Shown: positions 1-64,000 of the stretch, in pieces
How positions within the stretch are numbered: position 1 is the stretch's first letter
How the letters are laid out: each line of letters opens with the position of its first letter
From: Dyadobacter alkalitolerans DSM 23607
Lineage (GTDB): Bacteria; Bacteroidota; Bacteroidia; Cytophagales; Spirosomataceae
DNA: 64,000 nt
Assembly: GCF_000428845.1 (NCBI RefSeq)
Contig: NZ_AUAS01000017.1
Coordinates: 1 to 64,000, forward strand
Direction: 5' to 3'
Position numbers and translations under genes: made by a program
Notes under the pieces: model-generated
Told to the model about the DNA's origin: nothing
The model's database searches: none
The model's input: only the letters and a program-made list of their open reading frames with translations

Positions 1-288
1 TATGCCATCAAAAGCTGGCGCGAAAACTGGGATGAGCTGACTGTCTTCTTTGACTTTCCATTGGAAATCCGCCATATCATTTACACCACAAATCTCATAG
101 AGAACCTAAATGGGAAAATAAGAAAGTACACCAAGAACAAACTGTCCTTTCCGACTGATGAAGCAGTAATGAAATCGGTATATTTGGCCCTAAGGGAGGC
201 TTCAAAAAAATGGACCATGCCGATCCGAAACTGGGGCATGATCCTGAATCAATTTTTGACTATTTTTGAAAATAGGGTCAGGCTATAA
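1..288 (+). CDS. IS256-family transposase, C-terminal fragment (cut by window start)
   Basis: The frame is open from the first base to the TAA at 286-288, so the gene begins before the window. The protein contains the IS256 (Transposase_mut) signature [16 protein letters not shown], which in this family lies near the last catalytic Glu of the DDE set. The closing segment is typical of the family end. About 95 residues are visible of a usual length near 400. Nothing in the visible part is broken, so the element may be intact, but this cannot be judged from the fragment. Confidence 0.85.
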
Positions 289-312
289 GCTTTGCCCAAC
301 CCCGATTGAAAA

Positions 313-338
313 GTTTACACAGTTAATGAGATAGTCCC
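313..338. mobile_element. Probable right terminal inverted repeat of the IS256-family element
   Basis: Twenty-five bases after the transposase stop comes a stretch starting GTTTACACAGTTAATGAG and ending TAGTCCC. IS256-type elements usually end in a repeat of this kind (outer GGGACT/GGGGCT, inner TGTGTAAA when read inward). The left end is outside the window, so neither the repeat partner nor a target-site duplication can be checked. Confidence 0.5.
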
Positions 339-361
339 TTTTTCGATTTACTAATAACTGA

Positions 362-389
362 AAAGGGTTGACCATATGGCCAACCCTTT
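362..389. terminator. Bidirectional terminator hairpin
   Basis: A near-perfect 28-base palindrome with arms AAAGGGTTG and CAACCCTTT lies between the transposase end and the convergent DUF892 gene. Pyrimidine-rich flanks on both sides fit use from either direction. Confidence 0.65.
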
Positions 390-419
390 CTCTTTAATCT
401 GAGGATGAAGTGTAATAGC

Positions 420-959
420 TTATTCAGCGCTGGCTTCTTCGTTTACATACGTTTCAGCTAGCTCTGTCAATTTATGGTCTGTTTCGCCTTCCTGGTCAAG
501 CGTTTGTTGCAGTAAATCTGCTACGTCGCTGTGGCCTAATGTTCTGGCAATGTTTCTCAATGTTCCGTAAGATGCGATTTCATAATGCTCAACTTTCTGA
601 GCAGCCATAATCAATCCGCAATCGCGAACCATTGTTCCTTTATCGGTGCTGCTGATAATTTCTTCTGCTTCTTCAATAAGTCCTTCCATGGCCGCACATT
701 TCTTAGCTTGTGCTTTCTCGCCTATCAGACCAAAAACTTCTTCCAGTCTGGCCGCGTGTTCTTCTGTTTCAGTTGTATGTTGTTCAAAAGCAGCTTTAAG
801 TTCTTCCGAAGTAGCATTTTTAGACATTTTTGTCAATGCTTTTGCAAGGTGTTTTTCTGCCCAGTAAATGTCTTTAAGACCATCTACAAATAGTTCTTTT
901 AGCTTTTCGCTGTCTGTTCCTGTAATCTGGTTAACGTTTTTACTTTTAGTAGCTTTCAT
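420..959 (-). CDS. Ferritin-like DUF892 (YciE/YciF family) protein
   Basis: This 179-residue, soluble, all-helical protein has the full DUF892 fold, a four-helix ferritin-like bundle linked to stress responses in other bacteria. Candidate di-metal ligands sit where the family has them: E35 in IYWAEKHL, the E65/E67/H68 cluster, E124-H125 in KVEHYEIAS, and E160/D161/H162. No signal peptide is seen, so it is cytoplasmic. The gene stands alone, convergent with the insertion element and divergent from the LEA-type gene. The biochemical role of the family is unsettled; metal binding is inferred from the fold. Confidence 0.85.
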   Translation of the reverse strand: MKATKSKNVNQITGTDSEKLKELFVDGLKDIYWAEKHLAKALTKMSKNATSEELKAAFEQHTTETEEHAARLEEVFGLIGEKAQAKKCAAMEGLIEEAEEIISSTDKGTMVRDCGLIMAAQKVEHYEIASYGTLRNIARTLGHSDVADLLQQTLDQEGETDHKLTELAETYVNEEASAE

Positions 960-1214
960 GATTCGTAGTTTTTAATAGTTTATTGTTGTCTGTGAAGGAT
1001 CATGTTATCGTCCTTGCCCCCACATTGTTAAAAACCGTACCAGCGCTTTGCCCGTGGCCCAATGCTGGTTGCCTGGTTTCTATGAAGATTTAAGTACACA
1101 TATAGCTGCGTAAAATCCAGTTTTGGGGAAGTTTTTATGGCATTGCGTGCGTGTGGGATATTTTTTGGAATGATTTTTGAGCAATCCCAATATCTAATTG
1201 AACCCTCATTTATT

Positions 1215-2138
1215 ATGCAGTCCAACCGATCGCTCAAAATCGTACTCATTATTTTTGTCTTCATTGCAGCCGGTGCCATAGGCTGGTTCCTTTTCAAAAA
1301 ATATAAAAATGAAAACGCCAATCCCGTTTCAGGACTAAAACCGCGCGTAGAAATGGGAATCGGGCAAATCAGCAACATTACAGACACTACTATTGATTTA
1401 TCACTGAAGCTTTTGGTGGACAATCCCCTGCCCGTAGGTGTGGACGTAGAGCGCTTCAGTTATTTTGTGCAGATGAACGGAGTGACCATTGTAGAAGACG
1501 AATATGCTAAACCGTTAACGATTAACCCGCGCGACAGCACATTGGTTACTATTCCTGCGAAGTTGAAAATTGCGAAGCTAAAAAAGGAAGGAGATTCGGA
1601 AAATGCTGCGGGAGAAGATAGCGCCGATTATCATTTCGAAGGCCATTTTCATTTAAAGAAGCCGATTTTAGGTAAAGACAGCATTGTGCTGGATATGGAC
1701 AAAAGGCTGCCGCTTTACAGGCTTCCCAAGGTTGAGATTGTGGATTATGAGATGAAAAAATTCAGTCTGGGTAAATCGGAGATTGTGTTAAAATTAAAAT
1801 TCTCCAATCAGAATCCGTTTCCCGTTCAGTTTGAAAATCCTGCTTACGTCGTTGACCTGGGTAAGCAAAACCGCCTGGCCGAAGGGAGCGTAACGGGAGT
1901 TACCAAGGTGAAAGGGAAGAGCAGCGAAATCTACGAAATCCCGCTTGCCATTGATATGGGCAAAGTCCTGAAAGCAGCCGGTCAACTGGTTTCAAAAGGG
2001 AAACAGTTACCTTTTGTTTTGTATTTCAAAAGCAAACTGGTCTCAGAAAACGATATCTTTAAAAACAGCGACGTTAACATTATCGTCAACGGAACATTAA
2101 AGGATCTGGAAACGGTACAAAAAAACCTTTCGAAGTAA
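1215..2138 (+). CDS. LEA14/WHy-domain membrane-anchored protein
   Basis: An upstream start at 1137 is possible, but ATG 1215 is preferred because it gives a clean N-terminus: a short basic stretch (MQSNRSLK), then one hydrophobic helix at about residues 8-29. The product of 307 residues then carries two LEA_2/WHy-like beta-sandwich repeats, each with the family's NPxPV motif (NPLPVGV in the first, NPFPVQF in the second). This topology places both repeats outside the inner membrane. The family is associated with desiccation and stress; no enzymatic residues are apparent. The stop codon lies inside the hairpin that terminates the convergent GH127 gene. Confidence 0.75.
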   Translation: MQSNRSLKIVLIIFVFIAAGAIGWFLFKKYKNENANPVSGLKPRVEMGIGQISNITDTTIDLSLKLLVDNPLPVGVDVERFSYFVQMNGVTIVEDEYAKPLTINPRDSTLVTIPAKLKIAKLKKEGDSENAAGEDSADYHFEGHFHLKKPILGKDSIVLDMDKRLPLYRLPKVEIVDYEMKKFSLGKSEIVLKLKFSNQNPFPVQFENPAYVVDLGKQNRLAEGSVTGVTKVKGKSSEIYEIPLAIDMGKVLKAAGQLVSKGKQLPFVLYFKSKLVSENDIFKNSDVNIIVNGTLKDLETVQKNLSK

Positions 2139-2154
2139 ACTGGACTTCGAAAGG
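2126..2154. terminator. Terminator shared by LEA-type gene and GH127 gene
   Basis: A perfect 11-bp stem (CCTTTCGAAGT / ACTTCGAAAGG) with a 7-base loop. The A-run just before it on the + strand becomes a T-run after the stem on the - strand, so it is a classic intrinsic terminator for the minus-strand GH127 gene. It overlaps the stop codon of the plus-strand gene. Confidence 0.75.
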
Positions 2155-2191
2155 CTTCCTATACTGTAAAAGGCTTATCAAATATGGGTAG

Positions 2192-4141
2192 TTACCGGGC
2201 TTTGTTGAACCAGATCACCATTTCATTCGGACCTCGGTTAGCCCAGGCGTAGTAAGGAATGAGCGTCACATTACCGGCTTCGGCTTTCAGAAGATTAATG
2301 CCGCCCAGCAAGCTTTGCTGATAACTCGCAGCGAAGTTCTGGCTTTCGGAAATGGGTATATCCAGTGCCTTTCCGTTGTTGTCATGGCCTTCTGCGCAAT
2401 ACAAAACAGGCCCGCGCTCGATGGCTATTTTATCTTTATTAGCCGTAATATTTTCATTGGAAATGATCTTTCTGACCGGCATATCCAATGCCAGCTCTAC
2501 CTGATCCCCTTTTTTCCAATTACGGGCCAGCTTTATATAACCTTTTTCAATCGTTGCAGGCATGTTTTTGCCATTAACCCGCAATGTTACCGGCTTGGAA
2601 TCTTTGTTGGTATACGCATACAAGTCACCCGGAATCGCGTTACCCGTTGCCCAGCCCGGAATCCGCACCGACAATGTGAAATTTCCTGCTTTTTCCGGAT
2701 CAACCAGTATTTTGACATTCCCGTCCCAAGGATAATTGGTTTGCTGTGCCAGTTTAACAGCATTATTATTTACTGTTAATGTTGCTTCGTTATCTGCAAA
2801 AAGATTGATGATCAGCTCGTTGCCTTTTGTTGCATAAATGTAAGCAGGCATTGATGGCAAGAACCGGGATACATTGGTAGGGCAGCATGCCGTTCCAAAC
2901 CAGGCCTGCCTTTCAGCTCCAGAGCCCTTGTTAAAATCATTTACACCATTGGAAGCCATGGGGTTTACATAAAAAAACTTATCTCCCTTCACCGACATAC
3001 CACCCAAAAAACCATTATAAAGCACACGCTCGAAAACATCCATGTATTTGGATTCACCCGTATACAGATACATTTTATGGTTCCAAAGCATGTTGGCGAT
3101 CGCCGCGCAGGTTTCTGCATATGCGTTGTCATTCGGGAGGACGTAAGGTTTGTCAAAAGCCTCGCCATCCTCGCGCGCGCCCACGCCGCCGGTGACATAC
3201 TGCTTTTTCTCCGTCGCATCGTTCCATATTGTATGAATAGCATGGCTGTGTTCAGGCTTGTCCTCGATCGTCAGCATGTCCGCAACTGCCGTGTATAAGT
3301 ATTGCGCACGAACCGCATGACCGACCGCTTCTTTTTGTCTCACAAACGGAACCTGGTCCTGAAAATATGCCGGGCCAAGTTTGTGCTCGTCCAGATACAA
3401 AGCGCGCTTATCCGAGCGACCACGCATATCAATGAAGAATTTTGAAAGATCCAGATATTCCTTTTTGCCAGTAGTCCTGTAAAGTTTGATCAATGCAATT
3501 TCAATCTCCTGGTGTCCAGGAACGACTAACAGCTGGCCCGGTTTGGTGCCAAAAGTCTTGACAAGATGATCTGCATTTTTGGTCGCAACATCAAGCAATG
3601 TTTTCTTGCCCGTAGCTTCGTAATGGGCAATGGCCGCTTCATAAAGGTGCCCCACATTGTAGAGTTCGTGGCTGCCGTTTTCAAATCCGTAACGGTAAGG
3701 GCCGGCAATCCAGTCGTAAGAACCGGTGGTGTCTTTGTTAATGGTCCGGATTGTGTATAAATAGCCATCCGGCTCCTGCGCGGCTGCAAAAAGCGTGATC
3801 AGGCTATCCAGATAATGGTCCAGTTTTGGATCGTATTGGTTTTGCAGCACATAAGCCGCGCCTTCCACAACCTTAAAAACATCGGAATCATTAAAGCGTA
3901 CGCCTTCGAATTTTCCCTTTTTGAGCCCGCCAGCCACTGCAAAATTGTCGATCCGGCCCGATTCTTCACATTGTTGCAAAGCATGCGGAACAGTAACTTC
4001 GCGCGCGGCTTCCACGCGTGTGTGCCAGAACCCTTGTTTTGTTTTTACATTTTTAAGCGGAACGGCGTTGATTTTGCTGTTTTGCGCAAAAGATAACTGA
4101 TAGCAAAACAGCAGGGAGAATAGCCAGAAATATTTGGTCAT
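2192..4141 (-). CDS. GH127 family glycosidase (beta-L-arabinofuranosidase type), secreted
   Basis: 649 residues with a cleavable signal peptide (about residues 1-19, ending SFA-Q). The glycoside hydrolase family 127 (DUF1680) catalytic set is complete. E327 in GEAFD matches the acid/base. E343 and C345 in YAETCAA, with C419-C420 in GTACCPTN, match the zinc-thiolate site whose last-pair Cys is the nucleophile in the characterised beta-L-arabinofuranosidase HypBA1. The spacing E327-E343 (16) is the same as in HypBA1. The protein probably acts in the periplasm on plant arabinan-type glycans; GH127 also includes other specificities, so the substrate is inferred. It lies 63 bp downstream of the response regulator gene on the same strand and could be cotranscribed. 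Confidence 0.9.
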   Translation of the reverse strand: MTKYFWLFSLLFCYQLSFAQNSKINAVPLKNVKTKQGFWHTRVEAAREVTVPHALQQCEESGRIDNFAVAGGLKKGKFEGVRFNDSDVFKVVEGAAYVLQNQYDPKLDHYLDSLITLFAAAQEPDGYLYTIRTINKDTTGSYDWIAGPYRYGFENGSHELYNVGHLYEAAIAHYEATGKKTLLDVATKNADHLVKTFGTKPGQLLVVPGHQEIEIALIKLYRTTGKKEYLDLSKFFIDMRGRSDKRALYLDEHKLGPAYFQDQVPFVRQKEAVGHAVRAQYLYTAVADMLTIEDKPEHSHAIHTIWNDATEKKQYVTGGVGAREDGEAFDKPYVLPNDNAYAETCAAIANMLWNHKMYLYTGESKYMDVFERVLYNGFLGGMSVKGDKFFYVNPMASNGVNDFNKGSGAERQAWFGTACCPTNVSRFLPSMPAYIYATKGNELIINLFADNEATLTVNNNAVKLAQQTNYPWDGNVKILVDPEKAGNFTLSVRIPGWATGNAIPGDLYAYTNKDSKPVTLRVNGKNMPATIEKGYIKLARNWKKGDQVELALDMPVRKIISNENITANKDKIAIERGPVLYCAEGHDNNGKALDIPISESQNFAASYQQSLLGGINLLKAEAGNVTLIPYYAWANRGPNEMVIWFNKAR

Positions 4142-4204
4142 TATATGAATAAATTGAGAGTAACCTGAGAAACTTTATTCGATATGACCCAAAAAACATG
4201 CCAA

Positions 4205-5572
4205 TTAAAGGCCGTACTTCTCCATTCTCCGGTAAAGTGCCGCACGGCTGAGACCGAGCTCTCGTGCTGCATCTGTAATATTTCCGTTAAAACGTTTCAT
4301 GGCTTTCACGATCAAAGTCTTCTCCATATCTTCCAGGTCGAAGCCGGTGGCGGTGGTTGGCGTGCCGCCGGAGCTTTTCAGGAAAAGGTCGTCGGGCTGT
4401 AAAGTTTTTTCCTGCGAAAGGATCACAGCGCGTTCAATCGCGTGCTGCAATTCGCGGATGTTTCCCGGCCAGTTGTACTGCTGCATTTTCTTGATCAATG
4501 CACTGCTAATGTCGTTAACCGGGCGGTTGTATTTCTTGCCGTATTGTTTAAGATAATATTCGGCTAGGGCGCTGATATCTTCCGGACGCTCGCGTAATGG
4601 CGGCAGGTCCAGTTCAATGGTGTTGATCCTGTAAAGCAAATCCTGGCGGAATGTTTTTTCAGTCACCATTTTTTCAATGTTCATATTCGTAGCGCATAAC
4701 AACCTCACGTCCAGAGCAATGGGTTTGTTGGATCCCACACGCGTAACGCGTCTTTCCTGGATCACCGTCAGCAGTTTCGCTTGTAATGCCAGCGTAAGGT
4801 TTCCTATTTCATCCAAAAAGATGGTCCCGCCTTTGGCCTCTTCAAATCTTCCAGCGCGGTCTTCTTTTGCATCCGTAAACGCACCCTTAACATGACCAAA
4901 AAGCTCGCTTTCGAACAAACTCTCACTCAATGCACCCAAATCCACAACCACGAACGGCTTGTCGGCACGTTTTGAATGCTGATGTATATGCTTGGCCAGC
5001 TGTGTTTTACCGGTTCCGTTCTCGCCCAGGATCAGGACATTAGCATCTGTGGCGGCCACGCGTTCTGCGGTGGCCAGCACTTGTTTCATCGAATCACTTG
5101 ATGCTACTATGGCTTCGCCGGTTGACTTGCTTTTTTTGCCGTCGTCTTTGCTTTTTTCCTCCGCAACGACCTGAATTTTATCATTGCCGCCTTCAATGGC
5201 ACCGCTTATGGTGGCCAGCAGCTTATCATTTTCCCAGGGTTTCAGCACAAAATCCGTGGCACCTGCCTTAATCGCGCGAATGGCCATTTCAATGTCTCCG
5301 TATGCCGTGATCATGATCACTTTAGAAGCTGGCTTGATGTCCAGAATGCGATCCAGCCAATGAAAGCCCTCGCGGCCGCTGTTCACGTCGCGGGTGAAGT
5401 TCATGTCCAGCAGGATCAGGTTATAATCGCCGTTGGTGACGAGGAATGGCAGTTTCTGCGGATTTTTTTCAATGTCCACCGCTTTGGCATGGCGCTTCAA
5501 CAGGAGTTTGGCCGCACTTAATACGTCGACATCGTCATCGATGATCAGGATTTTTGCTTCAGAGAGTTGCAT
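4205..5572 (-). CDS. NtrC-family sigma-54-dependent response regulator
   Basis: 455 residues with the full three-domain layout. An N-terminal receiver has the acidic pocket at residues 12-14, phospho-acceptor D56, T89 and K111. A linker follows, then an AAA+ domain with Walker A GENGTGKT (183-190), the sigma-54 contact loop GAFTDA (230-235) and Walker B IFLDEIG (251-257). A C-terminal Fis-type helix-turn-helix ends the protein (NITDAARELGLSRAALYRR). Such proteins oligomerise on enhancer sites and open sigma-54 holoenzyme promoters when phosphorylated. The gene is divergent from the adaptor gene and shares its intergenic region, which holds tandem palindromes that recur before four permease units. 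No sensor kinase gene is present next to it or elsewhere in the window, so its input is unknown. Confidence 0.93.
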   Translation of the reverse strand: MQLSEAKILIIDDDVDVLSAAKLLLKRHAKAVDIEKNPQKLPFLVTNGDYNLILLDMNFTRDVNSGREGFHWLDRILDIKPASKVIMITAYGDIEMAIRAIKAGATDFVLKPWENDKLLATISGAIEGGNDKIQVVAEEKSKDDGKKSKSTGEAIVASSDSMKQVLATAERVAATDANVLILGENGTGKTQLAKHIHQHSKRADKPFVVVDLGALSESLFESELFGHVKGAFTDAKEDRAGRFEEAKGGTIFLDEIGNLTLALQAKLLTVIQERRVTRVGSNKPIALDVRLLCATNMNIEKMVTEKTFRQDLLYRINTIELDLPPLRERPEDISALAEYYLKQYGKKYNRPVNDISSALIKKMQQYNWPGNIRELQHAIERAVILSQEKTLQPDDLFLKSSGGTPTTATGFDLEDMEKTLIVKAMKRFNGNITDAARELGLSRAALYRRMEKYGL

Positions 5573-5870
5573 GGCTGGTTTTGGGGTTGCTAAGGGCTAA
5601 ATCCCTTTATTGGCAATTGTTTGGAAAGATAGCAGAAGCATTTTGAAATTTAATTTTATAACCCGTTAAAAAGTCAGTATTTTACCCTAATAAGCATAAA
5701 AATGGCTTGTCCGCACCCGAACAAAATTGTCCGTTATCGGACATTCAAATTGGTTTTAAATAAGCTTAATGCATTGATATTTAGTATTTTGTACGGCATC
5801 GCCGCCTTTGGCATAGGGATTGGATAACATAGATCAAAGTTTAACAGCGAATCCAATCACCAACAATATA
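5573..5870. promoter_or_regulatory. Divergent intergenic region with control module 1 (tandem operators)
   Basis: Two 16-bp palindromes lie head to tail at a 20-bp period: TGTCCG-N4-CGAACA at 5708-5723 and TGTCCG-N4-CGGACA at 5728-5743. A TTGATA box follows at 5774, 46 bp after the second palindrome starts. Two GGCAT elements lie at 5795 and 5810; the latter, TGGCATA-N4-TTGG, has the GG-to-GG spacing of a -24/-12 promoter but lacks the usual -12 GC. A transcript from it would begin near 5830-5835, about 37 bases before ATG 5871. No terminator-like extension surrounds these palindromes, and no same-strand gene ends upstream, so an operator role is the simplest reading. The part next to the regulator gene (5573-5700) is AT-rich with no firm motif. 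Confidence 0.65.
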
Positions 5871-7181
5871 ATGGAAGTCAAAACACCTAACTCATCCAGC
5901 ACCAGTAACAACGGTTTCACCGGGGGCTCGACAATGGACAAAATCAAACCAAAGAAATTCTGGAACACACAACGCATTGGTATAATCGCAGGCAGCACGC
6001 TGCTGGTTGCCTTTTTAGTATATCAATTTTTCTTTGCTGATAAACGCAGCAAGCTGAATGTTGAGCAAGATAAACTGACAGTTTCAACTGTTAAACAAGG
6101 TAAATTCGACGAATTCATTGTGGTAACCGGCGTTGTGCAGCCATTGAAAACCATTCAATTGGATGCCATTGTAGGCGGATATGTTACCGAGAAACTCATT
6201 GAAGGCGGTAACATGGTAAAACAAGGCGATGTACTTTTAAGATTGGAAAACCAAAACCTGAAACTGAGCTTTCTACAATCGGAAACGGAGGCGAGCCGAC
6301 TGGTAAATGATCTTCAAAATACACGCCAGAGCTTGCGTATTGCCCGATTTAACCTGCAAAAGACATTAAGCGAGCTTGATTTCCAGATCGATCAGGCGAA
6401 GGATGCACATGAGCGGAATGCCAAGCTTTACAAGGATAAAGTGATTCCGGATGCGGATTATTTGAAAACAAAAAGAGAATTTGACCGCCTGACCAAGCAG
6501 CGCGAGATTGAAGTTGAATCACAGAAATATCAGGAAGAAAACTCCAAAATGCAGATTGCGCAGCTGGAAGGAACATTGGCCAGCACGCAGAAGAACGTAA
6601 ATCTTTGGAGACAAACGCTTGAAAACCTGTCGGTTAAGGCACCAGTTTCCGGCTTGCTTTCTTCTATGAATGTGGAAGTAGGATCGAACATTAACCAGGG
6701 CCAGAACATTGGACAAATTGATGACCTGAACGGTTTCAAGATGCGTGTAAGTGTAGACGAACATTACATTTCGAGGATATTTGCTGGCTTGATGGGTTCC
6801 ATGGAATTCAACGGAAAAGATTACGGATTAAAGATCATCAAAATCTATCCGGAGGTTCTGAGCGGAAGATTTGAAGTGGATATGCAATTTGATAAAGGCG
6901 CTCCTGAATTGATCAAGAGAGGCCAATCGGCTCCGATTCGTCTGCAATTGGGACAACCTTCACAAGCAACATTGCTTCCGGTGGGTGGATTCTTCTCCGA
7001 AACTGGTGGAAACTGGGTATATGTGGTGGGTGAGGACGGCAAGCGTGCCTCAAAACGTAAAATCACATTGGGCCGTAAAAACCCTGAGTATTTCGAGGTT
7101 CTGGAAGGTCTGCAGCCAGGTGAGAAAGTGATCACGAGCTCATACGAGAACTTCGGGGATAATGAAGTGCTGGAATTTTAA
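5871..7181 (+). CDS. HlyD/MacA-type periplasmic adaptor subunit
   Basis: ATG 5871 is chosen over an in-frame TTG at 5820, because the TTG falls inside the probable promoter; ATG 5934 is a further possibility. The product of 436 residues has an N-terminal inner-membrane helix (about residues 33-53, RIGIIAGSTLL onward), a lipoyl-like half-motif, and a long charged coiled-coil hairpin in the middle. The second half-lipoyl (VKAPVSGLLSSMNVEVGS) and beta-barrel and membrane-proximal domains follow. This is the architecture of membrane-fusion proteins that join an inner-membrane ABC pump to an outer-membrane channel. It is the first gene of the array, 86 bp before the ATPase gene. No TolC-type channel gene is nearby. 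Confidence 0.88.
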   Translation: MEVKTPNSSSTSNNGFTGGSTMDKIKPKKFWNTQRIGIIAGSTLLVAFLVYQFFFADKRSKLNVEQDKLTVSTVKQGKFDEFIVVTGVVQPLKTIQLDAIVGGYVTEKLIEGGNMVKQGDVLLRLENQNLKLSFLQSETEASRLVNDLQNTRQSLRIARFNLQKTLSELDFQIDQAKDAHERNAKLYKDKVIPDADYLKTKREFDRLTKQREIEVESQKYQEENSKMQIAQLEGTLASTQKNVNLWRQTLENLSVKAPVSGLLSSMNVEVGSNINQGQNIGQIDDLNGFKMRVSVDEHYISRIFAGLMGSMEFNGKDYGLKIIKIYPEVLSGRFEVDMQFDKGAPELIKRGQSAPIRLQLGQPSQATLLPVGGFFSETGGNWVYVVGEDGKRASKRKITLGRKNPEYFEVLEGLQPGEKVITSSYENFGDNEVLEF

Positions 7182-7267
7182 TAATCAGACTCTATTAGTA
7201 ATTAATTCAATCAATCATAAACTGGCCCATAGCCCTCAGCTGAAAGCCGATAGCCAAAGAAAACCCA

Positions 7268-7945
7268 ATGATCAAAATTAGCAACCTTCATAAGATCTTT
7301 TCTACCGAGGAAGTAGAAACCACTGCCCTGAACGGCATTGACATGGATGTAAAAGACGGCGAGTTTGTCGCTATCATGGGACCATCCGGTTGTGGTAAAT
7401 CTACCTTGCTGAACATTCTCGGTCTGCTTGACAATCCGAGTGAAGGCTCCTACGAATTCTACGGCACGGAAGTAGCCAAGATGTCGGAGAGGCAGCGCGC
7501 ACAAATCCGTAAAGGTAACATTGGATTTGTATTCCAGAGTTTTAACCTCATCGACGAACTGACTGTTTATGAGAACGTTGAACTTCCATTGCTTTATCTG
7601 AAAACACCGCCGGCCGAACGCAAGGAGAAAGTAGAAGCAGCATTAACCCGCATGAACATGATGCACCGCCGCAATCACTTTCCACAGCAGCTTTCCGGGG
7701 GACAGCAGCAGCGGACTGCCATTGCCCGCGCCGTTGTAGCCACACCAAAAACAATCCTTGCGGATGAGCCTACGGGTAACCTCGACTCCAAAAACGGGGA
7801 AGAAGTAATGAACCTGCTGAGCCAACTGAATGCAGCAGGGACCACCATTCTAATGGTAACGCACTCACCATATGATGCGGGTTTCGCACACCGTATCGTC
7901 AACTTGTTCGACGGCAAGATCGTGACCGAAAAAGTGCACGTTTAG
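7268..7945 (+). CDS. ABC transporter ATP-binding protein (LolD/MacB type)
   Basis: 225 residues, a stand-alone nucleotide-binding subunit with all motifs intact: Walker A GPSGCGKST (38-46), Q-loop Q90, signature LSGGQQQR (142-149), Walker B TILADEP with catalytic E167, D-loop NLDS, and switch H199. The closest known relatives are LolD/MacB/FtsE-type ATPases, which pair with FtsX-like permeases. It is the only ATPase gene in the window, so it is the probable partner of all 15 permeases; that pairing is inferred from position and from the conserved coupling motifs in the permeases. The next gene begins 10 bp downstream. Confidence 0.93.
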   Translation: MIKISNLHKIFSTEEVETTALNGIDMDVKDGEFVAIMGPSGCGKSTLLNILGLLDNPSEGSYEFYGTEVAKMSERQRAQIRKGNIGFVFQSFNLIDELTVYENVELPLLYLKTPPAERKEKVEAALTRMNMMHRRNHFPQQLSGGQQQRTAIARAVVATPKTILADEPTGNLDSKNGEEVMNLLSQLNAAGTTILMVTHSPYDAGFAHRIVNLFDGKIVTEKVHV

Positions 7946-7955
7946 ATCAGGCGCC

Positions 7956-8369
7956 ATGAAAAGAATCCTTACAATCCTCCTCGCCGGCGTAAGTACGCTG
8001 GCGATCGCACAAAAGAGAATGAGCCATAGCCACGTGCTTCCCGCTCCGCCTGCGCCTGTTGCGCCTTCCGCTCCGGTTGCACCTCACGCGCCGGTTCTTT
8101 ATTCTTCCGCAGATGCCAAAGCACAAATCTGGATCTCCGAAGATGAAGATCAGCAGCACGCTACGATCATTGGCGACAATGGTTATTCCAAACAAGTGAG
8201 GTTCAATAAGGAATCAGGAGAGCTGTTTTTGCAATACAAATTCAGCAAGCAGAATGAAGAATTTATTTACGAAAAAACGGTGAATGCGGCCGAGAAATCA
8301 GAGGAAGAACGCCAGGAGATCATTGACCACTTCGAGATTGAAATAGAGCTTCCCGGACGGGGCATTTAA
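7956..8369 (+). CDS. Small Pro/Ala-rich secreted protein, unknown function
   Basis: 137 residues with an N-terminal signal peptide (MKRILTILLAGVSTLAIAQ). A low-complexity Pro/Ala/Val stretch follows (PAPPAPVAPSAPVAP), then an acidic, charged C-terminal half with no recognised domain. It sits 10 bp after the ATPase and 10 bp before permease 1, clearly cotranscribed. Export plus this position suggest an accessory or substrate role in the pump; this is inference. Confidence 0.75.
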   Translation: MKRILTILLAGVSTLAIAQKRMSHSHVLPAPPAPVAPSAPVAPHAPVLYSSADAKAQIWISEDEDQQHATIIGDNGYSKQVRFNKESGELFLQYKFSKQNEEFIYEKTVNAAEKSEEERQEIIDHFEIEIELPGRGI

Positions 8370-8379
8370 CACAACGGAC

Positions 8380-10809
8380 ATGCTGCAAAATTATATCAAG
8401 ATCGCGTGGCGGAACCTGCGTAAGCATAAATTTTACTCATTCCTGAACATTTTCGGATTGGCACTCGGCCTTGCAAGCTGTTTGCTGATTACGCTTTATG
8501 TATTGGATGAGCTCAGTTTTGATAGATCTTTTGAACACGCAGACCGCATTCACAGGGTCAACGCAGACATTCGTTTCGGTGGGGCAGATATGGCGCTTGC
8601 CGTTGCGCCCGATCCGCTTGCATTTACATTAAAAAAAGATTATCCACAAATTGAGCAGGTTGTGCGGCTTCGTGAGAATGGAAGTCAGCTTGTACGCCGG
8701 TCGGAGGGCACCGAGAACCTGAAAGAAGATCAGGTATGCTTCGCAGATTCAACATTTTTCAAGGTATTTTCTCTTCCATTACTCATGGGAGATCGGGAAA
8801 AGGCCTTAAAAGATCCTTATACTGTGGTGATTTCCGAAAATGATGCGCTCAAATATTTCGGGAAGGAAAATCCGATGGGTAAGGGCTTAACAATTGATAA
8901 TGACCAGACGTACACGGTAACAGGCGTGATGCAGGACATTCCTGCACAATCACATTTGCGGGACATGAATATGCTGCTATCCATGAGCTCTAATCCGGAA
9001 AGTCGGTTGAATGGCTGGGGAAGCCATAATTTTAACACTTATTTATTGCTTAAAGAAGGTGTCGATCCCAGGCAGTTCGAAAAGAACTTCGAAACTGTTT
9101 TGCAAAAATACACAGCTAAATGGCTGGTAAGCTTCATGGGTGCCTCGCTGGATGAGATTCGCAAGTCGGGCAGCTACTTGCGTTACTCGCTTATTCCGCT
9201 GACTGAAATCCATTTGCATTCAGACCGGACGGCTGAGATCAATGTGAATGGCAATATTCAATACGTATATATATTCGCGGTTGTTGCTTTGTTCCTCCTG
9301 ACCATTGCCTGTGTCAACTTTATGAACCTGGCAACGGCCCGCTCTTCGAACCGGGCAAAAGAAGTCGGCGTCCGCAAAGCGCTGGGTTCGGAGAGATCTT
9401 CGCTGGTCAACCAGTTTCTCACGGAATCGGTCATGCTTAGCTTTTTTTCACTGGCGTTGGCTGTTGCGCTAGCTTATTTCGCTCTTCCGCTTTTCAATAA
9501 TCTGGCAGGCAAGCAAGTCGAATTTCCGATTGGGGAAGTTGGATTTTGGATAACTTTATTGATTACGGGCGGTGCTGTGGGTGTTCTTGCAGGGAGCTAT
9601 CCTGCATTTTTCCTTTCGGCCTTCAACCCACTGAAAGTTTTGAAAAACAGCGTAGAGCTGCAAGGAAAGGGAGGCTATCTGCGCAATGCGCTCGTTGTTT
9701 TTCAATTTGTGATTTCGGTCATGCTTATTGTCGGCACCGGTGTTATTTATCGTCAGCTTGATTTTATACAAACTAAAAAGCTGGGCTTTAATAAGGATCA
9801 GATGTTGATCGTGAACGACGCTTATGCTCTCGATAATAAGGCTAAGGCATTCAAGGAGCAGGTAATGCGCCTTCCGAATGTGGAAAATGCCACGGTAACA
9901 AGCTTCCTGCCCACGCCATCGTCACGTACCGATAATACATTTTTTCCGGCTGGCCAGATGCAGCAAGACAAGGGCATTAGTATGCAGAACTGGGCTGTTG
10001 ATTATGATTTTATAAATACTATGGGATTGCAAATGACAAACGGTCGACCGTTTCAGGAAGAATTCCCATCGGATTCATCCGGCATTATCATCAACGAGGC
10101 CGCTGCAAAAGTGCTCGGGTATGCTGAGCCCGTTGGAAAGAAGATATTCGGATATGCAGATCAGGAGCTAAAACAACGCATTGATTATACGATCATTGGC
10201 GTTGTAAAAAACTTTCACTTTGAATCATTAAAGAAAAATATCGGCGCATTGAGCCTGGTGCTTTCGCGCAGCAACGGAACAGTCGTTTTCAAATTGAATG
10301 GCAGCGATGTGGCCCAAACCGTTGATCAGGTGGAGCAGCTCTGGAAAAAAATGGCTCCGGGGCAACCGTTCAGTTACCGGTTTATGGACGAAGATTTTAA
10401 CAATGTTTACCGCAGCGAGCAGCGCGTAGGGCAGATTTTCATCACATTCGCAACGATTTCGATCATTATCGGCTGTCTGGGATTGTTCGGTTTGTCAGCT
10501 TACACGGCTGAGCGGCGCACCAAGGAAATAGGTGTGAGAAAGGTGCTTGGTGCGAGCGTTGCCAACATTGTGGCTTTGCTTTCAAAAGAATTTTTAAGGC
10601 TCATCATTATCGCCATCCTGATCGGCATTCCTATCGCCTGGTTTGGGATGAACCAATGGCTCAACGATTTTGCCTATCACGTAGACCTGGCCTGGTGGAT
10701 GTTCCTGGCAGCCGGGGCGATTGCTATCACCATCGCGTTGCTCACCGTCAGTTTTCAAAGCATTAAGGCCGCACTTATGAATCCGGTGAGAAGCCTGCGG
10801 AGCGAGTAG
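8380..10809 (+). CDS. FtsX/MacB-type ABC permease 1
   Basis: 809 residues, and the reference for the set. There are two MacB_PCD-FtsX halves fused in one chain. Half 1: helix at about 21-42, a large periplasmic domain (about 45-290), then helices near 295-315, 349-372 and 388-412. Half 2: helix near 436-458, a second periplasmic domain, then helices near 685-707, 737-757 and 770-792. Each half has the cytoplasmic coupling motif after its first post-domain helix (KEVGVRK at 327-333, KEIGVRK at 715-721), expected to contact the ATPase. One chain thus supplies both transmembrane halves of a pump. Such type VII ABC permeases move substrates out of the periplasm or transmit force rather than pumping across the inner membrane. 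The C-terminus LMNPVRSLRSE is a family hallmark. Substrate unknown. Confidence 0.9.
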   Translation: MLQNYIKIAWRNLRKHKFYSFLNIFGLALGLASCLLITLYVLDELSFDRSFEHADRIHRVNADIRFGGADMALAVAPDPLAFTLKKDYPQIEQVVRLRENGSQLVRRSEGTENLKEDQVCFADSTFFKVFSLPLLMGDREKALKDPYTVVISENDALKYFGKENPMGKGLTIDNDQTYTVTGVMQDIPAQSHLRDMNMLLSMSSNPESRLNGWGSHNFNTYLLLKEGVDPRQFEKNFETVLQKYTAKWLVSFMGASLDEIRKSGSYLRYSLIPLTEIHLHSDRTAEINVNGNIQYVYIFAVVALFLLTIACVNFMNLATARSSNRAKEVGVRKALGSERSSLVNQFLTESVMLSFFSLALAVALAYFALPLFNNLAGKQVEFPIGEVGFWITLLITGGAVGVLAGSYPAFFLSAFNPLKVLKNSVELQGKGGYLRNALVVFQFVISVMLIVGTGVIYRQLDFIQTKKLGFNKDQMLIVNDAYALDNKAKAFKEQVMRLPNVENATVTSFLPTPSSRTDNTFFPAGQMQQDKGISMQNWAVDYDFINTMGLQMTNGRPFQEEFPSDSSGIIINEAAAKVLGYAEPVGKKIFGYADQELKQRIDYTIIGVVKNFHFESLKKNIGALSLVLSRSNGTVVFKLNGSDVAQTVDQVEQLWKKMAPGQPFSYRFMDEDFNNVYRSEQRVGQIFITFATISIIIGCLGLFGLSAYTAERRTKEIGVRKVLGASVANIVALLSKEFLRLIIIAILIGIPIAWFGMNQWLNDFAYHVDLAWWMFLAAGAIAITIALLTVSFQSIKAALMNPVRSLRSE

Positions 10810-10922
10810 GGGGCTATCGGCAACCGGGTATGAGCGATAAGCTTTGCTTGCAAGTGGGATTAGACTTGAAATAACATTTTTCAAATATACACCTGACGGC
10901 CAACTGCCGGCAACCCTTAGCT

Positions 10923-13286
10923 ATGCTCAAAAACTATCTGAAAATCGCCTGGCGGAACTTGCTTAAAAACAAGACATTCAGCCTCATCAACATTCTTGGT
11001 CTGGCGCTAGGAATGGCTTGCAGCTTGCTCATTATGCTGTGGGTTCAGGATGAAATTAAGATGGATCGGTTCCATAAAAACGACGCCAGGATTTTCACCG
11101 TCATGGAAAATCAGCATTACTCTGGTGTGATTAATACGTTCGCTTCGACGCCTGGAATTCTCGCTGATAACATTGTAAAAGACATTCCCGAAATTGAAAT
11201 GGCCAGCCAATGGCTTTGGGAAGAAGCGCCTGTGCTTGCAGTTGGGAACAATTTTGATAATGAGAAAGGGCGCTATGTGCAAGGTGATTTTCTCAGAATA
11301 TTCTCTTTCGACCTGAGCCAGGGCGATGCAAACACAGCATTGAAACGTCCGGATGGAATTGTAATTTCTCAAAAGCTTGCCCAGAAATACTTCAAAGGCC
11401 AGGACCCGATGGGAAAAACGATGCGCATTGACAACAAAGATGACGTCATCGTGACCGGCGTTTTGAAAGAAATCCCATCCTATTCATCCGTCAAGTTCGA
11501 CTTTTTGATGAGTTATGACCGCTGGATCAAAGACAAGTCCTGGGCCAAAGAATGGGGAAATAATGGTCCGCGGTGCATAGTAATGCTGGATAAAAATGCA
11601 GATATCGATAAGGTGAACGCCAAGATCAAAGGTTATCTCAAAACCAAAAATAAAGACAGCAACATTGATCTGTTCCTGATCAACTACGGGCAATCTTATC
11701 TTTATTCTAAATGGGATTCGGGTAAACAAAATGGCGGTAGGATAGAATATGTGCGTTTGTTTACTATTGTAGCGATTTTTATTCTGGTTATTGCCTGCAT
11801 TAACTTCATGAATCTGGCCACTGCGCGTTCGGTGAAACGGGCTAAGGAGGTGGGCTTGCGAAAAGTGGTCGGTGCTTATAAATCCAGTCTTGTAGGGCAG
11901 TTTATGGGCGAATCCATTCTCATTACATTGCTGGCACTTGCTTTCGCATTGATCCTGGTCGGGGTTCTGCTGCCTTCTTTCAACACGCTCACCGAAAAGC
12001 AGCTTTCGCTGAACTTCTTCAATCCTACTTTGCTGCTTTTGCTGTTGGTTTTGACAACTATAACCGGCGTTTTTGCAGGAAGTTATCCGGCATTGTTCAT
12101 GTCTTCGCTTAACCCCGTCGTGGTGCTCAAAGGAGCGTTGAAATTCAAGCCGAGTGCTGCTTATTTTCGTCAGGGGCTGGTTGTTTTCCAGTTCGGTCTG
12201 TCGATTTTGCTGATCTTGTCCATGATTGTTGTCTATCGGCAAATTGAATTTATTCAGAACAAAAATTTAGGGTTTAACAGGGATAATCTGTTATACATCA
12301 GTGATATAGAAAAAGGGATGCCGAAGAATTTTGCATCATTCAAACAGGTTTTGGAAAATGAACCCGGCATTAAAGCAGTCACCGTATCGCAGGCCAGTCC
12401 TATGGATTTTGGCAGTTCAACCATGGGCGTAACGTGGCCCGGCAAGGATACCACGCAACGGATGTTGTTCAATGTCAACCCCGTTGGATTTGATTTTGTA
12501 AAAACGATGGGCGTTAAGTTGCTGGACGGCAGAGATTTTAACCCGCAGTTTGGCACGGATACATCCAATTATCTGATCAATGAAGCGGCCGCCCGAAAAA
12601 TCGGCTATAAGGATCCGGTGGGGAAAGAGCTAACCATGTGGGGTAAAAAGGGCAAGATTATAGGGCTCATGAAAGATTTTCACATTGGCTCGCTGCACGT
12701 TGCCATTGAACCGCTCATTGTAAATCTTCAACCTAAAACTGAAAACTGGGGCGCCGCACTCATCATGACCGAAGCCGGAAAAACCAAGCAGGCCATCGCG
12801 AGCGTTGAAAAGGTTTACAGACAGTATAATCCAGGATTTCCATTCAAATATCACTTCGCGGATGAGGAATTTGGCAATCTTTACAAAGCCGAGAACGTCG
12901 TTAGCAAGCTCTCCAATTACTTTGCCTTTCTTGCCATTTTCATTTCGTGCTTAGGTTTGTTTGGGCTGGCGGCTTTTACTGCGGAGCAACGGACCAAGGA
13001 AATCGGCGTGCGCAAAGTGTTGGGAGCAAGTGTTACCAATCTTGTAGGAATGCTTTCTATGGATTTTGTAAAACTGGTAGCCATCGCCGCATTAATCGCC
13101 TTTCCAATAGCCGGTTACTTCCTCCAAAACTGGCTCGAAAAATACGCTTACCGCATCAAAATGGAATGGTGGTATTTCGTAGCAGCCGGAATAGCAGCCC
13201 TCCTGATCGCACTTTTCACGGTTAGCTTCCAGGCCATAAAAGCAGCTTTAATGAACCCGGTAAAATCCTTGCGCGGTAACGATTAG
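10923..13286 (+). CDS. FtsX/MacB-type ABC permease 2
   Basis: 787 residues, the shortest of the set. The coupling motifs are KEVGLRK and KEIGVRK. The end of the second periplasmic domain (FADEEFGNLYKAENVV) groups it with permeases 7 and 14. The C-terminus is SLRGND instead of the usual SLRSE or SLKSE. The 113-bp gap before it is the longest inside a permease run and holds no control palindrome. Its TAG stop overlaps the TAA stop of the convergent vapC gene, so this is where the array was interrupted or where a readthrough barrier now exists. Confidence 0.9.
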   Translation: MLKNYLKIAWRNLLKNKTFSLINILGLALGMACSLLIMLWVQDEIKMDRFHKNDARIFTVMENQHYSGVINTFASTPGILADNIVKDIPEIEMASQWLWEEAPVLAVGNNFDNEKGRYVQGDFLRIFSFDLSQGDANTALKRPDGIVISQKLAQKYFKGQDPMGKTMRIDNKDDVIVTGVLKEIPSYSSVKFDFLMSYDRWIKDKSWAKEWGNNGPRCIVMLDKNADIDKVNAKIKGYLKTKNKDSNIDLFLINYGQSYLYSKWDSGKQNGGRIEYVRLFTIVAIFILVIACINFMNLATARSVKRAKEVGLRKVVGAYKSSLVGQFMGESILITLLALAFALILVGVLLPSFNTLTEKQLSLNFFNPTLLLLLLVLTTITGVFAGSYPALFMSSLNPVVVLKGALKFKPSAAYFRQGLVVFQFGLSILLILSMIVVYRQIEFIQNKNLGFNRDNLLYISDIEKGMPKNFASFKQVLENEPGIKAVTVSQASPMDFGSSTMGVTWPGKDTTQRMLFNVNPVGFDFVKTMGVKLLDGRDFNPQFGTDTSNYLINEAAARKIGYKDPVGKELTMWGKKGKIIGLMKDFHIGSLHVAIEPLIVNLQPKTENWGAALIMTEAGKTKQAIASVEKVYRQYNPGFPFKYHFADEEFGNLYKAENVVSKLSNYFAFLAIFISCLGLFGLAAFTAEQRTKEIGVRKVLGASVTNLVGMLSMDFVKLVAIAALIAFPIAGYFLQNWLEKYAYRIKMEWWYFVAAGIAALLIALFTVSFQAIKAALMNPVKSLRGND

Positions 13287-13684
13287 ATAAACGGATTCAC
13301 AATGGTCAAGCGATTCTCGATCACCTGGTTATGTTGTAGATCTTCGGAATACAGGATGCTGCAATTAGCCTCCAATGCCGATGCTACAATAATGGCATCG
13401 AATAATTGGAAATCGTATCGGCGGATCAAGGCTGCGGCTTTCTCTAGTATTCCGGTATCCATGGAAATGATTTCGCAGAACGTCATCAATCTGATACACT
13501 TCTCTAAAACTGCAATCTTTGACAACTTATGCACCCGTTTGGTAACGTTTAGATATTCGGATATAACCTGCGAGCTGATGGCCGGCTCGCTGGCTAACAA
13601 AGATTCACTGATATGTCGTTTCTTTTCGTCCGAGAAGTCATATATGTACACCAGGATGTTTGTATCCAGTGCAATGTTACTCAT
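13283..13684 (-). CDS. PIN-domain toxin, VapC family
   Basis: ATG 13684 (MSNIALDTNILVYIYD) is preferred over an upstream in-frame start because it begins the PIN fold directly and leaves only an 8-bp overlap with the antitoxin gene. 133 residues. Acidic PIN residues are visible: D in ALDTNIL near the start, E in ISEYLNV, and D in LFDAIIVASAL, followed by SEDLQH near the end. VapC toxins are ribonucleases that cut tRNA or rRNA when the antitoxin is lost. It reads against the permeases on both sides. Confidence 0.85.
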   Translation of the reverse strand: MSNIALDTNILVYIYDFSDEKKRHISESLLASEPAISSQVISEYLNVTKRVHKLSKIAVLEKCIRLMTFCEIISMDTGILEKAAALIRRYDFQLFDAIIVASALEANCSILYSEDLQHNQVIENRLTIVNPFI

Positions 13685-13922
13685 CGTAGTTGTTGGCTTC
13701 GTCGCGATCAAATTTAAAATTGCTCAGATCAACCAGATCATCTTTAAAGATCTCCCGGATTTGTTCAATTCTTTGTTTTCTGGTCTCAATGTCGGAGTCG
13801 AGTTGCTCGGGCATTTCAATTTCTTTGGCAATTACCTCAACCTGTTTTCCAATCATTTCGTTGGGCAGGTTCAGCGTGTAGGAGTTGCCGGTGGGGACGA
13901 TTATTTGTCTGATCAATTCCAT
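13677..13922 (-). CDS. VapB-like antitoxin
   Basis: 81 residues from ATG 13922 (MELIRQIIVPTGN). The N-terminal half looks like an AbrB/MazE-type swapped-hairpin DNA-binding strand pair (IIVPTGNSYTLNLPNEMIG). The acidic C-terminal tail (SNFKFDRDEANNYDE) is of the kind that wraps a PIN toxin. It is translationally coupled to vapC. The 75-bp gap to permease 3 must hold its promoter and probably also a divergent promoter for permease 3. It is expected to repress its own operon. Confidence 0.75.
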   Translation of the reverse strand: MELIRQIIVPTGNSYTLNLPNEMIGKQVEVIAKEIEMPEQLDSDIETRKQRIEQIREIFKDDLVDLSNFKFDRDEANNYDE

Positions 13923-13997
13923 AGTTATGTATTTAGTGTTATCCAAAGTTAATCAAAAAATAGCACAATCATAAGTCAACATTCACACCCAAAAGCC

Positions 13998-16382
13998 ATG
14001 ATCAAAAACTATCTGAAAATTGCCATTCGTAGTTTGATGAGGAATAAGATTTTCTCCTTTATCAATATTGCCGGGCTTTCGCTCGGGCTTACCTGCTGCA
14101 TGCTTATTGTGCTATATACAAAGGATGAAGTCAGTTTTGACCAGTTTCAGGCACATAAGGACCAGCTTTTCCGTATTAAGGTAACCATGTCGGACAGCCG
14201 TGAGACCCGGACGCTCGGCAGTACAAACGCCATTCACGGGCCGAGCTTCAAAGAGGAGATTCCGGAGATTAAGGAGATTGTGAGAGCGCAGAGCAACACG
14301 TTTGTGACGAGGAAAGGCAATGAGCTGCTGAGCGAAGATGTGCTGTTTGCCGATAACAACTTCTTCACGGTGTTTTCAATGCCGCTGGTTGCAGGCGATC
14401 CGAAAATGGTACTCTCCAATATAAATTCCATTGTTCTGACAGAAGAAATAGCTGAGAAATACTTCAATACAACAGATGCGGTTGGCAAGACAATGGAGCT
14501 GAAAATCGGCGATAATTTTGAGAAGCTGGTTGTGTCCGGCGTGGCCAAAAAGTGCCCGCAGAATTCGTCGGTGCAGTTTGGTGCTGTGATCCCATTTCAG
14601 TTGCAGGTCGTGAGAGGCTGGACGGACAAAGATTGGCTGGGTTTTTATATGAATACATTCGTTTTGCTGCATGATAAAGCCAGTTACCAGGCCGTTGTTC
14701 CGAAGTTAGACCAGGTTTTCAAAAGCAAATCAGCCGAGGAAATCAGCAAGATCAAGGACTTTGATCAAACGATCAGTTTTAGTCTGCAACCGTTCCTGGA
14801 CATCCATCTCGACAACGAAGTAAGCGACTTGCGTAATGGCCTCGGACGCGGCAGCAGCGCTATTTACAGTTATATCTTATCAGGCATAGCCATTTTCATC
14901 CTGCTGATCGCATGCATTAATTTTGTAAATCTAACTGTTGCCCGTTCCCTGAAAAGAGCCAAGGAAATCGGCATTAGGAAGGTTGTTGGAAGTCAGCGGA
15001 AGCAATTGATTTATCAGTTTCTGGGTGAATCATTTTTTCTTTCGTTCGTGGCATTTGTCTTTGCAATTGTCCTGACGCTTGCTGTTTTGCCTACGTTCAA
15101 TGAGCTGGCTAATAAGCAATTGGCGTTGTCATATTTGTTGGATAGCAAGCTGGTTTCCGGATATTTTGCATTGTTCCTGGTAACAGGGGCAGTGGCTGGC
15201 TTTTATCCCGCATTAGTGCTCTCCGGATTCAGCCCGGCGCAGACATTATACAACCGCACCAGGCTGACACAGAAAAACTATCTGACCAAAGGTCTGGTCG
15301 TTTTTCAGTTTGCATTGTCCGTTTGTCTTGTCATCGGGACGATTGTTATTTATTCACAATTTAAATATTTGACAAATAAGGATTTAGGTTATAACGACAA
15401 AAATCTGATGAGTTTCAGCCTGGGTCGGGGCCAATCCGGTGAGAAGTATCTGGCTGTGGTGAAAGAAGAACTTGAGAGCATTGCAGGCATAGAAGAGGTT
15501 GCAGCATTCAACGGCAATTATAACGGAACACTGGCCAATATCGAAACCGGGAAAATGAATTTTGGATACATCGGCGTGGACGATAATTTTCTTAAAACGT
15601 TGGAAATTCCGGTCGTTAGGGGACGTAATTTCTCGAAAAGCTTTCCTTCTGATCCTGTGCAGTCTGCGGTTGTGAATGAAGCATTTGTGAAAAAGGCCGG
15701 ATGGCAGAATCCGGTTGGCAAGCAAATTAATTTCGAATGGAAAAATCAAAAACTGACGGTCATCGGCGTAGTCAAAAATTATCACTATGCCTCGCTGAAA
15801 GACACAATCCAGCCGCTGTTGATGACGCAAGATCCTAATTATGGGTTAAGCACCTTATTTCTCAAACTGAGCAATGGGAACACTGTGGAAACCGTAAAAA
15901 CGGTTGAAAAAATATTCCGCAAATACGTCCCGTTTATGCCGTTTGAATATCAATTTGAGGATGCAAGAAACCTGAAACGCTACGAATCGGAAGCGAAGTG
16001 GAAGGAAATGATCACATTAGCGGCCATGCTGTCTATTTTTGTTTCCTGCATCGGGCTATTTGGCCTGGCGACGTTCAATGCAGAAACCCGGGTGAAGGAA
16101 ATCGGCATTAGAAAAGTGCTGGGGGCGTCCGCCGCCAGCATCGCAGCATTGTTATCTTCTGATTTCATCAAACTTGTCCTGGTTGCCATAGTCGTTGCGT
16201 TGCCCTTTTCCTATTACGCAGCAGACACCTGGTTGCAGGATTTTCCTTACCGCATCGCCATTTCCTGGTGGTATTTCGCCGTCGCCGCCCTATTAGCCAT
16301 CACCGTAGCCCTGTTAACCGTAGGGTATCAAAGCATCAGAACTGCATTGATTAATCCGGTTGAGAGTTTGAAGAATGAGTAA
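13998..16382 (+). CDS. FtsX/MacB-type ABC permease 3
   Basis: 794 residues. The coupling motifs are KEIGIRKVVGSQRKQL and KEIGIRK. The end of the second periplasmic domain is unusual (FEDARNLKRYESEAKW) where most paralogues have an F-x-D-x-x-F or F-x-D-E-x pattern followed by Y-x-x-E. The C-terminus is INPVESLKNE. Because vapBC lies antiparallel between it and permease 2, it cannot simply be cotranscribed with permeases 1-2. No TGTCCG palindrome is seen in the 75-bp gap, so any separate promoter is of another type. Confidence 0.9.
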   Translation: MIKNYLKIAIRSLMRNKIFSFINIAGLSLGLTCCMLIVLYTKDEVSFDQFQAHKDQLFRIKVTMSDSRETRTLGSTNAIHGPSFKEEIPEIKEIVRAQSNTFVTRKGNELLSEDVLFADNNFFTVFSMPLVAGDPKMVLSNINSIVLTEEIAEKYFNTTDAVGKTMELKIGDNFEKLVVSGVAKKCPQNSSVQFGAVIPFQLQVVRGWTDKDWLGFYMNTFVLLHDKASYQAVVPKLDQVFKSKSAEEISKIKDFDQTISFSLQPFLDIHLDNEVSDLRNGLGRGSSAIYSYILSGIAIFILLIACINFVNLTVARSLKRAKEIGIRKVVGSQRKQLIYQFLGESFFLSFVAFVFAIVLTLAVLPTFNELANKQLALSYLLDSKLVSGYFALFLVTGAVAGFYPALVLSGFSPAQTLYNRTRLTQKNYLTKGLVVFQFALSVCLVIGTIVIYSQFKYLTNKDLGYNDKNLMSFSLGRGQSGEKYLAVVKEELESIAGIEEVAAFNGNYNGTLANIETGKMNFGYIGVDDNFLKTLEIPVVRGRNFSKSFPSDPVQSAVVNEAFVKKAGWQNPVGKQINFEWKNQKLTVIGVVKNYHYASLKDTIQPLLMTQDPNYGLSTLFLKLSNGNTVETVKTVEKIFRKYVPFMPFEYQFEDARNLKRYESEAKWKEMITLAAMLSIFVSCIGLFGLATFNAETRVKEIGIRKVLGASAASIAALLSSDFIKLVLVAIVVALPFSYYAADTWLQDFPYRIAISWWYFAVAALLAITVALLTVGYQSIRTALINPVESLKNE

Positions 16383-16392
16383 ATCGCCAACC

Positions 16393-16505
16393 AGTCCATT
16401 ACCGAACAAAAGTGTCCGAAACCGGACACTTTTTTTTGTTTTAAATCAGATATAATAGATTGATAATGAGTATTATATGATGCATATGCGTGGTGTGGTA
16501 TAATT
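16393..16505 (+). promoter_or_regulatory. Control module 2 (before permease 4)
   Basis: Tandem palindromes lie at a 20-bp period: a degenerate left copy AGTCCA-N4-CGAACA at 16393-16408 and the full TGTCCG-N4-CGGACA at 16413-16428. TTGATA follows at 16460, 47 bp after the full copy starts. The promoter-proximal TGGCAYA element of modules 3-5 is not recognisable here; TGGTGTGGTATAATTA at about 16491-16506 is the nearest candidate. This is the least well-preserved module at its promoter end. Confidence 0.6.
16408..16437 (+). terminator. Terminator of the permease 1-3 unit, built on the operator palindrome
   Basis: The palindrome is extended to an 11-bp perfect stem (AAAAGTGTCCG / CGGACACTTTT) with an AAAC loop, followed by a run of T. 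It lies 25 bp after the permease 3 stop. The same bases therefore form an intrinsic terminator and the core of control module 2. Confidence 0.75.
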
Positions 16506-16534
16506 ATTCAATAGACTAAAATATCTATTTAGCT

Positions 16535-16600
16535 ATGAAAAATAAAATATCCTCTTCACCTCATGTTATCAACGTGTTTGCGGGTATCACGATTAATTAA
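16535..16600 (+). CDS. Putative 21-residue leader peptide before permease 4
   Basis: A short open frame ATG to TAA (MKNKISSSPHVINVFAGITI, then N) ends 12 bases before the permease 4 start; GGAAG lies between. The leader of this unit is about 50-80 bases longer than those of the other modules, and the small frame fills the extra length. It has no strings of one amino acid that would mark attenuation. It could be translated as a coupling leader or could be chance. Confidence 0.3.
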   Translation: MKNKISSSPHVINVFAGITIN

Positions 16601-16612
16601 GGAAGATTAGCC

Positions 16613-19069
16613 ATGATCAAAAATTATTTAAAAATTGCCTGGCGGAATGTGCTTAAAAGTAAGCTCTTTTCCGCCATTAATGTGTTTGGACTATCCGTTG
16701 GGATGACTTGCTGCATGCTGTTGCTGCTATACATTCAAAGCGAGATCTCTTTTGACAAACATCATGAACACATCGACGACCTTTATCTGCTCCGCAGCGA
16801 GAATGTCCAGTCCAATGGTGAGACAATGGATAACCCGCGCGGCCCGGCCCCGTACGCACAGGCCATGAAAATGGAATTTCCGGAAGTGGTTCAGGTAACC
16901 AGGCTCTGGCAGAACTTCCTGGAAGACAAGTCGCTTTTTACGGTAAACGGGCAGGGGCAGGGCGAGAAGTCATTCTATGAAACAAATGGAATCCACGTCG
17001 ATTCGACGTTTTTTGATGTCTTTACGTATGAATTTGTTGAAGGCAATCCGCAGACTGCATTGAACGACGCGCACGCGGTGGTGCTTTCGGAAGCAGTTGC
17101 TAGAAAGATTTTTGGCGGCGGACCGGCATTGGACAAGACGATCAGGATCGGAGGAAAAACAGGGAATAACGAGAATTTCAGGGTAACGGGCATTTTCAAA
17201 AATCAGGGTGGAAAGTCTCACATTGATGCGAATTATTTTGTCTCGATTCATGCTGGCTGGGTGGGCGATTATCTGAGGCAGTCGGATCTGAATTTTACAA
17301 GTAACAATATGTTTTATCATTATCTGCGTTTGAAGCCAGGCACAAGCGCAGAAAAATTTGGTCAGAAACTTCCTTCATTTATCGAGAAATATGCCCGTAA
17401 GGATCTGAAAATCGCTGGTTTCGATAAAAAACTGGCTTTGTTGCCAGTCAAAGACATTCACCTTTTCAATAAGATTGACAGAATAGTAACCAGCACGACA
17501 AGCACAACTTACCTGTATGTTCTTGCTTCAATAGCCATATTCACGTTGCTGATTGCCTGCATTAATTTTATGAACCTGGCAACTGCCCGCTCGGCAAAGC
17601 GCGCCGCGGAAGTGGGGATGCGAAAGGTAATGGGCGCAGGGAAAAGCGGTCTGATCGGTCAGTTTTTGGGTGAATCCATGGTGCTTACGTTTCTGGCGCT
17701 ACTGGTTGCGGCCGCTTTCGTCGTTTTGTTCCTTCCCATTTTTAATCAGCTTGCGGATAAAGCATTGTCTTTATCGGAACTGTTCAAGCCTGAAATCATT
17801 GCCTCATTCGTTGTTCTGGCATTCATTACTGGCTTGCTGGCAGGCAGTTATCCCGCCTTTTACCTGTCTGTTTTCAATCCGCTGGATGTTATCAAGGGAA
17901 AATTTGTCAATTCGGTGTCTGCTACGGCATTGCGGAGAGGGCTGGTTGTGTTCCAGTTTGTGATCTCGATTGGTCTGGTTGTGGCAACGATGGTGATTCA
18001 GGGGCAGATTAATTTTATGCAGGAGCAGCCACTGGGTTTTACCAAAGAACAACAAATTGTAATTCCGTTCAGAAGTGAGGAATCGCGTAAAGCGTATACT
18101 GCCCTCCGTAACGAGATGTTGGAAAATAATCAAATCACCGCCGCGTCGGGGACAGCCTATTATCCGGGAATTCTGAATCCGAGTGATATGTCGGTATTTT
18201 TGCCCGGACAAAGTGTAAATGAAGACGGGCTGGTGAAGGCAAACTGGGTTGCGCCCGATTTCATGGAGACTATGGGTTTCAAAATGGCGGCAGGCCGGAT
18301 GTTTTCGGCCGCATTTCCAGGCGATACCAACTATAAAATTGTCGTGAATGAAGCAACATTGCGGAAGTTTGCGATCCCCCTGGAAAAGGCAGTTGGGCAG
18401 CACCTGGACTTTAATTCGGGCGATAATGCTATCAGTTCGCTGGAAATTGTGGGTGTGGTGAAAGATTTCCATTATCAGGATCTGCACAAAGCCATTGAAC
18501 CATATGCCTTTTTTCTCAGTGCAAATGCAAATCATAACTACATCATTGCCCACGTCAATACCAAAGATGTGAGCCGGGTGCTGCCTTTTATGGAGGCTAA
18601 GTGGAAGTCGCTGGTGCCGGGTGAGCCATTTACTTACACATTTCTCGACCAGGATTTCCAGAGCAATTACGCCGCTGATGCACGCACGGCAAGAATTGTG
18701 AATTCGTTTACTATCATTTCTATTCTGATTTCATGCCTGGGCTTGTTCGGTTTGGCGGCTTTTGCGGCGCAGCAAAGGATCAAGGAAATTGGTGTAAGGA
18801 AGGTTTTGGGCGCTTCCACTGGCAGTATTGTGGGGCTTCTTTCAAGTGATTTTATCAAATTGGTGATCATTTCCATGCTGATTGCAACGCCTTTGACCTG
18901 GTATATTATGAATCAATGGTTGCAGGATTTCGCTTATAAAATCAGCATTCAGTGGTGGATGTTTGTGGCGGCAGGCACATTGGCCGTGGTTATTGCCATG
19001 ATCACCGTGAGCACGCATGCGATTAAAGCGGCGCTTACCAATCCGGTGAAATCTTTGAAAAGCGAATAA
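16613..19069 (+). CDS. FtsX/MacB-type ABC permease 4
   Basis: 818 residues, the longest of the set and first of unit 2. The coupling motifs are AEVGMRKVMGAGKSGL (Ala instead of Lys or Arg at the first position) and KEIGVRK. The first periplasmic domain has extra glycine-rich segments (NGQGQGEKS, FGGGPALDK, RIGGKTGNNEN) not seen in its neighbours, accounting for the extra length. The C-terminus is LTNPVKSLKSE. The gap to permease 5 is 23 bp. Confidence 0.9.
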   Translation: MIKNYLKIAWRNVLKSKLFSAINVFGLSVGMTCCMLLLLYIQSEISFDKHHEHIDDLYLLRSENVQSNGETMDNPRGPAPYAQAMKMEFPEVVQVTRLWQNFLEDKSLFTVNGQGQGEKSFYETNGIHVDSTFFDVFTYEFVEGNPQTALNDAHAVVLSEAVARKIFGGGPALDKTIRIGGKTGNNENFRVTGIFKNQGGKSHIDANYFVSIHAGWVGDYLRQSDLNFTSNNMFYHYLRLKPGTSAEKFGQKLPSFIEKYARKDLKIAGFDKKLALLPVKDIHLFNKIDRIVTSTTSTTYLYVLASIAIFTLLIACINFMNLATARSAKRAAEVGMRKVMGAGKSGLIGQFLGESMVLTFLALLVAAAFVVLFLPIFNQLADKALSLSELFKPEIIASFVVLAFITGLLAGSYPAFYLSVFNPLDVIKGKFVNSVSATALRRGLVVFQFVISIGLVVATMVIQGQINFMQEQPLGFTKEQQIVIPFRSEESRKAYTALRNEMLENNQITAASGTAYYPGILNPSDMSVFLPGQSVNEDGLVKANWVAPDFMETMGFKMAAGRMFSAAFPGDTNYKIVVNEATLRKFAIPLEKAVGQHLDFNSGDNAISSLEIVGVVKDFHYQDLHKAIEPYAFFLSANANHNYIIAHVNTKDVSRVLPFMEAKWKSLVPGEPFTYTFLDQDFQSNYAADARTARIVNSFTIISILISCLGLFGLAAFAAQQRIKEIGVRKVLGASTGSIVGLLSSDFIKLVIISMLIATPLTWYIMNQWLQDFAYKISIQWWMFVAAGTLAVVIAMITVSTHAIKAALTNPVKSLKSE

Positions 19070-19092
19070 AATAACGATCAGCTGACATTCCC

Positions 19093-21513
19093 ATGTTCAA
19101 AAACTATCTTAAAATCGCGCTGCGTAACCTTTGGAAAAGCAAGGGCTACGCGTTTATCAATATCGTAGGCCTGTCCGTAGCATTCTGCATCAGCGCTTTC
19201 CTGTTTCTTACGGCTTACTTCCAGTTGTCATTTGATAATTTTCATAAAGACAAAGAGCGCATTTATCAAACCTATTTTATGTCCAATGATCCGGAAAAAG
19301 CGCAGGCTTCCGGCTCGATGCCTTTTCCGCTGACGCCCGCATTGAAAGCGGAATTTCCAGAAATAGAAAGCATTACGCGAGTGGTGAATGGCAGTGATGT
19401 GCTGGAATACAAAGGGAAATATTTTGATAAACAAGTAATGTTTGCAGACCCTGATTTCCTGAAAATATTCACATTCCCACTTGTAAAAGGCACGACGGAA
19501 ACGGCGTTGCAAGATTTGAGCAGCATTGTAATCAGCGAAAACATGGCAAAGGCCATATTTGGAAAAGAAGATCCGATGGGCAAGTCGTTGCAAGTTGGTT
19601 TGGATGAAAATCGTAAAGAATATGTGGTTACAGGCGTTTTAAAAGATTTTCCTGAAAACTCGACGATCAAATATGATGCATTTGTGCGAACAGAAAACGA
19701 CCGGGGATATCAACAGTCGAAGGAGCAGTGGGACGCGCATTCACACAGGGTGTATTTAAAATTGACCCCTAATGCAGATCAGGCGGCGTTTGAAAAGCGG
19801 CTGAAACCATTTGCAGCAAAATACTTCGCAGATAATATTACCAGTTTAAAAAGAAAGGGTGCAAAGCCGGACGAAAGGGGTGACATTTTTGCAATCAGGA
19901 TCCAGAGCCTGAAAAACCTTCGTTTCGATTCAAGGATATCAGGCGGTGGGGCGGCACCGATTGCGCTTGTATATGCGCTGATGGGAATCGGTTTTTTTAT
20001 TCTTCTAATCGCTTGTATCAATTTTATTAACTTAAACGTCGCCCGGTCATTCATCCGGGCGAGGGAAGTGGGTGTCCGCAAATCGCTTGGCGCATTGAAA
20101 AACCAGCTGTTTTTCCAGATCTGGGGAGAAGCTGCCGTGATCTGCTTTTTTGGCTTCCTAACCGGTGTAATACTCGCTGTTTTATTATTACCAACCTTCA
20201 ATGCCACTTTCCAAAGCAAGCTAAGCCTGGATTACATGCTGGAACCTGACAAAATTGCGCTGCTTTTCGGACTGTTTATTCTGGTAACATTGATCGCAGG
20301 CGGTTATCCGGCCTGGCAAATGTCCAAGTTCAACGCAGTGGAAGTGCTGAAAGGCAAAGTAACTTTGAAAAAGCCAGGTGTGCTTCGGAATTCACTCATT
20401 ATCGCGCAGTTTACGTTATCAAGCTTATTGATTTGCAGCACAATAATTGCCGTTCAGCAGGTTAACCATTTGCGGACTCAACCGCTCGGATTTGATAAGG
20501 AGCAGGTGATCAGTATTCCTGTTGGTAATAAGATCAATGGCAATAAAGTCCTGCGGAGGTTGCGTAATGAGCTCGAAGGAGATCCTAATGTGCTTGCTAT
20601 CAGCGGAAGCGCGGTTAACCTCGGTGTGGGCAAGGACAGAAGTACTTCCAGGAGCGTCATTGGATTTACATATAAAGAAAAAGAGGTCACAACTGACTGG
20701 CTCCCCATTGATTATGATTATCTCAAAGTATTAAATATCAATTTGCTGGCAGGGCGGGAATTTAGTCCGGCTGTTCCAAGCGACTCGCTGGATAGGGTGA
20801 TTATTACGGAAAGTATGGCCAAAATGATCCAGGAAAAAGATCCGGTCGGCAAATATTTCCAGACCGATACGGCGGGTGTCAAATATCAGATCATCGGTGT
20901 GATTCCTGACTTTACCCTATACTCGTCCAAGAATGAAAAAAAGCCTATTACCATGCATTTGGGCGGCTCGGGGTCTGTGAATTATATTTTGGTCAGGATT
21001 ACTCCGCAGAGTGTGCGCATGGCCATGGATAAGTTGAAAAGTGTTTGGAATGAAGTCGCACCCGAAACAGAATTCACTGGAACATTTGTGGACGAAAACA
21101 CCAATTCCTGGTATCGCGAGGAAGGACATTTGTCGAAAGTTTTCAGCCTGGCATCGGGCATCGCAATAGTTCTTTCCTGCCTGGGACTGTTCGCCGTCGC
21201 ATTGATCGTGATGGAGCAGCGGACCAAGGAGATTGGTGTGCGTAAAGTGCTGGGTGCCAGCATTGCGAGTCTGGTTTTTGTGTTGTCCAAAGATTTCGTC
21301 AAGCTGGTTTTGATCGCAATCGTCATTGCTACGCCACTGGCCTGGTTCTTCATGCAGAAATGGCTTGATAATTACGCCTATCGCATCGAAATCAACCCGT
21401 TAATCTTCGTTTTAGTCGGCCTGGCAGCTATAATGGTCGCCGTAGCAACAGTAGGTTTCCAAAGCATCAAAGCCGCATTGATGAACCCGGTGAAGTCACT
21501 GAAAAGCGAGTGA
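19093..21513 (+). CDS. FtsX/MacB-type ABC permease 5
   Basis: 806 residues. The first helix is atypical (NIVGLSVAFCISAFLFLTAY), and the sequence around helix 2 reads INLNVARSFIRAREVGVRK instead of the usual MNLATARS. The second coupling motif is KEIGVRK. The second periplasmic domain ends FVDENTNSWYREE. The gap to permease 6 is 53 bp, with no hairpin or control palindrome, so cotranscription within unit 2 is likely. Confidence 0.9.
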   Translation: MFKNYLKIALRNLWKSKGYAFINIVGLSVAFCISAFLFLTAYFQLSFDNFHKDKERIYQTYFMSNDPEKAQASGSMPFPLTPALKAEFPEIESITRVVNGSDVLEYKGKYFDKQVMFADPDFLKIFTFPLVKGTTETALQDLSSIVISENMAKAIFGKEDPMGKSLQVGLDENRKEYVVTGVLKDFPENSTIKYDAFVRTENDRGYQQSKEQWDAHSHRVYLKLTPNADQAAFEKRLKPFAAKYFADNITSLKRKGAKPDERGDIFAIRIQSLKNLRFDSRISGGGAAPIALVYALMGIGFFILLIACINFINLNVARSFIRAREVGVRKSLGALKNQLFFQIWGEAAVICFFGFLTGVILAVLLLPTFNATFQSKLSLDYMLEPDKIALLFGLFILVTLIAGGYPAWQMSKFNAVEVLKGKVTLKKPGVLRNSLIIAQFTLSSLLICSTIIAVQQVNHLRTQPLGFDKEQVISIPVGNKINGNKVLRRLRNELEGDPNVLAISGSAVNLGVGKDRSTSRSVIGFTYKEKEVTTDWLPIDYDYLKVLNINLLAGREFSPAVPSDSLDRVIITESMAKMIQEKDPVGKYFQTDTAGVKYQIIGVIPDFTLYSSKNEKKPITMHLGGSGSVNYILVRITPQSVRMAMDKLKSVWNEVAPETEFTGTFVDENTNSWYREEGHLSKVFSLASGIAIVLSCLGLFAVALIVMEQRTKEIGVRKVLGASIASLVFVLSKDFVKLVLIAIVIATPLAWFFMQKWLDNYAYRIEINPLIFVLVGLAAIMVAVATVGFQSIKAALMNPVKSLKSE

Positions 21514-21566
21514 TGCGGGATATAGCGCATTTGAACATTTTCCATTGAAAAAGCAATAAAACAGCC

Positions 21567-23981
21567 ATGATCAAGAACTATCTCATCACCTCTCTCAGAA
21601 ATTTACGGCGTAACTGGAATTTTACTTTGATCAACATTATTGGGCTTACATTAGGGCTGGCTTGTTGTTTGCTGATTTTTTTTACGGTCCGGTATGAGCT
21701 TAGTTTTGATCGGCATCATAAAAATGTTGACCGCGTTTACCGTATCCTGAAACATACGAAAGGGGAGGTGGACAAGGGATATAACACAGGGATGCCGCTT
21801 CCGGCTTTGGCAGCATTACGGAATGATTTTCCCGAGATCCGAAATCAGGTTTCCTGCACATATGCTTTACGCGGCGCACTGGTAACAATTGGCGAGGGGC
21901 CAAACAGGAAAAAGTATCCTGAGGACAATAATGCGGTTTCATTTATCGATCCCGAATATTTCAAACTATTCGATTACAAGTGGTTAAAAGGTTCTGCTGC
22001 CACTTCGCTGAACAATCCGGGCACAGTGGTGCTTTCCGAGAGCCAGGCGAAAAAGTATTTTGGGAATGCGGATCCGATGGGAAAAACCATCCGGGTTGAA
22101 AACCATAAGAATTTTATTGTTACCGGCATTATCCAGAACCCGCCTGCGACGACAAACTTCCCTTTCACAACCATGCTGTCGTTCGCGTCACTGAAAGATT
22201 ATGGCTCATTTACGAACTGGGACGACTGGCAGAGCACTTACGGCGGTGGGCAAATGTATATGATGCTGCCGGAAAATGTGAGCGAAGAAAAAATGGAGCA
22301 GCAACTGGTTTCATTTGTCAAAAAATACAGAGAGCCAAAGGATGCGGCGACCGAAGAGTTTATCCTGCAACCTGTTAACGACATTCATTTTGATACTAAA
22401 ACTTCAAATTATACCGGCAGAACGATCAGCAAAGGAATGATCTGGGCAATGGTTCTGGTAGGGTTGTTTATTTTAATTACTGCTTGTGTAAACTTTATAA
22501 ATCTTGCGACCGCGCAGGCGCTCAGACGTGCCAGAGAGGTGGGCGTAAGAAAGGTGTTAGGCAGCACCAAAGGGCAGTTATTAAGGCAATATTTTTCAGA
22601 AACAGCGGTCATTACCTTTCTGTCTGTTATTCTCGCGCTGATCGTGGCGCAAGTTGTCCTGCCTAGTGTTGCCAACATTCTGAACATCAAAGCAGAAGGC
22701 GTTATTTTTATGACAGATGCTTCAGTTATGGCATTTCTAGCTGTGCTGACTATCATAACGACCATTCTCGCCGGTTTCTATCCTGCAATGGTGGTGTCGG
22801 GTTACCAGCCTATCCTTGCGTTAAAAGGCAAAATGCGGACGGTGGGAAGCGGACAGGCGAATTTGCGTTCGGGACTTATTGTGCTGCAATTTACAATTTC
22901 TCAGATCGTGCTCGTCGGAACATTGATTGCTTACAGTCAGATGAAGTACTTCCGTACACTGGATCTTGGTTTCCAGAAAGACGAAATCATCAGTATGCAG
23001 ATTCCGAGCCAGGATCCGGGTGTTTTGGAAGGTTTGTATGCTAAGCTGGCAAATGAACCGGGTATTAGATCCATGAGTTTCAGTGCCTTTACCCCCATGT
23101 CGAGGAGCAATTGGCAAACGAGCTTTAAATATGAGAATGATGCTGAATTTCTTGATTACGAGATTGTTATGCGGCCTGCTGATACGGCTTATGTGAAAAC
23201 TTATGGTTTGAAGCTCATTGCCGGTCGCATGTATTTGCCGGCAGACACCATGCGGGAATATGTGGTGAATGAGGCATTTGTAAAAAAATTAGGTTTCAAA
23301 AATTCGGCTGACGCGATCGGGAAGCGACTTACGATCGGTGGATCGGAGCATAAGCTGCCGATTGTTGGTGTGGTTAAAAACTTTAATACATATAGTCTGC
23401 ACCGTGAAATTATTCCCTGCGTGCTTACCAGCGATCGCGGCAATTACCGCACATTAGGCATCAAGCTGTCGGAAAATGCGGATGCGAAGCAAATCGAGAG
23501 AATTGAAAAAGTTTGGTCTGCCACATTCCCGGATTATTTATTCAGCTATACATTCCTGGACGAAACGCTGAACAGTTTTTACGAAAAGGAGTCCAAATTG
23601 TTTGACCTGTTCAAAATCCTGACAGGAATCGCCATTTTTATCGGCTGTCTGGGCTTATACGGTGTCGTGGCTTTTATGGCTGAATCACGCACGAAGGAAA
23701 TGGGCATTCGCAAGGCAATAGGTGCGTCGGCCTTTAATATTTTCAGTTTGTTTTCGGTCGATTTTATCAAACTGGTCTTAATCGCATTGGTCATTGCGTC
23801 TCCTATTGCTTGGTATGTAATGAAGGGTTGGCTGGAAGATTTTACGTATCAAGTGGAGATTAGTGCCTGGTTATATGTCGTTGCAGGCATCGGGGCGGTC
23901 ATTATTGCATTGGTAACAATAAGTTTTCAGAGCATCAAAGCAGCTTTAGTGAACCCAGTTACATCATTAAGAAGCGAGTAA
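21567..23981 (+). CDS. FtsX/MacB-type ABC permease 6
   Basis: 804 residues. It shares with permeases 11 and 13 the marker TAQ (or TVQ) after helix 2 (INLATAQALRRAREVGVRK) and the pattern DETLNSFYEKE at the end of the second periplasmic domain, so these three form a subgroup. The second coupling motif departs slightly (KEMGIRKAIGAS) and the following helix start is SAFNIFSLFSVDF. The C-terminus is LVNPVTSLRSE. The gap to permease 7 is 25 bp. Confidence 0.9.
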   Translation: MIKNYLITSLRNLRRNWNFTLINIIGLTLGLACCLLIFFTVRYELSFDRHHKNVDRVYRILKHTKGEVDKGYNTGMPLPALAALRNDFPEIRNQVSCTYALRGALVTIGEGPNRKKYPEDNNAVSFIDPEYFKLFDYKWLKGSAATSLNNPGTVVLSESQAKKYFGNADPMGKTIRVENHKNFIVTGIIQNPPATTNFPFTTMLSFASLKDYGSFTNWDDWQSTYGGGQMYMMLPENVSEEKMEQQLVSFVKKYREPKDAATEEFILQPVNDIHFDTKTSNYTGRTISKGMIWAMVLVGLFILITACVNFINLATAQALRRAREVGVRKVLGSTKGQLLRQYFSETAVITFLSVILALIVAQVVLPSVANILNIKAEGVIFMTDASVMAFLAVLTIITTILAGFYPAMVVSGYQPILALKGKMRTVGSGQANLRSGLIVLQFTISQIVLVGTLIAYSQMKYFRTLDLGFQKDEIISMQIPSQDPGVLEGLYAKLANEPGIRSMSFSAFTPMSRSNWQTSFKYENDAEFLDYEIVMRPADTAYVKTYGLKLIAGRMYLPADTMREYVVNEAFVKKLGFKNSADAIGKRLTIGGSEHKLPIVGVVKNFNTYSLHREIIPCVLTSDRGNYRTLGIKLSENADAKQIERIEKVWSATFPDYLFSYTFLDETLNSFYEKESKLFDLFKILTGIAIFIGCLGLYGVVAFMAESRTKEMGIRKAIGASAFNIFSLFSVDFIKLVLIALVIASPIAWYVMKGWLEDFTYQVEISAWLYVVAGIGAVIIALVTISFQSIKAALVNPVTSLRSE

Positions 23982-24006
23982 CGATTCACCCAAAACTGCA
24001 CAGGCA

Positions 24007-26385
24007 ATGATCAAGAACTATTTGAAAATCGCATTCCGGAATCTCTCAAAAAACAAGATCTATTCATTCATCAACATTGCCGGGCTGGCCGTAGGCATCG
24101 CGGTCGCCATGCTGATCGGACTTTGGGTTTGGGATGAGCTGTCATTTAATAAATATCACAAAAACTACGACCGGCTCACGCAAGCGTACATTAGCCAGAC
24201 ATTTAATGGCCAAACAGGCAGCGGAAGGGCCGTGTCGCTTCCGGCGGTGGCGGAAATGGCCAACAAATACTCCGCAGATTTTAAACACACTTCCATGGCA
24301 TCGTGGAATTTCGGGCATTTGCTGGCCAATGGGGATAAAAAAATCAACAAACCAGGCATGTGGGCGCAACCAGCCCTTCCCGAAATGCTTTCTTTGAAAA
24401 TGCTGAAAGGCGACTTGAAAACAGCATTGAAAGAGCCAGGCTCGGTTGTCGTTTCAGAATCGGTTGCTAAGGCGCTTTTTGGTAAGGAGGATCCTTTGAA
24501 CAAAACGCTTAAACTGGACATTAAGAAGGATGTAAAAGTGACTGGCGTTTATGAAGACATTCCCTTCAACTCCGAGTTTAATGAGCTCAACTTGCTGCTG
24601 CCCTGGAATGATTATCTGCTTGCCGAGAATTGGGTAAAAGAGGCTCAAACGCAATGGGGAAACCATTCTTTCCAGTTTTATGCGCAGGTTGCCGACCATG
24701 CAGATATTGAAAAGGTGTCCTTAAAAATACGGGACGTGGAACTGCCGCATGCTTTTTCGAAAACGGATAAACCACAATATTTTCTGCATCCGATGAGCCG
24801 CTGGCACCTGTATTCGGATTTTAAAAATGGCAAAAATGTTGGCGGCGGCATCCAGTTTGTTTGGCTATTCAGCATTATCGGCGTCTTTGTGCTGCTGCTT
24901 GCCTGCATCAATTTTATGAACCTAAGCACCGCACGGTCCGAAAAGCGCGCGAAAGAAGTGGGCATTAGAAAGTCGATCGGATCGTTGCGCAGCCAGCTGA
25001 TCTTCCAATTCCTGAGCGAATCGTTTCTGGTGGTTTCCTTCGCATTAATCCTCGCTATTCTTATCGTTTTGGTTGCACTTCCTGCGTTCAATGACTTATC
25101 CGGCAAGCACGTCAGCTTTCCATGGCAGTACATACAGTTCTGGTTGATGCTGGTCATTTTTTCATTATTTACAGGTTTAATATCAGGCAGTTATCCGGCC
25201 TTTTATTTGTCATCGTTCAATCCGCTTGCCGTTTTAAAAGGCACATTTAAAGTGGGTAAATGGTCCGCTGTGCCACGTAAAGTGATGGTTGTGATGCAGT
25301 TCACAGTTTCTATTACATTAATTATTGGGACGATCATCGTTTTCCAGCAAATCCAGCATGCCAAAAACAGGCCGGTCGGTTATGACAGACAAGGACTTTT
25401 ACAGATCAATATTTCACCCAATCTTTTTGGGAAATATTATCCATTGCGTGACGATCTGCTGAAATCCGGCGTGGTATATGAAATGAGCGAATCTTCAAGT
25501 CCTACAACCGGCATTTATTCCAATCAGATCGGTTTTGAGTGGGAGGGAATGGAAGAAGGTTCTGTTCCTTTGTTCGGGACTATTGCTTGCACGCATGACT
25601 TTGGCAAAACGATTGGCTGGAAAATCATTGAAGGCCGCGATTTTTCGAGGGAATTCTCGACGGATACAGCAGCATTTGTATTAAATGAATCCGCTGTAAA
25701 GCTGACCGGGATAAAGGATATTATTGGTAAAACGATCCGCTTCAATGGAAAACCGAGACAAGTAGTGGGCGTTGTTAAGGATATGGTTATGCAATCTCCC
25801 TATGAGCCCGCCGTCCCGACTGTCTTTCTAATGGATTACGAATGGGCTAACCTGATCAATGTTAAGCTACTGCCTGGCGCTCCCATCGAAAAGTCTCTCA
25901 AAAAAGTGGAAGCCATATTCAGGAAGCACGATCCGGATTCGCCATTTGAATTCAAGTTCGCTGATGAGGAATATGAAGCTAAATTTCGCGCTGAGGAACG
26001 GATCGGGAAGTTAGCAAGGGTTTTTGCGGTGCTAGCGGTGTTCATATCCTGCTTAGGTTTATTCGGTCTGGCCGCTTACACGGCTGAGCAGAGAACCAAG
26101 GAAATCGGCATCAGAAAGGCGCTAGGCGCCAGCGTTGCGCAAATGTGGGCAATGCTCTCCAAAGAATTCGTCTATCTCGTTATCATTTCCTGCGCCATTG
26201 CATCACCCATCGCATTGTATTTCCTGAGGGACTGGCTGAAAAAGTATGAATATCACATTGAGCTAAGCTGGGTCGTTTTTGCCGTCTCAGCCGTCACTGC
26301 CATCCTTATCACATTAATGACCGTAAGTTTCCAAGCTATCAAAGCCGCATTAATGAATCCCGTGAAGTCTTTGAGGAGTGAATAG
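24007..26385 (+). CDS. FtsX/MacB-type ABC permease 7
   Basis: 792 residues, last of unit 2. It is closest to permease 14: shared opening GLAVGIAVAMLIGLWVWDEL versus GLAIGMAVAMLAGLWIYDEL, the marker MNLSTARSEKRAKEVG after helix 2, and EEYEAKFRAEERIGKL versus QEYDAKFRSEERMGKL at the end of the second periplasmic domain. The first periplasmic domain is short and lacks acidic clusters. No terminator hairpin with a T-run was found right after the stop; a long palindromic repeat follows from 26404. Confidence 0.9.
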   Translation: MIKNYLKIAFRNLSKNKIYSFINIAGLAVGIAVAMLIGLWVWDELSFNKYHKNYDRLTQAYISQTFNGQTGSGRAVSLPAVAEMANKYSADFKHTSMASWNFGHLLANGDKKINKPGMWAQPALPEMLSLKMLKGDLKTALKEPGSVVVSESVAKALFGKEDPLNKTLKLDIKKDVKVTGVYEDIPFNSEFNELNLLLPWNDYLLAENWVKEAQTQWGNHSFQFYAQVADHADIEKVSLKIRDVELPHAFSKTDKPQYFLHPMSRWHLYSDFKNGKNVGGGIQFVWLFSIIGVFVLLLACINFMNLSTARSEKRAKEVGIRKSIGSLRSQLIFQFLSESFLVVSFALILAILIVLVALPAFNDLSGKHVSFPWQYIQFWLMLVIFSLFTGLISGSYPAFYLSSFNPLAVLKGTFKVGKWSAVPRKVMVVMQFTVSITLIIGTIIVFQQIQHAKNRPVGYDRQGLLQINISPNLFGKYYPLRDDLLKSGVVYEMSESSSPTTGIYSNQIGFEWEGMEEGSVPLFGTIACTHDFGKTIGWKIIEGRDFSREFSTDTAAFVLNESAVKLTGIKDIIGKTIRFNGKPRQVVGVVKDMVMQSPYEPAVPTVFLMDYEWANLINVKLLPGAPIEKSLKKVEAIFRKHDPDSPFEFKFADEEYEAKFRAEERIGKLARVFAVLAVFISCLGLFGLAAYTAEQRTKEIGIRKALGASVAQMWAMLSKEFVYLVIISCAIASPIALYFLRDWLKKYEYHIELSWVVFAVSAVTAILITLMTVSFQAIKAALMNPVKSLRSE

Positions 26386-26403
26386 GAGAATCTGGCTTGC
26401 ATC

Positions 26404-26513
26404 TCTCCGGGTTGAAACCCGAAGGTAGGACATCGTCCGTGCCTGACGGCACTTACCAGGATGAGTGCCGTCAGGCACGGACAATATTGACGCCCCAGGT
26501 TTCAATCTGGGGA
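26404..26513. repeat. Palindromic intergenic repeat (REP/MITE-like)
   Basis: A perfect 19-bp inverted repeat (26435-26453 and 26464-26482, opening GTCCGTGCCTGACGG) has a 10-base loop. It is flanked by an outer imperfect pair: CTCCGGGTTGAAACCCG near 26405 faces CCCCAGGTTTCAATCTGGGG at 26493-26512. The whole folds into one long cruciform or hairpin. It has no T-run and no coding frame. This layout resembles dispersed palindromic elements; whether it recurs in the genome cannot be seen from one window. The rest of the 303-bp gap (26514-26688) shows nothing recognisable. Confidence 0.65.
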
Positions 26514-26688
26514 CAAAAGCAAGGAATTAAATTCGCTATTGTCAATTGGAACAGGACCATTCATCGGTGCAAATGGACAGATCATCTGGTAATTGTAGCA
26601 GTTTGCAGACTGGCTTTCCGGTGCGTTAAACGTTTGTTGAAAAAGGGCCTCTAACCTACATAAAACAAACAATTTAAATATTAGAACC

Positions 26689-27060
26689 ATGAGAAAGACC
26701 ATCTTAGCAATCGCAACTATAGTAACATTGACCATTGGAAACAGCTTCGCGCAACGTTACGGACATGAAGTTCCGGCCATGAATAATTCACGCAGCGACA
26801 ATGCTTTGGAAGAATACAAGATTAACAAGCTGGACCAAATTGTAAAGCTGACGCGTAAGCAGGAAAATAAGATCAAAAAGATCGAAAACCACTATGATCA
26901 GCTAATGTCTAACAGAAGATACAGCAGTTATCAGAATGCGCAGAAATTGGAAAGAGCCAAACAAAAAGACATTCTGGAAGTGCTGACAAAAGTGCAACGC
27001 CAACGCTTGTTTTCTTACCAAAACAGCTACAATAACGGGCGTTACAACCGAAGAGGTTAA
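26689..27060 (+). CDS. Small secreted helical protein, unknown
   Basis: 123 residues with a clear signal peptide (MRKTILAIATIVTLTIGNSFA, then Q). The mature part is basic and helical (LTRKQENKIKKIENHYDQLM), rich in Gln, Asn, Arg and Tyr, ending in a Tyr/Asn/Arg-rich tail. The LTRKQ...KI pattern resembles Spy/CpxP-like or DUF4890-like periplasmic proteins of Bacteroidota, but the match is weak. It ends in the bidirectional hairpin shared with the convergent membrane-protein gene. Confidence 0.7.
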   Translation: MRKTILAIATIVTLTIGNSFAQRYGHEVPAMNNSRSDNALEEYKINKLDQIVKLTRKQENKIKKIENHYDQLMSNRRYSSYQNAQKLERAKQKDILEVLTKVQRQRLFSYQNSYNNGRYNRRG

Positions 27061-27076
27061 TCAAACCTAATTTAAT

Positions 27077-27124
27077 AGCCTCGCTAGGTCTTGGAGAAAA
27101 TATGCTTCAAGACTTAGCGAGGCT
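27077..27124. terminator. Bidirectional terminator hairpin
   Basis: A 17-bp stem with a single mismatch (AGCCTCGCTAGGTCTTG / CAAGACTTAGCGAGGCT) has a 14-base loop, and TTTTT follows a few bases later on the + strand. It contains the stop codon of the minus-strand gene ending at 27107. Confidence 0.7.
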
Positions 27125-27625
27125 TCCTGTTTTTAGACGGAGTAAATAATCAAACAGCAGTAGTGAGGCCAGGCCAATGATAGCGAAAGAATACATCTCA
27201 GGAAGCTGGTTAATCTTATCTGAAACGATATAAGTGGGACGTGCCAGTTTATCAATAGCGCCCAGGATTTGCGAAGTTTGCTTGGTTTGACTTGGGGGTA
27301 CAAATATGCATGCTAAGAATGCTAATGTCATACATGCGGCGATCCAAAACCATGTATTTCGGGATATAACGGGCTTGTATTCAATTGCTTTTGGGGCAGG
27401 TTGCAGTTTCAGCAATAAGTCGCTTGTAAACGAACCCGAAGGCTGTTCAGGAAGTGTTGTTTGCAGTAATCTCTTCAATGCAAGCTCCTCGCGGGAAGTG
27501 GCATGCTGTATTTCTGCCGTGACTTGTTTTACAACCTGCTGTGTGAAGTTTGCATCCGGTTTTTCCGGGGCAACTGTTTTAAGTAGGTTCCTGAACGCTT
27601 CTTCACTATGGTTTTCCATTTCCAT
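27107..27625 (-). CDS. Putative anti-sigma-like membrane protein with duplicated N-terminal motif
   Basis: 172 residues, starting 7 bp after the ECF sigma factor gene on the same strand. The cytoplasmic N-terminal half holds two copies of a 28-residue motif: residues 9-36 (LLKTVAPEKPDANFTQQVV) and 46-73 (RLLQTTLPEQPSGSFTSDLL). Two membrane helices follow at about 91-110 and 144-164, with a short periplasmic loop. A small soluble part plus membrane anchor directly behind a sigma gene is typical of anti-sigma factors, but there is no HxxxCxxC zinc motif. The assignment rests on context. Confidence 0.5.
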   Translation of the reverse strand: MEMENHSEEAFRNLLKTVAPEKPDANFTQQVVKQVTAEIQHATSREELALKRLLQTTLPEQPSGSFTSDLLLKLQPAPKAIEYKPVISRNTWFWIAACMTLAFLACIFVPPSQTKQTSQILGAIDKLARPTYIVSDKINQLPEMYSFAIIGLASLLLFDYLLRLKTGSLAKS

Positions 27626-27632
27626 GCTCCGC

Positions 27633-28184
27633 TTATAACAAGAATTGTAATTCTCTTCCTAATACTTTTCTGGCCCTGAATAACTTCACTTTAATGTTAG
27701 CCGCCGACAAGCCCGTGATTTCTTCAATTTCTTCAATCGAATTTTCATTCATATAATACAACGTAATCAGCAGCGACTCTATTTTCGGCAATTTGCCAAT
27801 TGCTGCTTTAACAAATTTTTCCCGCTCCGCCGCCTGCATATACTCAATTTGAGGCGTTGCGTAGTCGTAAACATAGCTCTCAGTCAGTTCGTCGTCCAAT
27901 GAGGAAAGCTGAATTCTGTGTTTTTGCAATTTAGAAATTGAGGTCCGGTAAACAATGGTGTATAGCCAGGTAGAAAATTTTGCATTGCCCTGGAACGAAT
28001 CAATCTGCAAATAAGCCCTTACAAAGCTCTCCTGGGCCGCATCTTCTGCATCCTCCGCATTACCCAAAATCTTCATGGCAATGGTGTAGGTCATGTTTTT
28101 GTATTTATTAACAAGAAAAGTGAAGGAAGCCAGGTCCCCCTGTTTTACATTGTCAATATGGATCTGATCTCCCGGGTTTTTCAT
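27633..28184 (-). CDS. ECF-type RNA polymerase sigma factor
   Basis: 183 residues. Region 2 is complete (FLVNKYKNMTYTIAMKI, AEDAAQESFVRAY, FSTWLYTIVYR), and region 4 has a helix-turn-helix (IEEIEEITGLSAANIKVKLFRARKVL). Extracytoplasmic-function sigma factors direct RNA polymerase to a small stress or surface regulon and are usually held by a cognate membrane partner, here probably the next gene. Targets are not visible in the window. Confidence 0.9.
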   Translation of the reverse strand: MKNPGDQIHIDNVKQGDLASFTFLVNKYKNMTYTIAMKILGNAEDAEDAAQESFVRAYLQIDSFQGNAKFSTWLYTIVYRTSISKLQKHRIQLSSLDDELTESYVYDYATPQIEYMQAAEREKFVKAAIGKLPKIESLLITLYYMNENSIEEIEEITGLSAANIKVKLFRARKVLGRELQFLL

Positions 28185-28337
28185 GCATTTTCTTTGCTCA
28201 TCTGGTTATTAGACTGCTGCTACGGAGCAATGGTTACAGTGGAATGGGTTAATTTTTAAAAATATTTTCCCGAAAATCTGTAACCACTGTTGAGCTTGTA
28301 TAGTCCAATATGTACAACTTTTCAACCAGACATTATC

Positions 28338-28664
28338 ATGAACGGAGTTATCATTTCCCTCGGCGTATTTGCAGCTATTTTCGGAATAATTTATGTTTTT
28401 TTGGTGACAAGGCACCGCGAACGCATAGCACTAATTGAAAAAGGTGCCAACGCATCCATTTTTGAGAGTAACAGCTTCATCAGTTATCCGACATTGAAAT
28501 TCGGGATGCTCTTCGTTGGAGTAGGGCTGGGTATTTTGACAGGCAATTTCCTAGAAAACTACTACGAATTCAATAGGGGCACCGCATACTTATCCATGAC
28601 CTTTCTGCTAGGAGGCATAAGTCTTATCCTTAACTTCATAATAGAAAGGAAGATGATGAAATAG
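28338..28664 (+). CDS. DUF6249-type small membrane protein
   Basis: ATG 28338 (MNGVIISLGVFAAIFGIIYV) is preferred to a start at 28290, since it puts a membrane helix right at the N-terminus. 108 residues: one N-terminal helix, a short polar stretch with the marker RHRERIALIEKGAN, and two further helices. This pattern is common in Bacteroidota DUF6249 proteins, often encoded next to ECF sigma genes as here (divergent, 153 bp). Function unknown. The following 198-bp gap to the receptor gene shows no firm motif. Confidence 0.65.
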   Translation: MNGVIISLGVFAAIFGIIYVFLVTRHRERIALIEKGANASIFESNSFISYPTLKFGMLFVGVGLGILTGNFLENYYEFNRGTAYLSMTFLLGGISLILNFIIERKMMK

Positions 28665-28862
28665 CATCTAGAATAATTTGGCATAGTACCTTGCATCACA
28701 AAGTACCTTTGTATATATTTGTTGCGTTGCCTGGTGTGAGTTAGGCGTTGGAGCGTCAGCAGCAAATTCTAAGATCATTTAGTAGCGGAAATTTTAAAAG
28801 AGTGGAAACTCTTACCGGAATTCCTATGCCTTTTTTTATCTGTTAGCCATAATTAATTAGCC

Positions 28863-31298
28863 ATGAAAACTTTATTCTCAACTATTCTTGCAGCCCTCAT
28901 TTACGGGCTCGTGTGCATGGGTTCCGCTGCTTTTGGTCAGTCCTTGCCCCCTGGCGGTAAAATTTCCGGTGCGGTATCCGACTCTGCAAGCGGAAAGCCG
29001 CTTGATTTTGTGACCGTTAATCTGATGCAAGGAAGTGCCGCGGTGAAAGCTGATTTTACAAAATCCGACGGGTCCTTTGCTTTTGAGAAACTGAAACCCG
29101 GAAAATATTCAGTAGTCCTTGTAGGCGTGGGCTATCATTCAAAAACCCTTACCGCCGATCTTTCCGACAGCTCAAACAATGCAATCAACTTAGGACCGAT
29201 AGCGATTAGCCCTGCAACTGTTGGCTTGAAAGAAGTAACGGTTACGGCTTTTAAACCTATTGTGAAACAGGAGATTGACCGCATTACTTACGATTTGCAG
29301 GCCGATCCCGAAAGCAAAGTTTACAGTGTGCTCGAAATGATGCGCAAAGTCCCTTTCCTGTCAGTGGATGGCGATGAGAACATTTACCTGAAAGGCAATG
29401 CGGACTTCAAAATTCTGATTAACGGGAAACCGTCCAGTATGGTCGAACGCAGCTATAAAGAAGTGTTGCGAAGCATGCCAGCTTCTTCCATCGAACGCAT
29501 TGAAGTGATTACAACGCCGCCAGCAAAATACGACGCGGAAGGATTGGCAGGGATTATTAACATTATCACAAACAAAAAAGTGGATAATGGTTACAATGGC
29601 ACATTGAATGTAAGCGAACGTTTCCGCGTTGGCGGGCCGGGTTTCGGCGGGACATTTTCTGCAAAGCTGGGCAAATTTGGGATGACAGCCCTGGCCGGCG
29701 GCAGCATCTACGACACGCCGCTGACACGTACGCAGGTGGGACGGACCGCATTGGGAACGGAACCATCAGAATTGTTTCAGGAGAATTTTACAAGATCAGG
29801 AAATAAGAACGGATATATCGGATACGAGATTAGTTATGAGGTAGATAGCCTCAACTTATTAAGTGCCCAGGTGAATTTCAATGGGAGTAGATCTGATGGT
29901 TCGGGCAATCAGACTTCGGTGATCAACGTGAATGAGGAAGTGGTGGAGGGTTACCGCGTGAGAAATTACAATGATGGTTATGGAAAGGGAATGGACGCAG
30001 CATTGAATTATCAAAAAGGCTTTAAAGCAGATAAAAACAGGCTTTTGACATTGTCTTATCGTTACTATGGTTTTGATAATAACCAAAACAGCAACCTGCT
30101 GATTTCCGAAAGGATTAATTATGAAACACCCGATTACCGTCAGGTCAACGATCAGAGCTTCTCAGAGCAGACATTTCAGGTGGATTATGTATATCCGATT
30201 AAAAAACTGAACATTGAAGCTGGCCTGAAAGGCATTATGCGGGATAACAAGAGTGATTTCCAGTATAGCACCTACGATGCTGAGCGTAAGACGTTTGTGG
30301 TGAATACCGCCATGAGCAATATGTTCAATAACACGCAGAATGTCTTTGGGGCTTATAACACGTACCAATACAGTTTCAAAAACTGGGGCGTAAAGGCAGG
30401 CGCAAGGATTGAGCAAACCATCATCGATGCCGACTTTGTTTCGACCGATTCGGAAGTGAAGCAAAATTATTTCAATGTAATTCCTTCGGTTTCGATCAAC
30501 AGGAAATTTAAGGATAATGTTGGTGTGAATTTTGGTTACACGCAACGCATTCAGCGCCCGGGAATTTATCAGCTCAATCCATTTGTCGACCGTACCAATC
30601 CGAGTTTCGAAAGAACAGGAAATCCGGACCTCCGGCCTGCGTTCGTGCATGATCTGCAATTGGGTTATAGCAAATCTAAAAAGGGCTCTATCAATTTCGG
30701 CGTGGGTTTTACACAATTTAAAGACCTGATTTTTGCGGTTGCCGTGTACAATCCGGAGACCGAAATCACCCGCACATCGTACGGAAATACAGGCAGGGCC
30801 AGGCTCATCAATGGAAATCTGAATATGAATTATCCGATCACCAAAAAATGGAATTTCAGCGCGAACCTGCGCATTGCGCACGGAAAAGTAACGGGCATCG
30901 TGAACGGCTCGACAATTACCAATAGTGGTGTAATGTATCAGCTGTCGGCTTCAACGGGTTACAAATTGGAAAAAGACTGGCGTATCAGTGCAAATCTGGT
31001 AAGTATGGGGCCAAGCGTGAATTTGCAAGGCACATCCAATTCCATGATCAGCCCGTCGTTCAGTGTGAATAAGGACATTATTAAGGATAAATTCTCGTTC
31101 TCCGCCGCCGCAAATAACCCATTTACAAAATTCAGAAAATACCATACAGAAACATCCGGGCCGAATTTTACATCCTTCAACGACCGGAGAGATTACTTCC
31201 GCTACTTCAATGTGAGCCTTAATTATAAGTTTGGCCGGTTGAAAGAAGCGATCAAGAAAAACAAGCGCAGCATCAGAAACGACGATGTTCAGAATTAA
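28863..31298 (+). CDS. TonB-receptor-like outer-membrane beta-barrel protein
   Basis: 811 residues. Signal peptide about 1-25 (ending AAFG-Q), then a carboxypeptidase-regulatory-like beta-sandwich (about 30-115, GKISGAVSDSASGKPLDFV), a plug-like domain (about 120-230, with NGKPSSM and IERIEVITTPPAKYDAEG), and an OMP_b-brl_3 barrel to the end. The last residues are basic and polar, not the usual aromatic-terminated final strand. Such proteins take up substrates through TonB or act as surface receptors in Bacteroidota. No SusD partner is present. It sits between two permease units, so it might be an outer-membrane partner, but position alone does not show that. Confidence 0.85.
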   Translation: MKTLFSTILAALIYGLVCMGSAAFGQSLPPGGKISGAVSDSASGKPLDFVTVNLMQGSAAVKADFTKSDGSFAFEKLKPGKYSVVLVGVGYHSKTLTADLSDSSNNAINLGPIAISPATVGLKEVTVTAFKPIVKQEIDRITYDLQADPESKVYSVLEMMRKVPFLSVDGDENIYLKGNADFKILINGKPSSMVERSYKEVLRSMPASSIERIEVITTPPAKYDAEGLAGIINIITNKKVDNGYNGTLNVSERFRVGGPGFGGTFSAKLGKFGMTALAGGSIYDTPLTRTQVGRTALGTEPSELFQENFTRSGNKNGYIGYEISYEVDSLNLLSAQVNFNGSRSDGSGNQTSVINVNEEVVEGYRVRNYNDGYGKGMDAALNYQKGFKADKNRLLTLSYRYYGFDNNQNSNLLISERINYETPDYRQVNDQSFSEQTFQVDYVYPIKKLNIEAGLKGIMRDNKSDFQYSTYDAERKTFVVNTAMSNMFNNTQNVFGAYNTYQYSFKNWGVKAGARIEQTIIDADFVSTDSEVKQNYFNVIPSVSINRKFKDNVGVNFGYTQRIQRPGIYQLNPFVDRTNPSFERTGNPDLRPAFVHDLQLGYSKSKKGSINFGVGFTQFKDLIFAVAVYNPETEITRTSYGNTGRARLINGNLNMNYPITKKWNFSANLRIAHGKVTGIVNGSTITNSGVMYQLSASTGYKLEKDWRISANLVSMGPSVNLQGTSNSMISPSFSVNKDIIKDKFSFSAAANNPFTKFRKYHTETSGPNFTSFNDRRDYFRYFNVSLNYKFGRLKEAIKKNKRSIRNDDVQN

Positions 31299-31358
31299 TG
31301 TGGCTGACTGAGACTGAGTTCCGAGGTTTAAGCCAGGGAGTCTGTCCCGGCGCACAGG

Positions 31359-31446
31359 CGAACAACCATGTCCGTTATCGGACAATTGCTTCTGCTTTAA
31401 ATTATTGATAGTCAATTGTTTATGCAGATGGCATACATTTATTGTC
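31359..31446 (+). promoter_or_regulatory. Control module 3 (before permease 8)
   Basis: The full palindrome TGTCCG-N4-CGGACA is at 31369-31384, with only the right half (CGAACA, 31359-31364) of the upstream copy kept at the 20-bp period. TTGATA follows at 31405, 36 bp after the palindrome starts, one helical turn shorter than in the other four modules. TGGCATA at 31429 and TTG at 31442 precede ATG 31472 by about 30-40 bases. TTGATAGTCAA is itself near-palindromic and overlaps an IHF-like half site. The palindrome has no terminator extension here. Confidence 0.65.
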
Positions 31447-31471
31447 GTGCAAAGTCAAACGCCCAATAGCC

Positions 31472-33874
31472 ATGTTTCAAAACTATCTTAAAATTGCACT
31501 CCGGAACTTGTTGAAACACAAGACATTCAGCTTCATCAATATTTCCGGAGTTGCCATTGGCCTTACTTGCTTTTTGCTTTTATCTCTTTATGTAAAAGAC
31601 GAGCTGAGCTACGACCGTTTTCATGCAAATGCCGAGCGCATTTATCGTTTGAACCGGACGTTCCTTTCCAAAGACGGCACCGAATCGCTTCGTTTGGGAC
31701 ATACAGCCCCGCCATTTGCTCCATTGGTTAAGCAGGATTTTCCTGAGGTTGAGCAGGTTGTGCGTTTGCTTGAAATGGGCGGGCTGGTTGAGTATGGTGA
31801 GAATATTTATAATGAAAACGACGTTTTCGCAGCCGAGGCGAACATTTTTAAGCTTTTCTCTTTCAATGTAATCCAGGGTAACCCCGACAAAGCGCTTGAA
31901 AACCCCTTTTCCATCATGTTTTCCAAAAAAATGGCGGAGAAATATTTTGGCAAAGAAAACCCCATCGGAAAGACTGTTAAGCTCGAAAACCAGTTTGACT
32001 GCACGGTAACGGGTGTTTTTGAGTCTTTGCCATCTCAATCGCACTTTCATCCGGAAGCATTGATTTCCTTTTCTACACTGAATGACGACCGGGTTTATGG
32101 AGCTGAGGGTTTAAGGTCAAACTGGGGGAATAATTCGTTCTCTACATTTTTGCTTTTACCTAAAAATTATGATCCCCAAAAGCTGGTAAAAGCCTTTCCA
32201 GCATTCCAGAACCGCCATATCGATCCCAAAGCGTCCACTTACTCGGTTCTTAACCTGACAAAACTTACAGACATACATTTGCGTTCGCACCTTGACTCAG
32301 AAATTGAATCCAATGGTGATATCCAATATGTTTACCTGTTCTCGGCCATCGCGATTTTTATCCTGGTCATTGCCTGCATTAACTATATGAACCTTGCCAC
32401 CGCACGTTCCGCTACGCGGGCCAAGGAAGTGGGGATGCGCAAAGTGATTGGCGCGGTAAGGCACCAGCTGGTGCGGCAGTTTTTGAGTGAATCTATTTTG
32501 CTGGTTGTTGTGTCGTTATTTTTTGCCATTCTGCTCGTCGTCATATGTCTCCCGTTTTTGAATGATTTCACGCAAAAACAACTTTCTTTCAATGCATTAT
32601 TGGATCCTGTATTCCTGAGCATTGTGCTGGCTATCACATTGTTTACGGGCGTGATAGCAGGAAGTTATCCGGCATTTTTTATGACTTCGTTTCAGCCGCT
32701 AAGTGTTTTCAAAGGCCGCGTCGCTTCTGCATTGAAAAATGGAAAACTGCGTCAGGGCCTTGTGGTGACACAATTTGCGATTGCCGTTGTGCTGATCATT
32801 TGTACGGCGGTTGTTTATAATCAGATGAAATATGTAAAGAATTACAAACTGGGTTATTCCAAAGACCAAATGGTGCTACTGCGTGCCGGAAGTGATTCGG
32901 TCATTAACTATGAGAGCATTAAGCAGCAACTAAAGGCAAACAGTAACATTGTGGAAGTGGGACGATCGTCACGCATTCCTTCGGGCCGTTTGCTGGATTC
33001 CTGGGAGGCCTATGTCATGAAAGGCGATTCCATGGCACCTGCCGATATCGGGGTCAAATCGCTTTCGGTGGACGAGGATTTTATCCCCACTTACCAGATT
33101 GAAATGGCTGCGGGGCGGAATTTTTCGCGTGCTTTTTCAACGGATAAGACCAATGGCTTCATTTTGAATGAAACCGCCGTGAAGTTATTAGGCTGGAAGA
33201 ATCCTGCCGATGCAGTGGGTGCGCGTTTCGGCTACGGTGAGATCCGCGGGCAGATCGTGGGTGTGACCAAGGACTATCATTTTGAATCTTTGCACCAGAA
33301 AGTCGCGCCTATTGTCATGTTCGCGCAAACGGACAGGCTGGGTTCGATGTCAGTGCACATTTCAGGCAGCAACATTAAGGATGCGCTGGCGCATATCGAG
33401 TCCGTTTGGCGAAAACAATTCCCTGACCGGCCGTTTGAATACGAGTTCCTGGATCAGAAATTCCGCGTTTTGTACGCCACAGAGCAAACCCAGCAGCTGC
33501 TTTTCGGCTTATTTTCAGGCATAGCGATTTTCATTTCCTGCATGGGCTTACTGGGTTTGTCGATCTTCATGGCGGAGATCCGGACGAAGGAGATTGGTGT
33601 AAGAAAAGTGCTGGGTGCATCCGTCACCAGTCTTGTGATTTTGTTATCCAACGATTTTATAAAATTGGTGTTGGTTGCCATTGTAATTGCTTCACCCATA
33701 GCCTGGTATGCCATGAATTCCTGGTTGCAGGACTTTGCTTATCATACAAATATACATTGGGGCGTATTTGCGTTTGCAGCCATTATTTCCGTGGCTATTG
33801 CCCTGTTTACCATCAGTTTTCAAAGTATAAAGGCCGCGTTGATGAACCCGGTTAAGTCATTAAAAAGTGAGTAA
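31472..33874 (+). CDS. FtsX/MacB-type ABC permease 8
   Basis: ATG 31472 (MFQNYLKIALRNL) is used instead of an upstream start at 31442, because the extra residues lie inside the promoter element and all paralogues begin with this motif. 800 residues. The coupling motifs are KEVGMRKVIGAVRHQL and KEIGVRK. The first helix segment reads GVAIGLTCFLLLSLYVKDEL, and the second periplasmic domain ends FLDQKFRVLYATEQ. First gene of unit 3; the gap to permease 9 is 28 bp. Confidence 0.9.
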   Translation: MFQNYLKIALRNLLKHKTFSFINISGVAIGLTCFLLLSLYVKDELSYDRFHANAERIYRLNRTFLSKDGTESLRLGHTAPPFAPLVKQDFPEVEQVVRLLEMGGLVEYGENIYNENDVFAAEANIFKLFSFNVIQGNPDKALENPFSIMFSKKMAEKYFGKENPIGKTVKLENQFDCTVTGVFESLPSQSHFHPEALISFSTLNDDRVYGAEGLRSNWGNNSFSTFLLLPKNYDPQKLVKAFPAFQNRHIDPKASTYSVLNLTKLTDIHLRSHLDSEIESNGDIQYVYLFSAIAIFILVIACINYMNLATARSATRAKEVGMRKVIGAVRHQLVRQFLSESILLVVVSLFFAILLVVICLPFLNDFTQKQLSFNALLDPVFLSIVLAITLFTGVIAGSYPAFFMTSFQPLSVFKGRVASALKNGKLRQGLVVTQFAIAVVLIICTAVVYNQMKYVKNYKLGYSKDQMVLLRAGSDSVINYESIKQQLKANSNIVEVGRSSRIPSGRLLDSWEAYVMKGDSMAPADIGVKSLSVDEDFIPTYQIEMAAGRNFSRAFSTDKTNGFILNETAVKLLGWKNPADAVGARFGYGEIRGQIVGVTKDYHFESLHQKVAPIVMFAQTDRLGSMSVHISGSNIKDALAHIESVWRKQFPDRPFEYEFLDQKFRVLYATEQTQQLLFGLFSGIAIFISCMGLLGLSIFMAEIRTKEIGVRKVLGASVTSLVILLSNDFIKLVLVAIVIASPIAWYAMNSWLQDFAYHTNIHWGVFAFAAIISVAIALFTISFQSIKAALMNPVKSLKSE

Positions 33875-33902
33875 AATTTAAACCTGATCATATACATAAC
33901 AC

Positions 33903-36314
33903 ATGCTTAAGAATTATTTCAAAATTGCCGTTCGGAATCTCTGGAAATACAAAACCAACTCTCTTGTCAGCATCATAGGGCTTTCACTGGGGATTGGTTG
34001 TTTCCTTTTGCTGGCCACCTATGTCCTGCACGAAGTCCGTTATGACCGCTTTCAGGTCAATAGTGCTGATATTGTAAGGGTGAATTTGTTTTATCAATCC
34101 GGAGACAGCGAGCCGGTGAATGTTGCAGTCACACCCACGGCAGTGGCTCCTGTTTTTGCGCGTGAGTTCGGTGAGATCAAAGAATCGGTCCGCCTTTATC
34201 CTTACAGCGGTGGGGGAGCAGTGGCCGTGAAATATAATGATAAGCTCTTCAATGAGAAGAAAGTCCTTTTTTCGGACGCATCCTATTTCAAGATTTTTCC
34301 TTCCGAGTTTATTGAAGGCGATCAGGCTACGGCGCTGGCGCAGCCTAATTCGGTGGTTATAGACCAAGCCACTGCCAGGAAATATTTTGGTGACGAAAGC
34401 GCGATTGGCAAATCGGTGTTGATGAACGAAAATCTGACCATGCAGGTAACCGGCGTGATTGCTGACATTCCGTCTTATTCACATATCAAATGGAATTGGT
34501 TAGGCAGTTACAGCACATTGCCCCGCTCCAAAACGGAAACATTTGATGCTGCCAATGAGTACACTTATTTGCAGCTGCAACCACAGGCGAACATGGGTGC
34601 ATTGCAGGCCAAGGTGGATCAGTATGTTGCCAAAAACCTCAATAATCCGCAGGACCCTTCTACAAAGCTAAGGTTTGAAATGGAAGCATTTAACCGCATT
34701 CACCTCTATTCCAACGTTTCTGCTGGCTTGGAGGCTTCCGGCAACTACAAATACGTTTATATTCTCTCCGGCGTCGGGCTGCTGATTCTGCTCATTGCTT
34801 GCATTAATTTTATCAATCTCGTCACAGCCAGGTCTGTCGTTCGCGCACGGGAAGTAGGCGTTCGAAAAGTGATGGGGGCAGACAGAATGCAGGTTTTTCG
34901 TCAATATTTATTTGAATGCGGCCTCATTACGATCCTTGCGATTGTGACAGGGCTGCTTATTTCCTTTCTGGGTTTTCCAATTCTTAGCAACCTCACAGAA
35001 AGCGCGTTAGGGTTGGGCATCTGGCCGGCTTATTCCGTCATCCTGCTGATGATCGGCTTGGCTGTTGTTGTGACATTGTTGTCGGGACTTTATCCGGCCG
35101 CGGTGCTTTCCGGGTTTGAGCCTATTAAGGTGCTGAAAGGAAAAATCCTGGCAACCAATAGTGGCTCCGGCTTGCGCAGCTCGCTCGTTGTTTTTCAGTT
35201 CACCGTTTCGATCCTTTTCATCATCGGGACGATCATCGCCAACCAGCAGCTTCATTTCATTCAGAACAAAAATCTGGGTCTGAATCCTTCGCAGATCATT
35301 GTTGTAGACATGGGCACCGGCATTTCCACCGGGAAATTGACGACGATCAAAAACGAATTGCTCAATAATCCCATTGTTAAGTCGGTCACCGCCTCTTATG
35401 ATTCGCCGCTGAATGTGCAGGGCGGCTATACCATCACGGCCAGCGACAAACCGCAGAATTTCCAGTTGAACATTACTGCCATTCCAGTGGAAAAAGATTT
35501 TGTGCCGACACTAGGAATGCAGCTCGTTGCCGGACAGAATTTTAACGACACTGATATTTTACAGGCAACAGCGGATTCGGCGGCGTTAAGAAAGTTTGCA
35601 TTCATACTCAATGAGTCTGCAGTAAAGGCGCTGGGCTGGACGGCGGAAACAGCCATAGGCAAATTGGTCAGTATGAATGGCAGGGAGGGAGCAGTAAAAG
35701 CAGTTGCCAAAGACTTTCATTTCAGATCATTGCACGAAAAAATAGGTCCCATCGCCATCATTCCGGAATACAATTATTTTGGAAAAATAATGGTGAAAAT
35801 TGCGGGTAACGAATCGACGCAAGCCGTAGAACTGCTCAGGAAAAGCTGGAAGGAAAACTTCCCGATGCGCCCATTTGAATATCACTTCCTGGACCAGGAA
35901 TTTGACGATATGTATAAAGCCGAAAACCGCATTTCCTCCATTCTCGCATTATTTTCGGGTATTACTATTTTTATAGCATGCCTGGGGCTGTTCGCATTAA
36001 TCGCTTTTATCTCAGAGCAAAGGACCAAGGAAATCGGTGTCAGAAAAGTGCTGGGAGCTTCGGTGGCAAGCATTGTCCTGTTGCTTTCGAAAGATTTTGT
36101 GAAACTGATGCTGATAGCCATCGCAATCGCCGTTCCGGCTGCTTGGTATGGCATGAACAAATGGCTCTCCGACTTCGCTTACCAGATCAAAATCAGTCCT
36201 TTCACATTTGTATATGTCGGGCTTGCAACCATAGCAATCGCCTTATTCACAACCAGTTTCCAAAGCATCAAGGCCGCTTTGATGAACCCGGTAAAATCGT
36301 TAAAAAGTGACTAA
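33903..36314 (+). CDS. FtsX/MacB-type ABC permease 9
   Basis: 803 residues. The sequence after helix 2 is INLVTARSVVRAREVGVRKVMG; the second motif is KEIGVRK. The first periplasmic domain is short with few charged clusters, and the second ends FLDQEFDDMYKAENRI. The helix 7 region lacks the usual Pro-Ile-Ala-Trp and reads VPAAWYGMNKWL. The C-terminus is SLKSD, not SLKSE. The gap to permease 10 is only 12 bp, so translation is probably coupled. Confidence 0.9.
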   Translation: MLKNYFKIAVRNLWKYKTNSLVSIIGLSLGIGCFLLLATYVLHEVRYDRFQVNSADIVRVNLFYQSGDSEPVNVAVTPTAVAPVFAREFGEIKESVRLYPYSGGGAVAVKYNDKLFNEKKVLFSDASYFKIFPSEFIEGDQATALAQPNSVVIDQATARKYFGDESAIGKSVLMNENLTMQVTGVIADIPSYSHIKWNWLGSYSTLPRSKTETFDAANEYTYLQLQPQANMGALQAKVDQYVAKNLNNPQDPSTKLRFEMEAFNRIHLYSNVSAGLEASGNYKYVYILSGVGLLILLIACINFINLVTARSVVRAREVGVRKVMGADRMQVFRQYLFECGLITILAIVTGLLISFLGFPILSNLTESALGLGIWPAYSVILLMIGLAVVVTLLSGLYPAAVLSGFEPIKVLKGKILATNSGSGLRSSLVVFQFTVSILFIIGTIIANQQLHFIQNKNLGLNPSQIIVVDMGTGISTGKLTTIKNELLNNPIVKSVTASYDSPLNVQGGYTITASDKPQNFQLNITAIPVEKDFVPTLGMQLVAGQNFNDTDILQATADSAALRKFAFILNESAVKALGWTAETAIGKLVSMNGREGAVKAVAKDFHFRSLHEKIGPIAIIPEYNYFGKIMVKIAGNESTQAVELLRKSWKENFPMRPFEYHFLDQEFDDMYKAENRISSILALFSGITIFIACLGLFALIAFISEQRTKEIGVRKVLGASVASIVLLLSKDFVKLMLIAIAIAVPAAWYGMNKWLSDFAYQIKISPFTFVYVGLATIAIALFTTSFQSIKAALMNPVKSLKSD

Positions 36315-36326
36315 ATAAACAAGCCA

Positions 36327-38702
36327 ATGCTGCAAAACTATCTCAAAATTGCGCTGAGGAATCTTGCCAGAAACAAGACTTACTCTTTTATCAACATTTT
36401 TGGACTGGCGGGCGGAATGGCCGTTTCCGTGCTGATCCTCATGTTTGTAATGCATGAGTTTAGTTTTGATAAATTTCATACAAACCACGACCGCATTTAC
36501 CGAGTCCTGGCGCGGGTGAAAATGGGCGACACGGACCTGCAGTTCAATTCATTTTCGACAAAACTCGGTCCGTTTTTAAAGGAGTATAATCCACAAGTAA
36601 AGGATTATGCACGTGTTAAAACCATAGTGGATAAGGTGGTTATCAAAAATCCTGAAAAGCCGTCACAAGTGTTTTTTGAGCAGAATGTAATGTTTGCTGA
36701 TCCCTCATTTCTGCGGGTGTTTACATTCAAACTGAAAGAAGGAAATCCAAAAGCGGTGCTGGAAAATCCCTTCGACGTGGTCATCTCGGAGCGTGCTGCT
36801 GAAAAATATTTCGGAGCAACAGGCCCGATCGGCAAAGCATTGATCTACGAAGGAAAACATCCGTTGCGTATCACCGGCGTTGCCGAAAATCCGCCTTCCA
36901 ACTCCACTTTCAATTTTGATTTTATACTCTCGTCGCTGACATTTCCTGCGCTGAGTGATCATAACAAAAATGCCTGGGATAATGCGGGTGCATTCAACAC
37001 TTACCTGCTCCTGGATTCTGAGCAGTCGGTAGCGGCGGTGGAAAAGAATATCAAACGGGAAGGCATGCGCACAGGCGCATTTGACAATGAGGCCACTTAC
37101 GTGCTGGAAAGCTTCGCTACAACGCATCTAGGAAATAATTTCAATGAATCCGGCAACTCGAAGCTGATCTCGATTTTTGCAGGCGTCGCTTTGCTGATCC
37201 TGTCACTGGCGCTTTTTAACTATATGAGCCTTACAACCGCCCGTGCCACTTTGCGCGCAAAAGAAGTGGGTGTTCGCAAGGTGATAGGCGCGGGTAGAAG
37301 TGGCCTTGTCCGTCAGTTTTATGCCGAATCGGTCCTGGTTTGTATGCTGGCGTTTTTGCTAGCCTTCATCTTTGTATATCTGTGGCAGCAGCCTTTTTAT
37401 GACCTGCTGAACCTGCAAATAGATGCCTCATTTCTTATTTCTCCGTCATTTTTAGGCTTTTTGGTGATCCTGTTATTGTTATCAGCATTAATGGCCGGAA
37501 GTTATCCCGCGTTGATTTTATCTGGGTTTGCACCTTTGGATGTGTTGAAGGGAAGATTTGGAGGAAATCACAATGGCGCTACATTACGCAAGTTTTTTAT
37601 GGTTTTCCAATTCACGGTTTCCATAGCGCTGATCATTTGCAGTTTGGTCGTGAAAAACCAGCTGACATTTATGCAAAACAAAAAGCTAGGCTTATATAAG
37701 GATCAGATCCTGAGCATTCCGCTTTCAGCAACGGTTGCAAAAAGTTACTTTCCGCTACGGGATGAAATAAAACAACAGGTTGGTGTCCGGAATGTTACCG
37801 TAACCAATGCCGGGCTTTTCAAGGGTTTTAATATGTGGTTTATCAAAAACTTTACCACAAAAATGGATGTCGGGCTGGCAAACATGGTCACTGATAATCA
37901 ATTTGTAAAAACGCTTGGTCTGAAATGGAAAACAGAACCGGTTGCGGGAGTGATGAAAAACCGTAAACACGTGTTGCTGAACGAAACGGCTATTAAGGAG
38001 CTCGGTATCAAGGGGAATCCGATCGGTCAAATGTTGGGTGAAACGGATGAAATCGCCGGCATTGTGCAGGATTTTCATTTCACTTCCTTGCAAAACGGCA
38101 TTAAGGCCATGGAATTAGTAGTCGTGAGCGACACCACGAACATTCTCAATTTTCCGGGGTCGAACGGTGTGCTCTATGCCCGCCTGGACCCGGCTGCGAA
38201 CATTCAGGATAAAGTAGCATTGATAGGGAAGATTTTTAAAAAATACGACCACGAAAAGCCATTCGAATATTATTTCCTGGATGAAGCTTTCAATGAAACA
38301 TTCAAAACGGAGATCCGGATGTCGACAATGTTCTCGGTCTTTACGGGGTTGGCAATTTTTATTGCCTGTATGGGCCTGTTTGGTCTGGTAACCTTTACGG
38401 CTGAAACCCGCACCAAGGAAATCGGCATTCGTAAAGTGCTCGGAGCGTCCGTTTCAGCGATAGTCGCATTGCTGTCCAAAGATTTTGTAAAACTGGTTGT
38501 GATTGCAATTGTACTGGCCGTGCCGGTTGCCTATTATTTCATGGATAAATGGTTGCAGGATTTTACTTATAAAATTCAAATGCCTGTCTGGATATTTGTC
38601 TCAGCAGGCAGCCTTGCCATTGTCATTGCATTGATTACCATTAGTTTCCAGAGTATCCGGGCCGCATTGATGAACCCGGTCGAATCTTTAAAAAATGAGT
38701 GA
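36327..38702 (+). CDS. FtsX/MacB-type ABC permease 10
   Basis: 791 residues. It departs from the set at helix 2, which reads LILSLALFNYMSLTTARATLRAKEVG: the Ala-Cys-Ile-Asn-Phe core conserved in most paralogues is replaced. Coupling arginines and lysines are intact. The second periplasmic domain is relatively short and ends FLDEAFNETFKTEIRM. The C-terminus is LMNPVESLKNE, as in permease 3. The next gene starts 26 bp downstream. Confidence 0.9.
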   Translation: MLQNYLKIALRNLARNKTYSFINIFGLAGGMAVSVLILMFVMHEFSFDKFHTNHDRIYRVLARVKMGDTDLQFNSFSTKLGPFLKEYNPQVKDYARVKTIVDKVVIKNPEKPSQVFFEQNVMFADPSFLRVFTFKLKEGNPKAVLENPFDVVISERAAEKYFGATGPIGKALIYEGKHPLRITGVAENPPSNSTFNFDFILSSLTFPALSDHNKNAWDNAGAFNTYLLLDSEQSVAAVEKNIKREGMRTGAFDNEATYVLESFATTHLGNNFNESGNSKLISIFAGVALLILSLALFNYMSLTTARATLRAKEVGVRKVIGAGRSGLVRQFYAESVLVCMLAFLLAFIFVYLWQQPFYDLLNLQIDASFLISPSFLGFLVILLLLSALMAGSYPALILSGFAPLDVLKGRFGGNHNGATLRKFFMVFQFTVSIALIICSLVVKNQLTFMQNKKLGLYKDQILSIPLSATVAKSYFPLRDEIKQQVGVRNVTVTNAGLFKGFNMWFIKNFTTKMDVGLANMVTDNQFVKTLGLKWKTEPVAGVMKNRKHVLLNETAIKELGIKGNPIGQMLGETDEIAGIVQDFHFTSLQNGIKAMELVVVSDTTNILNFPGSNGVLYARLDPAANIQDKVALIGKIFKKYDHEKPFEYYFLDEAFNETFKTEIRMSTMFSVFTGLAIFIACMGLFGLVTFTAETRTKEIGIRKVLGASVSAIVALLSKDFVKLVVIAIVLAVPVAYYFMDKWLQDFTYKIQMPVWIFVSAGSLAIVIALITISFQSIRAALMNPVESLKNE

Positions 38703-38728
38703 ACAGGCCCAGCCAAAAACCTGAACCT

Positions 38729-41161
38729 ATGCTTAAAAATCATCTCAAAGTTGCATTGCGGACCATTTTGCGTTATCGCAACTACACCATCCTGAACGTC
38801 CTGGGTCTGTCTGTTGGCGTGGCCGCCTGTTTGTTGCTTTACGTCGTATATTCCTATGAGTCAGGATTTGACAAATTTCACAGCAAATACGACCGCATTT
38901 ACCGGATTGTAAAGCAAACGGATTACGCCACCGGACAAACCGATTATACGCCTGGAAGCCCGCTGCCCTTTTACGCAGCATTAAAAGTGGATGTCCCGCA
39001 ATTTGAAAAGCTCGTGCCTGTCTATGGCACGCTCGAACCGCAGGTCACGGTGCTGGGCAAGGATGCCAATAATCAAACTTCCGAAAAAAAATATTACGAG
39101 GATGATGACGGCTTACTTACTATTCCTGAGTTCTTTGACGTCTTTGATTTTCCATTTTTAGCTGGCTCAAAAACGGTTTTAAAAGACCCGAATATGATCG
39201 TGCTTTCTCAGCGGCGTGCCGAAAAGTATTTTGGCAACTGGCAGGAAGCCATGGGACAATTCGTAAAGATCAATAACAAAACAGTGATGAAAGTAGGCGG
39301 GATCCTGGCCAATCCGCCGATTAACACGGATTTCCCCGTTGACATTGTGGTTTCTTATGAATCCAAAAGGCAGCAGCCTCAGTTATTTGGCTTCGGGGGT
39401 TTCGAAAGTTGGGGCGGCACAAGCAGCAATGATCAGCTTTTTGTGCTTCTGCCCGAGAATGTCGCGCCAGCCAGCATTGACAAGCTTTTGGTAAAATTTG
39501 TTTCAAAACATTACAATAGCAAGAAGGATAATTTTAAGATAAAGCACTTCCTCAGCCCGCTCGCAGATCAGCATTATGACGACCGTTTTGTCAATTATTC
39601 CGACCATATCGTTGCCAGAAATGTGCTTTGGACGCTAGTGGTAATCGGAATTCTGATCATTTCCATGGCATGCATCAACTTCATCAACCTGGCAACTGTG
39701 CAATCTGCGCGTCGATCCAGGGAAGTGGGTGTACGGAAAGTGCTGGGCAGTGGACGTTCGGAATTAATGCGCCAGTTTTTGAGCGAAACGGTGCTGATCG
39801 TCGGTTTCGCGGTTGTGTTGGGCGTTATGATTGCAATGATCAGTATGCCGCTGTTGGGAAAAATTTCACGTGTTCCGGCCGAGCTGCCGGTTATTCAAAA
39901 TCCTGAACTTTGGCTTTTTATTGTTGCGCTCGCCCTGGTAGTGAGTTTCGTAGCAGGGTTTTATCCGGCTGTGGTCATGTCTGGGTTCAGGCCTATCGAA
40001 GCAATAAAAAGCAGAATCGCGAACCGGTCTTTTGGAGGTGTTTCTTTGCAAAAAACGCTTATAATTGTCCAGTTCGGCATTTCTCAGATCCTGGTGGTGG
40101 GCACTATTGTGACCATTGCGCAAATGAAATACATTGGAAACCTGGATCTCGGTTTCGTGAAAGAAGGCGTTTACACGGTTAATCTGGACGAGGCTTATAA
40201 AACCCGTTTTGAAACATTACGGAATGAACTCCTGCAAAGCCCTGACATTTCTTCGGTGAGCTTTTCATCGGACGTGCCGTCGTCAGACGACAACTGGTCG
40301 GGCAATTTTGCGTTTGATAACAAAGGGAAAGATGAAGATTTTCAGATTTTTAACAAATTTGCAGACCATCATTATTTCCAGACTTACGGGATCGAATTTG
40401 CTGCCGGAGCCTCATACAGGCAAGGCGACTCGACGGGTTCATGTGTAGTTAACGAAACGCTGCTTCACAAATTCGGCATTAAGGATCCTAACCAGGCCAT
40501 AGGCAAAAATATCCGCATGGGCGGCGGCCAATGGCAGCCTATTGTGGGTGTCGTGAAAGATTTCAAAGCCAATTCAGCGCGCGATGCTGCCAAGCCGATC
40601 ATGATCATGCCGATGCCGCAGTATTACTGGCAGGCAGGCATTAAGATCCAGACAAAAAATGTATCGAAGGCCGTGGCGGAGATTGAAAAAATATATGGCC
40701 GTGTATTCCCTGAAGTGGCATTACAAGGGAAATTTTTCGATGAGAGCATTGAAGAGTTTTACAACCAGGAGCGGCAACTCAGCCTGTTATACCAGATTTT
40801 TGCCGGGCTTTCGATCTTTATCGCCTGCCTGGGCTTATTCGGTCTTGCTACATTCATGGCACAGCAGCGGATGAAGGAAATAGGCGTCAGGAAAGTGCTT
40901 GGCGCGTCGGTTTCAAGCATTGTAGGCTTGCTTTCCCGCGATTTTCTGGTTCTTGTTTGCATTGCGATTTTGCTGGCATCGCCGGTTGCCTGGTATTTTA
41001 TGGATAAATGGCTGCAAGACTTTGAATATAAGATCAGCATCAGTTGGTGGATGTTCGCCGTCAGCGCCGCATTAGCCATTGTGATCGCATTCACGACAGT
41101 CAGTTTCCAGAGCATTAAGGCTGCATTGATGAACCCAGTGAAGTCGCTGAGGAGCGAATAA
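38729..41161 (+). CDS. FtsX/MacB-type ABC permease 11
   Basis: ATG 38729 (MLKNHLKVALRTIL) is chosen; an in-frame GTG at 38699 overlapping the previous stop would add ten residues with no counterpart in the paralogues. 810 residues. Subgroup of permeases 6 and 13 (marker INLATVQSARRSREVGVRK; DESIEEFYNQERQL at the end of the second periplasmic domain). The first periplasmic domain has an acidic patch (KKYYEDDDG) similar to the KKYPEDN of permease 6. Last gene of unit 3; the operator-terminator hairpin starts 13 bp after the stop. Confidence 0.9.
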   Translation: MLKNHLKVALRTILRYRNYTILNVLGLSVGVAACLLLYVVYSYESGFDKFHSKYDRIYRIVKQTDYATGQTDYTPGSPLPFYAALKVDVPQFEKLVPVYGTLEPQVTVLGKDANNQTSEKKYYEDDDGLLTIPEFFDVFDFPFLAGSKTVLKDPNMIVLSQRRAEKYFGNWQEAMGQFVKINNKTVMKVGGILANPPINTDFPVDIVVSYESKRQQPQLFGFGGFESWGGTSSNDQLFVLLPENVAPASIDKLLVKFVSKHYNSKKDNFKIKHFLSPLADQHYDDRFVNYSDHIVARNVLWTLVVIGILIISMACINFINLATVQSARRSREVGVRKVLGSGRSELMRQFLSETVLIVGFAVVLGVMIAMISMPLLGKISRVPAELPVIQNPELWLFIVALALVVSFVAGFYPAVVMSGFRPIEAIKSRIANRSFGGVSLQKTLIIVQFGISQILVVGTIVTIAQMKYIGNLDLGFVKEGVYTVNLDEAYKTRFETLRNELLQSPDISSVSFSSDVPSSDDNWSGNFAFDNKGKDEDFQIFNKFADHHYFQTYGIEFAAGASYRQGDSTGSCVVNETLLHKFGIKDPNQAIGKNIRMGGGQWQPIVGVVKDFKANSARDAAKPIMIMPMPQYYWQAGIKIQTKNVSKAVAEIEKIYGRVFPEVALQGKFFDESIEEFYNQERQLSLLYQIFAGLSIFIACLGLFGLATFMAQQRMKEIGVRKVLGASVSSIVGLLSRDFLVLVCIAILLASPVAWYFMDKWLQDFEYKISISWWMFAVSAALAIVIAFTTVSFQSIKAALMNPVKSLRSE

Positions 41162-41173
41162 ATGCAAACAGAT

Positions 41174-41220
41174 AAAAAATCAGCTGTTCGATTTCGGACA
41201 GCTGATTTTTTATTTTTAGT
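41174..41220 (+). terminator. Terminator of unit 3, built on the operator palindrome
   Basis: A 17-bp stem with one mismatch (a G-U pair in RNA), arms AAAAAATCAGCTGTTCG and CGGACAGCTGATTTTTT with an ATTT loop, followed by TATTTTT. It encloses the module 4 palindrome. Confidence 0.75.
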
Positions 41221-41280
41221 TATAAATATTTGATAATCAATCGTTTGTTTTCTATTTGAAATTTGGCACATATGTTTTGA
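41185..41280 (+). promoter_or_regulatory. Control module 4 (before permease 12)
   Basis: Palindrome TGTTCG-N4-CGGACA at 41185-41200; no second copy 20 bp upstream. The TTGATA box at 41230 is 45 bp downstream of the palindrome start and is a perfect palindrome with centre (TTGATAATCAA). Bases 41235-41247 (AATCAATCGTTTG) match the E. coli IHF consensus WATCAANNNNTTR exactly. TGGCACA at 41264 with TTG at 41277 forms the promoter-proximal element. A leader hairpin (AGCGCTC-agc-GAGCGCT, 41291-41307) lies before ATG 41336. Confidence 0.65.
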
Positions 41281-41335
41281 TTGTGCTCAGAGCGCTCAGC
41301 GAGCGCTTCCTCTATAATTTTTTCGACTCATAACC

Positions 41336-43717
41336 ATGCTCAGAAACTATCTAAAAATTGCCCTTCGGAATTTGTGGAAGCACAAAGTGTTCTCTTTTAT
41401 CAATATCATGGGACTGACGGTCGGGATGTCGGCCTGTTTCCTGATATTTCTTTATGTGAATTTCGAACTGAGTTATGACGCGTTCAATACCAAGTCTGAT
41501 CGCATTTACAGGCTGGTAACCGATATCAAAACGCCTTCGGAGACTATTAATGCGGGTATTACATCTTGGGCGTTTGCACCGAACATTAAAAGTGATTTTC
41601 CCGAAGTGGAAGCTTTTACGCGGGTGAGCAGCGGCAGCTTTTTAGTAAGAAAAGGGGATATTAAATTCCAGGAGGAAAGAACGCTTTTTGCAGATTCAAC
41701 CCTGTTCCGGGTTTTTGATTTTAAACTAATCAAAGGAGATCCTAAAACCGCTTTGAAGGAACAATTAAGCATTGTTTTTACAGAAAAAGCGGCTAAGAAA
41801 TATTTCGGAGACGCAGATCCCATTGGCCAGACATTGTTGCTTTCGGGCGAGGGCCTACCAGCTAAGGTAACGGGCGTAATGAAGGATATTCCTGAAAATT
41901 CCCAGATCAAAGGCGATATGATCCTGTCGATGACAACCATGACGCAGCGCTTCAATAAAGGACTGGACGATCAATGGGGCAACTTCGGCGCTACAACTTA
42001 TTTGTTATTAACTCCCGGTGCAACGAAAACGGCGCTTGAACGCAAATTTCCTGCATTCTTGGAAAGACGCGCAGGGAAAACAATGAAAGAGTCACAAATG
42101 TATTACAAGCTTTTCTTGGAGCCGCTTCGCGATGTTTACCTGAAATCGACCCGGGACACCGAAGAGTCGGGCAGCATGAATAATGTGTACGTGTTCTCGG
42201 TTGTGGCTATTTTTATTTTGCTGATTGCCTGCATTAATTTTGTGAATCTTACCACGGCGCGTTCGGTGGAGCGGGCAAAGGAAGTAGGGATACGTAAGGT
42301 TGTGGGCGCGCCTAAGATGCTTGTAGCGAGGCAGTTTATTAGTGAATCCATTCTTTTATGCTTGATCGCATTTGTCTTCGCCGTTGTGCTTTCCACGGCA
42401 TTGATCCCGCTTTTCAATAACCTTTCCGGTAAAATCATCAGCACCGGAATTCTGGATAACCTGCCTTTTGTAGCTGGTATGTTCGTCGCTGCTGTGATCA
42501 TCGGGATTGTAGCAGGGATATATCCGGCTTTGGTTTTATCTTCATTCGAGCCCGTGGTTGTATTGAAAGGTCGTTTTACGACAAGTGTGAAGGGGATTTT
42601 GTTGAGAAAATCATTGGTAACCATTCAATTTGCGATATCGATCGCATTGATCATTGCGACCATTGTGGTTTACATCCAGATGGATTTCATGCGGAACCGC
42701 GATCTTGGGTTTAGTAAAGACCAGATGATGATCGTGAACTCGCAGGGCGATCCCAAAAAAGACGCATTCAAGCAATCCCTGGCGGACTTGACTGGCGTAA
42801 AGTCGACAGCAACATCTTCCAGCGTGCCGGGCAGCGGTAATCCGGGCGCATACTCAGAAATTGAGAACAAAAGCGGGGATTTGCAGATCGCAAACCTGGA
42901 CCTGTATTTCGTTGACTTTGATTATATCCCGCAGTTTGGCCTGAAAATGGCTGCCGGACGTCCGTTTGCAAGGGATTTTGGAACCGATACTACGCAGGCA
43001 ATGGTGATGAACGAAGCCGCCGTGAAGTTGTTTGGTTACAGCTCCCCGGAAGAAGCCATTGGCCGCAGGTTTAAGCAATGGGGCCGTGAGGGCAAGATTG
43101 TGGGGGTTGTCAAAGATTTTCACTTCCGGTCTTTGCAGGAAACGATTAAGCCATTGACCATGCGCATCGAGCCGCGCGGCAGCGAGTTGGTTTCCATCAA
43201 AATCGATGGAAGCAACATTAAGGAAACCGTTGCGGCTGTGGAGCAAAAATGGAAGACGGTCATGCCAAACCGGCCATTCAGTTATTATTTTATGGATGAA
43301 TTTTTCGACCGGCAGTACAGGAGTGAAGAGCGTTTTGAAAAGCTTTTTTTCAATTTTGCTATCCTCGCTATCTTCATTTCATGTCTCGGATTGCTTGGCC
43401 TGGCCTCTTACAGCACCATGCAGCGCACAAAGGAAATCGGCGTGCGGAAGGTAATGGGCGCCTCCACAGGCAGCATTGTGGGATTACTGTCCAAAGATTT
43501 TTTGAAATTAGTGCTCATTGCATTTGTGATCGCCTCACCAATAGCATATTACGGAATGTACCGCTGGCTGGAAAACTTTGCCTATAAGACTGACATTTAC
43601 TGGTGGATCTTCGCAGTTGCAGCCTTTTTATCAGCGGCCATCGCATTCGCCACCGTGAGTTTTCAGAGTATCAGAGCGGCGCTGATGAATCCGGTGAAGA
43701 GTCTTCGGAGTGAATGA
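41336..43717 (+). CDS. FtsX/MacB-type ABC permease 12
   Basis: 793 residues, first of unit 4. The sequence after helix 2 is VNLTTARSVERAKEVGIRKVVGAPKML; the second motif is KEIGVRKVMGAS. The second periplasmic domain ends FMDEFFDRQYRSEERF. The C-terminus is LMNPVKSLRSE. The 5' leader of about 55 bases contains a 7-bp hairpin that could affect translation. The gap to permease 13 is 34 bp. Confidence 0.9.
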   Translation: MLRNYLKIALRNLWKHKVFSFINIMGLTVGMSACFLIFLYVNFELSYDAFNTKSDRIYRLVTDIKTPSETINAGITSWAFAPNIKSDFPEVEAFTRVSSGSFLVRKGDIKFQEERTLFADSTLFRVFDFKLIKGDPKTALKEQLSIVFTEKAAKKYFGDADPIGQTLLLSGEGLPAKVTGVMKDIPENSQIKGDMILSMTTMTQRFNKGLDDQWGNFGATTYLLLTPGATKTALERKFPAFLERRAGKTMKESQMYYKLFLEPLRDVYLKSTRDTEESGSMNNVYVFSVVAIFILLIACINFVNLTTARSVERAKEVGIRKVVGAPKMLVARQFISESILLCLIAFVFAVVLSTALIPLFNNLSGKIISTGILDNLPFVAGMFVAAVIIGIVAGIYPALVLSSFEPVVVLKGRFTTSVKGILLRKSLVTIQFAISIALIIATIVVYIQMDFMRNRDLGFSKDQMMIVNSQGDPKKDAFKQSLADLTGVKSTATSSSVPGSGNPGAYSEIENKSGDLQIANLDLYFVDFDYIPQFGLKMAAGRPFARDFGTDTTQAMVMNEAAVKLFGYSSPEEAIGRRFKQWGREGKIVGVVKDFHFRSLQETIKPLTMRIEPRGSELVSIKIDGSNIKETVAAVEQKWKTVMPNRPFSYYFMDEFFDRQYRSEERFEKLFFNFAILAIFISCLGLLGLASYSTMQRTKEIGVRKVMGASTGSIVGLLSKDFLKLVLIAFVIASPIAYYGMYRWLENFAYKTDIYWWIFAVAAFLSAAIAFATVSFQSIRAALMNPVKSLRSE

Positions 43718-43751
43718 TTATTCAATGTGTGAATGAGTGAATTTATTTTTT

Positions 43752-46130
43752 ATGCTTCGGAATTATTTTAGGATTGCCTGGCGGAATTTGGTGAAGAATA
43801 AGGTCTACTCGGCTATCAATATGACCGGTCTGGGGATTGGTATGGCTGGGGCTATCATTATTTTTCAGCTGGTTTCCTATCATTTAGGTGTTGATAAGCA
43901 TCATCGGCAGGCGGATAAGATCTTCCGTATGGTGGTTGATCTGCATTTGGAGGATGGTTCCGTCGAGCATGAGAAGGGCTCGGCTTTTCCTTTGCATACG
44001 ACACTCAGGAAGGAGTTTGCAAATGTTTCGCATGCCGCTTACCTGGCTCAGCGTGAATTAACGCTCAGCATTGAGCAGGCCAACAATTCCAGGAAATTTT
44101 TTGAAAAATCATCAGCTGCTTTCACAGATTCTGAATTCTTTAAAATCTTTGATTATCATTTTGTTGCCGGTAATGCAGCAGTTTTGAACCTGCCGGGACA
44201 GGCCGTCCTGACGGAGCGTTACGCAAAAAAATACTTTGGAAAATCAAATCCGATGGGCCGCCTGATCCGGATCAATAATGCTGAAAATGTCACAGTTGCT
44301 GGCGTTATCAAGGATTTTCCGGAGCAAACTGATTTCAAAAAAGACATCTTTGTTTCGCTTCAAACTTTAAAGAAGCTGATTCCCGAATATGGTTATGAAG
44401 ACTGGGGCTGGATCGATAGCAACCGGGAAACGTATGTGAGCCTGCGTTCCGAAGAAGATAAGGAAGCTTTGGAACAACAGCTAATCGCATTTGCGAAGAA
44501 GATTCACGGTGCGGACAGCAATGTGTTCCATTACCACTTGCAGCCGCTTGCAGACGTCCATTTCAACATCAGTTATGGTGGTAAGATTAAATACTACACC
44601 ATTATAATGCTTGCAACAGTTGGTTTGCTGCTGATACTCATTGCTTGTTTCAACTTTATTAACATTACAACCGCCCAATCTTTAAAGAGAAGCAAGGAAG
44701 TGGGAATCCGGAAAGTGCTTGGCGTTTCGCAATGGCAGGTGTTCTGGCTTTTTATTCATGAAGCCGCTTTGTTTACGGGCATATCATTCATTCTGGCCAT
44801 TCTGCTTTCCAAGTTGCTGATGCCAACAATCAGTAATTGGCTGGAAATCAATTTGGATATCAATGTATTTGCCGATTTTCAGCTGCTCGCATTCAGCCTT
44901 GCGCTGTTGATTTTTGTCGTGTGCATAGCAGGCATTTATCCCGCATTTGTTATCTCAAATTTAAATCCGGTCCGGGCGATCAAGGGTCTGGCGGTTGCTA
45001 ACGAGCGGGGTTCGTTTTCCGTGAGAAAGTCGCTTGTAGTAGTGCAATTCAGTATTTCCTTTGTTTTGATCGCTGTTTCAATGGTAGTCATTCTGCAATC
45101 CAGATATTTGAAAAATAAAGATTTGGGCTTAAACAAAGAGCTGATCCTGCATGTAGGACTGCCCGATACAGGAACTACTCAAATTGCAGCGCTAAGCAAC
45201 GAAATTCCTAGGATCAAAGAAGTTGCCAGCATATCCTTTTTTAGGAATCCACCTTCATCGCAAGCAGGCAATGGCGGCAGCATTAAATTTGAAAACCGCG
45301 ATTGGGAAAAGTTTGTGGCCCGGTCCAGAAGCGCGGATAACCATTACGTGGCAACTTACGGGTTGAAGCTTGTTGCCGGTCGCAATCCGATTCAGTCGGA
45401 TACGCTTCATGAATTGCTGATCAATAATAAGTTAGTAAGAGCATTGGGGCTGAAATCGCCTGAGGAAGCGTTGAACAAGCGTCTGGTGGTGGGTGATATG
45501 GATAATAAAACGGGCGTGATCGTTGGTGTTTTGTCCGATTTCAACAATGCAGATCTATATTCCAACATTGAACCAACCGTCATTTATGCATCTAAAAAGC
45601 ATTACCGCAGCGCCGGGATCAAGCTGCAAAATTTAAGTGCTTCGACGATTCCGGACATTATGAAAGTCTGGCAGAAACACTTTCCGGAATATGTGTTCCA
45701 ATATAGTTTTTACGACGAAGAAATAGCAGGATTTTACAAAAGAGAGGAGTTAGCCTCCAATCTTACCTCCATGTTTGCGCTCTTATCTGTATTCCTGTCC
45801 TGCCTCGGACTTTTCGGTCTGGCGCTGTTCTCCATTGAACAGCGCACCAAAGAAATCGGCATCCGCAAAGTTTTGGGCGCATCCGTCGCCAGCATAACCA
45901 CCTTGTTATCCATAGATTTTTTGCGGCTGGTGGGCATAGCAATCATTATAGCGAGCCCGGTTTCCTATTATTTTATGAACAAATGGTTGCAGGATTTCGC
46001 ATTCAGGATCGACATTGAATGGTGGATCTTTGCTGTTTCCGCACTGCTGGCCGTAGCCATCGCTTGTCTCACCGTCGGCTATCAGTCCATCAAAGCCGCG
46101 CTTGCGAATCCGGTGAAAACATTGAGATAA
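43752..46130 (+). CDS. FtsX/MacB-type ABC permease 13
   Basis: ATG 43752 (MLRNYFRIAWRNL) is used; the in-frame start at 43737 adds five residues without support. 792 residues. Subgroup of permeases 6 and 11 (INITTAQSLKRSKEVGIRK; DEEIAGFYKREELA). It is the most divergent in the first half: helix 1 is GIGMAGAIIIFQLVSYHLG, and the usual Glu-Leu-Ser-Phe-Asp after it is replaced by LGVDKHH. The C-terminus stops at ANPVKTLR, without the common Ser-Glu. The gap to permease 14 is 33 bp. Confidence 0.9.
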   Translation: MLRNYFRIAWRNLVKNKVYSAINMTGLGIGMAGAIIIFQLVSYHLGVDKHHRQADKIFRMVVDLHLEDGSVEHEKGSAFPLHTTLRKEFANVSHAAYLAQRELTLSIEQANNSRKFFEKSSAAFTDSEFFKIFDYHFVAGNAAVLNLPGQAVLTERYAKKYFGKSNPMGRLIRINNAENVTVAGVIKDFPEQTDFKKDIFVSLQTLKKLIPEYGYEDWGWIDSNRETYVSLRSEEDKEALEQQLIAFAKKIHGADSNVFHYHLQPLADVHFNISYGGKIKYYTIIMLATVGLLLILIACFNFINITTAQSLKRSKEVGIRKVLGVSQWQVFWLFIHEAALFTGISFILAILLSKLLMPTISNWLEINLDINVFADFQLLAFSLALLIFVVCIAGIYPAFVISNLNPVRAIKGLAVANERGSFSVRKSLVVVQFSISFVLIAVSMVVILQSRYLKNKDLGLNKELILHVGLPDTGTTQIAALSNEIPRIKEVASISFFRNPPSSQAGNGGSIKFENRDWEKFVARSRSADNHYVATYGLKLVAGRNPIQSDTLHELLINNKLVRALGLKSPEEALNKRLVVGDMDNKTGVIVGVLSDFNNADLYSNIEPTVIYASKKHYRSAGIKLQNLSASTIPDIMKVWQKHFPEYVFQYSFYDEEIAGFYKREELASNLTSMFALLSVFLSCLGLFGLALFSIEQRTKEIGIRKVLGASVASITTLLSIDFLRLVGIAIIIASPVSYYFMNKWLQDFAFRIDIEWWIFAVSALLAVAIACLTVGYQSIKAALANPVKTLR

Positions 46131-46163
46131 TAAATGAAGTGATCATCACTAAACAGGTCCGAC

Positions 46164-48581
46164 ATGATCCGAAACTATCTGAAAATCGCACTTAGGAATC
46201 TGCTGAAAAACAAAGGTTACTCAGTAATTAACATTGGTGGATTAGCTATCGGCATGGCGGTTGCCATGCTTGCCGGGCTGTGGATTTATGATGAATTATC
46301 ATTTAATAAAAATCATGAAAACTATGACCACATAGGCATGGTTGTCGTGGATCAAATGTTTGGGGGTGAACTGCAAAAGTCCAAATCGGTGCCTTACCCG
46401 TTGGTAGCAGAGTTGAAGAGCAATCATAGCGAGAGTTTCAGGCATATTGTGCCATCTACGCATACCAGTGAGCATATTCTCACCGTAGGTGATAAGAAAC
46501 TGAACAGAAAAGGCCAGTTCATTGCTGCGGAAGGTCCCGAAATGTTGTCCCTGGATATGCTCAGCGGCACCCGGGCGGGATTGCAGGATCAGCAGTCTGT
46601 AATGTTATCGGCATCGGCGGCAAAAGCGCTTTTCGGGGCGAAAGATCCGTTGGACAAGGTGGTTACGGTTAATGCTGACCTGCATTTGAAAGTCTCGGGC
46701 ATCTATGCAGATTTTCCTCGTAATTCGCAGTTTGACGATGTTCAGTTTTTGGGAAGCTGGGATTACTTTATTGCCAAAAATAGTTATATGCGTGAAAAGC
46801 AGTGGGATAACCATGCTTTGACCATGTATGTACAAATCAAGCGGGGGATCGATTTTGCGAAGGCTTCGGCGGCGATCAGGGATTCGGAGTTAAATGTCAT
46901 CCGGAACATGGATAACATGAAGAACGAGGTGGCTACCAACCCTCAGATGTGGATACACCCCATGAGAGACTGGCATTTGTATTCCAGTTTTAAGAATGGT
47001 GAAGTCAGTTCAGGTCCGGTACAATTTGTATGGCTTGTGGGCATAATCGGCTTTTTCGTTCTTTTTCTGGCATGCATTAACTTTATGAATCTGAGCACGG
47101 CCCGCTCAGAAAAGCGTGCGAAAGAAGTAGGCGTTCGCAAGGCAATCGGTTCGCTGCGGTTGCAATTGATCGGCCAGTTTTTCACGGAGTCGTTTTTGAT
47201 TGTAATGCTTGCATTTGGGTTTGCCCTACTGATGTTGGATTTGTCGTTGCCGTGGTTTAACGATCTGTCTGCCAAGGCAATGACCCTGCCGTTTAGCAAC
47301 TCCTATTTTTGGTTGACGAGCATTGCATTCATCCTCATAACAGGCATTTTGGCAGGAAGTTATCCCGCATTCTATCTCACTTCTTTCCAGCCTGTGAAAG
47401 TGTTAAAGGGAAGCATTCTCCACGTCGGCCGATTTGCTTACATGCCTCGTAAAGTGCTGGTTGTTATACAGTTTACAGTTTCAATCGCGCTTGTGATCTG
47501 CACCATTATTATTTATAGCCAGGTAAGGTTTGCCAAGAACCGTCCGGTGGGTTACGCGCGTGAGGGATTGCTGATGATTGAAATGAAGTCGGATGATTTT
47601 TATGCAAAATCGGCCCTCATCGGCGCCGAATTGAAAAAGACAGGCGTTGTGAAGGAAGTCGCTTTGTCCCAAAGCCCGGTTACCGACGTCTGGTCAGCAA
47701 ACGGAGGTTTCAGCTGGGAAGGTATGACGATGGAAAATCCGCCGGGATTCAGTACGTTGACTGTCTCACATGAGTATGCAGACGTTGTGAACTGGAAATT
47801 TGTTGCAGGCCGTAATTTTTCCAAAGATATGGCCTCCGATTCTGCCGGTTTCATTATTAACGAGACAGCTGCCAGGTTGCTGGGTTTTAAGCAGCCAGTC
47901 GGGCAAACCGTAAGTTGGCAGAGCCAATGGATGACCGATAATATTAAAAAGAATTTCAGAATTTTGGGTGTGGTTGAAGACATGGTGATGGAATCCCCGT
48001 TCCAGAAAGTTGCGCCTAGCGTCTTTTTCCTTTTTGGATCTCCCAATTGGGTCAATATCAGGCTGAACGATCAGACCAGCGCCAGCACTGCGTTACCGAA
48101 GATCGAAGCGGTTTTCAGGAAGCTGACGCCTACTGTGCCGTTTGAATACAAATTTGCCGACCAGGAATATGATGCTAAGTTCCGGTCCGAAGAGCGTATG
48201 GGCAAGCTGGCTGGTTTCTTTGCTTCGCTTGCAATATTTATCTCCTGCCTCGGGCTCTTCGGGCTGGCATCATTTGTGGCCGAGCAACGGACGAAAGAAA
48301 TAGGGATCCGCAAAGTTTTGGGCGCTTCCGTCCGTAACCTCTGGCAAATGTTGTCGCAGGATTTTGTGAGGCTTGTGATCATTGCGGTTGTAATCGCGAC
48401 ACCGGTCGCATGGTATGCGATGCACGAATGGTTGATGAAATACGCTTATCGCACCGAAATTTCGTGGTGGATATTTGCTGGTACAGGCGTAGGTGCATTG
48501 GTAATCACGTTATTAACCGTCAGCTATCAGGCCGTTCGTGCAGCATTGCTCGATCCTGTGCAAACATTGAAAAATGAGTAG
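46164..48581 (+). CDS. FtsX/MacB-type ABC permease 14
   Basis: 805 residues, last of unit 4 and nearest relative of permease 7 by its helix 1, MNLSTARSEKRAKEVG marker and DQEYDAKFRSEERM segment. The coupling motifs are KEVGVRKAIGSLRLQL and KEIGIRK. The C-terminus is LLDPVQTLKNE, where the usual Asn before Pro is Asp. The Wzi-like gene starts 100 bp later with no terminator hairpin in between, so it may be read through from this unit. Confidence 0.9.
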   Translation: MIRNYLKIALRNLLKNKGYSVINIGGLAIGMAVAMLAGLWIYDELSFNKNHENYDHIGMVVVDQMFGGELQKSKSVPYPLVAELKSNHSESFRHIVPSTHTSEHILTVGDKKLNRKGQFIAAEGPEMLSLDMLSGTRAGLQDQQSVMLSASAAKALFGAKDPLDKVVTVNADLHLKVSGIYADFPRNSQFDDVQFLGSWDYFIAKNSYMREKQWDNHALTMYVQIKRGIDFAKASAAIRDSELNVIRNMDNMKNEVATNPQMWIHPMRDWHLYSSFKNGEVSSGPVQFVWLVGIIGFFVLFLACINFMNLSTARSEKRAKEVGVRKAIGSLRLQLIGQFFTESFLIVMLAFGFALLMLDLSLPWFNDLSAKAMTLPFSNSYFWLTSIAFILITGILAGSYPAFYLTSFQPVKVLKGSILHVGRFAYMPRKVLVVIQFTVSIALVICTIIIYSQVRFAKNRPVGYAREGLLMIEMKSDDFYAKSALIGAELKKTGVVKEVALSQSPVTDVWSANGGFSWEGMTMENPPGFSTLTVSHEYADVVNWKFVAGRNFSKDMASDSAGFIINETAARLLGFKQPVGQTVSWQSQWMTDNIKKNFRILGVVEDMVMESPFQKVAPSVFFLFGSPNWVNIRLNDQTSASTALPKIEAVFRKLTPTVPFEYKFADQEYDAKFRSEERMGKLAGFFASLAIFISCLGLFGLASFVAEQRTKEIGIRKVLGASVRNLWQMLSQDFVRLVIIAVVIATPVAWYAMHEWLMKYAYRTEISWWIFAGTGVGALVITLLTVSYQAVRAALLDPVQTLKNE

Positions 48582-48681
48582 GGTGGGGAGCACCGTTTAA
48601 TAACATTGAAATAATTTTTGGGTAGAAAGTTTTAGTACAAACGTCTTTATCTTGCAAGGTAATCCTTCATATAATTGCGTT

Positions 48682-50184
48682 ATGCTTAGGTTTAAGGCCA
48701 CTTTTTACATTGCAATCTGCCTTTTCACATTTCAATGTCTGCGGGTGAACGCGCAAAATGGAAATGCTTTGCCCTTTGGTTTGAAAGCAGGGCTTGAAGC
48801 CGGTGCATACATTTCCTCCCCCGAAAAAACTCCGTTTTGGCTGCGTACCAACCAGTTCGGCATTGTGCCTAACACCGGCCCTGCGGGACAAATCCAGGGC
48901 ACGATTCGAAAAGACTATGTATTTTTTGACAGCCTTTCTAACCGTCCGCAAAAAACAGATTGGGGATTTGCTTTAAATCCTGTCCTCAACTACAATGAGC
49001 AGGATCAGTTTAAGGTTCTGTTGCCGGAAGCGCATGTGAAGGCGAGGTTCAAAATGCTGGAAATTTATGCAGGAAGAAGGCGTGAAATGATGGGACTGGG
49101 CGATACGACATTATCATCCGGGTTTTATGCAGGCTCGGGCAATGCCCTGCCTATTCCAAAGGTCCAGATCGGAACAATCAGCTTCGTTCCCTTAAAATTT
49201 ACGCGCAACTTTCTAGCTGTTCACGCAGGCTTCGCGCATGGCTGGTTTGATACGGATTATATAAAGGGCGTGAGACTTCATCAGAAGTTTATGTATCTGC
49301 GACTGGGCAAGCCCATGTCAAAAAGTAAATTTTATTTCGGCTTAAATCATAATGTGCTTTGGGCCGGGCATTCCGAGGAGCTCAAAAAGCATCCTGAACT
49401 GGCAGTGAACGGCGAATTGCCATCGTCCTGGAAGTTCTATCCCAATGTGGTGCTGGCTTACACTCCCAAAAACTGGTTCACCAAAAACGGTTACGGTTCT
49501 TTTGACAGTTACCGTTTAGGTAATCATTTGGGAAGCTATGATTTTGCGTTTGAAACTAAGGTTGGCGACAAGCAGCTGTTTGTGTATCATCAGCATCCGT
49601 TCGAAGATGTATCGAGTATGCTTTTCAAGAATGTGCCGGATGGTTTGTATGGTATTAATCTAAAAATGAATTCATTACAGAATAATGTCGGCTTTGCCCT
49701 GTCGCGGGTTACATTAGAATTCTTGTCCACAAAAGACCAGTCGGGATCCACATTTTACATTCCCGGAAGCACATATCAGGGCGCGGATAATTATTTCAAC
49801 CACTCTCAATATTCCAAAGGCTGGTCTTATTTCGACCGGACCGTGGGCACGCCGTTTATTGTGCCTGGTAAGGATATGGACCAGTCAAAGAAGACGAGTA
49901 CACGCTATTTTCCCAGCAACCGTGTGAATGTTTGGTATGCAGGCGTGCAGGGAGGCTGGGGGAATGTGCTTGCGCTTACATTGAAGGTTTCGTATAGCCA
50001 AAATTACGGGATGCCGGGCGAAAATTTCAAGCCGGTTCGCGGGCAGTTATCCACTTATTTAGCCGGCGAATACGCATTTCCACATTTGAAAAAAACCAGT
50101 CTGACAGCAAAATTCGGGCTTGATAATGGCAGTTTGTTTGTCGATTCTGCGGGCGGTTATTTCGGCATTAAAAGAACCTGGTAG
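48682..50184 (+). CDS. Capsule assembly Wzi-family outer-membrane protein
   Basis: ATG 48682 (MLRFKATFYIAICLFTFQC) is used, giving a standard signal peptide ending NAQ; the upstream TTG at 48652 would add residues before it. 500 residues, matching the Capsule_assembly_Wzi family: an 18-stranded outer-membrane barrel that binds surface polysaccharide in E. coli K30. Aromatic-rich strand pairs run through the chain (RTNQFGIVP, GFAHGWFDTDY, FYFGLNHNVLW, YSKGWSYFDRT), and it ends in an aromatic residue (RTW) as outer-membrane barrels do. It sits between permease units 4 and 5; it has no control palindrome of its own upstream. Confidence 0.8.
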   Translation: MLRFKATFYIAICLFTFQCLRVNAQNGNALPFGLKAGLEAGAYISSPEKTPFWLRTNQFGIVPNTGPAGQIQGTIRKDYVFFDSLSNRPQKTDWGFALNPVLNYNEQDQFKVLLPEAHVKARFKMLEIYAGRRREMMGLGDTTLSSGFYAGSGNALPIPKVQIGTISFVPLKFTRNFLAVHAGFAHGWFDTDYIKGVRLHQKFMYLRLGKPMSKSKFYFGLNHNVLWAGHSEELKKHPELAVNGELPSSWKFYPNVVLAYTPKNWFTKNGYGSFDSYRLGNHLGSYDFAFETKVGDKQLFVYHQHPFEDVSSMLFKNVPDGLYGINLKMNSLQNNVGFALSRVTLEFLSTKDQSGSTFYIPGSTYQGADNYFNHSQYSKGWSYFDRTVGTPFIVPGKDMDQSKKTSTRYFPSNRVNVWYAGVQGGWGNVLALTLKVSYSQNYGMPGENFKPVRGQLSTYLAGEYAFPHLKKTSLTAKFGLDNGSLFVDSAGGYFGIKRTW

Positions 50185-50200
50185 GAAGTTTTTTAAGGGC

Positions 50201-50305
50201 TGTTCAAAGGCGAACAAAGTTGTCCGATTTCGGACAACTTTGTTCGCCTTTTTGTATATAAGAATTTGATAACTAATTGGTTAAGTTTTGGCATAAGTTT
50301 GTTGC
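50201..50305 (+). promoter_or_regulatory. Control module 5 (before permease 15)
   Basis: Tandem palindromes lie at a 20-bp period: TGTTCA-N4-CGAACA (50201-50216) and TGTCCG-N4-CGGACA (50221-50236). TTGATA follows at 50266, 45 bp after the second copy starts. TGGCATA at 50289 with TTGC at 50302 forms the promoter-proximal element, about 30 bases before ATG 50333. GG-to-GC spacing is 2 bp longer than a canonical -24/-12 promoter. TAAGTTTG at 50294 also fits the Bacteroidota -7 box TAnnTTTG, so a housekeeping promoter is an alternative. Confidence 0.65.
50206..50253 (+). terminator. Terminator of the Wzi-like gene, built on the operator palindrome
   Basis: A perfect 21-bp stem (50206-50226 / 50231-50251) with an ATTT loop and T-rich end starts 22 bp after the stop codon. 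It fully contains the inner palindrome of module 5. Confidence 0.8.
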
Positions 50306-50332
50306 TGACTCAATCTTATCCCTATCTTCGCT

Positions 50333-52732
50333 ATGCTCAAAAACTACCTGAAAATTGCTTTCCGCAATATATGGAAAAACAAGGTTTTCTCCGGCATCAA
50401 CATTGTCGGACTCGCCATTGGGATGGCTGCTTGCATTCTCATCATGGTTTTTGTGTTTTACGAGTTTAGTTTTGATAAAATCCACTCTAAAAACATTTAC
50501 CGGCTCGATGAAGTCCAGAAGTTCAAAGGCATGGTCGCGCCTCAGAAAGTGGCGCTTTCGATGTTCCCGATGGGCCCCACACTCAAAAATGAATATCCCG
50601 AGATAAAGGATTTTGTCCGCATCAGTAAGTTCGACAATGTTCCGTTGCTGTATCAGGAAAAGAAGACCGAAGTTCCCCAAGCGCTGTGGGTTGATCCGAA
50701 TTTCCTGGAAATGTTTGATTTTAAACTGCTTGAAGGGCAAAAGCAAAGTGTGTTGAAAGAACCCAATACAGTGGTTCTCTCCGAAAAAAGTGCTGCGAGC
50801 TTATTTGGAAAACAAAATCCGATCGGGAAGTCGGTAATCCATTATGGCGGGGATACATTGACCTTCAAAGTAACCGGCATCATGGAAAATGTTCCGGCTA
50901 CTTCGCACCTGCAGTTCGATGCATTATTTTCGTTCAGCACCATCACGCGCCCGGATTATATGGACAATTGGGGTGGCAACTGGCTGGTAACCTATTTAGA
51001 ACTGGCTCCTGGTGCAGATATAGCAGCATTAGAAAAGAAATTTCCTGCTTACCTGGGCAGGCACATGAGCAAAGAAGGCGCCAGCTATTATGAGCTCTTC
51101 TTGCAGCCGCTTTCAGATGTCCACGCCAAATCCACAGAAATCACCCACGATTATATCAATTATCAAAAGTTTGACCGTAGTTACACGTATATATTTTCTG
51201 TCATTGGCATCATTGTGCTCGTGATAGCCTGCGTCAACTTTATGAACTTGTCCACTGCCCGCTCTACCGGCCGGGCAAAGGAGGTCGGGATCAGGAAATC
51301 CATAGGCGCGCAGCGGTTTCAGCTTGCCGGTCAATTTATCGGAGAGTCGATTTTGCTAACATTTATGGCTTTGGTGCTGGCAGTTGCGATGGTGAAGTTG
51401 CTGATCCCGGTAGTAAGTAATTTTAGCCAGCGCGATCTTGATTTCGCGTTTTTTACCAATCCTTCATTGCTGGGAAGCATCCTGCTCGGGACTATTGTGA
51501 TTGGCATATTTTCCGGCTTGTATCCCGCCGTATTCTTGTCTTCGTTTCAGCCTATCGCGGTTTTGAAAGGCACATTAAGAACCGGAAAGGCGAATTTCAG
51601 GAACCTGCTCGTCATAGCCCAGTTTTCGAGTGCCATTTTTCTCATCATTGCCACCGGCTTCGCCGTGAAGCAACTGCGTTACATGGAGCAGAAAGACCCG
51701 GGGTTTGACAGGGAGCAAGTTGTGATCATTCCGCTCGACTCCAAGTCGGGGCCAAAGTATCAGGCCCTCAAACAGGAGTTGCTAGCCAGCTCATTTGTAT
51801 CAGGTGTAACCGGTTCGCAGCAGCGCCTGGGCAATAACTTACATCAGACCGGCGTAACTTTTCATGGTGAAGGGCCTGAAAAACAGATCGCATCTTCGCA
51901 AGTGGTCGTTGACCCGGATTATTTGTCTTTATATAAAATCAAGATCATTGCCGGCAGGAATTTCCGGGATGATGAGGGCGATAATGCAAAGGCTTACATT
52001 GTTAACGAGTCCCTGGCCAAAGAACTTTTAAAGGACCAGCCTAAACTGACGCTTCAAACACTGGTAGGGAAGCATTTCGGCTTCTCCGGGATGGATTCGG
52101 CTGGTGTGATCGTTGGCGTAGCGAAGGATTTTAATTTCAATTCACTGCACCATAAGATAGAAACGCTTTGTCTTTTTAACCAAAAGAACTGGGGTTATGG
52201 AGAGATGTCGGTGCGTATAAAAGGCAATGATGCCAAGCGTGCTATTGCAGGCATTCAGGGTGTTTGGAACAACATTGTGCCGCAGCAGGAATTTAAGTAT
52301 TCTTTCCTTGACGATCATTTCGCAACATTATATAAAGCTGATAGTCAAGTTAGTGAAATTGTTGGCATACTGGCTGCCCTGGCTATTTTCGTTTCCTGCC
52401 TGGGCTTATTCGGGCTTGCGTCCTACTCGGCTGAACGCCGGTTCAAAGAGATCGGCGTACGGAAAGTGATGGGCGCTTCGGTGGTCGGCATCATCGCACT
52501 GCTATCTAAGGATTTTCTAAAACTCGTTATCGCTTCCATTCTGATCGCTTCGCCCATCGCCTGGTGGGCCGTAAGCACCTGGTTGAAAGACTTCGCTTAT
52601 AGGATTGACATTGAATGGTGGATTTTCGCGCTGGCTGGTGCGCTTTCAGTCGTGGTTGCGCTGCTGACGATCAGTTTCCAGAGCATTAAGGCGGCATTAA
52701 CAAACCCTGTGAAGTCTTTACGAAGTGAGTAA
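50333..52732 (+). CDS. FtsX/MacB-type ABC permease 15
   Basis: 799 residues, the only permease that forms a unit alone. The sequence after helix 2 is MNLSTARSTGRAKEVGIRKSIGAQRFQL; the second motif is KEIGVRKVMGAS, preceded by SAERRF instead of the usual Glu-Gln-Arg-Thr. The second periplasmic domain ends FLDDHFATLYKADSQV. The C-terminus is LTNPVKSLRSE. No clear terminator follows; the next gene begins 59 bp downstream. Confidence 0.9.
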   Translation: MLKNYLKIAFRNIWKNKVFSGINIVGLAIGMAACILIMVFVFYEFSFDKIHSKNIYRLDEVQKFKGMVAPQKVALSMFPMGPTLKNEYPEIKDFVRISKFDNVPLLYQEKKTEVPQALWVDPNFLEMFDFKLLEGQKQSVLKEPNTVVLSEKSAASLFGKQNPIGKSVIHYGGDTLTFKVTGIMENVPATSHLQFDALFSFSTITRPDYMDNWGGNWLVTYLELAPGADIAALEKKFPAYLGRHMSKEGASYYELFLQPLSDVHAKSTEITHDYINYQKFDRSYTYIFSVIGIIVLVIACVNFMNLSTARSTGRAKEVGIRKSIGAQRFQLAGQFIGESILLTFMALVLAVAMVKLLIPVVSNFSQRDLDFAFFTNPSLLGSILLGTIVIGIFSGLYPAVFLSSFQPIAVLKGTLRTGKANFRNLLVIAQFSSAIFLIIATGFAVKQLRYMEQKDPGFDREQVVIIPLDSKSGPKYQALKQELLASSFVSGVTGSQQRLGNNLHQTGVTFHGEGPEKQIASSQVVVDPDYLSLYKIKIIAGRNFRDDEGDNAKAYIVNESLAKELLKDQPKLTLQTLVGKHFGFSGMDSAGVIVGVAKDFNFNSLHHKIETLCLFNQKNWGYGEMSVRIKGNDAKRAIAGIQGVWNNIVPQQEFKYSFLDDHFATLYKADSQVSEIVGILAALAIFVSCLGLFGLASYSAERRFKEIGVRKVMGASVVGIIALLSKDFLKLVIASILIASPIAWWAVSTWLKDFAYRIDIEWWIFALAGALSVVVALLTISFQSIKAALTNPVKSLRSE

Positions 52733-52791
52733 CCTATAATTTTATTGCTAAAAACACCTCAGCTATGTTGCATTTCTAACCTTAAACAATC

Positions 52792-53079
52792 ATGAGCCAT
52801 ATCGCCATCCCGATCCCGCCGCTTCAAGGAAAGCAGGAGATTAAAGTTGAAGTAACAATTAATGGTATCAAGCAAAATTTGTTTTACCGTGTTGAGCTTT
52901 TTTATTGGGAAGACTGCTCAAATCCGGTCGCGCATCGTGCTGACTGCATTAGCGAAATGCTGTCACATCACGATCCGGATTGGACGGTTTACTATATAGG
53001 CGCCCCCAATGATGATTTCGTTCCCATTACTTTCGTGAAAAAAGAGAGCCGTAACCTGCTTAGAGAGGCAATTGCATAG
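52792..53079 (+). CDS. Small hypothetical protein
   Basis: 95 residues, soluble, no signal peptide, no recognised domain. It is a mix of short beta segments with aromatic and acidic residues (YRVELFYWEDCSNPV, DWTVYYIGAPNDDF). Fifty-nine bp after permease 15 on the same strand, so it may be transcribed with it. Coding statistics look like its neighbours. Confidence 0.6.
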   Translation: MSHIAIPIPPLQGKQEIKVEVTINGIKQNLFYRVELFYWEDCSNPVAHRADCISEMLSHHDPDWTVYYIGAPNDDFVPITFVKKESRNLLREAIA

Positions 53080-53115
53080 CTTTTGAACTAAGCAATTCAT
53101 ATTTTAAATCTTTAT

Positions 53116-53172
53116 TTGCATCATTGTTGCAATATTTAATCCTATGATTCTATATTTGCATCAATGTTGCAT
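53116..53172 (+). promoter_or_regulatory. Two probable Zur-type operators
   Basis: Two near-palindromes, TTGCATCATTGTTGCAA (53116-53132) and TTGCATCAATGTTGCAT (53156-53172), lie 40 bp apart start to start; the second ends 14 bases before the ATG of the next gene. The TGCAACA/TGTTGCA arms look like Fur-family (Zur-like) sites associated with zinc genes in Bacteroidota. The assignment to Zur is from general recollection of that motif and from the product of the gene downstream; no regulator gene is in the window. Confidence 0.55.
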
Positions 53173-53186
53173 TTAAAGATTTTTTT

Positions 53187-54395
53187 ATGAAAAAGCATTT
53201 ATTCAAAACACTTTTCACAATCGGACTGGTTTTCGCACTCGCTTCCTGCGACAAGGATGACGACAATCCGGTTACTCCTGCTGCGCAAAGCGAATTCAAA
53301 TTCATCCGGATCCTGGTCAATGATGAGAGCAGCAAGGAAATCTCACTTGTAGATCCTGTTAAGCTGACTGTCGAAAAATTTGAAGCGCAGTTTCCTAAAT
53401 CGGCCTTGTATGGAACGCAGGCAGGTCGTTTCGGTGCTTTGGTTAATGGTGCCAATAATTATGTCCAGTTTTTTGATACTGGTTTTGAAGGCCACGGCGA
53501 CCATGTGGATGTGAAAGGAACCCCTAAGTTCGGCGCATTGACCGGAACAGGGAACAAGCCGACGCATTTCAAGAGCAAAAGCGATGAGGTCATTACTTTT
53601 AACGACGGGGACGGCACACTGGCCATTGCCAAAGAGGCAGACTTCCACACGCCGGGTGCTAAAATGACGGTTATCAATGCCGGAAATGTTGCCCACCACG
53701 GCGCAATGACGAAGTTTGATAACGGCACTTATGCCATTACCGTGAAAGACGGCTCGGTAGCGGGCACATTGCCTGAGCGTGTGAAAATCATCGACGCTTC
53801 CGGTAAAACGCTTTTTGCTTCCACGCTCGCAACCAAAGGCATTCATGGCAACGCCACAAACGGTTCGGTTTCCTTATTTGGCTCTTCGAGTGGTATTTTG
53901 GTTGTAGAACCAACTGGAAAACAAAGACTCATTGCACATCCTGCCGACTTTGGTGACGCATGGTTTGGTTCGATACTGGAAGCGAAGGGAGCCGGAAAAT
54001 TCATCGGTTACACTGCCGCGAAAGGCGCTTATCTGATTGATATCACGGCTAATACAGTAACGCCCATTCTTGCCAATACAGACATTATGCAGGCAAAAGT
54101 CGATTATGCAGGGAACAACCTTGTGATCCTGCTGCACAGCGGCGAAGTGCAGATTTTCGACTTAAAAACAAATGCAGTTAAGAAAACAGGATCGGTCATT
54201 CCTGCAACTGCTAAAGACGAAACACAAAAGCCGCAACTCGAAGCAACAACACGGTTTGTCTACATTACCCAACCGAAAAGCGGAGAATTGCTGCGGATCA
54301 ACACCGAAGATTTTTCCAAAGTTGAGAAAATCAAAGTTTCAGCAACACCATATCGTTTAAGTGTCCTGGGCATTGAGTCAGACGAAAGTCATTAG
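53187..54395 (+). CDS. AztD-like (zinc metallochaperone-type) beta-propeller lipoprotein
   Basis: 402 residues with a lipoprotein signal (FALASC, Cys21 as the lipid site) followed by an acidic stretch (DKDDDN). The rest looks like a beta-propeller of repeated strand blocks, with a histidine/aspartate cluster GHGDHVD near residue 105-111, THF, FHTPG and AHHGAM segments and HPADFGDAWF. Histidine clusters on a propeller are what is seen in AztD, a periplasmic zinc chaperone. With the Zur-like sites upstream, a zinc role is plausible. No AztABC transporter genes are adjacent, so this remains inferred. Confidence 0.55.
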   Translation: MKKHLFKTLFTIGLVFALASCDKDDDNPVTPAAQSEFKFIRILVNDESSKEISLVDPVKLTVEKFEAQFPKSALYGTQAGRFGALVNGANNYVQFFDTGFEGHGDHVDVKGTPKFGALTGTGNKPTHFKSKSDEVITFNDGDGTLAIAKEADFHTPGAKMTVINAGNVAHHGAMTKFDNGTYAITVKDGSVAGTLPERVKIIDASGKTLFASTLATKGIHGNATNGSVSLFGSSSGILVVEPTGKQRLIAHPADFGDAWFGSILEAKGAGKFIGYTAAKGAYLIDITANTVTPILANTDIMQAKVDYAGNNLVILLHSGEVQIFDLKTNAVKKTGSVIPATAKDETQKPQLEATTRFVYITQPKSGELLRINTEDFSKVEKIKVSATPYRLSVLGIESDESH

Positions 54396-54403
54396 CCATG
54401 ATA

Positions 54404-54437
54404 AACCTTTCGGGTCGTCATGATCCGGAAGGTTTTT
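54404..54437. terminator. Bidirectional terminator hairpin
   Basis: Arms AACCTTTCGG and CCGGAAGGTT (one mismatch) with a 10-base loop and TTTTT on the + strand, between convergent genes ending at 54395 and 54449. Confidence 0.7.
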
Positions 54438-54448
54438 AAATGAGAATC

Positions 54449-55282
54449 TCATCTTTTGACCTTGCCTTTCGCATCTGCAAATTGGAGAAAACCCCAATAT
54501 TCAGGGAAATGCATGTCAATAATGCCCTGCGGCGACCATACCCAATTGTATTCAGGCAGGACTTTGCCCGTTTCAGGATTTCTTTTCCGGGCGTATTTGC
54601 CATCTTCGGCTACATGGTGCTGCCAATTGACCCGGGAAAAATTAATGCGCCATGTTGAGCCAGGAATGGGAATCACGGCAGGCACATTCTCATTCGACAG
54701 CGATGCGAACGGGATAGCGATTTCCAAAGTCCAGCGCTTATCCTTATCGGTGGCAACATTAACCGTTCCTTCTATGCTGACCGCCGATCTGAGGTCTTTT
54801 ATATTCCATTTCAGTTGCGCACGGCCGCCTTTTTTGTAAGTTTTGGGTAAAAAAAGATCAAATGTATTGTTGATCGCATTGACTTCCAGCTCATAGTAGT
54901 TTGCGCCGTCTCCATCAGGATCAATGAACACTTCGAAGTCATTTTCTAGATAAACGATCTGGTCCTTTTTATCCTGGTAAGCCCAGATATGCTCTTCCTC
55001 GATAACTGCCGCAACGTATAAATACTGATCGTCCCACAGCATTTTGGCTTGTGTATGCTGGTAGGGAAGGGGTTTTTTGTCGCCTTCAATGTCTACAAAC
55101 CGCGCGGTCCAGGGTGCTTTTTTCCAGGCTCGCTCGTCGAGCTTGCCATCAATCCGGATTGGACTGGCTGCTTTTTGGCAAATGTATTTTTTGGGAAGAT
55201 CGTCTTGGGCAAATCCCCTTGTTAATGTGAATAAATGGGCGAAAAGTAATAATGATGTAAGGTTCAGGTAATTTAATTTCAC
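54449..55282 (-). CDS. Secreted CBM9-like carbohydrate-binding protein
   Basis: 277 residues. Signal peptide about 1-25 (ending GFA-Q). The rest matches the family 9 carbohydrate-binding-like fold: an opening IRIDGKLDERAWKKAPW, a WDDQYLYVAAVIEE strand pair, FEVFIDPDGDGANYYELEVN, and WTLEIAIPFASL. In this family Trp and acidic residues line a glycan site, and the domain often stands alone in Bacteroidota periplasmic proteins. It is 5 bp from the end of the DUF885-type gene upstream on the same strand, so the two are probably cotranscribed. Confidence 0.8.
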   Translation of the reverse strand: MKLNYLNLTSLLLFAHLFTLTRGFAQDDLPKKYICQKAASPIRIDGKLDERAWKKAPWTARFVDIEGDKKPLPYQHTQAKMLWDDQYLYVAAVIEEEHIWAYQDKKDQIVYLENDFEVFIDPDGDGANYYELEVNAINNTFDLFLPKTYKKGGRAQLKWNIKDLRSAVSIEGTVNVATDKDKRWTLEIAIPFASLSNENVPAVIPIPGSTWRINFSRVNWQHHVAEDGKYARKRNPETGKVLPEYNWVWSPQGIIDMHFPEYWGFLQFADAKGKVKR

Positions 55283-55287
55283 TTGCT

Positions 55288-56607
55288 TTATTGTTTGTCA
55301 GTAGCCACCAGATCACTGGCTCTCATAGGATTACTTAATAACTTCTCAAATGCTTTCCAGCGTTTTTCCTGGTCCTGGCCGGACGTTTTCTCAATGTAGT
55401 TTTTGACCAGGTCCTGTCCGTAATTGTAGTTGATCACATAGCTTCCGTATTTTTTGATGAATCTGAGATAATCCGTCGCGCCCTTTTCGGTCAGCAGGCA
55501 ATAGTCTGTTAGCCAGCGCAATGCGTCCTTGTCATTCATGGATTTATTGATAAGTCCTCTGGCAACTTCATTCCGGGCATAGTTCAGGGCTGATCCTATT
55601 TTAAGCGCTTCGAAATAAAGATGCGCGCCGGTGGTGTCGATACCCGCCAAAGGCATCAGAATTTGTTTGCAATATTGCTCTTGAGAGTCGCCGGGAAATG
55701 CGATGGAGATGCCATAGTTCGCACTTCCCTCGGCAATGAGCGACTGCGGACTGAATAGCGGATACAGTGAAATTTCTTGCGAACCCTGATCGTGATAAAC
55801 ATTTTTCTCCAAAAGCACATTGAACACATGATGCCCCGGATAGCCTTCATGGCAGGCAAGGTCAATGGCCCTCTGGATAAAGATAGGCTGACTGACATTG
55901 ATCTGAATCAGGCTTTGGTAATTGCCTTTATACCAGTTATATCCCGACCACGGCTTGTCCGTCACGTATTCAAGCTTGAAATTCTCACCCGCAGGCAATG
56001 TGTAATGTTGGAGGGTTCGTCGCCTCGCTTCCGCAATCGCAACCTGAAAGACCGTGTCAATCTTATCTTTTTGGATTAAAAATCTGGCAGCTAGCTTCTG
56101 AAACCGATCCGGAAGCGCACCCTTGCCCGGTAAGATGGCGTCCATTTGTGCAATCAGGTCCTGAAAATGCTTTTCATTGTAAATCGGTGCAACGGCGTCA
56201 AACAGATCCCTGGATTCTGTATCAAATGCATCACGGTCCCCAGCAACGATTTTTATCCGGCGTTCAAAGGCCGTAAGCTGTGACCCTAACCACTCAGCGC
56301 GCTGGCCAATTGTGTCGTTTTTTGTATTGGTTAGCAGGTCAGTAACCCGCCTTTTAAGCTCTGTAATCCTGAGGGTCAGACTGTCTTTGGGGAAATTAGC
56401 AGTGTCCTTTGCCGCTGCCGGTCGCAACGAGTCCGGCCCGTAATATGCATCTACAAAGTCTGCATCATATTGACCAATTGTAAGGCCAAGTGTGACATAT
56501 TCCCGACCGATCTGTTTTAGTTTTTCCCCATCATCCGATGACTGCTCTTTGAAGCAGGAGAGTATTGTACATACAACAATGGATGTTAAAATACTTTTGA
56601 AGGTCAT
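55288..56607 (-). CDS. DUF885-type metallopeptidase-like lipoprotein
   Basis: ATG 56607 (MTFKSILTSIVV) is used; the longer frame to 56727 has no signal-like start, whereas this one gives a lipobox (TILSC). 439 residues. The motif HEGYPGHH, followed further on by EGSANYG, is the HExxPGHH plus EGxAxY pair of the DUF885 family, considered metal-dependent peptidases. The rest is helical. Probably anchored in the periplasm or on the outer membrane. Divergent from the ECF sigma gene at 56750 with 142 bp between. Confidence 0.75.
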   Translation of the reverse strand: MTFKSILTSIVVCTILSCFKEQSSDDGEKLKQIGREYVTLGLTIGQYDADFVDAYYGPDSLRPAAAKDTANFPKDSLTLRITELKRRVTDLLTNTKNDTIGQRAEWLGSQLTAFERRIKIVAGDRDAFDTESRDLFDAVAPIYNEKHFQDLIAQMDAILPGKGALPDRFQKLAARFLIQKDKIDTVFQVAIAEARRRTLQHYTLPAGENFKLEYVTDKPWSGYNWYKGNYQSLIQINVSQPIFIQRAIDLACHEGYPGHHVFNVLLEKNVYHDQGSQEISLYPLFSPQSLIAEGSANYGISIAFPGDSQEQYCKQILMPLAGIDTTGAHLYFEALKIGSALNYARNEVARGLINKSMNDKDALRWLTDYCLLTEKGATDYLRFIKKYGSYVINYNYGQDLVKNYIEKTSGQDQEKRWKAFEKLLSNPMRASDLVATDKQ

Positions 56608-56749
56608 TGTAATAAATGATTTGGTTAGATGCCGATCCCACATTGGGTGTAAATTACACACATTGATTGGAAAGGGAACTGGAACAATATTAATAAAACG
56701 GAAAATGCCGGATATAGCCGGATGCAAATCCAGACAAATAGCTACCTAC

Positions 56750-57319
56750 ATGACTGCCAAGCAAACATACACAGAAGCAACACTTGTATCCCTTCTGAAA
56801 TCCAACGATCGTAGCGCCTTTGAATATTTGTATGATAACTACTCTTCGGCGTTATATGGGATCATTGTCAAGATTGTGAAAGATGAGGAACGCGCCTGTG
56901 ATGCTATGCAAGATACATTTCTGAAAATTTGGAAGAATATCGGCCACTACAATTCTGAGAAGGGAACCCTTTTCACCTGGATCCTGAACATCGCGCGTAA
57001 TACTGCCATTGATAAGCTGCGTGTAGAAATGAAAAAGGAACGCGTTATCCAGCTGGAACTTGTCCGCGACGGGGATCTTATTTCCTCCACGATTTTTAAC
57101 CCGCTTCCGGCGACAATGGATCTTCGCTCAATCGTAGAGCGACTGCTTCCTGAGCGTAAACTGCTTATTGAAATGGTGTACTTCCAGGGATATACGCATG
57201 AAGAGGTTTCAGAGCGGCTTAGCCTGCCTTTGGGAACCGTAAAGTCACGAATCCGGAAAGCTTTGCGAGAACTGCGTGAGATTTTCGAGGTCTGCGCTCC
57301 GAGGCCCATCTATGCTTGA
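56750..57319 (+). CDS. ECF-type RNA polymerase sigma factor
   Basis: ATG 56750 (MTAKQTYTEATLVSLL) is chosen; upstream in-frame starts reach back into the divergent gene and carry no sigma homology. 189 residues with region 2 (FEYLYDNYSSALYGII, ACDAMQDTFLKIWKNI, FTWILNIARNTAIDKL) and region 4 (LIEMVYFQGYTHEEVSERL, GTVKSRIRKALRELRE). Related ECF genes usually have an anti-sigma gene right after; here a 380-bp gap holds only a short open frame. Confidence 0.85.
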   Translation: MTAKQTYTEATLVSLLKSNDRSAFEYLYDNYSSALYGIIVKIVKDEERACDAMQDTFLKIWKNIGHYNSEKGTLFTWILNIARNTAIDKLRVEMKKERVIQLELVRDGDLISSTIFNPLPATMDLRSIVERLLPERKLLIEMVYFQGYTHEEVSERLSLPLGTVKSRIRKALRELREIFEVCAPRPIYA

Positions 57320-57394
57320 TATCAAGCTAACATTATGTCTACATCACGCTGCTTTATATTTTTAATTTCGTGAACACGAGCGCGGTCGGTAAAT

Positions 57395-57574
57395 ATGCAA
57401 TTTTGTGCATATGTGTATCAAAATGTGCCTGTGCAAGGTGGAAGCGCCATCAATATGACTGTGTACGGTGGTACGCACGATGTTAGGCAGACGCACAGAT
57501 TCTATTTTCGTTTTTACGATAAAAATAACAACGAGATAGAAAATGAGCGTGTTACCGTTGATATGGAACCCTGA
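57395..57574 (+). CDS. Possible 59-residue small protein
   Basis: An open frame ATG 57395 to TGA 57574 reads as a beta-rich small protein (VQGGSAINMTVYGGTHDV, then FYFRFYDKNNNEIEN). It has no signal peptide and no recognised domain; an in-frame TGA at 57371 rules out a longer form. It lies between the sigma gene and its terminator-like hairpin at 57620, so it would be in the same transcript. It may be a real small gene or the remnant of a larger one. Confidence 0.35.
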   Translation: MQFCAYVYQNVPVQGGSAINMTVYGGTHDVRQTHRFYFRFYDKNNNEIENERVTVDMEP

Positions 57575-57619
57575 CGCGCAAAATCCTTATCGTGAGGTAA
57601 CAGCCGCTTATTATTTGAG

Positions 57620-57660
57620 AGCCCTTCATCCGTAATTATCGGGTGAAGGGCTTTTCTTTT
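57620..57660 (+). terminator. Intrinsic terminator
   Basis: Stem AGCCCTTCATCCG / CGGGTGAAGGGCT with a 7-base loop and one mismatch, followed by TTTTCTTTT. It ends the sigma-factor transcript before the GH1 gene. Confidence 0.75.
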
Positions 57661-57700
57661 GTAATATGTTTCTAACTTTCCGGCACATAAAAAGGCAGCA

Positions 57701-59050
57701 GTGACGACGGATATTCATTTCAATAAGCAGGATTTTGGTGCTGATTTCAGTTGGGGAGTCGCTACGGCAGCTTACCAGATCGAAGGGGCGGTAGATGTGG
57801 ATGGCCGTGGCCCGTGCGTCTGGGATCAGTTTGCTTCGATAAAAGGCAAGATCAAAAACGGGGACAATGCACGTATTGCCTGTGACTTTTATAACCGTTT
57901 CGAAAGCGATATCGAGCTGGCTCATGCCTTGGGTTTCAAGGAATTCAGGTTTTCGATTTCCTGGTCACGTATTTTGCCAAAAGGTCACGGCGAAGTGAAT
58001 GAAGCCGGGATTTTATTTTATAATAAACTGATAGACAAATGCTTATCACTCGATATCATTCCCTGGATTACGCTCTATCACTGGGACCTTCCGCAAGCAC
58101 TTGAAGATCTCGGCGGGTGGAAAAACCGAAAGATTCTGGAATGGTTTGAGTCATACGCCACGATATGTGCAAATGCATTTGGCGACAGGGTCAAAAAATG
58201 GATTGTGCTCAACGAGCCGATGGCTGTTGCCGGATTGGGTTACACCACAGGATTACATGCGCCGGGAAGGAGAAGTATAAGCAACTTTTTGCCCGTTGTA
58301 CATCATTTGGCCATGTGCCAGGCGATCGGCGGTGAAGTGATCAGGCGCAATGTTGCAGATGCTTACATTGGAACAGCCATTTCATGTTCCTATGTACATG
58401 CAGCTAGCGCGAGCTTCCGGGATGTACGCGCTGCCAAACGCGCCGACGCATTGATGAACCGACTTTTCATTGAGCCCGCATTGGGAATGGGCTACCCGGC
58501 GGATGCGTTCCGTTTTTTAAGAAATATCAAACGCTACATGCAACCCGGCGATGCCGAAAGGCTCAAATTCGACTTTGATTTCATTGGTATACAAAACTAT
58601 TTCAGTGTGGTGGTGCAGCATTCTTATTTCGCACCCGTGGTTTGGCTGAAAGAAGTTCCTGCAAAACTCAGGAATGTGCCGGTAACGGCCATGGGCTGGG
58701 AAGTAAGTGGTGACGGAATGTATCACATTTTGAAACAATTTGACGCGTACGACGGAATCCGGGAGATCATTGTTTCTGAAAACGGCGCCGCTTTTCACGA
58801 TCAGGTTGAGGGGGAAAATGTTCATGATCCTGAGCGAACGTCATTCTATCAGGAATATCTGGCGGCTATATTGAAAGCTAAAAATGAAGGAGTAAAAGTG
58901 AAAGGTTACCTGGCCTGGACAATGATGGATAATTTTGAATGGGCAGAAGGTTATGCAGCCCGATTTGGGCTGGTGCATGTGGATTTTAAGACCCAGAAAC
59001 GCATTATTAAGGATTCGGGCAAATGGTTTGCCTCTTTTCTGAAAATGTGA
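57701..59050 (+). CDS. GH1 family beta-glucosidase
   Basis: 449 residues from a GTG start; no in-frame ATG gives the family's N-terminus, and the GTG places FSWGVATAAYQIEGA at residues 16-30 as usual. Acid/base E172 in VLNEPMAV and nucleophile E360 in IVSENGAAF are both present, as are the substrate-pocket Q26 and H127-W128. No signal peptide, so the enzyme is cytoplasmic and would hydrolyse imported beta-glucosides such as cellobiose. The gene stands alone between two hairpins. Confidence 0.92.
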   Translation: MTTDIHFNKQDFGADFSWGVATAAYQIEGAVDVDGRGPCVWDQFASIKGKIKNGDNARIACDFYNRFESDIELAHALGFKEFRFSISWSRILPKGHGEVNEAGILFYNKLIDKCLSLDIIPWITLYHWDLPQALEDLGGWKNRKILEWFESYATICANAFGDRVKKWIVLNEPMAVAGLGYTTGLHAPGRRSISNFLPVVHHLAMCQAIGGEVIRRNVADAYIGTAISCSYVHAASASFRDVRAAKRADALMNRLFIEPALGMGYPADAFRFLRNIKRYMQPGDAERLKFDFDFIGIQNYFSVVVQHSYFAPVVWLKEVPAKLRNVPVTAMGWEVSGDGMYHILKQFDAYDGIREIIVSENGAAFHDQVEGENVHDPERTSFYQEYLAAILKAKNEGVKVKGYLAWTMMDNFEWAEGYAARFGLVHVDFKTQKRIIKDSGKWFASFLKM

Positions 59051-59052
59051 AA

Positions 59053-59072
59053 TGCGACCGATAGCGGTCGCA
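59053..59072. terminator. Hairpin between convergent genes
   Basis: Perfect 8-bp stem TGCGACCG / CGGTCGCA with an ATAG loop, 3 bases after the GH1 stop. There is no T-run, so termination strength is uncertain. Confidence 0.5.
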
Positions 59073-59076
59073 TAAC

Positions 59077-59307
59077 TTATAGATTGAGAATTTCTTTGGC
59101 TTCCTTTTCGGAATAGTAAGGGCCAAGCTCTGCTTCGTCAATGATCTCGTGAACCTGGTCTTCGGATGCGCGCATAGACCTGGCAGCCGATTCATGCTCC
59201 GGAATTTCGCTGAAATGGATCATTCCTTTTTGCTGTAAATTTTCGAGGATTTTAGTGATTAATTCTTCTTCCGAGTCATTCGCCACTTCAATGTGAAAGG
59301 TTTTCAT
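59077..59307 (-). CDS. Small acidic protein, antitoxin-like, unknown
   Basis: 76 residues, highly acidic and helical (DSEEELITKILENLQQKGMI). The opening MKTFHIEVAND resembles short antitoxin-type proteins of Bacteroidota. No toxin gene adjoins it, so no function is assigned. Divergent from the DUF4097 gene. Confidence 0.55.
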   Translation of the reverse strand: MKTFHIEVANDSEEELITKILENLQQKGMIHFSEIPEHESAARSMRASEDQVHEIIDEAELGPYYSEKEAKEILNL

Positions 59308-59410
59308 AGTAGTCTTTTTGTATTTAAATATATTATTTCAAAAACCATACCGGCGATGCAACCTCGTAGCCAGATTCAGCATCATTCAGAAAAACCTAAT
59401 CATACTAGAC

Positions 59411-60457
59411 ATGAGAAACAGAAAACTACTTTTAATAATGTTTGCGCTTTTCACAGCAGGGGCCGTTTCTGCCCAGGTCGATAGCGATAAGCCCTATGTA
59501 ACCAAAAACTTTAACAGCGCTAACCTGAAAGAAGTTACCGTAGAAACTTCCGGCGGCTCCATCACCGTAGATGGCGGCCAAAACAGTGGGTTCAAGGTCG
59601 AAATGTATGTAAGACCTAACAACAATTGGAATGGTAAGAGCGAATTAAGCAAGGATGACATTGAAGACCGGCTGGAAGACTACGACATTCTCATCGGAAC
59701 AGAAGGAAACCGGGTTGTTGCAACTGCAAAACGGAAAAACAATGTAAAATGGAATGATAAAAAAAGCATTTCCATCGGTTTCAAAGTATCGGCCCCACGA
59801 AATACACAAACAAACTTAAAAACCAGCGGCGGCAGCATACACATTGCGTCGCTGAGCGGTGAGCAGAATTTCGAAACAAGCGGTGGAAGCCTGAAAGTAA
59901 GTGACCTCGACGGCATAATTCGCGGGCGGACTTCAGGAGGCAGCATCGATGTCATGAATTGCAAAAAGGACATCGACCTTCATACAAGCGGAGGAAGCAT
60001 CAAGGCAACCGAATTGACCGGCAAAATCCAGCTCAAAACCTCCGGCGGCAGCATTGCGTTGCATGGCCTTGAGGGCGACATTGAAGCACGCACGAGCGGC
60101 GGAAGCGTAAAAGGCGATGGCATTAAAGGCACATTGAATACAGGCACATCGGGCGGTTCGGTAAGGCTTGCCAATGTTTCAGGAAGCTTGCGGGCCAGCA
60201 CAAGTGCCGGAAGCATTGAGGTCGAAATGGCTAAACTAGGCGATTATGTGGATCTGTCGAGTTCAGCAGGAAGCGTTCGCGTGACTATGCCGATGGATAA
60301 GGGCGTAGACCTGGATCTGAAAGGAAATAAAGTGAACATTGCCCTCAAAAACTTCGATGGGGAAGCAGCAAAGGACCGTGTACGTGGAAAAATGAATGGC
60401 GGCGGCATTCCGGTTACGCTGTCAGCCAGCGCCGGAAGTGTTTCTGTGAATCAGTAA
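59411..60457 (+). CDS. DUF4097-family secreted repeat protein
   Basis: ATG 59411 (MRNRKLLLIMFALFTAGAVSA) gives a signal peptide; an upstream start at 59318 does not. 348 residues. After the signal comes a run of repeats with TSGGSI or TSGGSL/V every 17-20 residues (at least seven, e.g. KTSGGSIHIASL, ETSGGSLKVSDL, HTSGGSIKATEL), ending with STSAGSIEV, SSSAGSVRV and SASAGSVSV. This pattern makes the beta-helix-like fold of the DUF4097 family. No enzymatic motif; the role of the family is not established. Confidence 0.8.
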   Translation: MRNRKLLLIMFALFTAGAVSAQVDSDKPYVTKNFNSANLKEVTVETSGGSITVDGGQNSGFKVEMYVRPNNNWNGKSELSKDDIEDRLEDYDILIGTEGNRVVATAKRKNNVKWNDKKSISIGFKVSAPRNTQTNLKTSGGSIHIASLSGEQNFETSGGSLKVSDLDGIIRGRTSGGSIDVMNCKKDIDLHTSGGSIKATELTGKIQLKTSGGSIALHGLEGDIEARTSGGSVKGDGIKGTLNTGTSGGSVRLANVSGSLRASTSAGSIEVEMAKLGDYVDLSSSAGSVRVTMPMDKGVDLDLKGNKVNIALKNFDGEAAKDRVRGKMNGGGIPVTLSASAGSVSVNQ

Positions 60458-60475
60458 TTATATTGTAAATGAGGG

Positions 60476-60511
60476 CTGCGAAGGTGTAAAAAACATCTTC
60501 GCAGTTTTTTT
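60476..60511 (+). terminator. Intrinsic terminator
   Basis: Stem CTGCGAAGGTGT / ACATCTTCGCAG with a G-U pair and a short A loop, then a run of seven T. It ends the DUF4097 transcript. Confidence 0.8.
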
Positions 60512-60548
60512 GTGACCAATAACGAAAGCTACGTATAAAGGGAAATTA

Positions 60549-61538
60549 ATGTCCCGACAAATGTTCCGTAAAATCGCGTCACTGCTGCAATCGTATTTTG
60601 GTATTTCAAGAAAAGAAGCAAGGGGCGCGCTGGTCCTGATGGTGCTCTGCCTGCTTTTGCTGTGGTTACCCTTCTTTTTCCGGAGGTTCCTGTTGCCTGA
60701 TCTGCACATCAACGAGCGGCCGGCTAATGTGAGAATGCTGGACAGTCTGGCCATTGTATTGGAGAAGGCTAACCAGGCTAAGAGCAAATCTTTTAAATCT
60801 TATCTTAAAAAAAGATTTGCCCGCAAACCCGGGAAGCCGGTTAAGCCGTCTGATTTTGATCCTAACGTGGCCTCCGTGGACCAGCTGGAAACGCTTGGCA
60901 TTCCTGCATTTCTTGCCAAAAGAATTGAAAATTTTCGAAGCAAAGGAGGCAAGTTCCGAAAGAAAAACGACCTGCTTAATATCTACGATTTTCCATCAGA
61001 ACTGTTCCACAAGCTCGAAAAGCACATTGTTTTTACGGCTCAGCCAACCTTTGAAAAGAACATCACCGGAACAAAAAAGCATATTGGAAACGATAAAGCA
61101 CCTTATTCAACATTCAGTGAGCCTTTAAAACCGGTGATAACGGCATTTGACATTAACACCGCAGATACAACCGAACTTATGAAACTGCGGGGGATCGGAA
61201 GCAAGCTTTCTGTGCGCATCCTGAAATTCCGTGATGCGCTGGGCGGGTTCCATTCTGCGGATCAATATGAAGAGATTTTCGGGCTGGACTCCGTGGCGCT
61301 GGCTGAACTGCACCGTTATGGAAAGGTCAGCAGCGCAGTGAAAAAGATTAATCTCAATAGCGTGAGTGCCGAGGACCTGGGTAAGCATTTGTATTTCAAA
61401 AACAAGAAAGTCACGGCCATCATTATCAATTACCGGAACCAGCACGGGCCGTTCAGGAATGTGGATGACTTGCGGAAAGTGCGGGTTGTGGATGAAGCCA
61501 TGATCAAAAAAATAGAGCCGTATCTTCGTTTTGACTAG
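60549..61538 (+). CDS. Helix-hairpin-helix membrane protein (ComEA-like)
   Basis: 329 residues. One N-terminal membrane helix (about 25-45, GALVLMVLCLLLLWLPFFF), a basic linker, then three helix-hairpin-helix units with the pattern IxxxLxxLxGIGxxxAxxIxxxR: around 95-140 (VDQLETLGIPAFLAKRI), around 195-245 (DTTELMKLRGIGSKLSVRI) and around 265-325 (NLNSVSAEDLGKHLYFKNK). Such proteins bind DNA non-specifically, as ComEA does in natural uptake, but no other competence gene is nearby. Confidence 0.8.
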   Translation: MSRQMFRKIASLLQSYFGISRKEARGALVLMVLCLLLLWLPFFFRRFLLPDLHINERPANVRMLDSLAIVLEKANQAKSKSFKSYLKKRFARKPGKPVKPSDFDPNVASVDQLETLGIPAFLAKRIENFRSKGGKFRKKNDLLNIYDFPSELFHKLEKHIVFTAQPTFEKNITGTKKHIGNDKAPYSTFSEPLKPVITAFDINTADTTELMKLRGIGSKLSVRILKFRDALGGFHSADQYEEIFGLDSVALAELHRYGKVSSAVKKINLNSVSAEDLGKHLYFKNKKVTAIIINYRNQHGPFRNVDDLRKVRVVDEAMIKKIEPYLRFD

Positions 61539-61553
61539 GATACGGCTCTTTTA
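61514..61553. terminator. Bidirectional terminator hairpin
   Basis: Perfect 11-bp stem (AGAGCCGTATC / GATACGGCTCT) with a 14-base loop and TTTT, overlapping the end of the HhH gene and facing the convergent LOG-family gene. Confidence 0.75.
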
Positions 61554-61571
61554 ATGTTGCAGCTTGTATGC

Positions 61572-62342
61572 TTAGAAGTTTGGCTTCAACATATATTTAT
61601 TGTAGAAGTTGTCGATCACTTTCACGGCTTCATCCGGCGTGTCAACAACACTGATCAGTTTCATGTCTTCGGGATTAATGTTGCCCTCGGTCAGCATTGT
61701 TCCCTTGATCCAGTCGAGCAAACCGGTCCAGTAACTGCTTCCTACAAGCACGATGGGAAAGCGTCCGATCTTCTTGGTCTGGATTAACGTCATCGCTTCA
61801 AACATTTCGTCTAGCGTTCCAAATCCGCCCGGCATAACGATAAACCCCTGCGAATATTTAACAAACATTACTTTTCGTACAAAGAAAAAATCGAAGTTAA
61901 TGTTCTTGTCAGGATCAATATAAATGTTGCTATGCTGCTCAAAAGGGAGTTTTATATTTAATCCAACCGACTTTCCGCCTTGCTCGCGCGCACCTTTGTT
62001 ACCTGCCTCCATAATCCCGGGCCCACCACCCGTGATCACGCCATATCCATGTCTTACGAGCTTGGCTGCAATGTCTTCGGCCGTTTTGTAATGCGGGTTG
62101 CTGGATAGCGTCCGCGCCGACCCGAATATAGAAACGCAAGGCCCGATTTTCGCCAGCTTGTCAAACCCTTCGACAAACTCGGCCATTACTTTAAACACAA
62201 CCCAGGAATCTGCACTTTTTATCTCATTCCAATTCCGGTCTTCAAATGCTTCCTTGATCCGCTTTTCATCTTCGGGAACCGCGGGGTTCATCAGGGAAAC
62301 GTCTATTAATTCCGCATTAGTTGGCTTTGCTTCTTCACTCAT
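61572..62342 (-). CDS. LOG-family protein (TIGR00730, nucleotide 5'-monophosphate phosphoribohydrolase type)
   Basis: 256 residues. Rossmann-type fold with the two family motifs GGGPGIMEAGNKGA and PGGFGTLDEMFE. In plants and actinobacteria, LOG proteins release cytokinin bases from their ribotides; in most bacteria they act on AMP-like nucleotides. It is cytoplasmic, and the N-terminal 50-residue extension is typical of the longer bacterial form. It is divergent from rpiB with 84 bp between; both concern pentose and nucleotide chemistry, though a functional link is not shown. Confidence 0.88.
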   Translation of the reverse strand: MSEEAKPTNAELIDVSLMNPAVPEDEKRIKEAFEDRNWNEIKSADSWVVFKVMAEFVEGFDKLAKIGPCVSIFGSARTLSSNPHYKTAEDIAAKLVRHGYGVITGGGPGIMEAGNKGAREQGGKSVGLNIKLPFEQHSNIYIDPDKNINFDFFFVRKVMFVKYSQGFIVMPGGFGTLDEMFEAMTLIQTKKIGRFPIVLVGSSYWTGLLDWIKGTMLTEGNINPEDMKLISVVDTPDEAVKVIDNFYNKYMLKPNF

Positions 62343-62426
62343 ATTCGGATATTCAATTTAGTTGTTGAAGTAGATAATCGTAACTTTGTAAGACCATCAT
62401 TAAATGTTACAATTAACAAAAAACTA

Positions 62427-62858
62427 ATGAGAAAAATTGCTATCGGTTCGGATCACGCGGGTTTTCCATATAAGGAGCCGGTTATCAACTGGTTAACGAC
62501 GAATGGTTTTGAAGTGAAGGATTTCGGCACATACAGCGCCGATTCTGCTGACTATGCAGATTTTGCCCATCCCGTTGCGAGCGGCGTTGAAAGCGGAGAA
62601 TTCGAAAAAGGCGTGTTGCTTTGCGGCAGCGGCCAGGGCGTTTGCATTACGGCCAATAAGCATCAGGGAATCCGGGCAGCGCTGGTTTGGGACCTGCCAT
62701 TAGCAGCATTGGCACGCCAGCATAACGATGCAAATGTTATTTGCTTACCCGTTCGATTTATCGAGCTGGAAACGGCACTGGCAAGCGTAGGTGCATTTCT
62801 GGCAACGGAATTCGAAGGTGGCCGTCACCAGACCCGGGTGGATAAGATTGCCTGCTAG
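62427..62858 (+). CDS. rpiB: Ribose 5-phosphate isomerase B
   Basis: 143 residues. Interconverts ribose 5-phosphate and ribulose 5-phosphate in the pentose phosphate pathway. Hallmarks present: SDHAGF at residues 8-13, the CGSGQG phosphate loop with catalytic Cys before it (LLCGSGQGVCITAN), and HQGIRAALV. The length is normal for the family. The last 101 bp overlap the 3' end of the convergent membrane-protein frame. Confidence 0.93.
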   Translation: MRKIAIGSDHAGFPYKEPVINWLTTNGFEVKDFGTYSADSADYADFAHPVASGVESGEFEKGVLLCGSGQGVCITANKHQGIRAALVWDLPLAALARQHNDANVICLPVRFIELETALASVGAFLATEFEGGRHQTRVDKIAC

Positions 62859-64000
62859 ATTTGCGCTGATAAATCCCTTTCCAGGGACTTAATTCATATT
62901 GGCTTCTTAATGCCGGAACGCGATAAAGCAGTTTCGGCATAATGTTCACCTTGTCGATCACATAATCCGGCGGGTCCTTTTTGAAGTTGTCATAGACGTG
63001 GATCACGCTGTCAAAATTATCGAGGTTGCGCAAATCGTAGCTGGCGAGTTCCCAGTTGAGGTAAGGCGTTGCTGTGTAATTATTGATATATTCTCCTGAA
63101 TGCTGCCCCAGGACCAGTACGCGCTTATTCTGGATCTGGTCTGGAAGCACTGCTTGTTTCGCACGCAGGTTTTCCAGCTTACCCATTGATAATCCGGGTA
63201 TAATGCCGCGCAATCCCTGATATTGGATCATCAGGATCACAGCGCCCATTGTGATAAACTGAAACTCGTCGGCCCAACTTTTTTTCTTGAAACTCTGAAA
63301 ATAATGTGTTGCGAAAAACGCAGCAGGCGGGATGAAGATCACAAACTGCATCGGCGCCATAAACTGCATGAGCGGAATGGTGAACACCGCAATGATAAAC
63401 CAAAGCGCCATCACCTGCTGGATCCGCGTTTGATAATTGACAAAGCGCAACGTGGTGAAAATCCGCATAAAACCCATCACCCCGAAGCCCAGCGGCAGCA
63501 ACAGCGACGCGATCAGCGAGGAAAAATCATTGAGATTATATTGTTTTACCTGAAAAACAGAAGTCAGCAGGTTCCTGTTGAGACTTTCAATGCCATTGTT
63601 CATATAAAAGAACAGCACGACCATCAGCAACGGAAATAAGGATCCGAACAGCCCCAGCAGATGGTGACGCACGGTGGAACCTGTATAAAACAACAGCGCC
63701 AAAAATGCCCAGATCATAAACAAGGAAGCCGGCAGATAAAACAATGTGGCAATGCCGATATAAAGCCCCATTTCAAAAACCTGGGTCGTTACTTCCCTTC
63801 TTACCAGGATCTTAACAATGGCGCCGAAGGCAAAAAGCAGAAATGTATTAGCCATCAGCATGGGCGAAAGCGTGCCCATATCAAAAGAAATGTTCAGGAA
63901 CAATGCGTATAAAGCACCCGGCAGGAACGTGCGTTCGGGGAAAACTTCCCGGGAATGTATAACGTAGTTGAAATAAAGGATCTGCACGACTGAAACCGTG
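62758..64000 (-). CDS. DUF6427-like polytopic membrane protein (5' end beyond window)
   Basis: The frame is open to the right edge of the window, so the start lies outside; the GTG at 63987 is not a credible start. At least 413 residues with eight or so hydrophobic helices (e.g. MANTFLLFAFGAIVKIL, IGIATLFYLPASLFMIWAFL) and then a cytoplasmic or periplasmic C-terminal domain (NKRVLVLGQHSGEYINNY). This matches the DUF6427 family of Bacteroidota. The last 34 residues or so are antisense to the rpiB coding region and look compositionally odd (Pro/Ser/Arg-rich), so the real stop might be earlier if a frameshift is present. Confidence 0.7.
   Translation of the reverse strand, partial: TVSVVQILYFNYVIHSREVFPERTFLPGALYALFLNISFDMGTLSPMLMANTFLLFAFGAIVKILVRREVTTQVFEMGLYIGIATLFYLPASLFMIWAFLALLFYTGSTVRHHLLGLFGSLFPLLMVVLFFYMNNGIESLNRNLLTSVFQVKQYNLNDFSSLIASLLLPLGFGVMGFMRIFTTLRFVNYQTRIQQVMALWFIIAVFTIPLMQFMAPMQFVIFIPPAAFFATHYFQSFKKKSWADEFQFITMGAVILMIQYQGLRGIIPGLSMGKLENLRAKQAVLPDQIQNKRVLVLGQHSGEYINNYTATPYLNWELASYDLRNLDNFDSVIHVYDNFKKDPPDYVIDKVNIMPKLLYRVPALRSQYELSPWKGIYQRKSSRQSYPPGSGDGHLRIPLPEMHLRLPVPFPAR

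Follow-up and report, generated by a model that had tools for sequence, protein, structure and literature searches.

The genome of Dyadobacter alkalitolerans DSM 23607 contains an array of duplicated MacB/FtsX-type permease genes, with palindromes of the type TGTCCG-N4-CGGACA upstream of its transcription units. What these palindromes do, which protein acts on them and how far they reach beyond the array are the questions raised by this locus, which was studied in a stretch of 64,000 nucleotides of contig NZ_AUAS01000017.1 (the window). The palindromes are very probably upstream activating sequences for the response regulator encoded at 4205–5572, in a two-component sigma-54 regulon that extends over the whole genome. 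Sites, promoter-like elements, phasing, conservation, co-occurrence and target genes were computed in this analysis. The features of the window are as follows, the boundaries of the units being presumptive:

4205–5572 (−): response regulator of the NtrC type, which presumably activates the regulon (Response_reg, Sigma54_activat, HTH_8)
5708–5743 (+): tandem enhancer module 1 (5708–5723, 5728–5743)
5871–7181 (+): periplasmic adaptor (membrane-fusion protein; HlyD_3, HlyD_D23), likely start ATG 5871
7268–7945 (+): ABC ATPase, presumed shared motor (ABC_tran)
7956–8369 (+): small protein (137 aa), assigned to no family, encoded between the ATPase and the first permease
8380–16382 (+): permeases of unit 1 (8380–10809, 10923–13286, 13998–16382; MacB_PCD matches); membership of 13998–16382 is uncertain, because a gap of 0.7 kb precedes it
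16393–16428 (+): enhancer module 2, weak distal site 16393–16408, proximal site 16413–16428
16613–26385 (+): unit 2, with duplicated permeases at four positions, 16613, 19093, 21567 and 24007
31359–31384 (+): enhancer module 3, half-site 31359–31364, palindrome 31369–31384
31472–41161 (+): unit 3, with duplicated permeases at four positions, 31472 (likely an ATG start), 33903, 36327 and 38699
41185–41200 (+): enhancer module 4, one palindrome alone
41336–48581 (+): unit 4, with duplicated permeases at three positions, 41336, 43737 and 46164
50201–50236 (+): tandem enhancer module 5 (50201–50216, 50221–50236)
50333–52732 (+): unit 5, a single duplicated permease (ADOP model 313 bits, cut-off 622)

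Palindromes in the Window and in the Genome

A pattern scan of the window for TGTYCG-N4-CGRACA yielded exact matches at 5708, 5728, 16413, 31369, 41185 (the TGTTCG version) and 50221, and located all five palindromes claimed in a preliminary description. The second copy, described there as preceding the first by 20 bp in three cases and as a half in a fourth, was reproduced exactly: distal copies are present at 5708 (no mismatches), 16393 (two) and 50201 (one), and the right half CGAACA alone at 31359, before the 31369 palindrome. A distal copy was also looked for upstream of 41185, and none was seen. The other seven window matches, each with two mismatches (4902, 12766, 24754, 35521, 38151, 45796 and 45826), are all situated within ORFs, in agreement with the earlier remark that no further non-coding copies were seen. 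With up to two mismatches the window contains 15 matches, versus a shuffle mean of 7.1, and 2 of 100 shuffles reach 15; this total is just slightly unusual, and the signal consists of the exact copies.

Over all 6.29 Mb of the genome the exact palindrome was found at 10 places, compared with 2 for a reversed-pattern control. Palindromes with one mismatch numbered 53, versus 65 for the control, and showed no overall excess. The expectation that the motif would not be frequent at random intergenic sites was thus borne out for exact copies and not for those with one mismatch, which are frequent in bulk. Since the latter lack a bulk excess, weak copies are believable by position only, and position relative to genes replaced bulk counting for them.

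Permease Units on Other Contigs

A matrix trained on the regulator-adjacent sites of other species detected a site before 16 of the 21 unit heads of duplicated permeases genome-wide, at scores that no more than 1 of 1000 shuffles attained. Not counted as heads were genes inside presumed units, C5:369 (an ATPase gene precedes it), the shortened frame C2:607 and single MacB-type proteins (roughly 410–490 aa). The ORF at 28863 was rejected as a head, being a TonB-type outer-membrane protein, which reduced the heads from 22 to 21. A 17th head, C2:333, which is not included in the 16, has a site with two mismatches (16.0 bits) that was found by inspection; its matrix scoring had used a misjudged start. 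There was no significant site at the permease heads C7:302, C2:286 and C2:428, and the score at C2:237 was reached by 11 of 1000 shuffles. A tandem model (R1), for which 21 foreign tandems served as training set, did not recover 41185 or the majority of the single-site modules, with 150 of 3640 candidates scored; it also matched C3:550554 (coding) and C1:525983.

The module heads permease units on the contigs C2, C3, C4, C8, C9, C10, C11 and C18, and the tandem is carried by an ATPase-TolC operon on the same contig as the window, outside of it. The original proposal of one locally encoded regulon was therefore too narrow. On the best reading, the regulon comprises about 18 promoters, about 29–30 duplicated ADOP-like permeases, one adaptor, two ATPases and TolC.

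The Regulator and Its Conservation in Relatives

Response_reg, Sigma54_activat and HTH_8 domains all scored above cut-off in the 4205–5572 protein, which consequently contains a receiver, an AAA+ sigma-54-interaction domain and a Fis-type HTH. The canonical GAFTGA loop is absent from it; the loop reads GAFTDA and retains the F and T. Among 80 orthologues GAFTDA occurs in 77, GAYTDA in two and GSFTDA in one, the D thus being present in 80/80. The assignment to the NtrC type therefore rests on the domains. The partner histidine kinase is conserved and adjoins the regulator in related genera; its orthologue (C6:417109–418434, 73% identical) is found on another contig than the regulator, with which it would pair. 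The genome has one Sigma54_DBD match (rpoN).

The intergenic regions of related genomes were compared, as proposed earlier: in 65 of the 80 regulator orthologue loci, which span 50–99% identity, a tandem lies within 450 bp of the regulator. A composite pattern occurred 247 times in 41 related genomes (control: 24), with a mean of 7.3 per genome with a regulator match versus 1.3 in those without, some of which are small or incomplete. The tandem spacing of 20–22 bp, the core sequence and the promoter phasing are conserved among relatives. Where the adaptor has moved away from the regulator (loci L070 and L073), the tandem stays at the adaptor; in L118 the site adjoins the regulator and no adaptor was recognised in the flank, and in L125 a divergent ATPase is present and the site absent. 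The adaptor-promoter module is conserved from Dyadobacter to Chitinophaga.

Of 75 examined sites in relatives, 60 head exporter genes and six head small-protein genes, although these promoters share descent and the counts are not independent. A first BLAST of the downstream ORFs had given exporter matches for 37/75, a low value because PadR genes and over-called starts concealed permeases; for the count of 60, PadR and small-protein seeds from the same loci and stop-to-stop frames were added. Adaptor matches among the downstream ORFs numbered seven, two of them distant (21 and 24% identity).

The earlier notion of tandem enhancer-type sites was right, very probably for the 4205–5572 protein, which would bind the palindromes and activate from them, as conservation and co-occurrence suggest. 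It is unlikely that the enhancer DNA is real and bound by a different activator of the genome. There are seven strong Sigma54_activat matches to choose from, and a paralogue on C5 (46% identical) has a related recognition helix, but its cluster contains no palindrome with fewer than two mismatches, and the module is conserved beside the orthologues of the 4205–5572 protein and is commoner where this regulator is present.

Predicted Promoters and Phasing

Two points had been missed by the preliminary description: a phased sigma-54-type −24/−12 box, and the terminator-like hairpins with which three of the modules overlap. The promoter elements of the window are:

5809–5824 (+): predicted −24/−12 promoter of the adaptor operon, TGGCATAGGGATTGGA
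16496–16511 (+): weak −24/−12-like box, TGGTATAATTATTCAA
31429–31444 (+): −24-like box with poor −12, TGGCATACATTTATTG
41235–41247 (+): IHF-consensus-like sequence between enhancer and promoter, AATCAATCGTTTG
41264–41279 (+): predicted −24/−12 box, TGGCACATATGTTTTG
50289–50304 (+): −24-like box, TGGCATAAGTTTGTTG; a match of near-equal quality begins 11 bp earlier

The TTG starts 5820 and 31442 of the ORF finder fall within predicted promoters; the real starts are likely ATG 5871 and ATG 31472.

In the 18 own modules the enhancer is positioned about 42–75 bp before the −24 box, and the gaps between palindrome and TGGCA form clusters about one helical turn apart. For C2:333 the box in this set was taken at 46, with a scan range ending at 80; in a wider scan its best-scoring −24 box was at 83 bp, outside the distance clusters. 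All 66 of 66 foreign adaptor promoters have the −24 distance at 54–56, 64–66 or 75–76. Among 140 listed composite matches from 23 other genomes, 86 had a gap of 51–55 and 27 one of 61–65; the phasing classes for the 75-site set were fixed after this histogram, which includes the same genomes.

When relatives' sites were aligned on TGGCA alone (n = 66, sites without a target excluded), an unselected TTG emerged at +11 to +13 (T 63, T 57, G 58), followed by C in only 8/66. These sites have the −24 GG, the −12 box and the fixed spacing of sigma-54 promoters; the own boxes are weaker, with poor −12 parts at 16496, 31429 and 50289. Of the 17 own spacers covered (C2:333 left out), 7 contained an IHF-type sequence, versus a shuffle mean of 0.15. 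Among spacers of relatives, again excluding sites without a target, such sequences occurred in 6/66 by a strict and 13/66 by a relaxed definition (shuffle means 0.33 and 0.42). Sigma-70-type matches showed no excess (19 versus 23.0 expected).

The presence of PadR genes at the head of 23/75 examined units in relatives and of four own units (C8, C18, C11:12 and C2:605) could suggest that the sites are repressor operators, e.g., for PadR proteins, or parts of sigma-70-family promoters. This is very improbable, since the sites lie some 45–66 bp upstream of the −24 box and not on it, phasing and the unselected −12 box point to sigma-54, and most own heads lack a PadR gene.

Terminator-like Hairpins

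16408–16433 (+): hairpin on the proximal palindrome of module 2, then T-rich sequence (perfect extension of 5 bp, fold z −4.32)
41171–41214 (+): hairpin on module 4, 20-pair stem and T-run (extension 13 bp, z −9.36)
50207–50250 (+): hairpin with the proximal and half the distal site of module 5, 20-pair stem (extension 15 bp, z −8.44)

At modules 2, 4 and 5 a hairpin is followed by T-rich sequence, as in intrinsic terminators, and the longest terminator-like hairpins of the scanned 14.6 kb were two of these. The three palindromes may double as the core of the preceding unit's terminator. Among relatives, no clear lengthening of the palindrome next to a stop codon upstream was seen by eye. That the palindromes are nothing but intrinsic terminators between permease units, as the three hairpins might suggest, can hardly be maintained, since in the remaining 15 of 18 own modules the palindrome is extended by 0–1 bp only, module 1 is situated between divergent genes, core, tandem spacing and phasing are conserved, and terminator-like sites are not in excess over the 14.6 kb (19 versus 17.1).

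Proposed Mechanism and Comparison with Known Systems

In the sigma-54 regulon proposed here, the histidine kinase would presumably phosphorylate the regulator, which would occupy either a single dimer site or two neighbouring ones spaced by about two helical turns. It would touch sigma-54 RNA polymerase at the −24/−12 promoter (TGGCAYR-N4-TTG) via a DNA loop, possibly aided by an IHF/HU-type bend. The promoters would then turn on the orphan MacB/FtsX permeases together with the adaptor, both ATPases and the TolC channel. Where the array is tightly packed, three of the enhancer sites would also act as terminators of the units before them.

NifA sites have the form TGT-N10-ACA. Promoters with NifA or NtrC, IHF and sigma-54 share with the present ones palindromic dimer sites, the −24/−12 box, face-of-helix spacing and, in some spacers here, putative bend-type sequence. 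The present system differs in its occurrence in Bacteroidota, its core TGTCCG-N4-CGGACA, the activator loop GAFTDA, the short distance of about 42–75 bp to the −24 box, a −12 TTG that is rarely followed by C, and the overlap of some sites with terminator-like hairpins.

Sigma-54 promoters before FtsX-like (COG0577) permeases in Bacteroidia were predicted in 2025 (PMC12316311). The passages and outline of that paper give no enhancer sequence, named regulator or kinase, or phasing for these genes and do not tie the permeases to a common ATPase, adaptor and TolC; the words "Dyadobacter" and "helical" are both absent from its text as consulted. A literature search revealed no description of the enhancer, the regulator or the regulon of these permeases.

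ADOP proteins (TIGR03434, TIGR03433) are likewise duplicated FtsX/MacB permeases, mostly with no adjoining ATPase and some after a PadR gene. Here, the permeases are placed behind a sigma-54 module and score under the curated cut-offs: four window permeases gave 347, 308, 279 and 313 bits with TIGR03434, which requires 622. DarBCD and MacAB-TolC tripartite exporters have the same kinds of components (permease, ATPase, adaptor, TolC type), compared with about 30 permeases per one adaptor and two co-regulated ATPases here. The equivalog cut-offs of the darobactin exporter were missed (DarB 170/700; DarC, the adaptor, 195/450; DarD, the ATPase, 274/375 bits).

The permeases may share ATPase and adaptor. 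A plug-in exporter could perhaps be envisaged, although with somewhat less than even confidence, in which about 30 interchangeable orphan permeases, each for a different envelope stressor or cargo, dock on a common adaptor, ATPase and TolC. Permeases and common parts would be made together under a single two-component sigma-54 switch, and the palindrome of the array would serve as enhancer and terminator.

Biological Meaning

Orphan duplicated permeases form large families in soil and water bacteria, with no assigned partner ATPase or function. The shared, phased promoter module indicates which parts are expected to cooperate, namely the permeases, adaptor, two ATPases, TolC and the kinase-regulator pair, and it also points to genes for deletion. 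It would provide a sigma-54 regulon of the Bacteroidota with a readable enhancer code and a built-in test by helical phasing. If true, the plug-in exporter would supply ADOP-like permeases with a mechanism.

Palindromes and extent of the regulon

A pattern search found exact palindromes, TGTYCG-N4-CGRACA, at 5708, 5728, 16413, 31369, 41185 and 50221 of the window, as the preliminary description had it. The distal copies at 16393 and 50201 match less well, and at 31359 there is a half-site; the proximal start minus the distal start was, as described, exactly 20 bp in three cases. The window is C16:1-64000 in an assembly that is 99.97% complete, and the regulator (4205..5572, minus strand) shares 99% identity with its counterpart in Dyadobacter sp. 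CY347. In the 6.29 Mb genome the exact palindrome occurred at 10 places versus 2 for the reversed control pattern, while one-mismatch palindromes numbered 53 versus 65 for the control, and weak copies on their own thus carry no meaning. The expectation that the motif would not be frequent genome-wide held for exact copies and failed in bulk for those with one mismatch.

The proposal of one locally encoded regulon was too narrow, since modules (single or tandem palindromes) also head exporter genes on other contigs and, outside the window, on its own contig C16. Exact copies stand upstream of further MacB/FtsX permease genes at C2:115605, C2:606515 and C9:25678; the copy at C3:550557 lies within an ORF. 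Foreign palindromes from the vicinity of regulator orthologues (47 unique sequences, with the three nearest loci left out) were turned into a weight matrix, which was scored over 350 bp upstream of hand-picked heads (first genes) of duplicated-permease units, against 1000 dinucleotide shuffles per head. In 16 of 21 heads a site was found whose score at most 1 of 1000 shuffles reached, at -73 to -200 relative to the starts used; C2:333 (16.0 bits, upstream of its reading frame) is likely a 17th. The same scan showed no site at heads C7:302, C2:286 and C2:428, and at C2:237 a weak one, whose score 11 of 1000 shuffles reached. Upstream of the C2:237 permease (locus L023), TATATTTG resembles the Bacteroidota housekeeping -7 box. 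The gene at 28863, considered as a 22nd permease head, was rejected; its product is a TonB-type protein, and no site is present there. A tandem was also found at C16:87155, outside the window, upstream of a second DarD-like ATPase gene and a TolC-type gene. With C2:333 counted, this brings the total to 18 modules, and by the inferred unit boundaries about 29 permeases, 15 of them within the window, would belong to the presumed units.

In a second test, a sequence model built from 21 foreign tandems gave 12 matches in the genome (E up to 10): seven within the window, where they fell on four of its five modules, three at exporter heads outside the window (C16:87156, C2:334156, C11:21023), and the remainder at C3:550554 (inside an ORF) and C1:525983. 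Module 41185 was not recovered at this E value.

Predicted promoters and helical phasing

Of the 18 own modules, 12 have TGGCA about 30–80 bp past the palindrome, compared with a mean of 1.07 and a maximum of 4 in shuffles. The best sigma-54 matches, with weights following the published consensus, summed to 180.3 versus at most 157.8 in 500 shuffles. Distances of the -24 box cluster at 42–46, 52–54 and 64–68, with a periodicity at 10–11.5 bp which none of 500 shuffles matched; two are soft, since at module 50221 the boxes at 42 and 53 score almost the same, and for C2:333 a scan over a longer stretch puts the top score at 83. The -12 sequence matches poorly at 16496, 31429 and 50289. All foreign adaptor promoters (n = 66) had distances of 54–56, 64–66 or 75–76, and foreign permease heads (n = 5) had 33, 54, 66, 67 and 67, counts to be read with the shared descent of promoters in mind. 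When 66 sites from relatives were aligned by TGGCA only, T, T and G stood at +11 to +13 in 63, 57 and 58, followed by C in only 8; a distal palindrome lay 19–23 bp upstream in 44. Among 17 own spacers, 7 contain the IHF-consensus-like WATCAAN4TTR, against 0.15 expected from shuffles; among 66 spacers of relatives, 6 contain it (0.33 expected) and 13 its relaxed form (0.42 expected). Judged from sequence, the module architecture would work like the NifA/NtrC enhancer-bend-sigma-54 promoter.

Hairpins and array interruptions

Three window modules (16413, 41185, 50221) start at most 40 bp past a stop codon. Perfect pairing continues beyond their palindromes for 5, 13 and 15 base pairs, respectively, giving hairpins with fold z values of -4.3, -9.4 and -8.4 and T-rich sequence after them, compared with 0–1 bp of extension in the remaining 15 own modules; predicted enhancer and putative terminator hence appear fused in the array. 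In relatives, a separate hairpin (stem of at least 8 base pairs) was present in 7 of 66 spacers (shuffle mean 0.5); these strong hairpins between enhancer and promoter (loci L179, L182, L186, L192, L194, L196, L231) are perhaps terminators of the preceding unit.

The permease array is broken at 27107–31298, where no module occurs, by the following genes:

27633–28184, ECF sigma factor gene
28863–31298, TonB-type outer-membrane protein
within 27107–31298, an unassigned ORF and a DUF6249 gene

A gene for a Wzi-like outer-membrane capsule assembly protein (48652–50184) lies 70 bp past unit 4, ahead of module 5.

Target genes in other genomes

The composite pattern TGCCA-N36..66-palindrome had 10 matches in the own genome versus 1 for the control; all but one, C4:170529, stand at exporter heads. 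In 41 genomes 247 matches were obtained versus 24 for the control, with at least one match in 39; ten genomes reached via Chitinophaga, Runella, Larkinella, Marivirga and Spirosoma loci gave 69 versus 8. Among the 140 matches listed from 23 other genomes, the gap was 51–55 in 86 and 61–65 in 27, with 6 each at 46–50 and 56–60.

Targets were surveyed for 75 sites, the matches of six other genomes (one Dyadobacter) and C4:170529. The gene headed was a permease in 29, a PadR gene with a permease behind it in 23, an adaptor in 7, an ATPase in 1 and, in 6, a small protein (about 125 aa) that looks secreted; none of these followed in 9. Phased distance classes, which were fixed after the gap histogram of the 140 listed matches, held 65 of 66 sites with a target versus 3 of 9 without. 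The PadR-permease pairing, also seen behind modules in own units C8, C18, C11:12 and C2:605, is reminiscent of acidobacterial PadR/ADOP families. The protein of about 125 aa is the first ORF after the module at L189, L190, L236, L243 and L245 (relatives G018 and G016); it had no Pfam match and only one weak NCBIfam match (BT3441 family), and may be exporter cargo or an accessory.

Comparison with known systems

The permeases resemble both ADOP and DarB, yet score below the curated cut-offs and are therefore termed only ADOP-like. PMC12316311 predicts sigma-54 control of FtsX-like permeases, described as first evidence, and names Bacteroidia among the classes enriched in COG0577; PMC11573002 gives 28 and 33 copies of 'acidobacterial duplicated orphan permease' for two Dyadobacter strains. 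The literature covered, mostly outside subscription journals, yielded no description of the module enhancer or its regulator, nor of a regulon uniting ADOP-like permeases with ATPase, adaptor and TolC.

Regulator, kinase and site in relatives

By domain search the regulator carries the three domains that define an NtrC-type response regulator (Response_reg, Sigma54_activat and HTH_8); its GAFTDA loop, present likewise in 77 of 80 orthologues, is a departure from the canonical GAFTGA. A histidine kinase gene was found in the regulator flank, mostly directly after the regulator, in 40 of 46 non-Dyadobacter loci and in none of 34 Dyadobacter loci. The own kinase orthologue (C6:417109-418434; HATPase, weak PAS) has 73% identity, the next best 27%. 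At L037 (C5:443500-455500) a paralogous pair of kinase and activator, the latter again with GAFTDA, adjoins its own MacB-type permease cluster, where the palindromes are absent; this is perhaps a sister regulon with a different enhancer.

Across 41 family genomes, the regulator was scored as present where a match had E up to 1e-110; first-ranked matches had at least 50% identity and second-ranked ones at most 46%. Composite matches averaged 7.3 per genome with the regulator (n = 32) versus 1.3 without (n = 9), some of the nine being small or incomplete (G025 66%, G035 63%).

In the comparison with related genomes proposed earlier, a tandem stands within 450 bp of the regulator in 65 of 80 orthologue loci. 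Its spacing is 20 bp in Dyadobacter and in the relatives nearer to it, mostly 21 bp in Chitinophaga, Runella and Larkinella, and 22 bp in one case. Usually kinase-regulator genes diverge from adaptor-ATPase-permease genes. At L070 and L073 the adaptor is farther from the regulator, and the tandem stands upstream of the adaptor; at L069, L071 and L108-L110 neither an adaptor was recognised in the flank nor a site found. Exceptions are L118 (site present, adaptor not recognised) and L125 (divergent ATPase present, no site). Site and regulator would seem to belong together, yet the site probably goes with the exporter.
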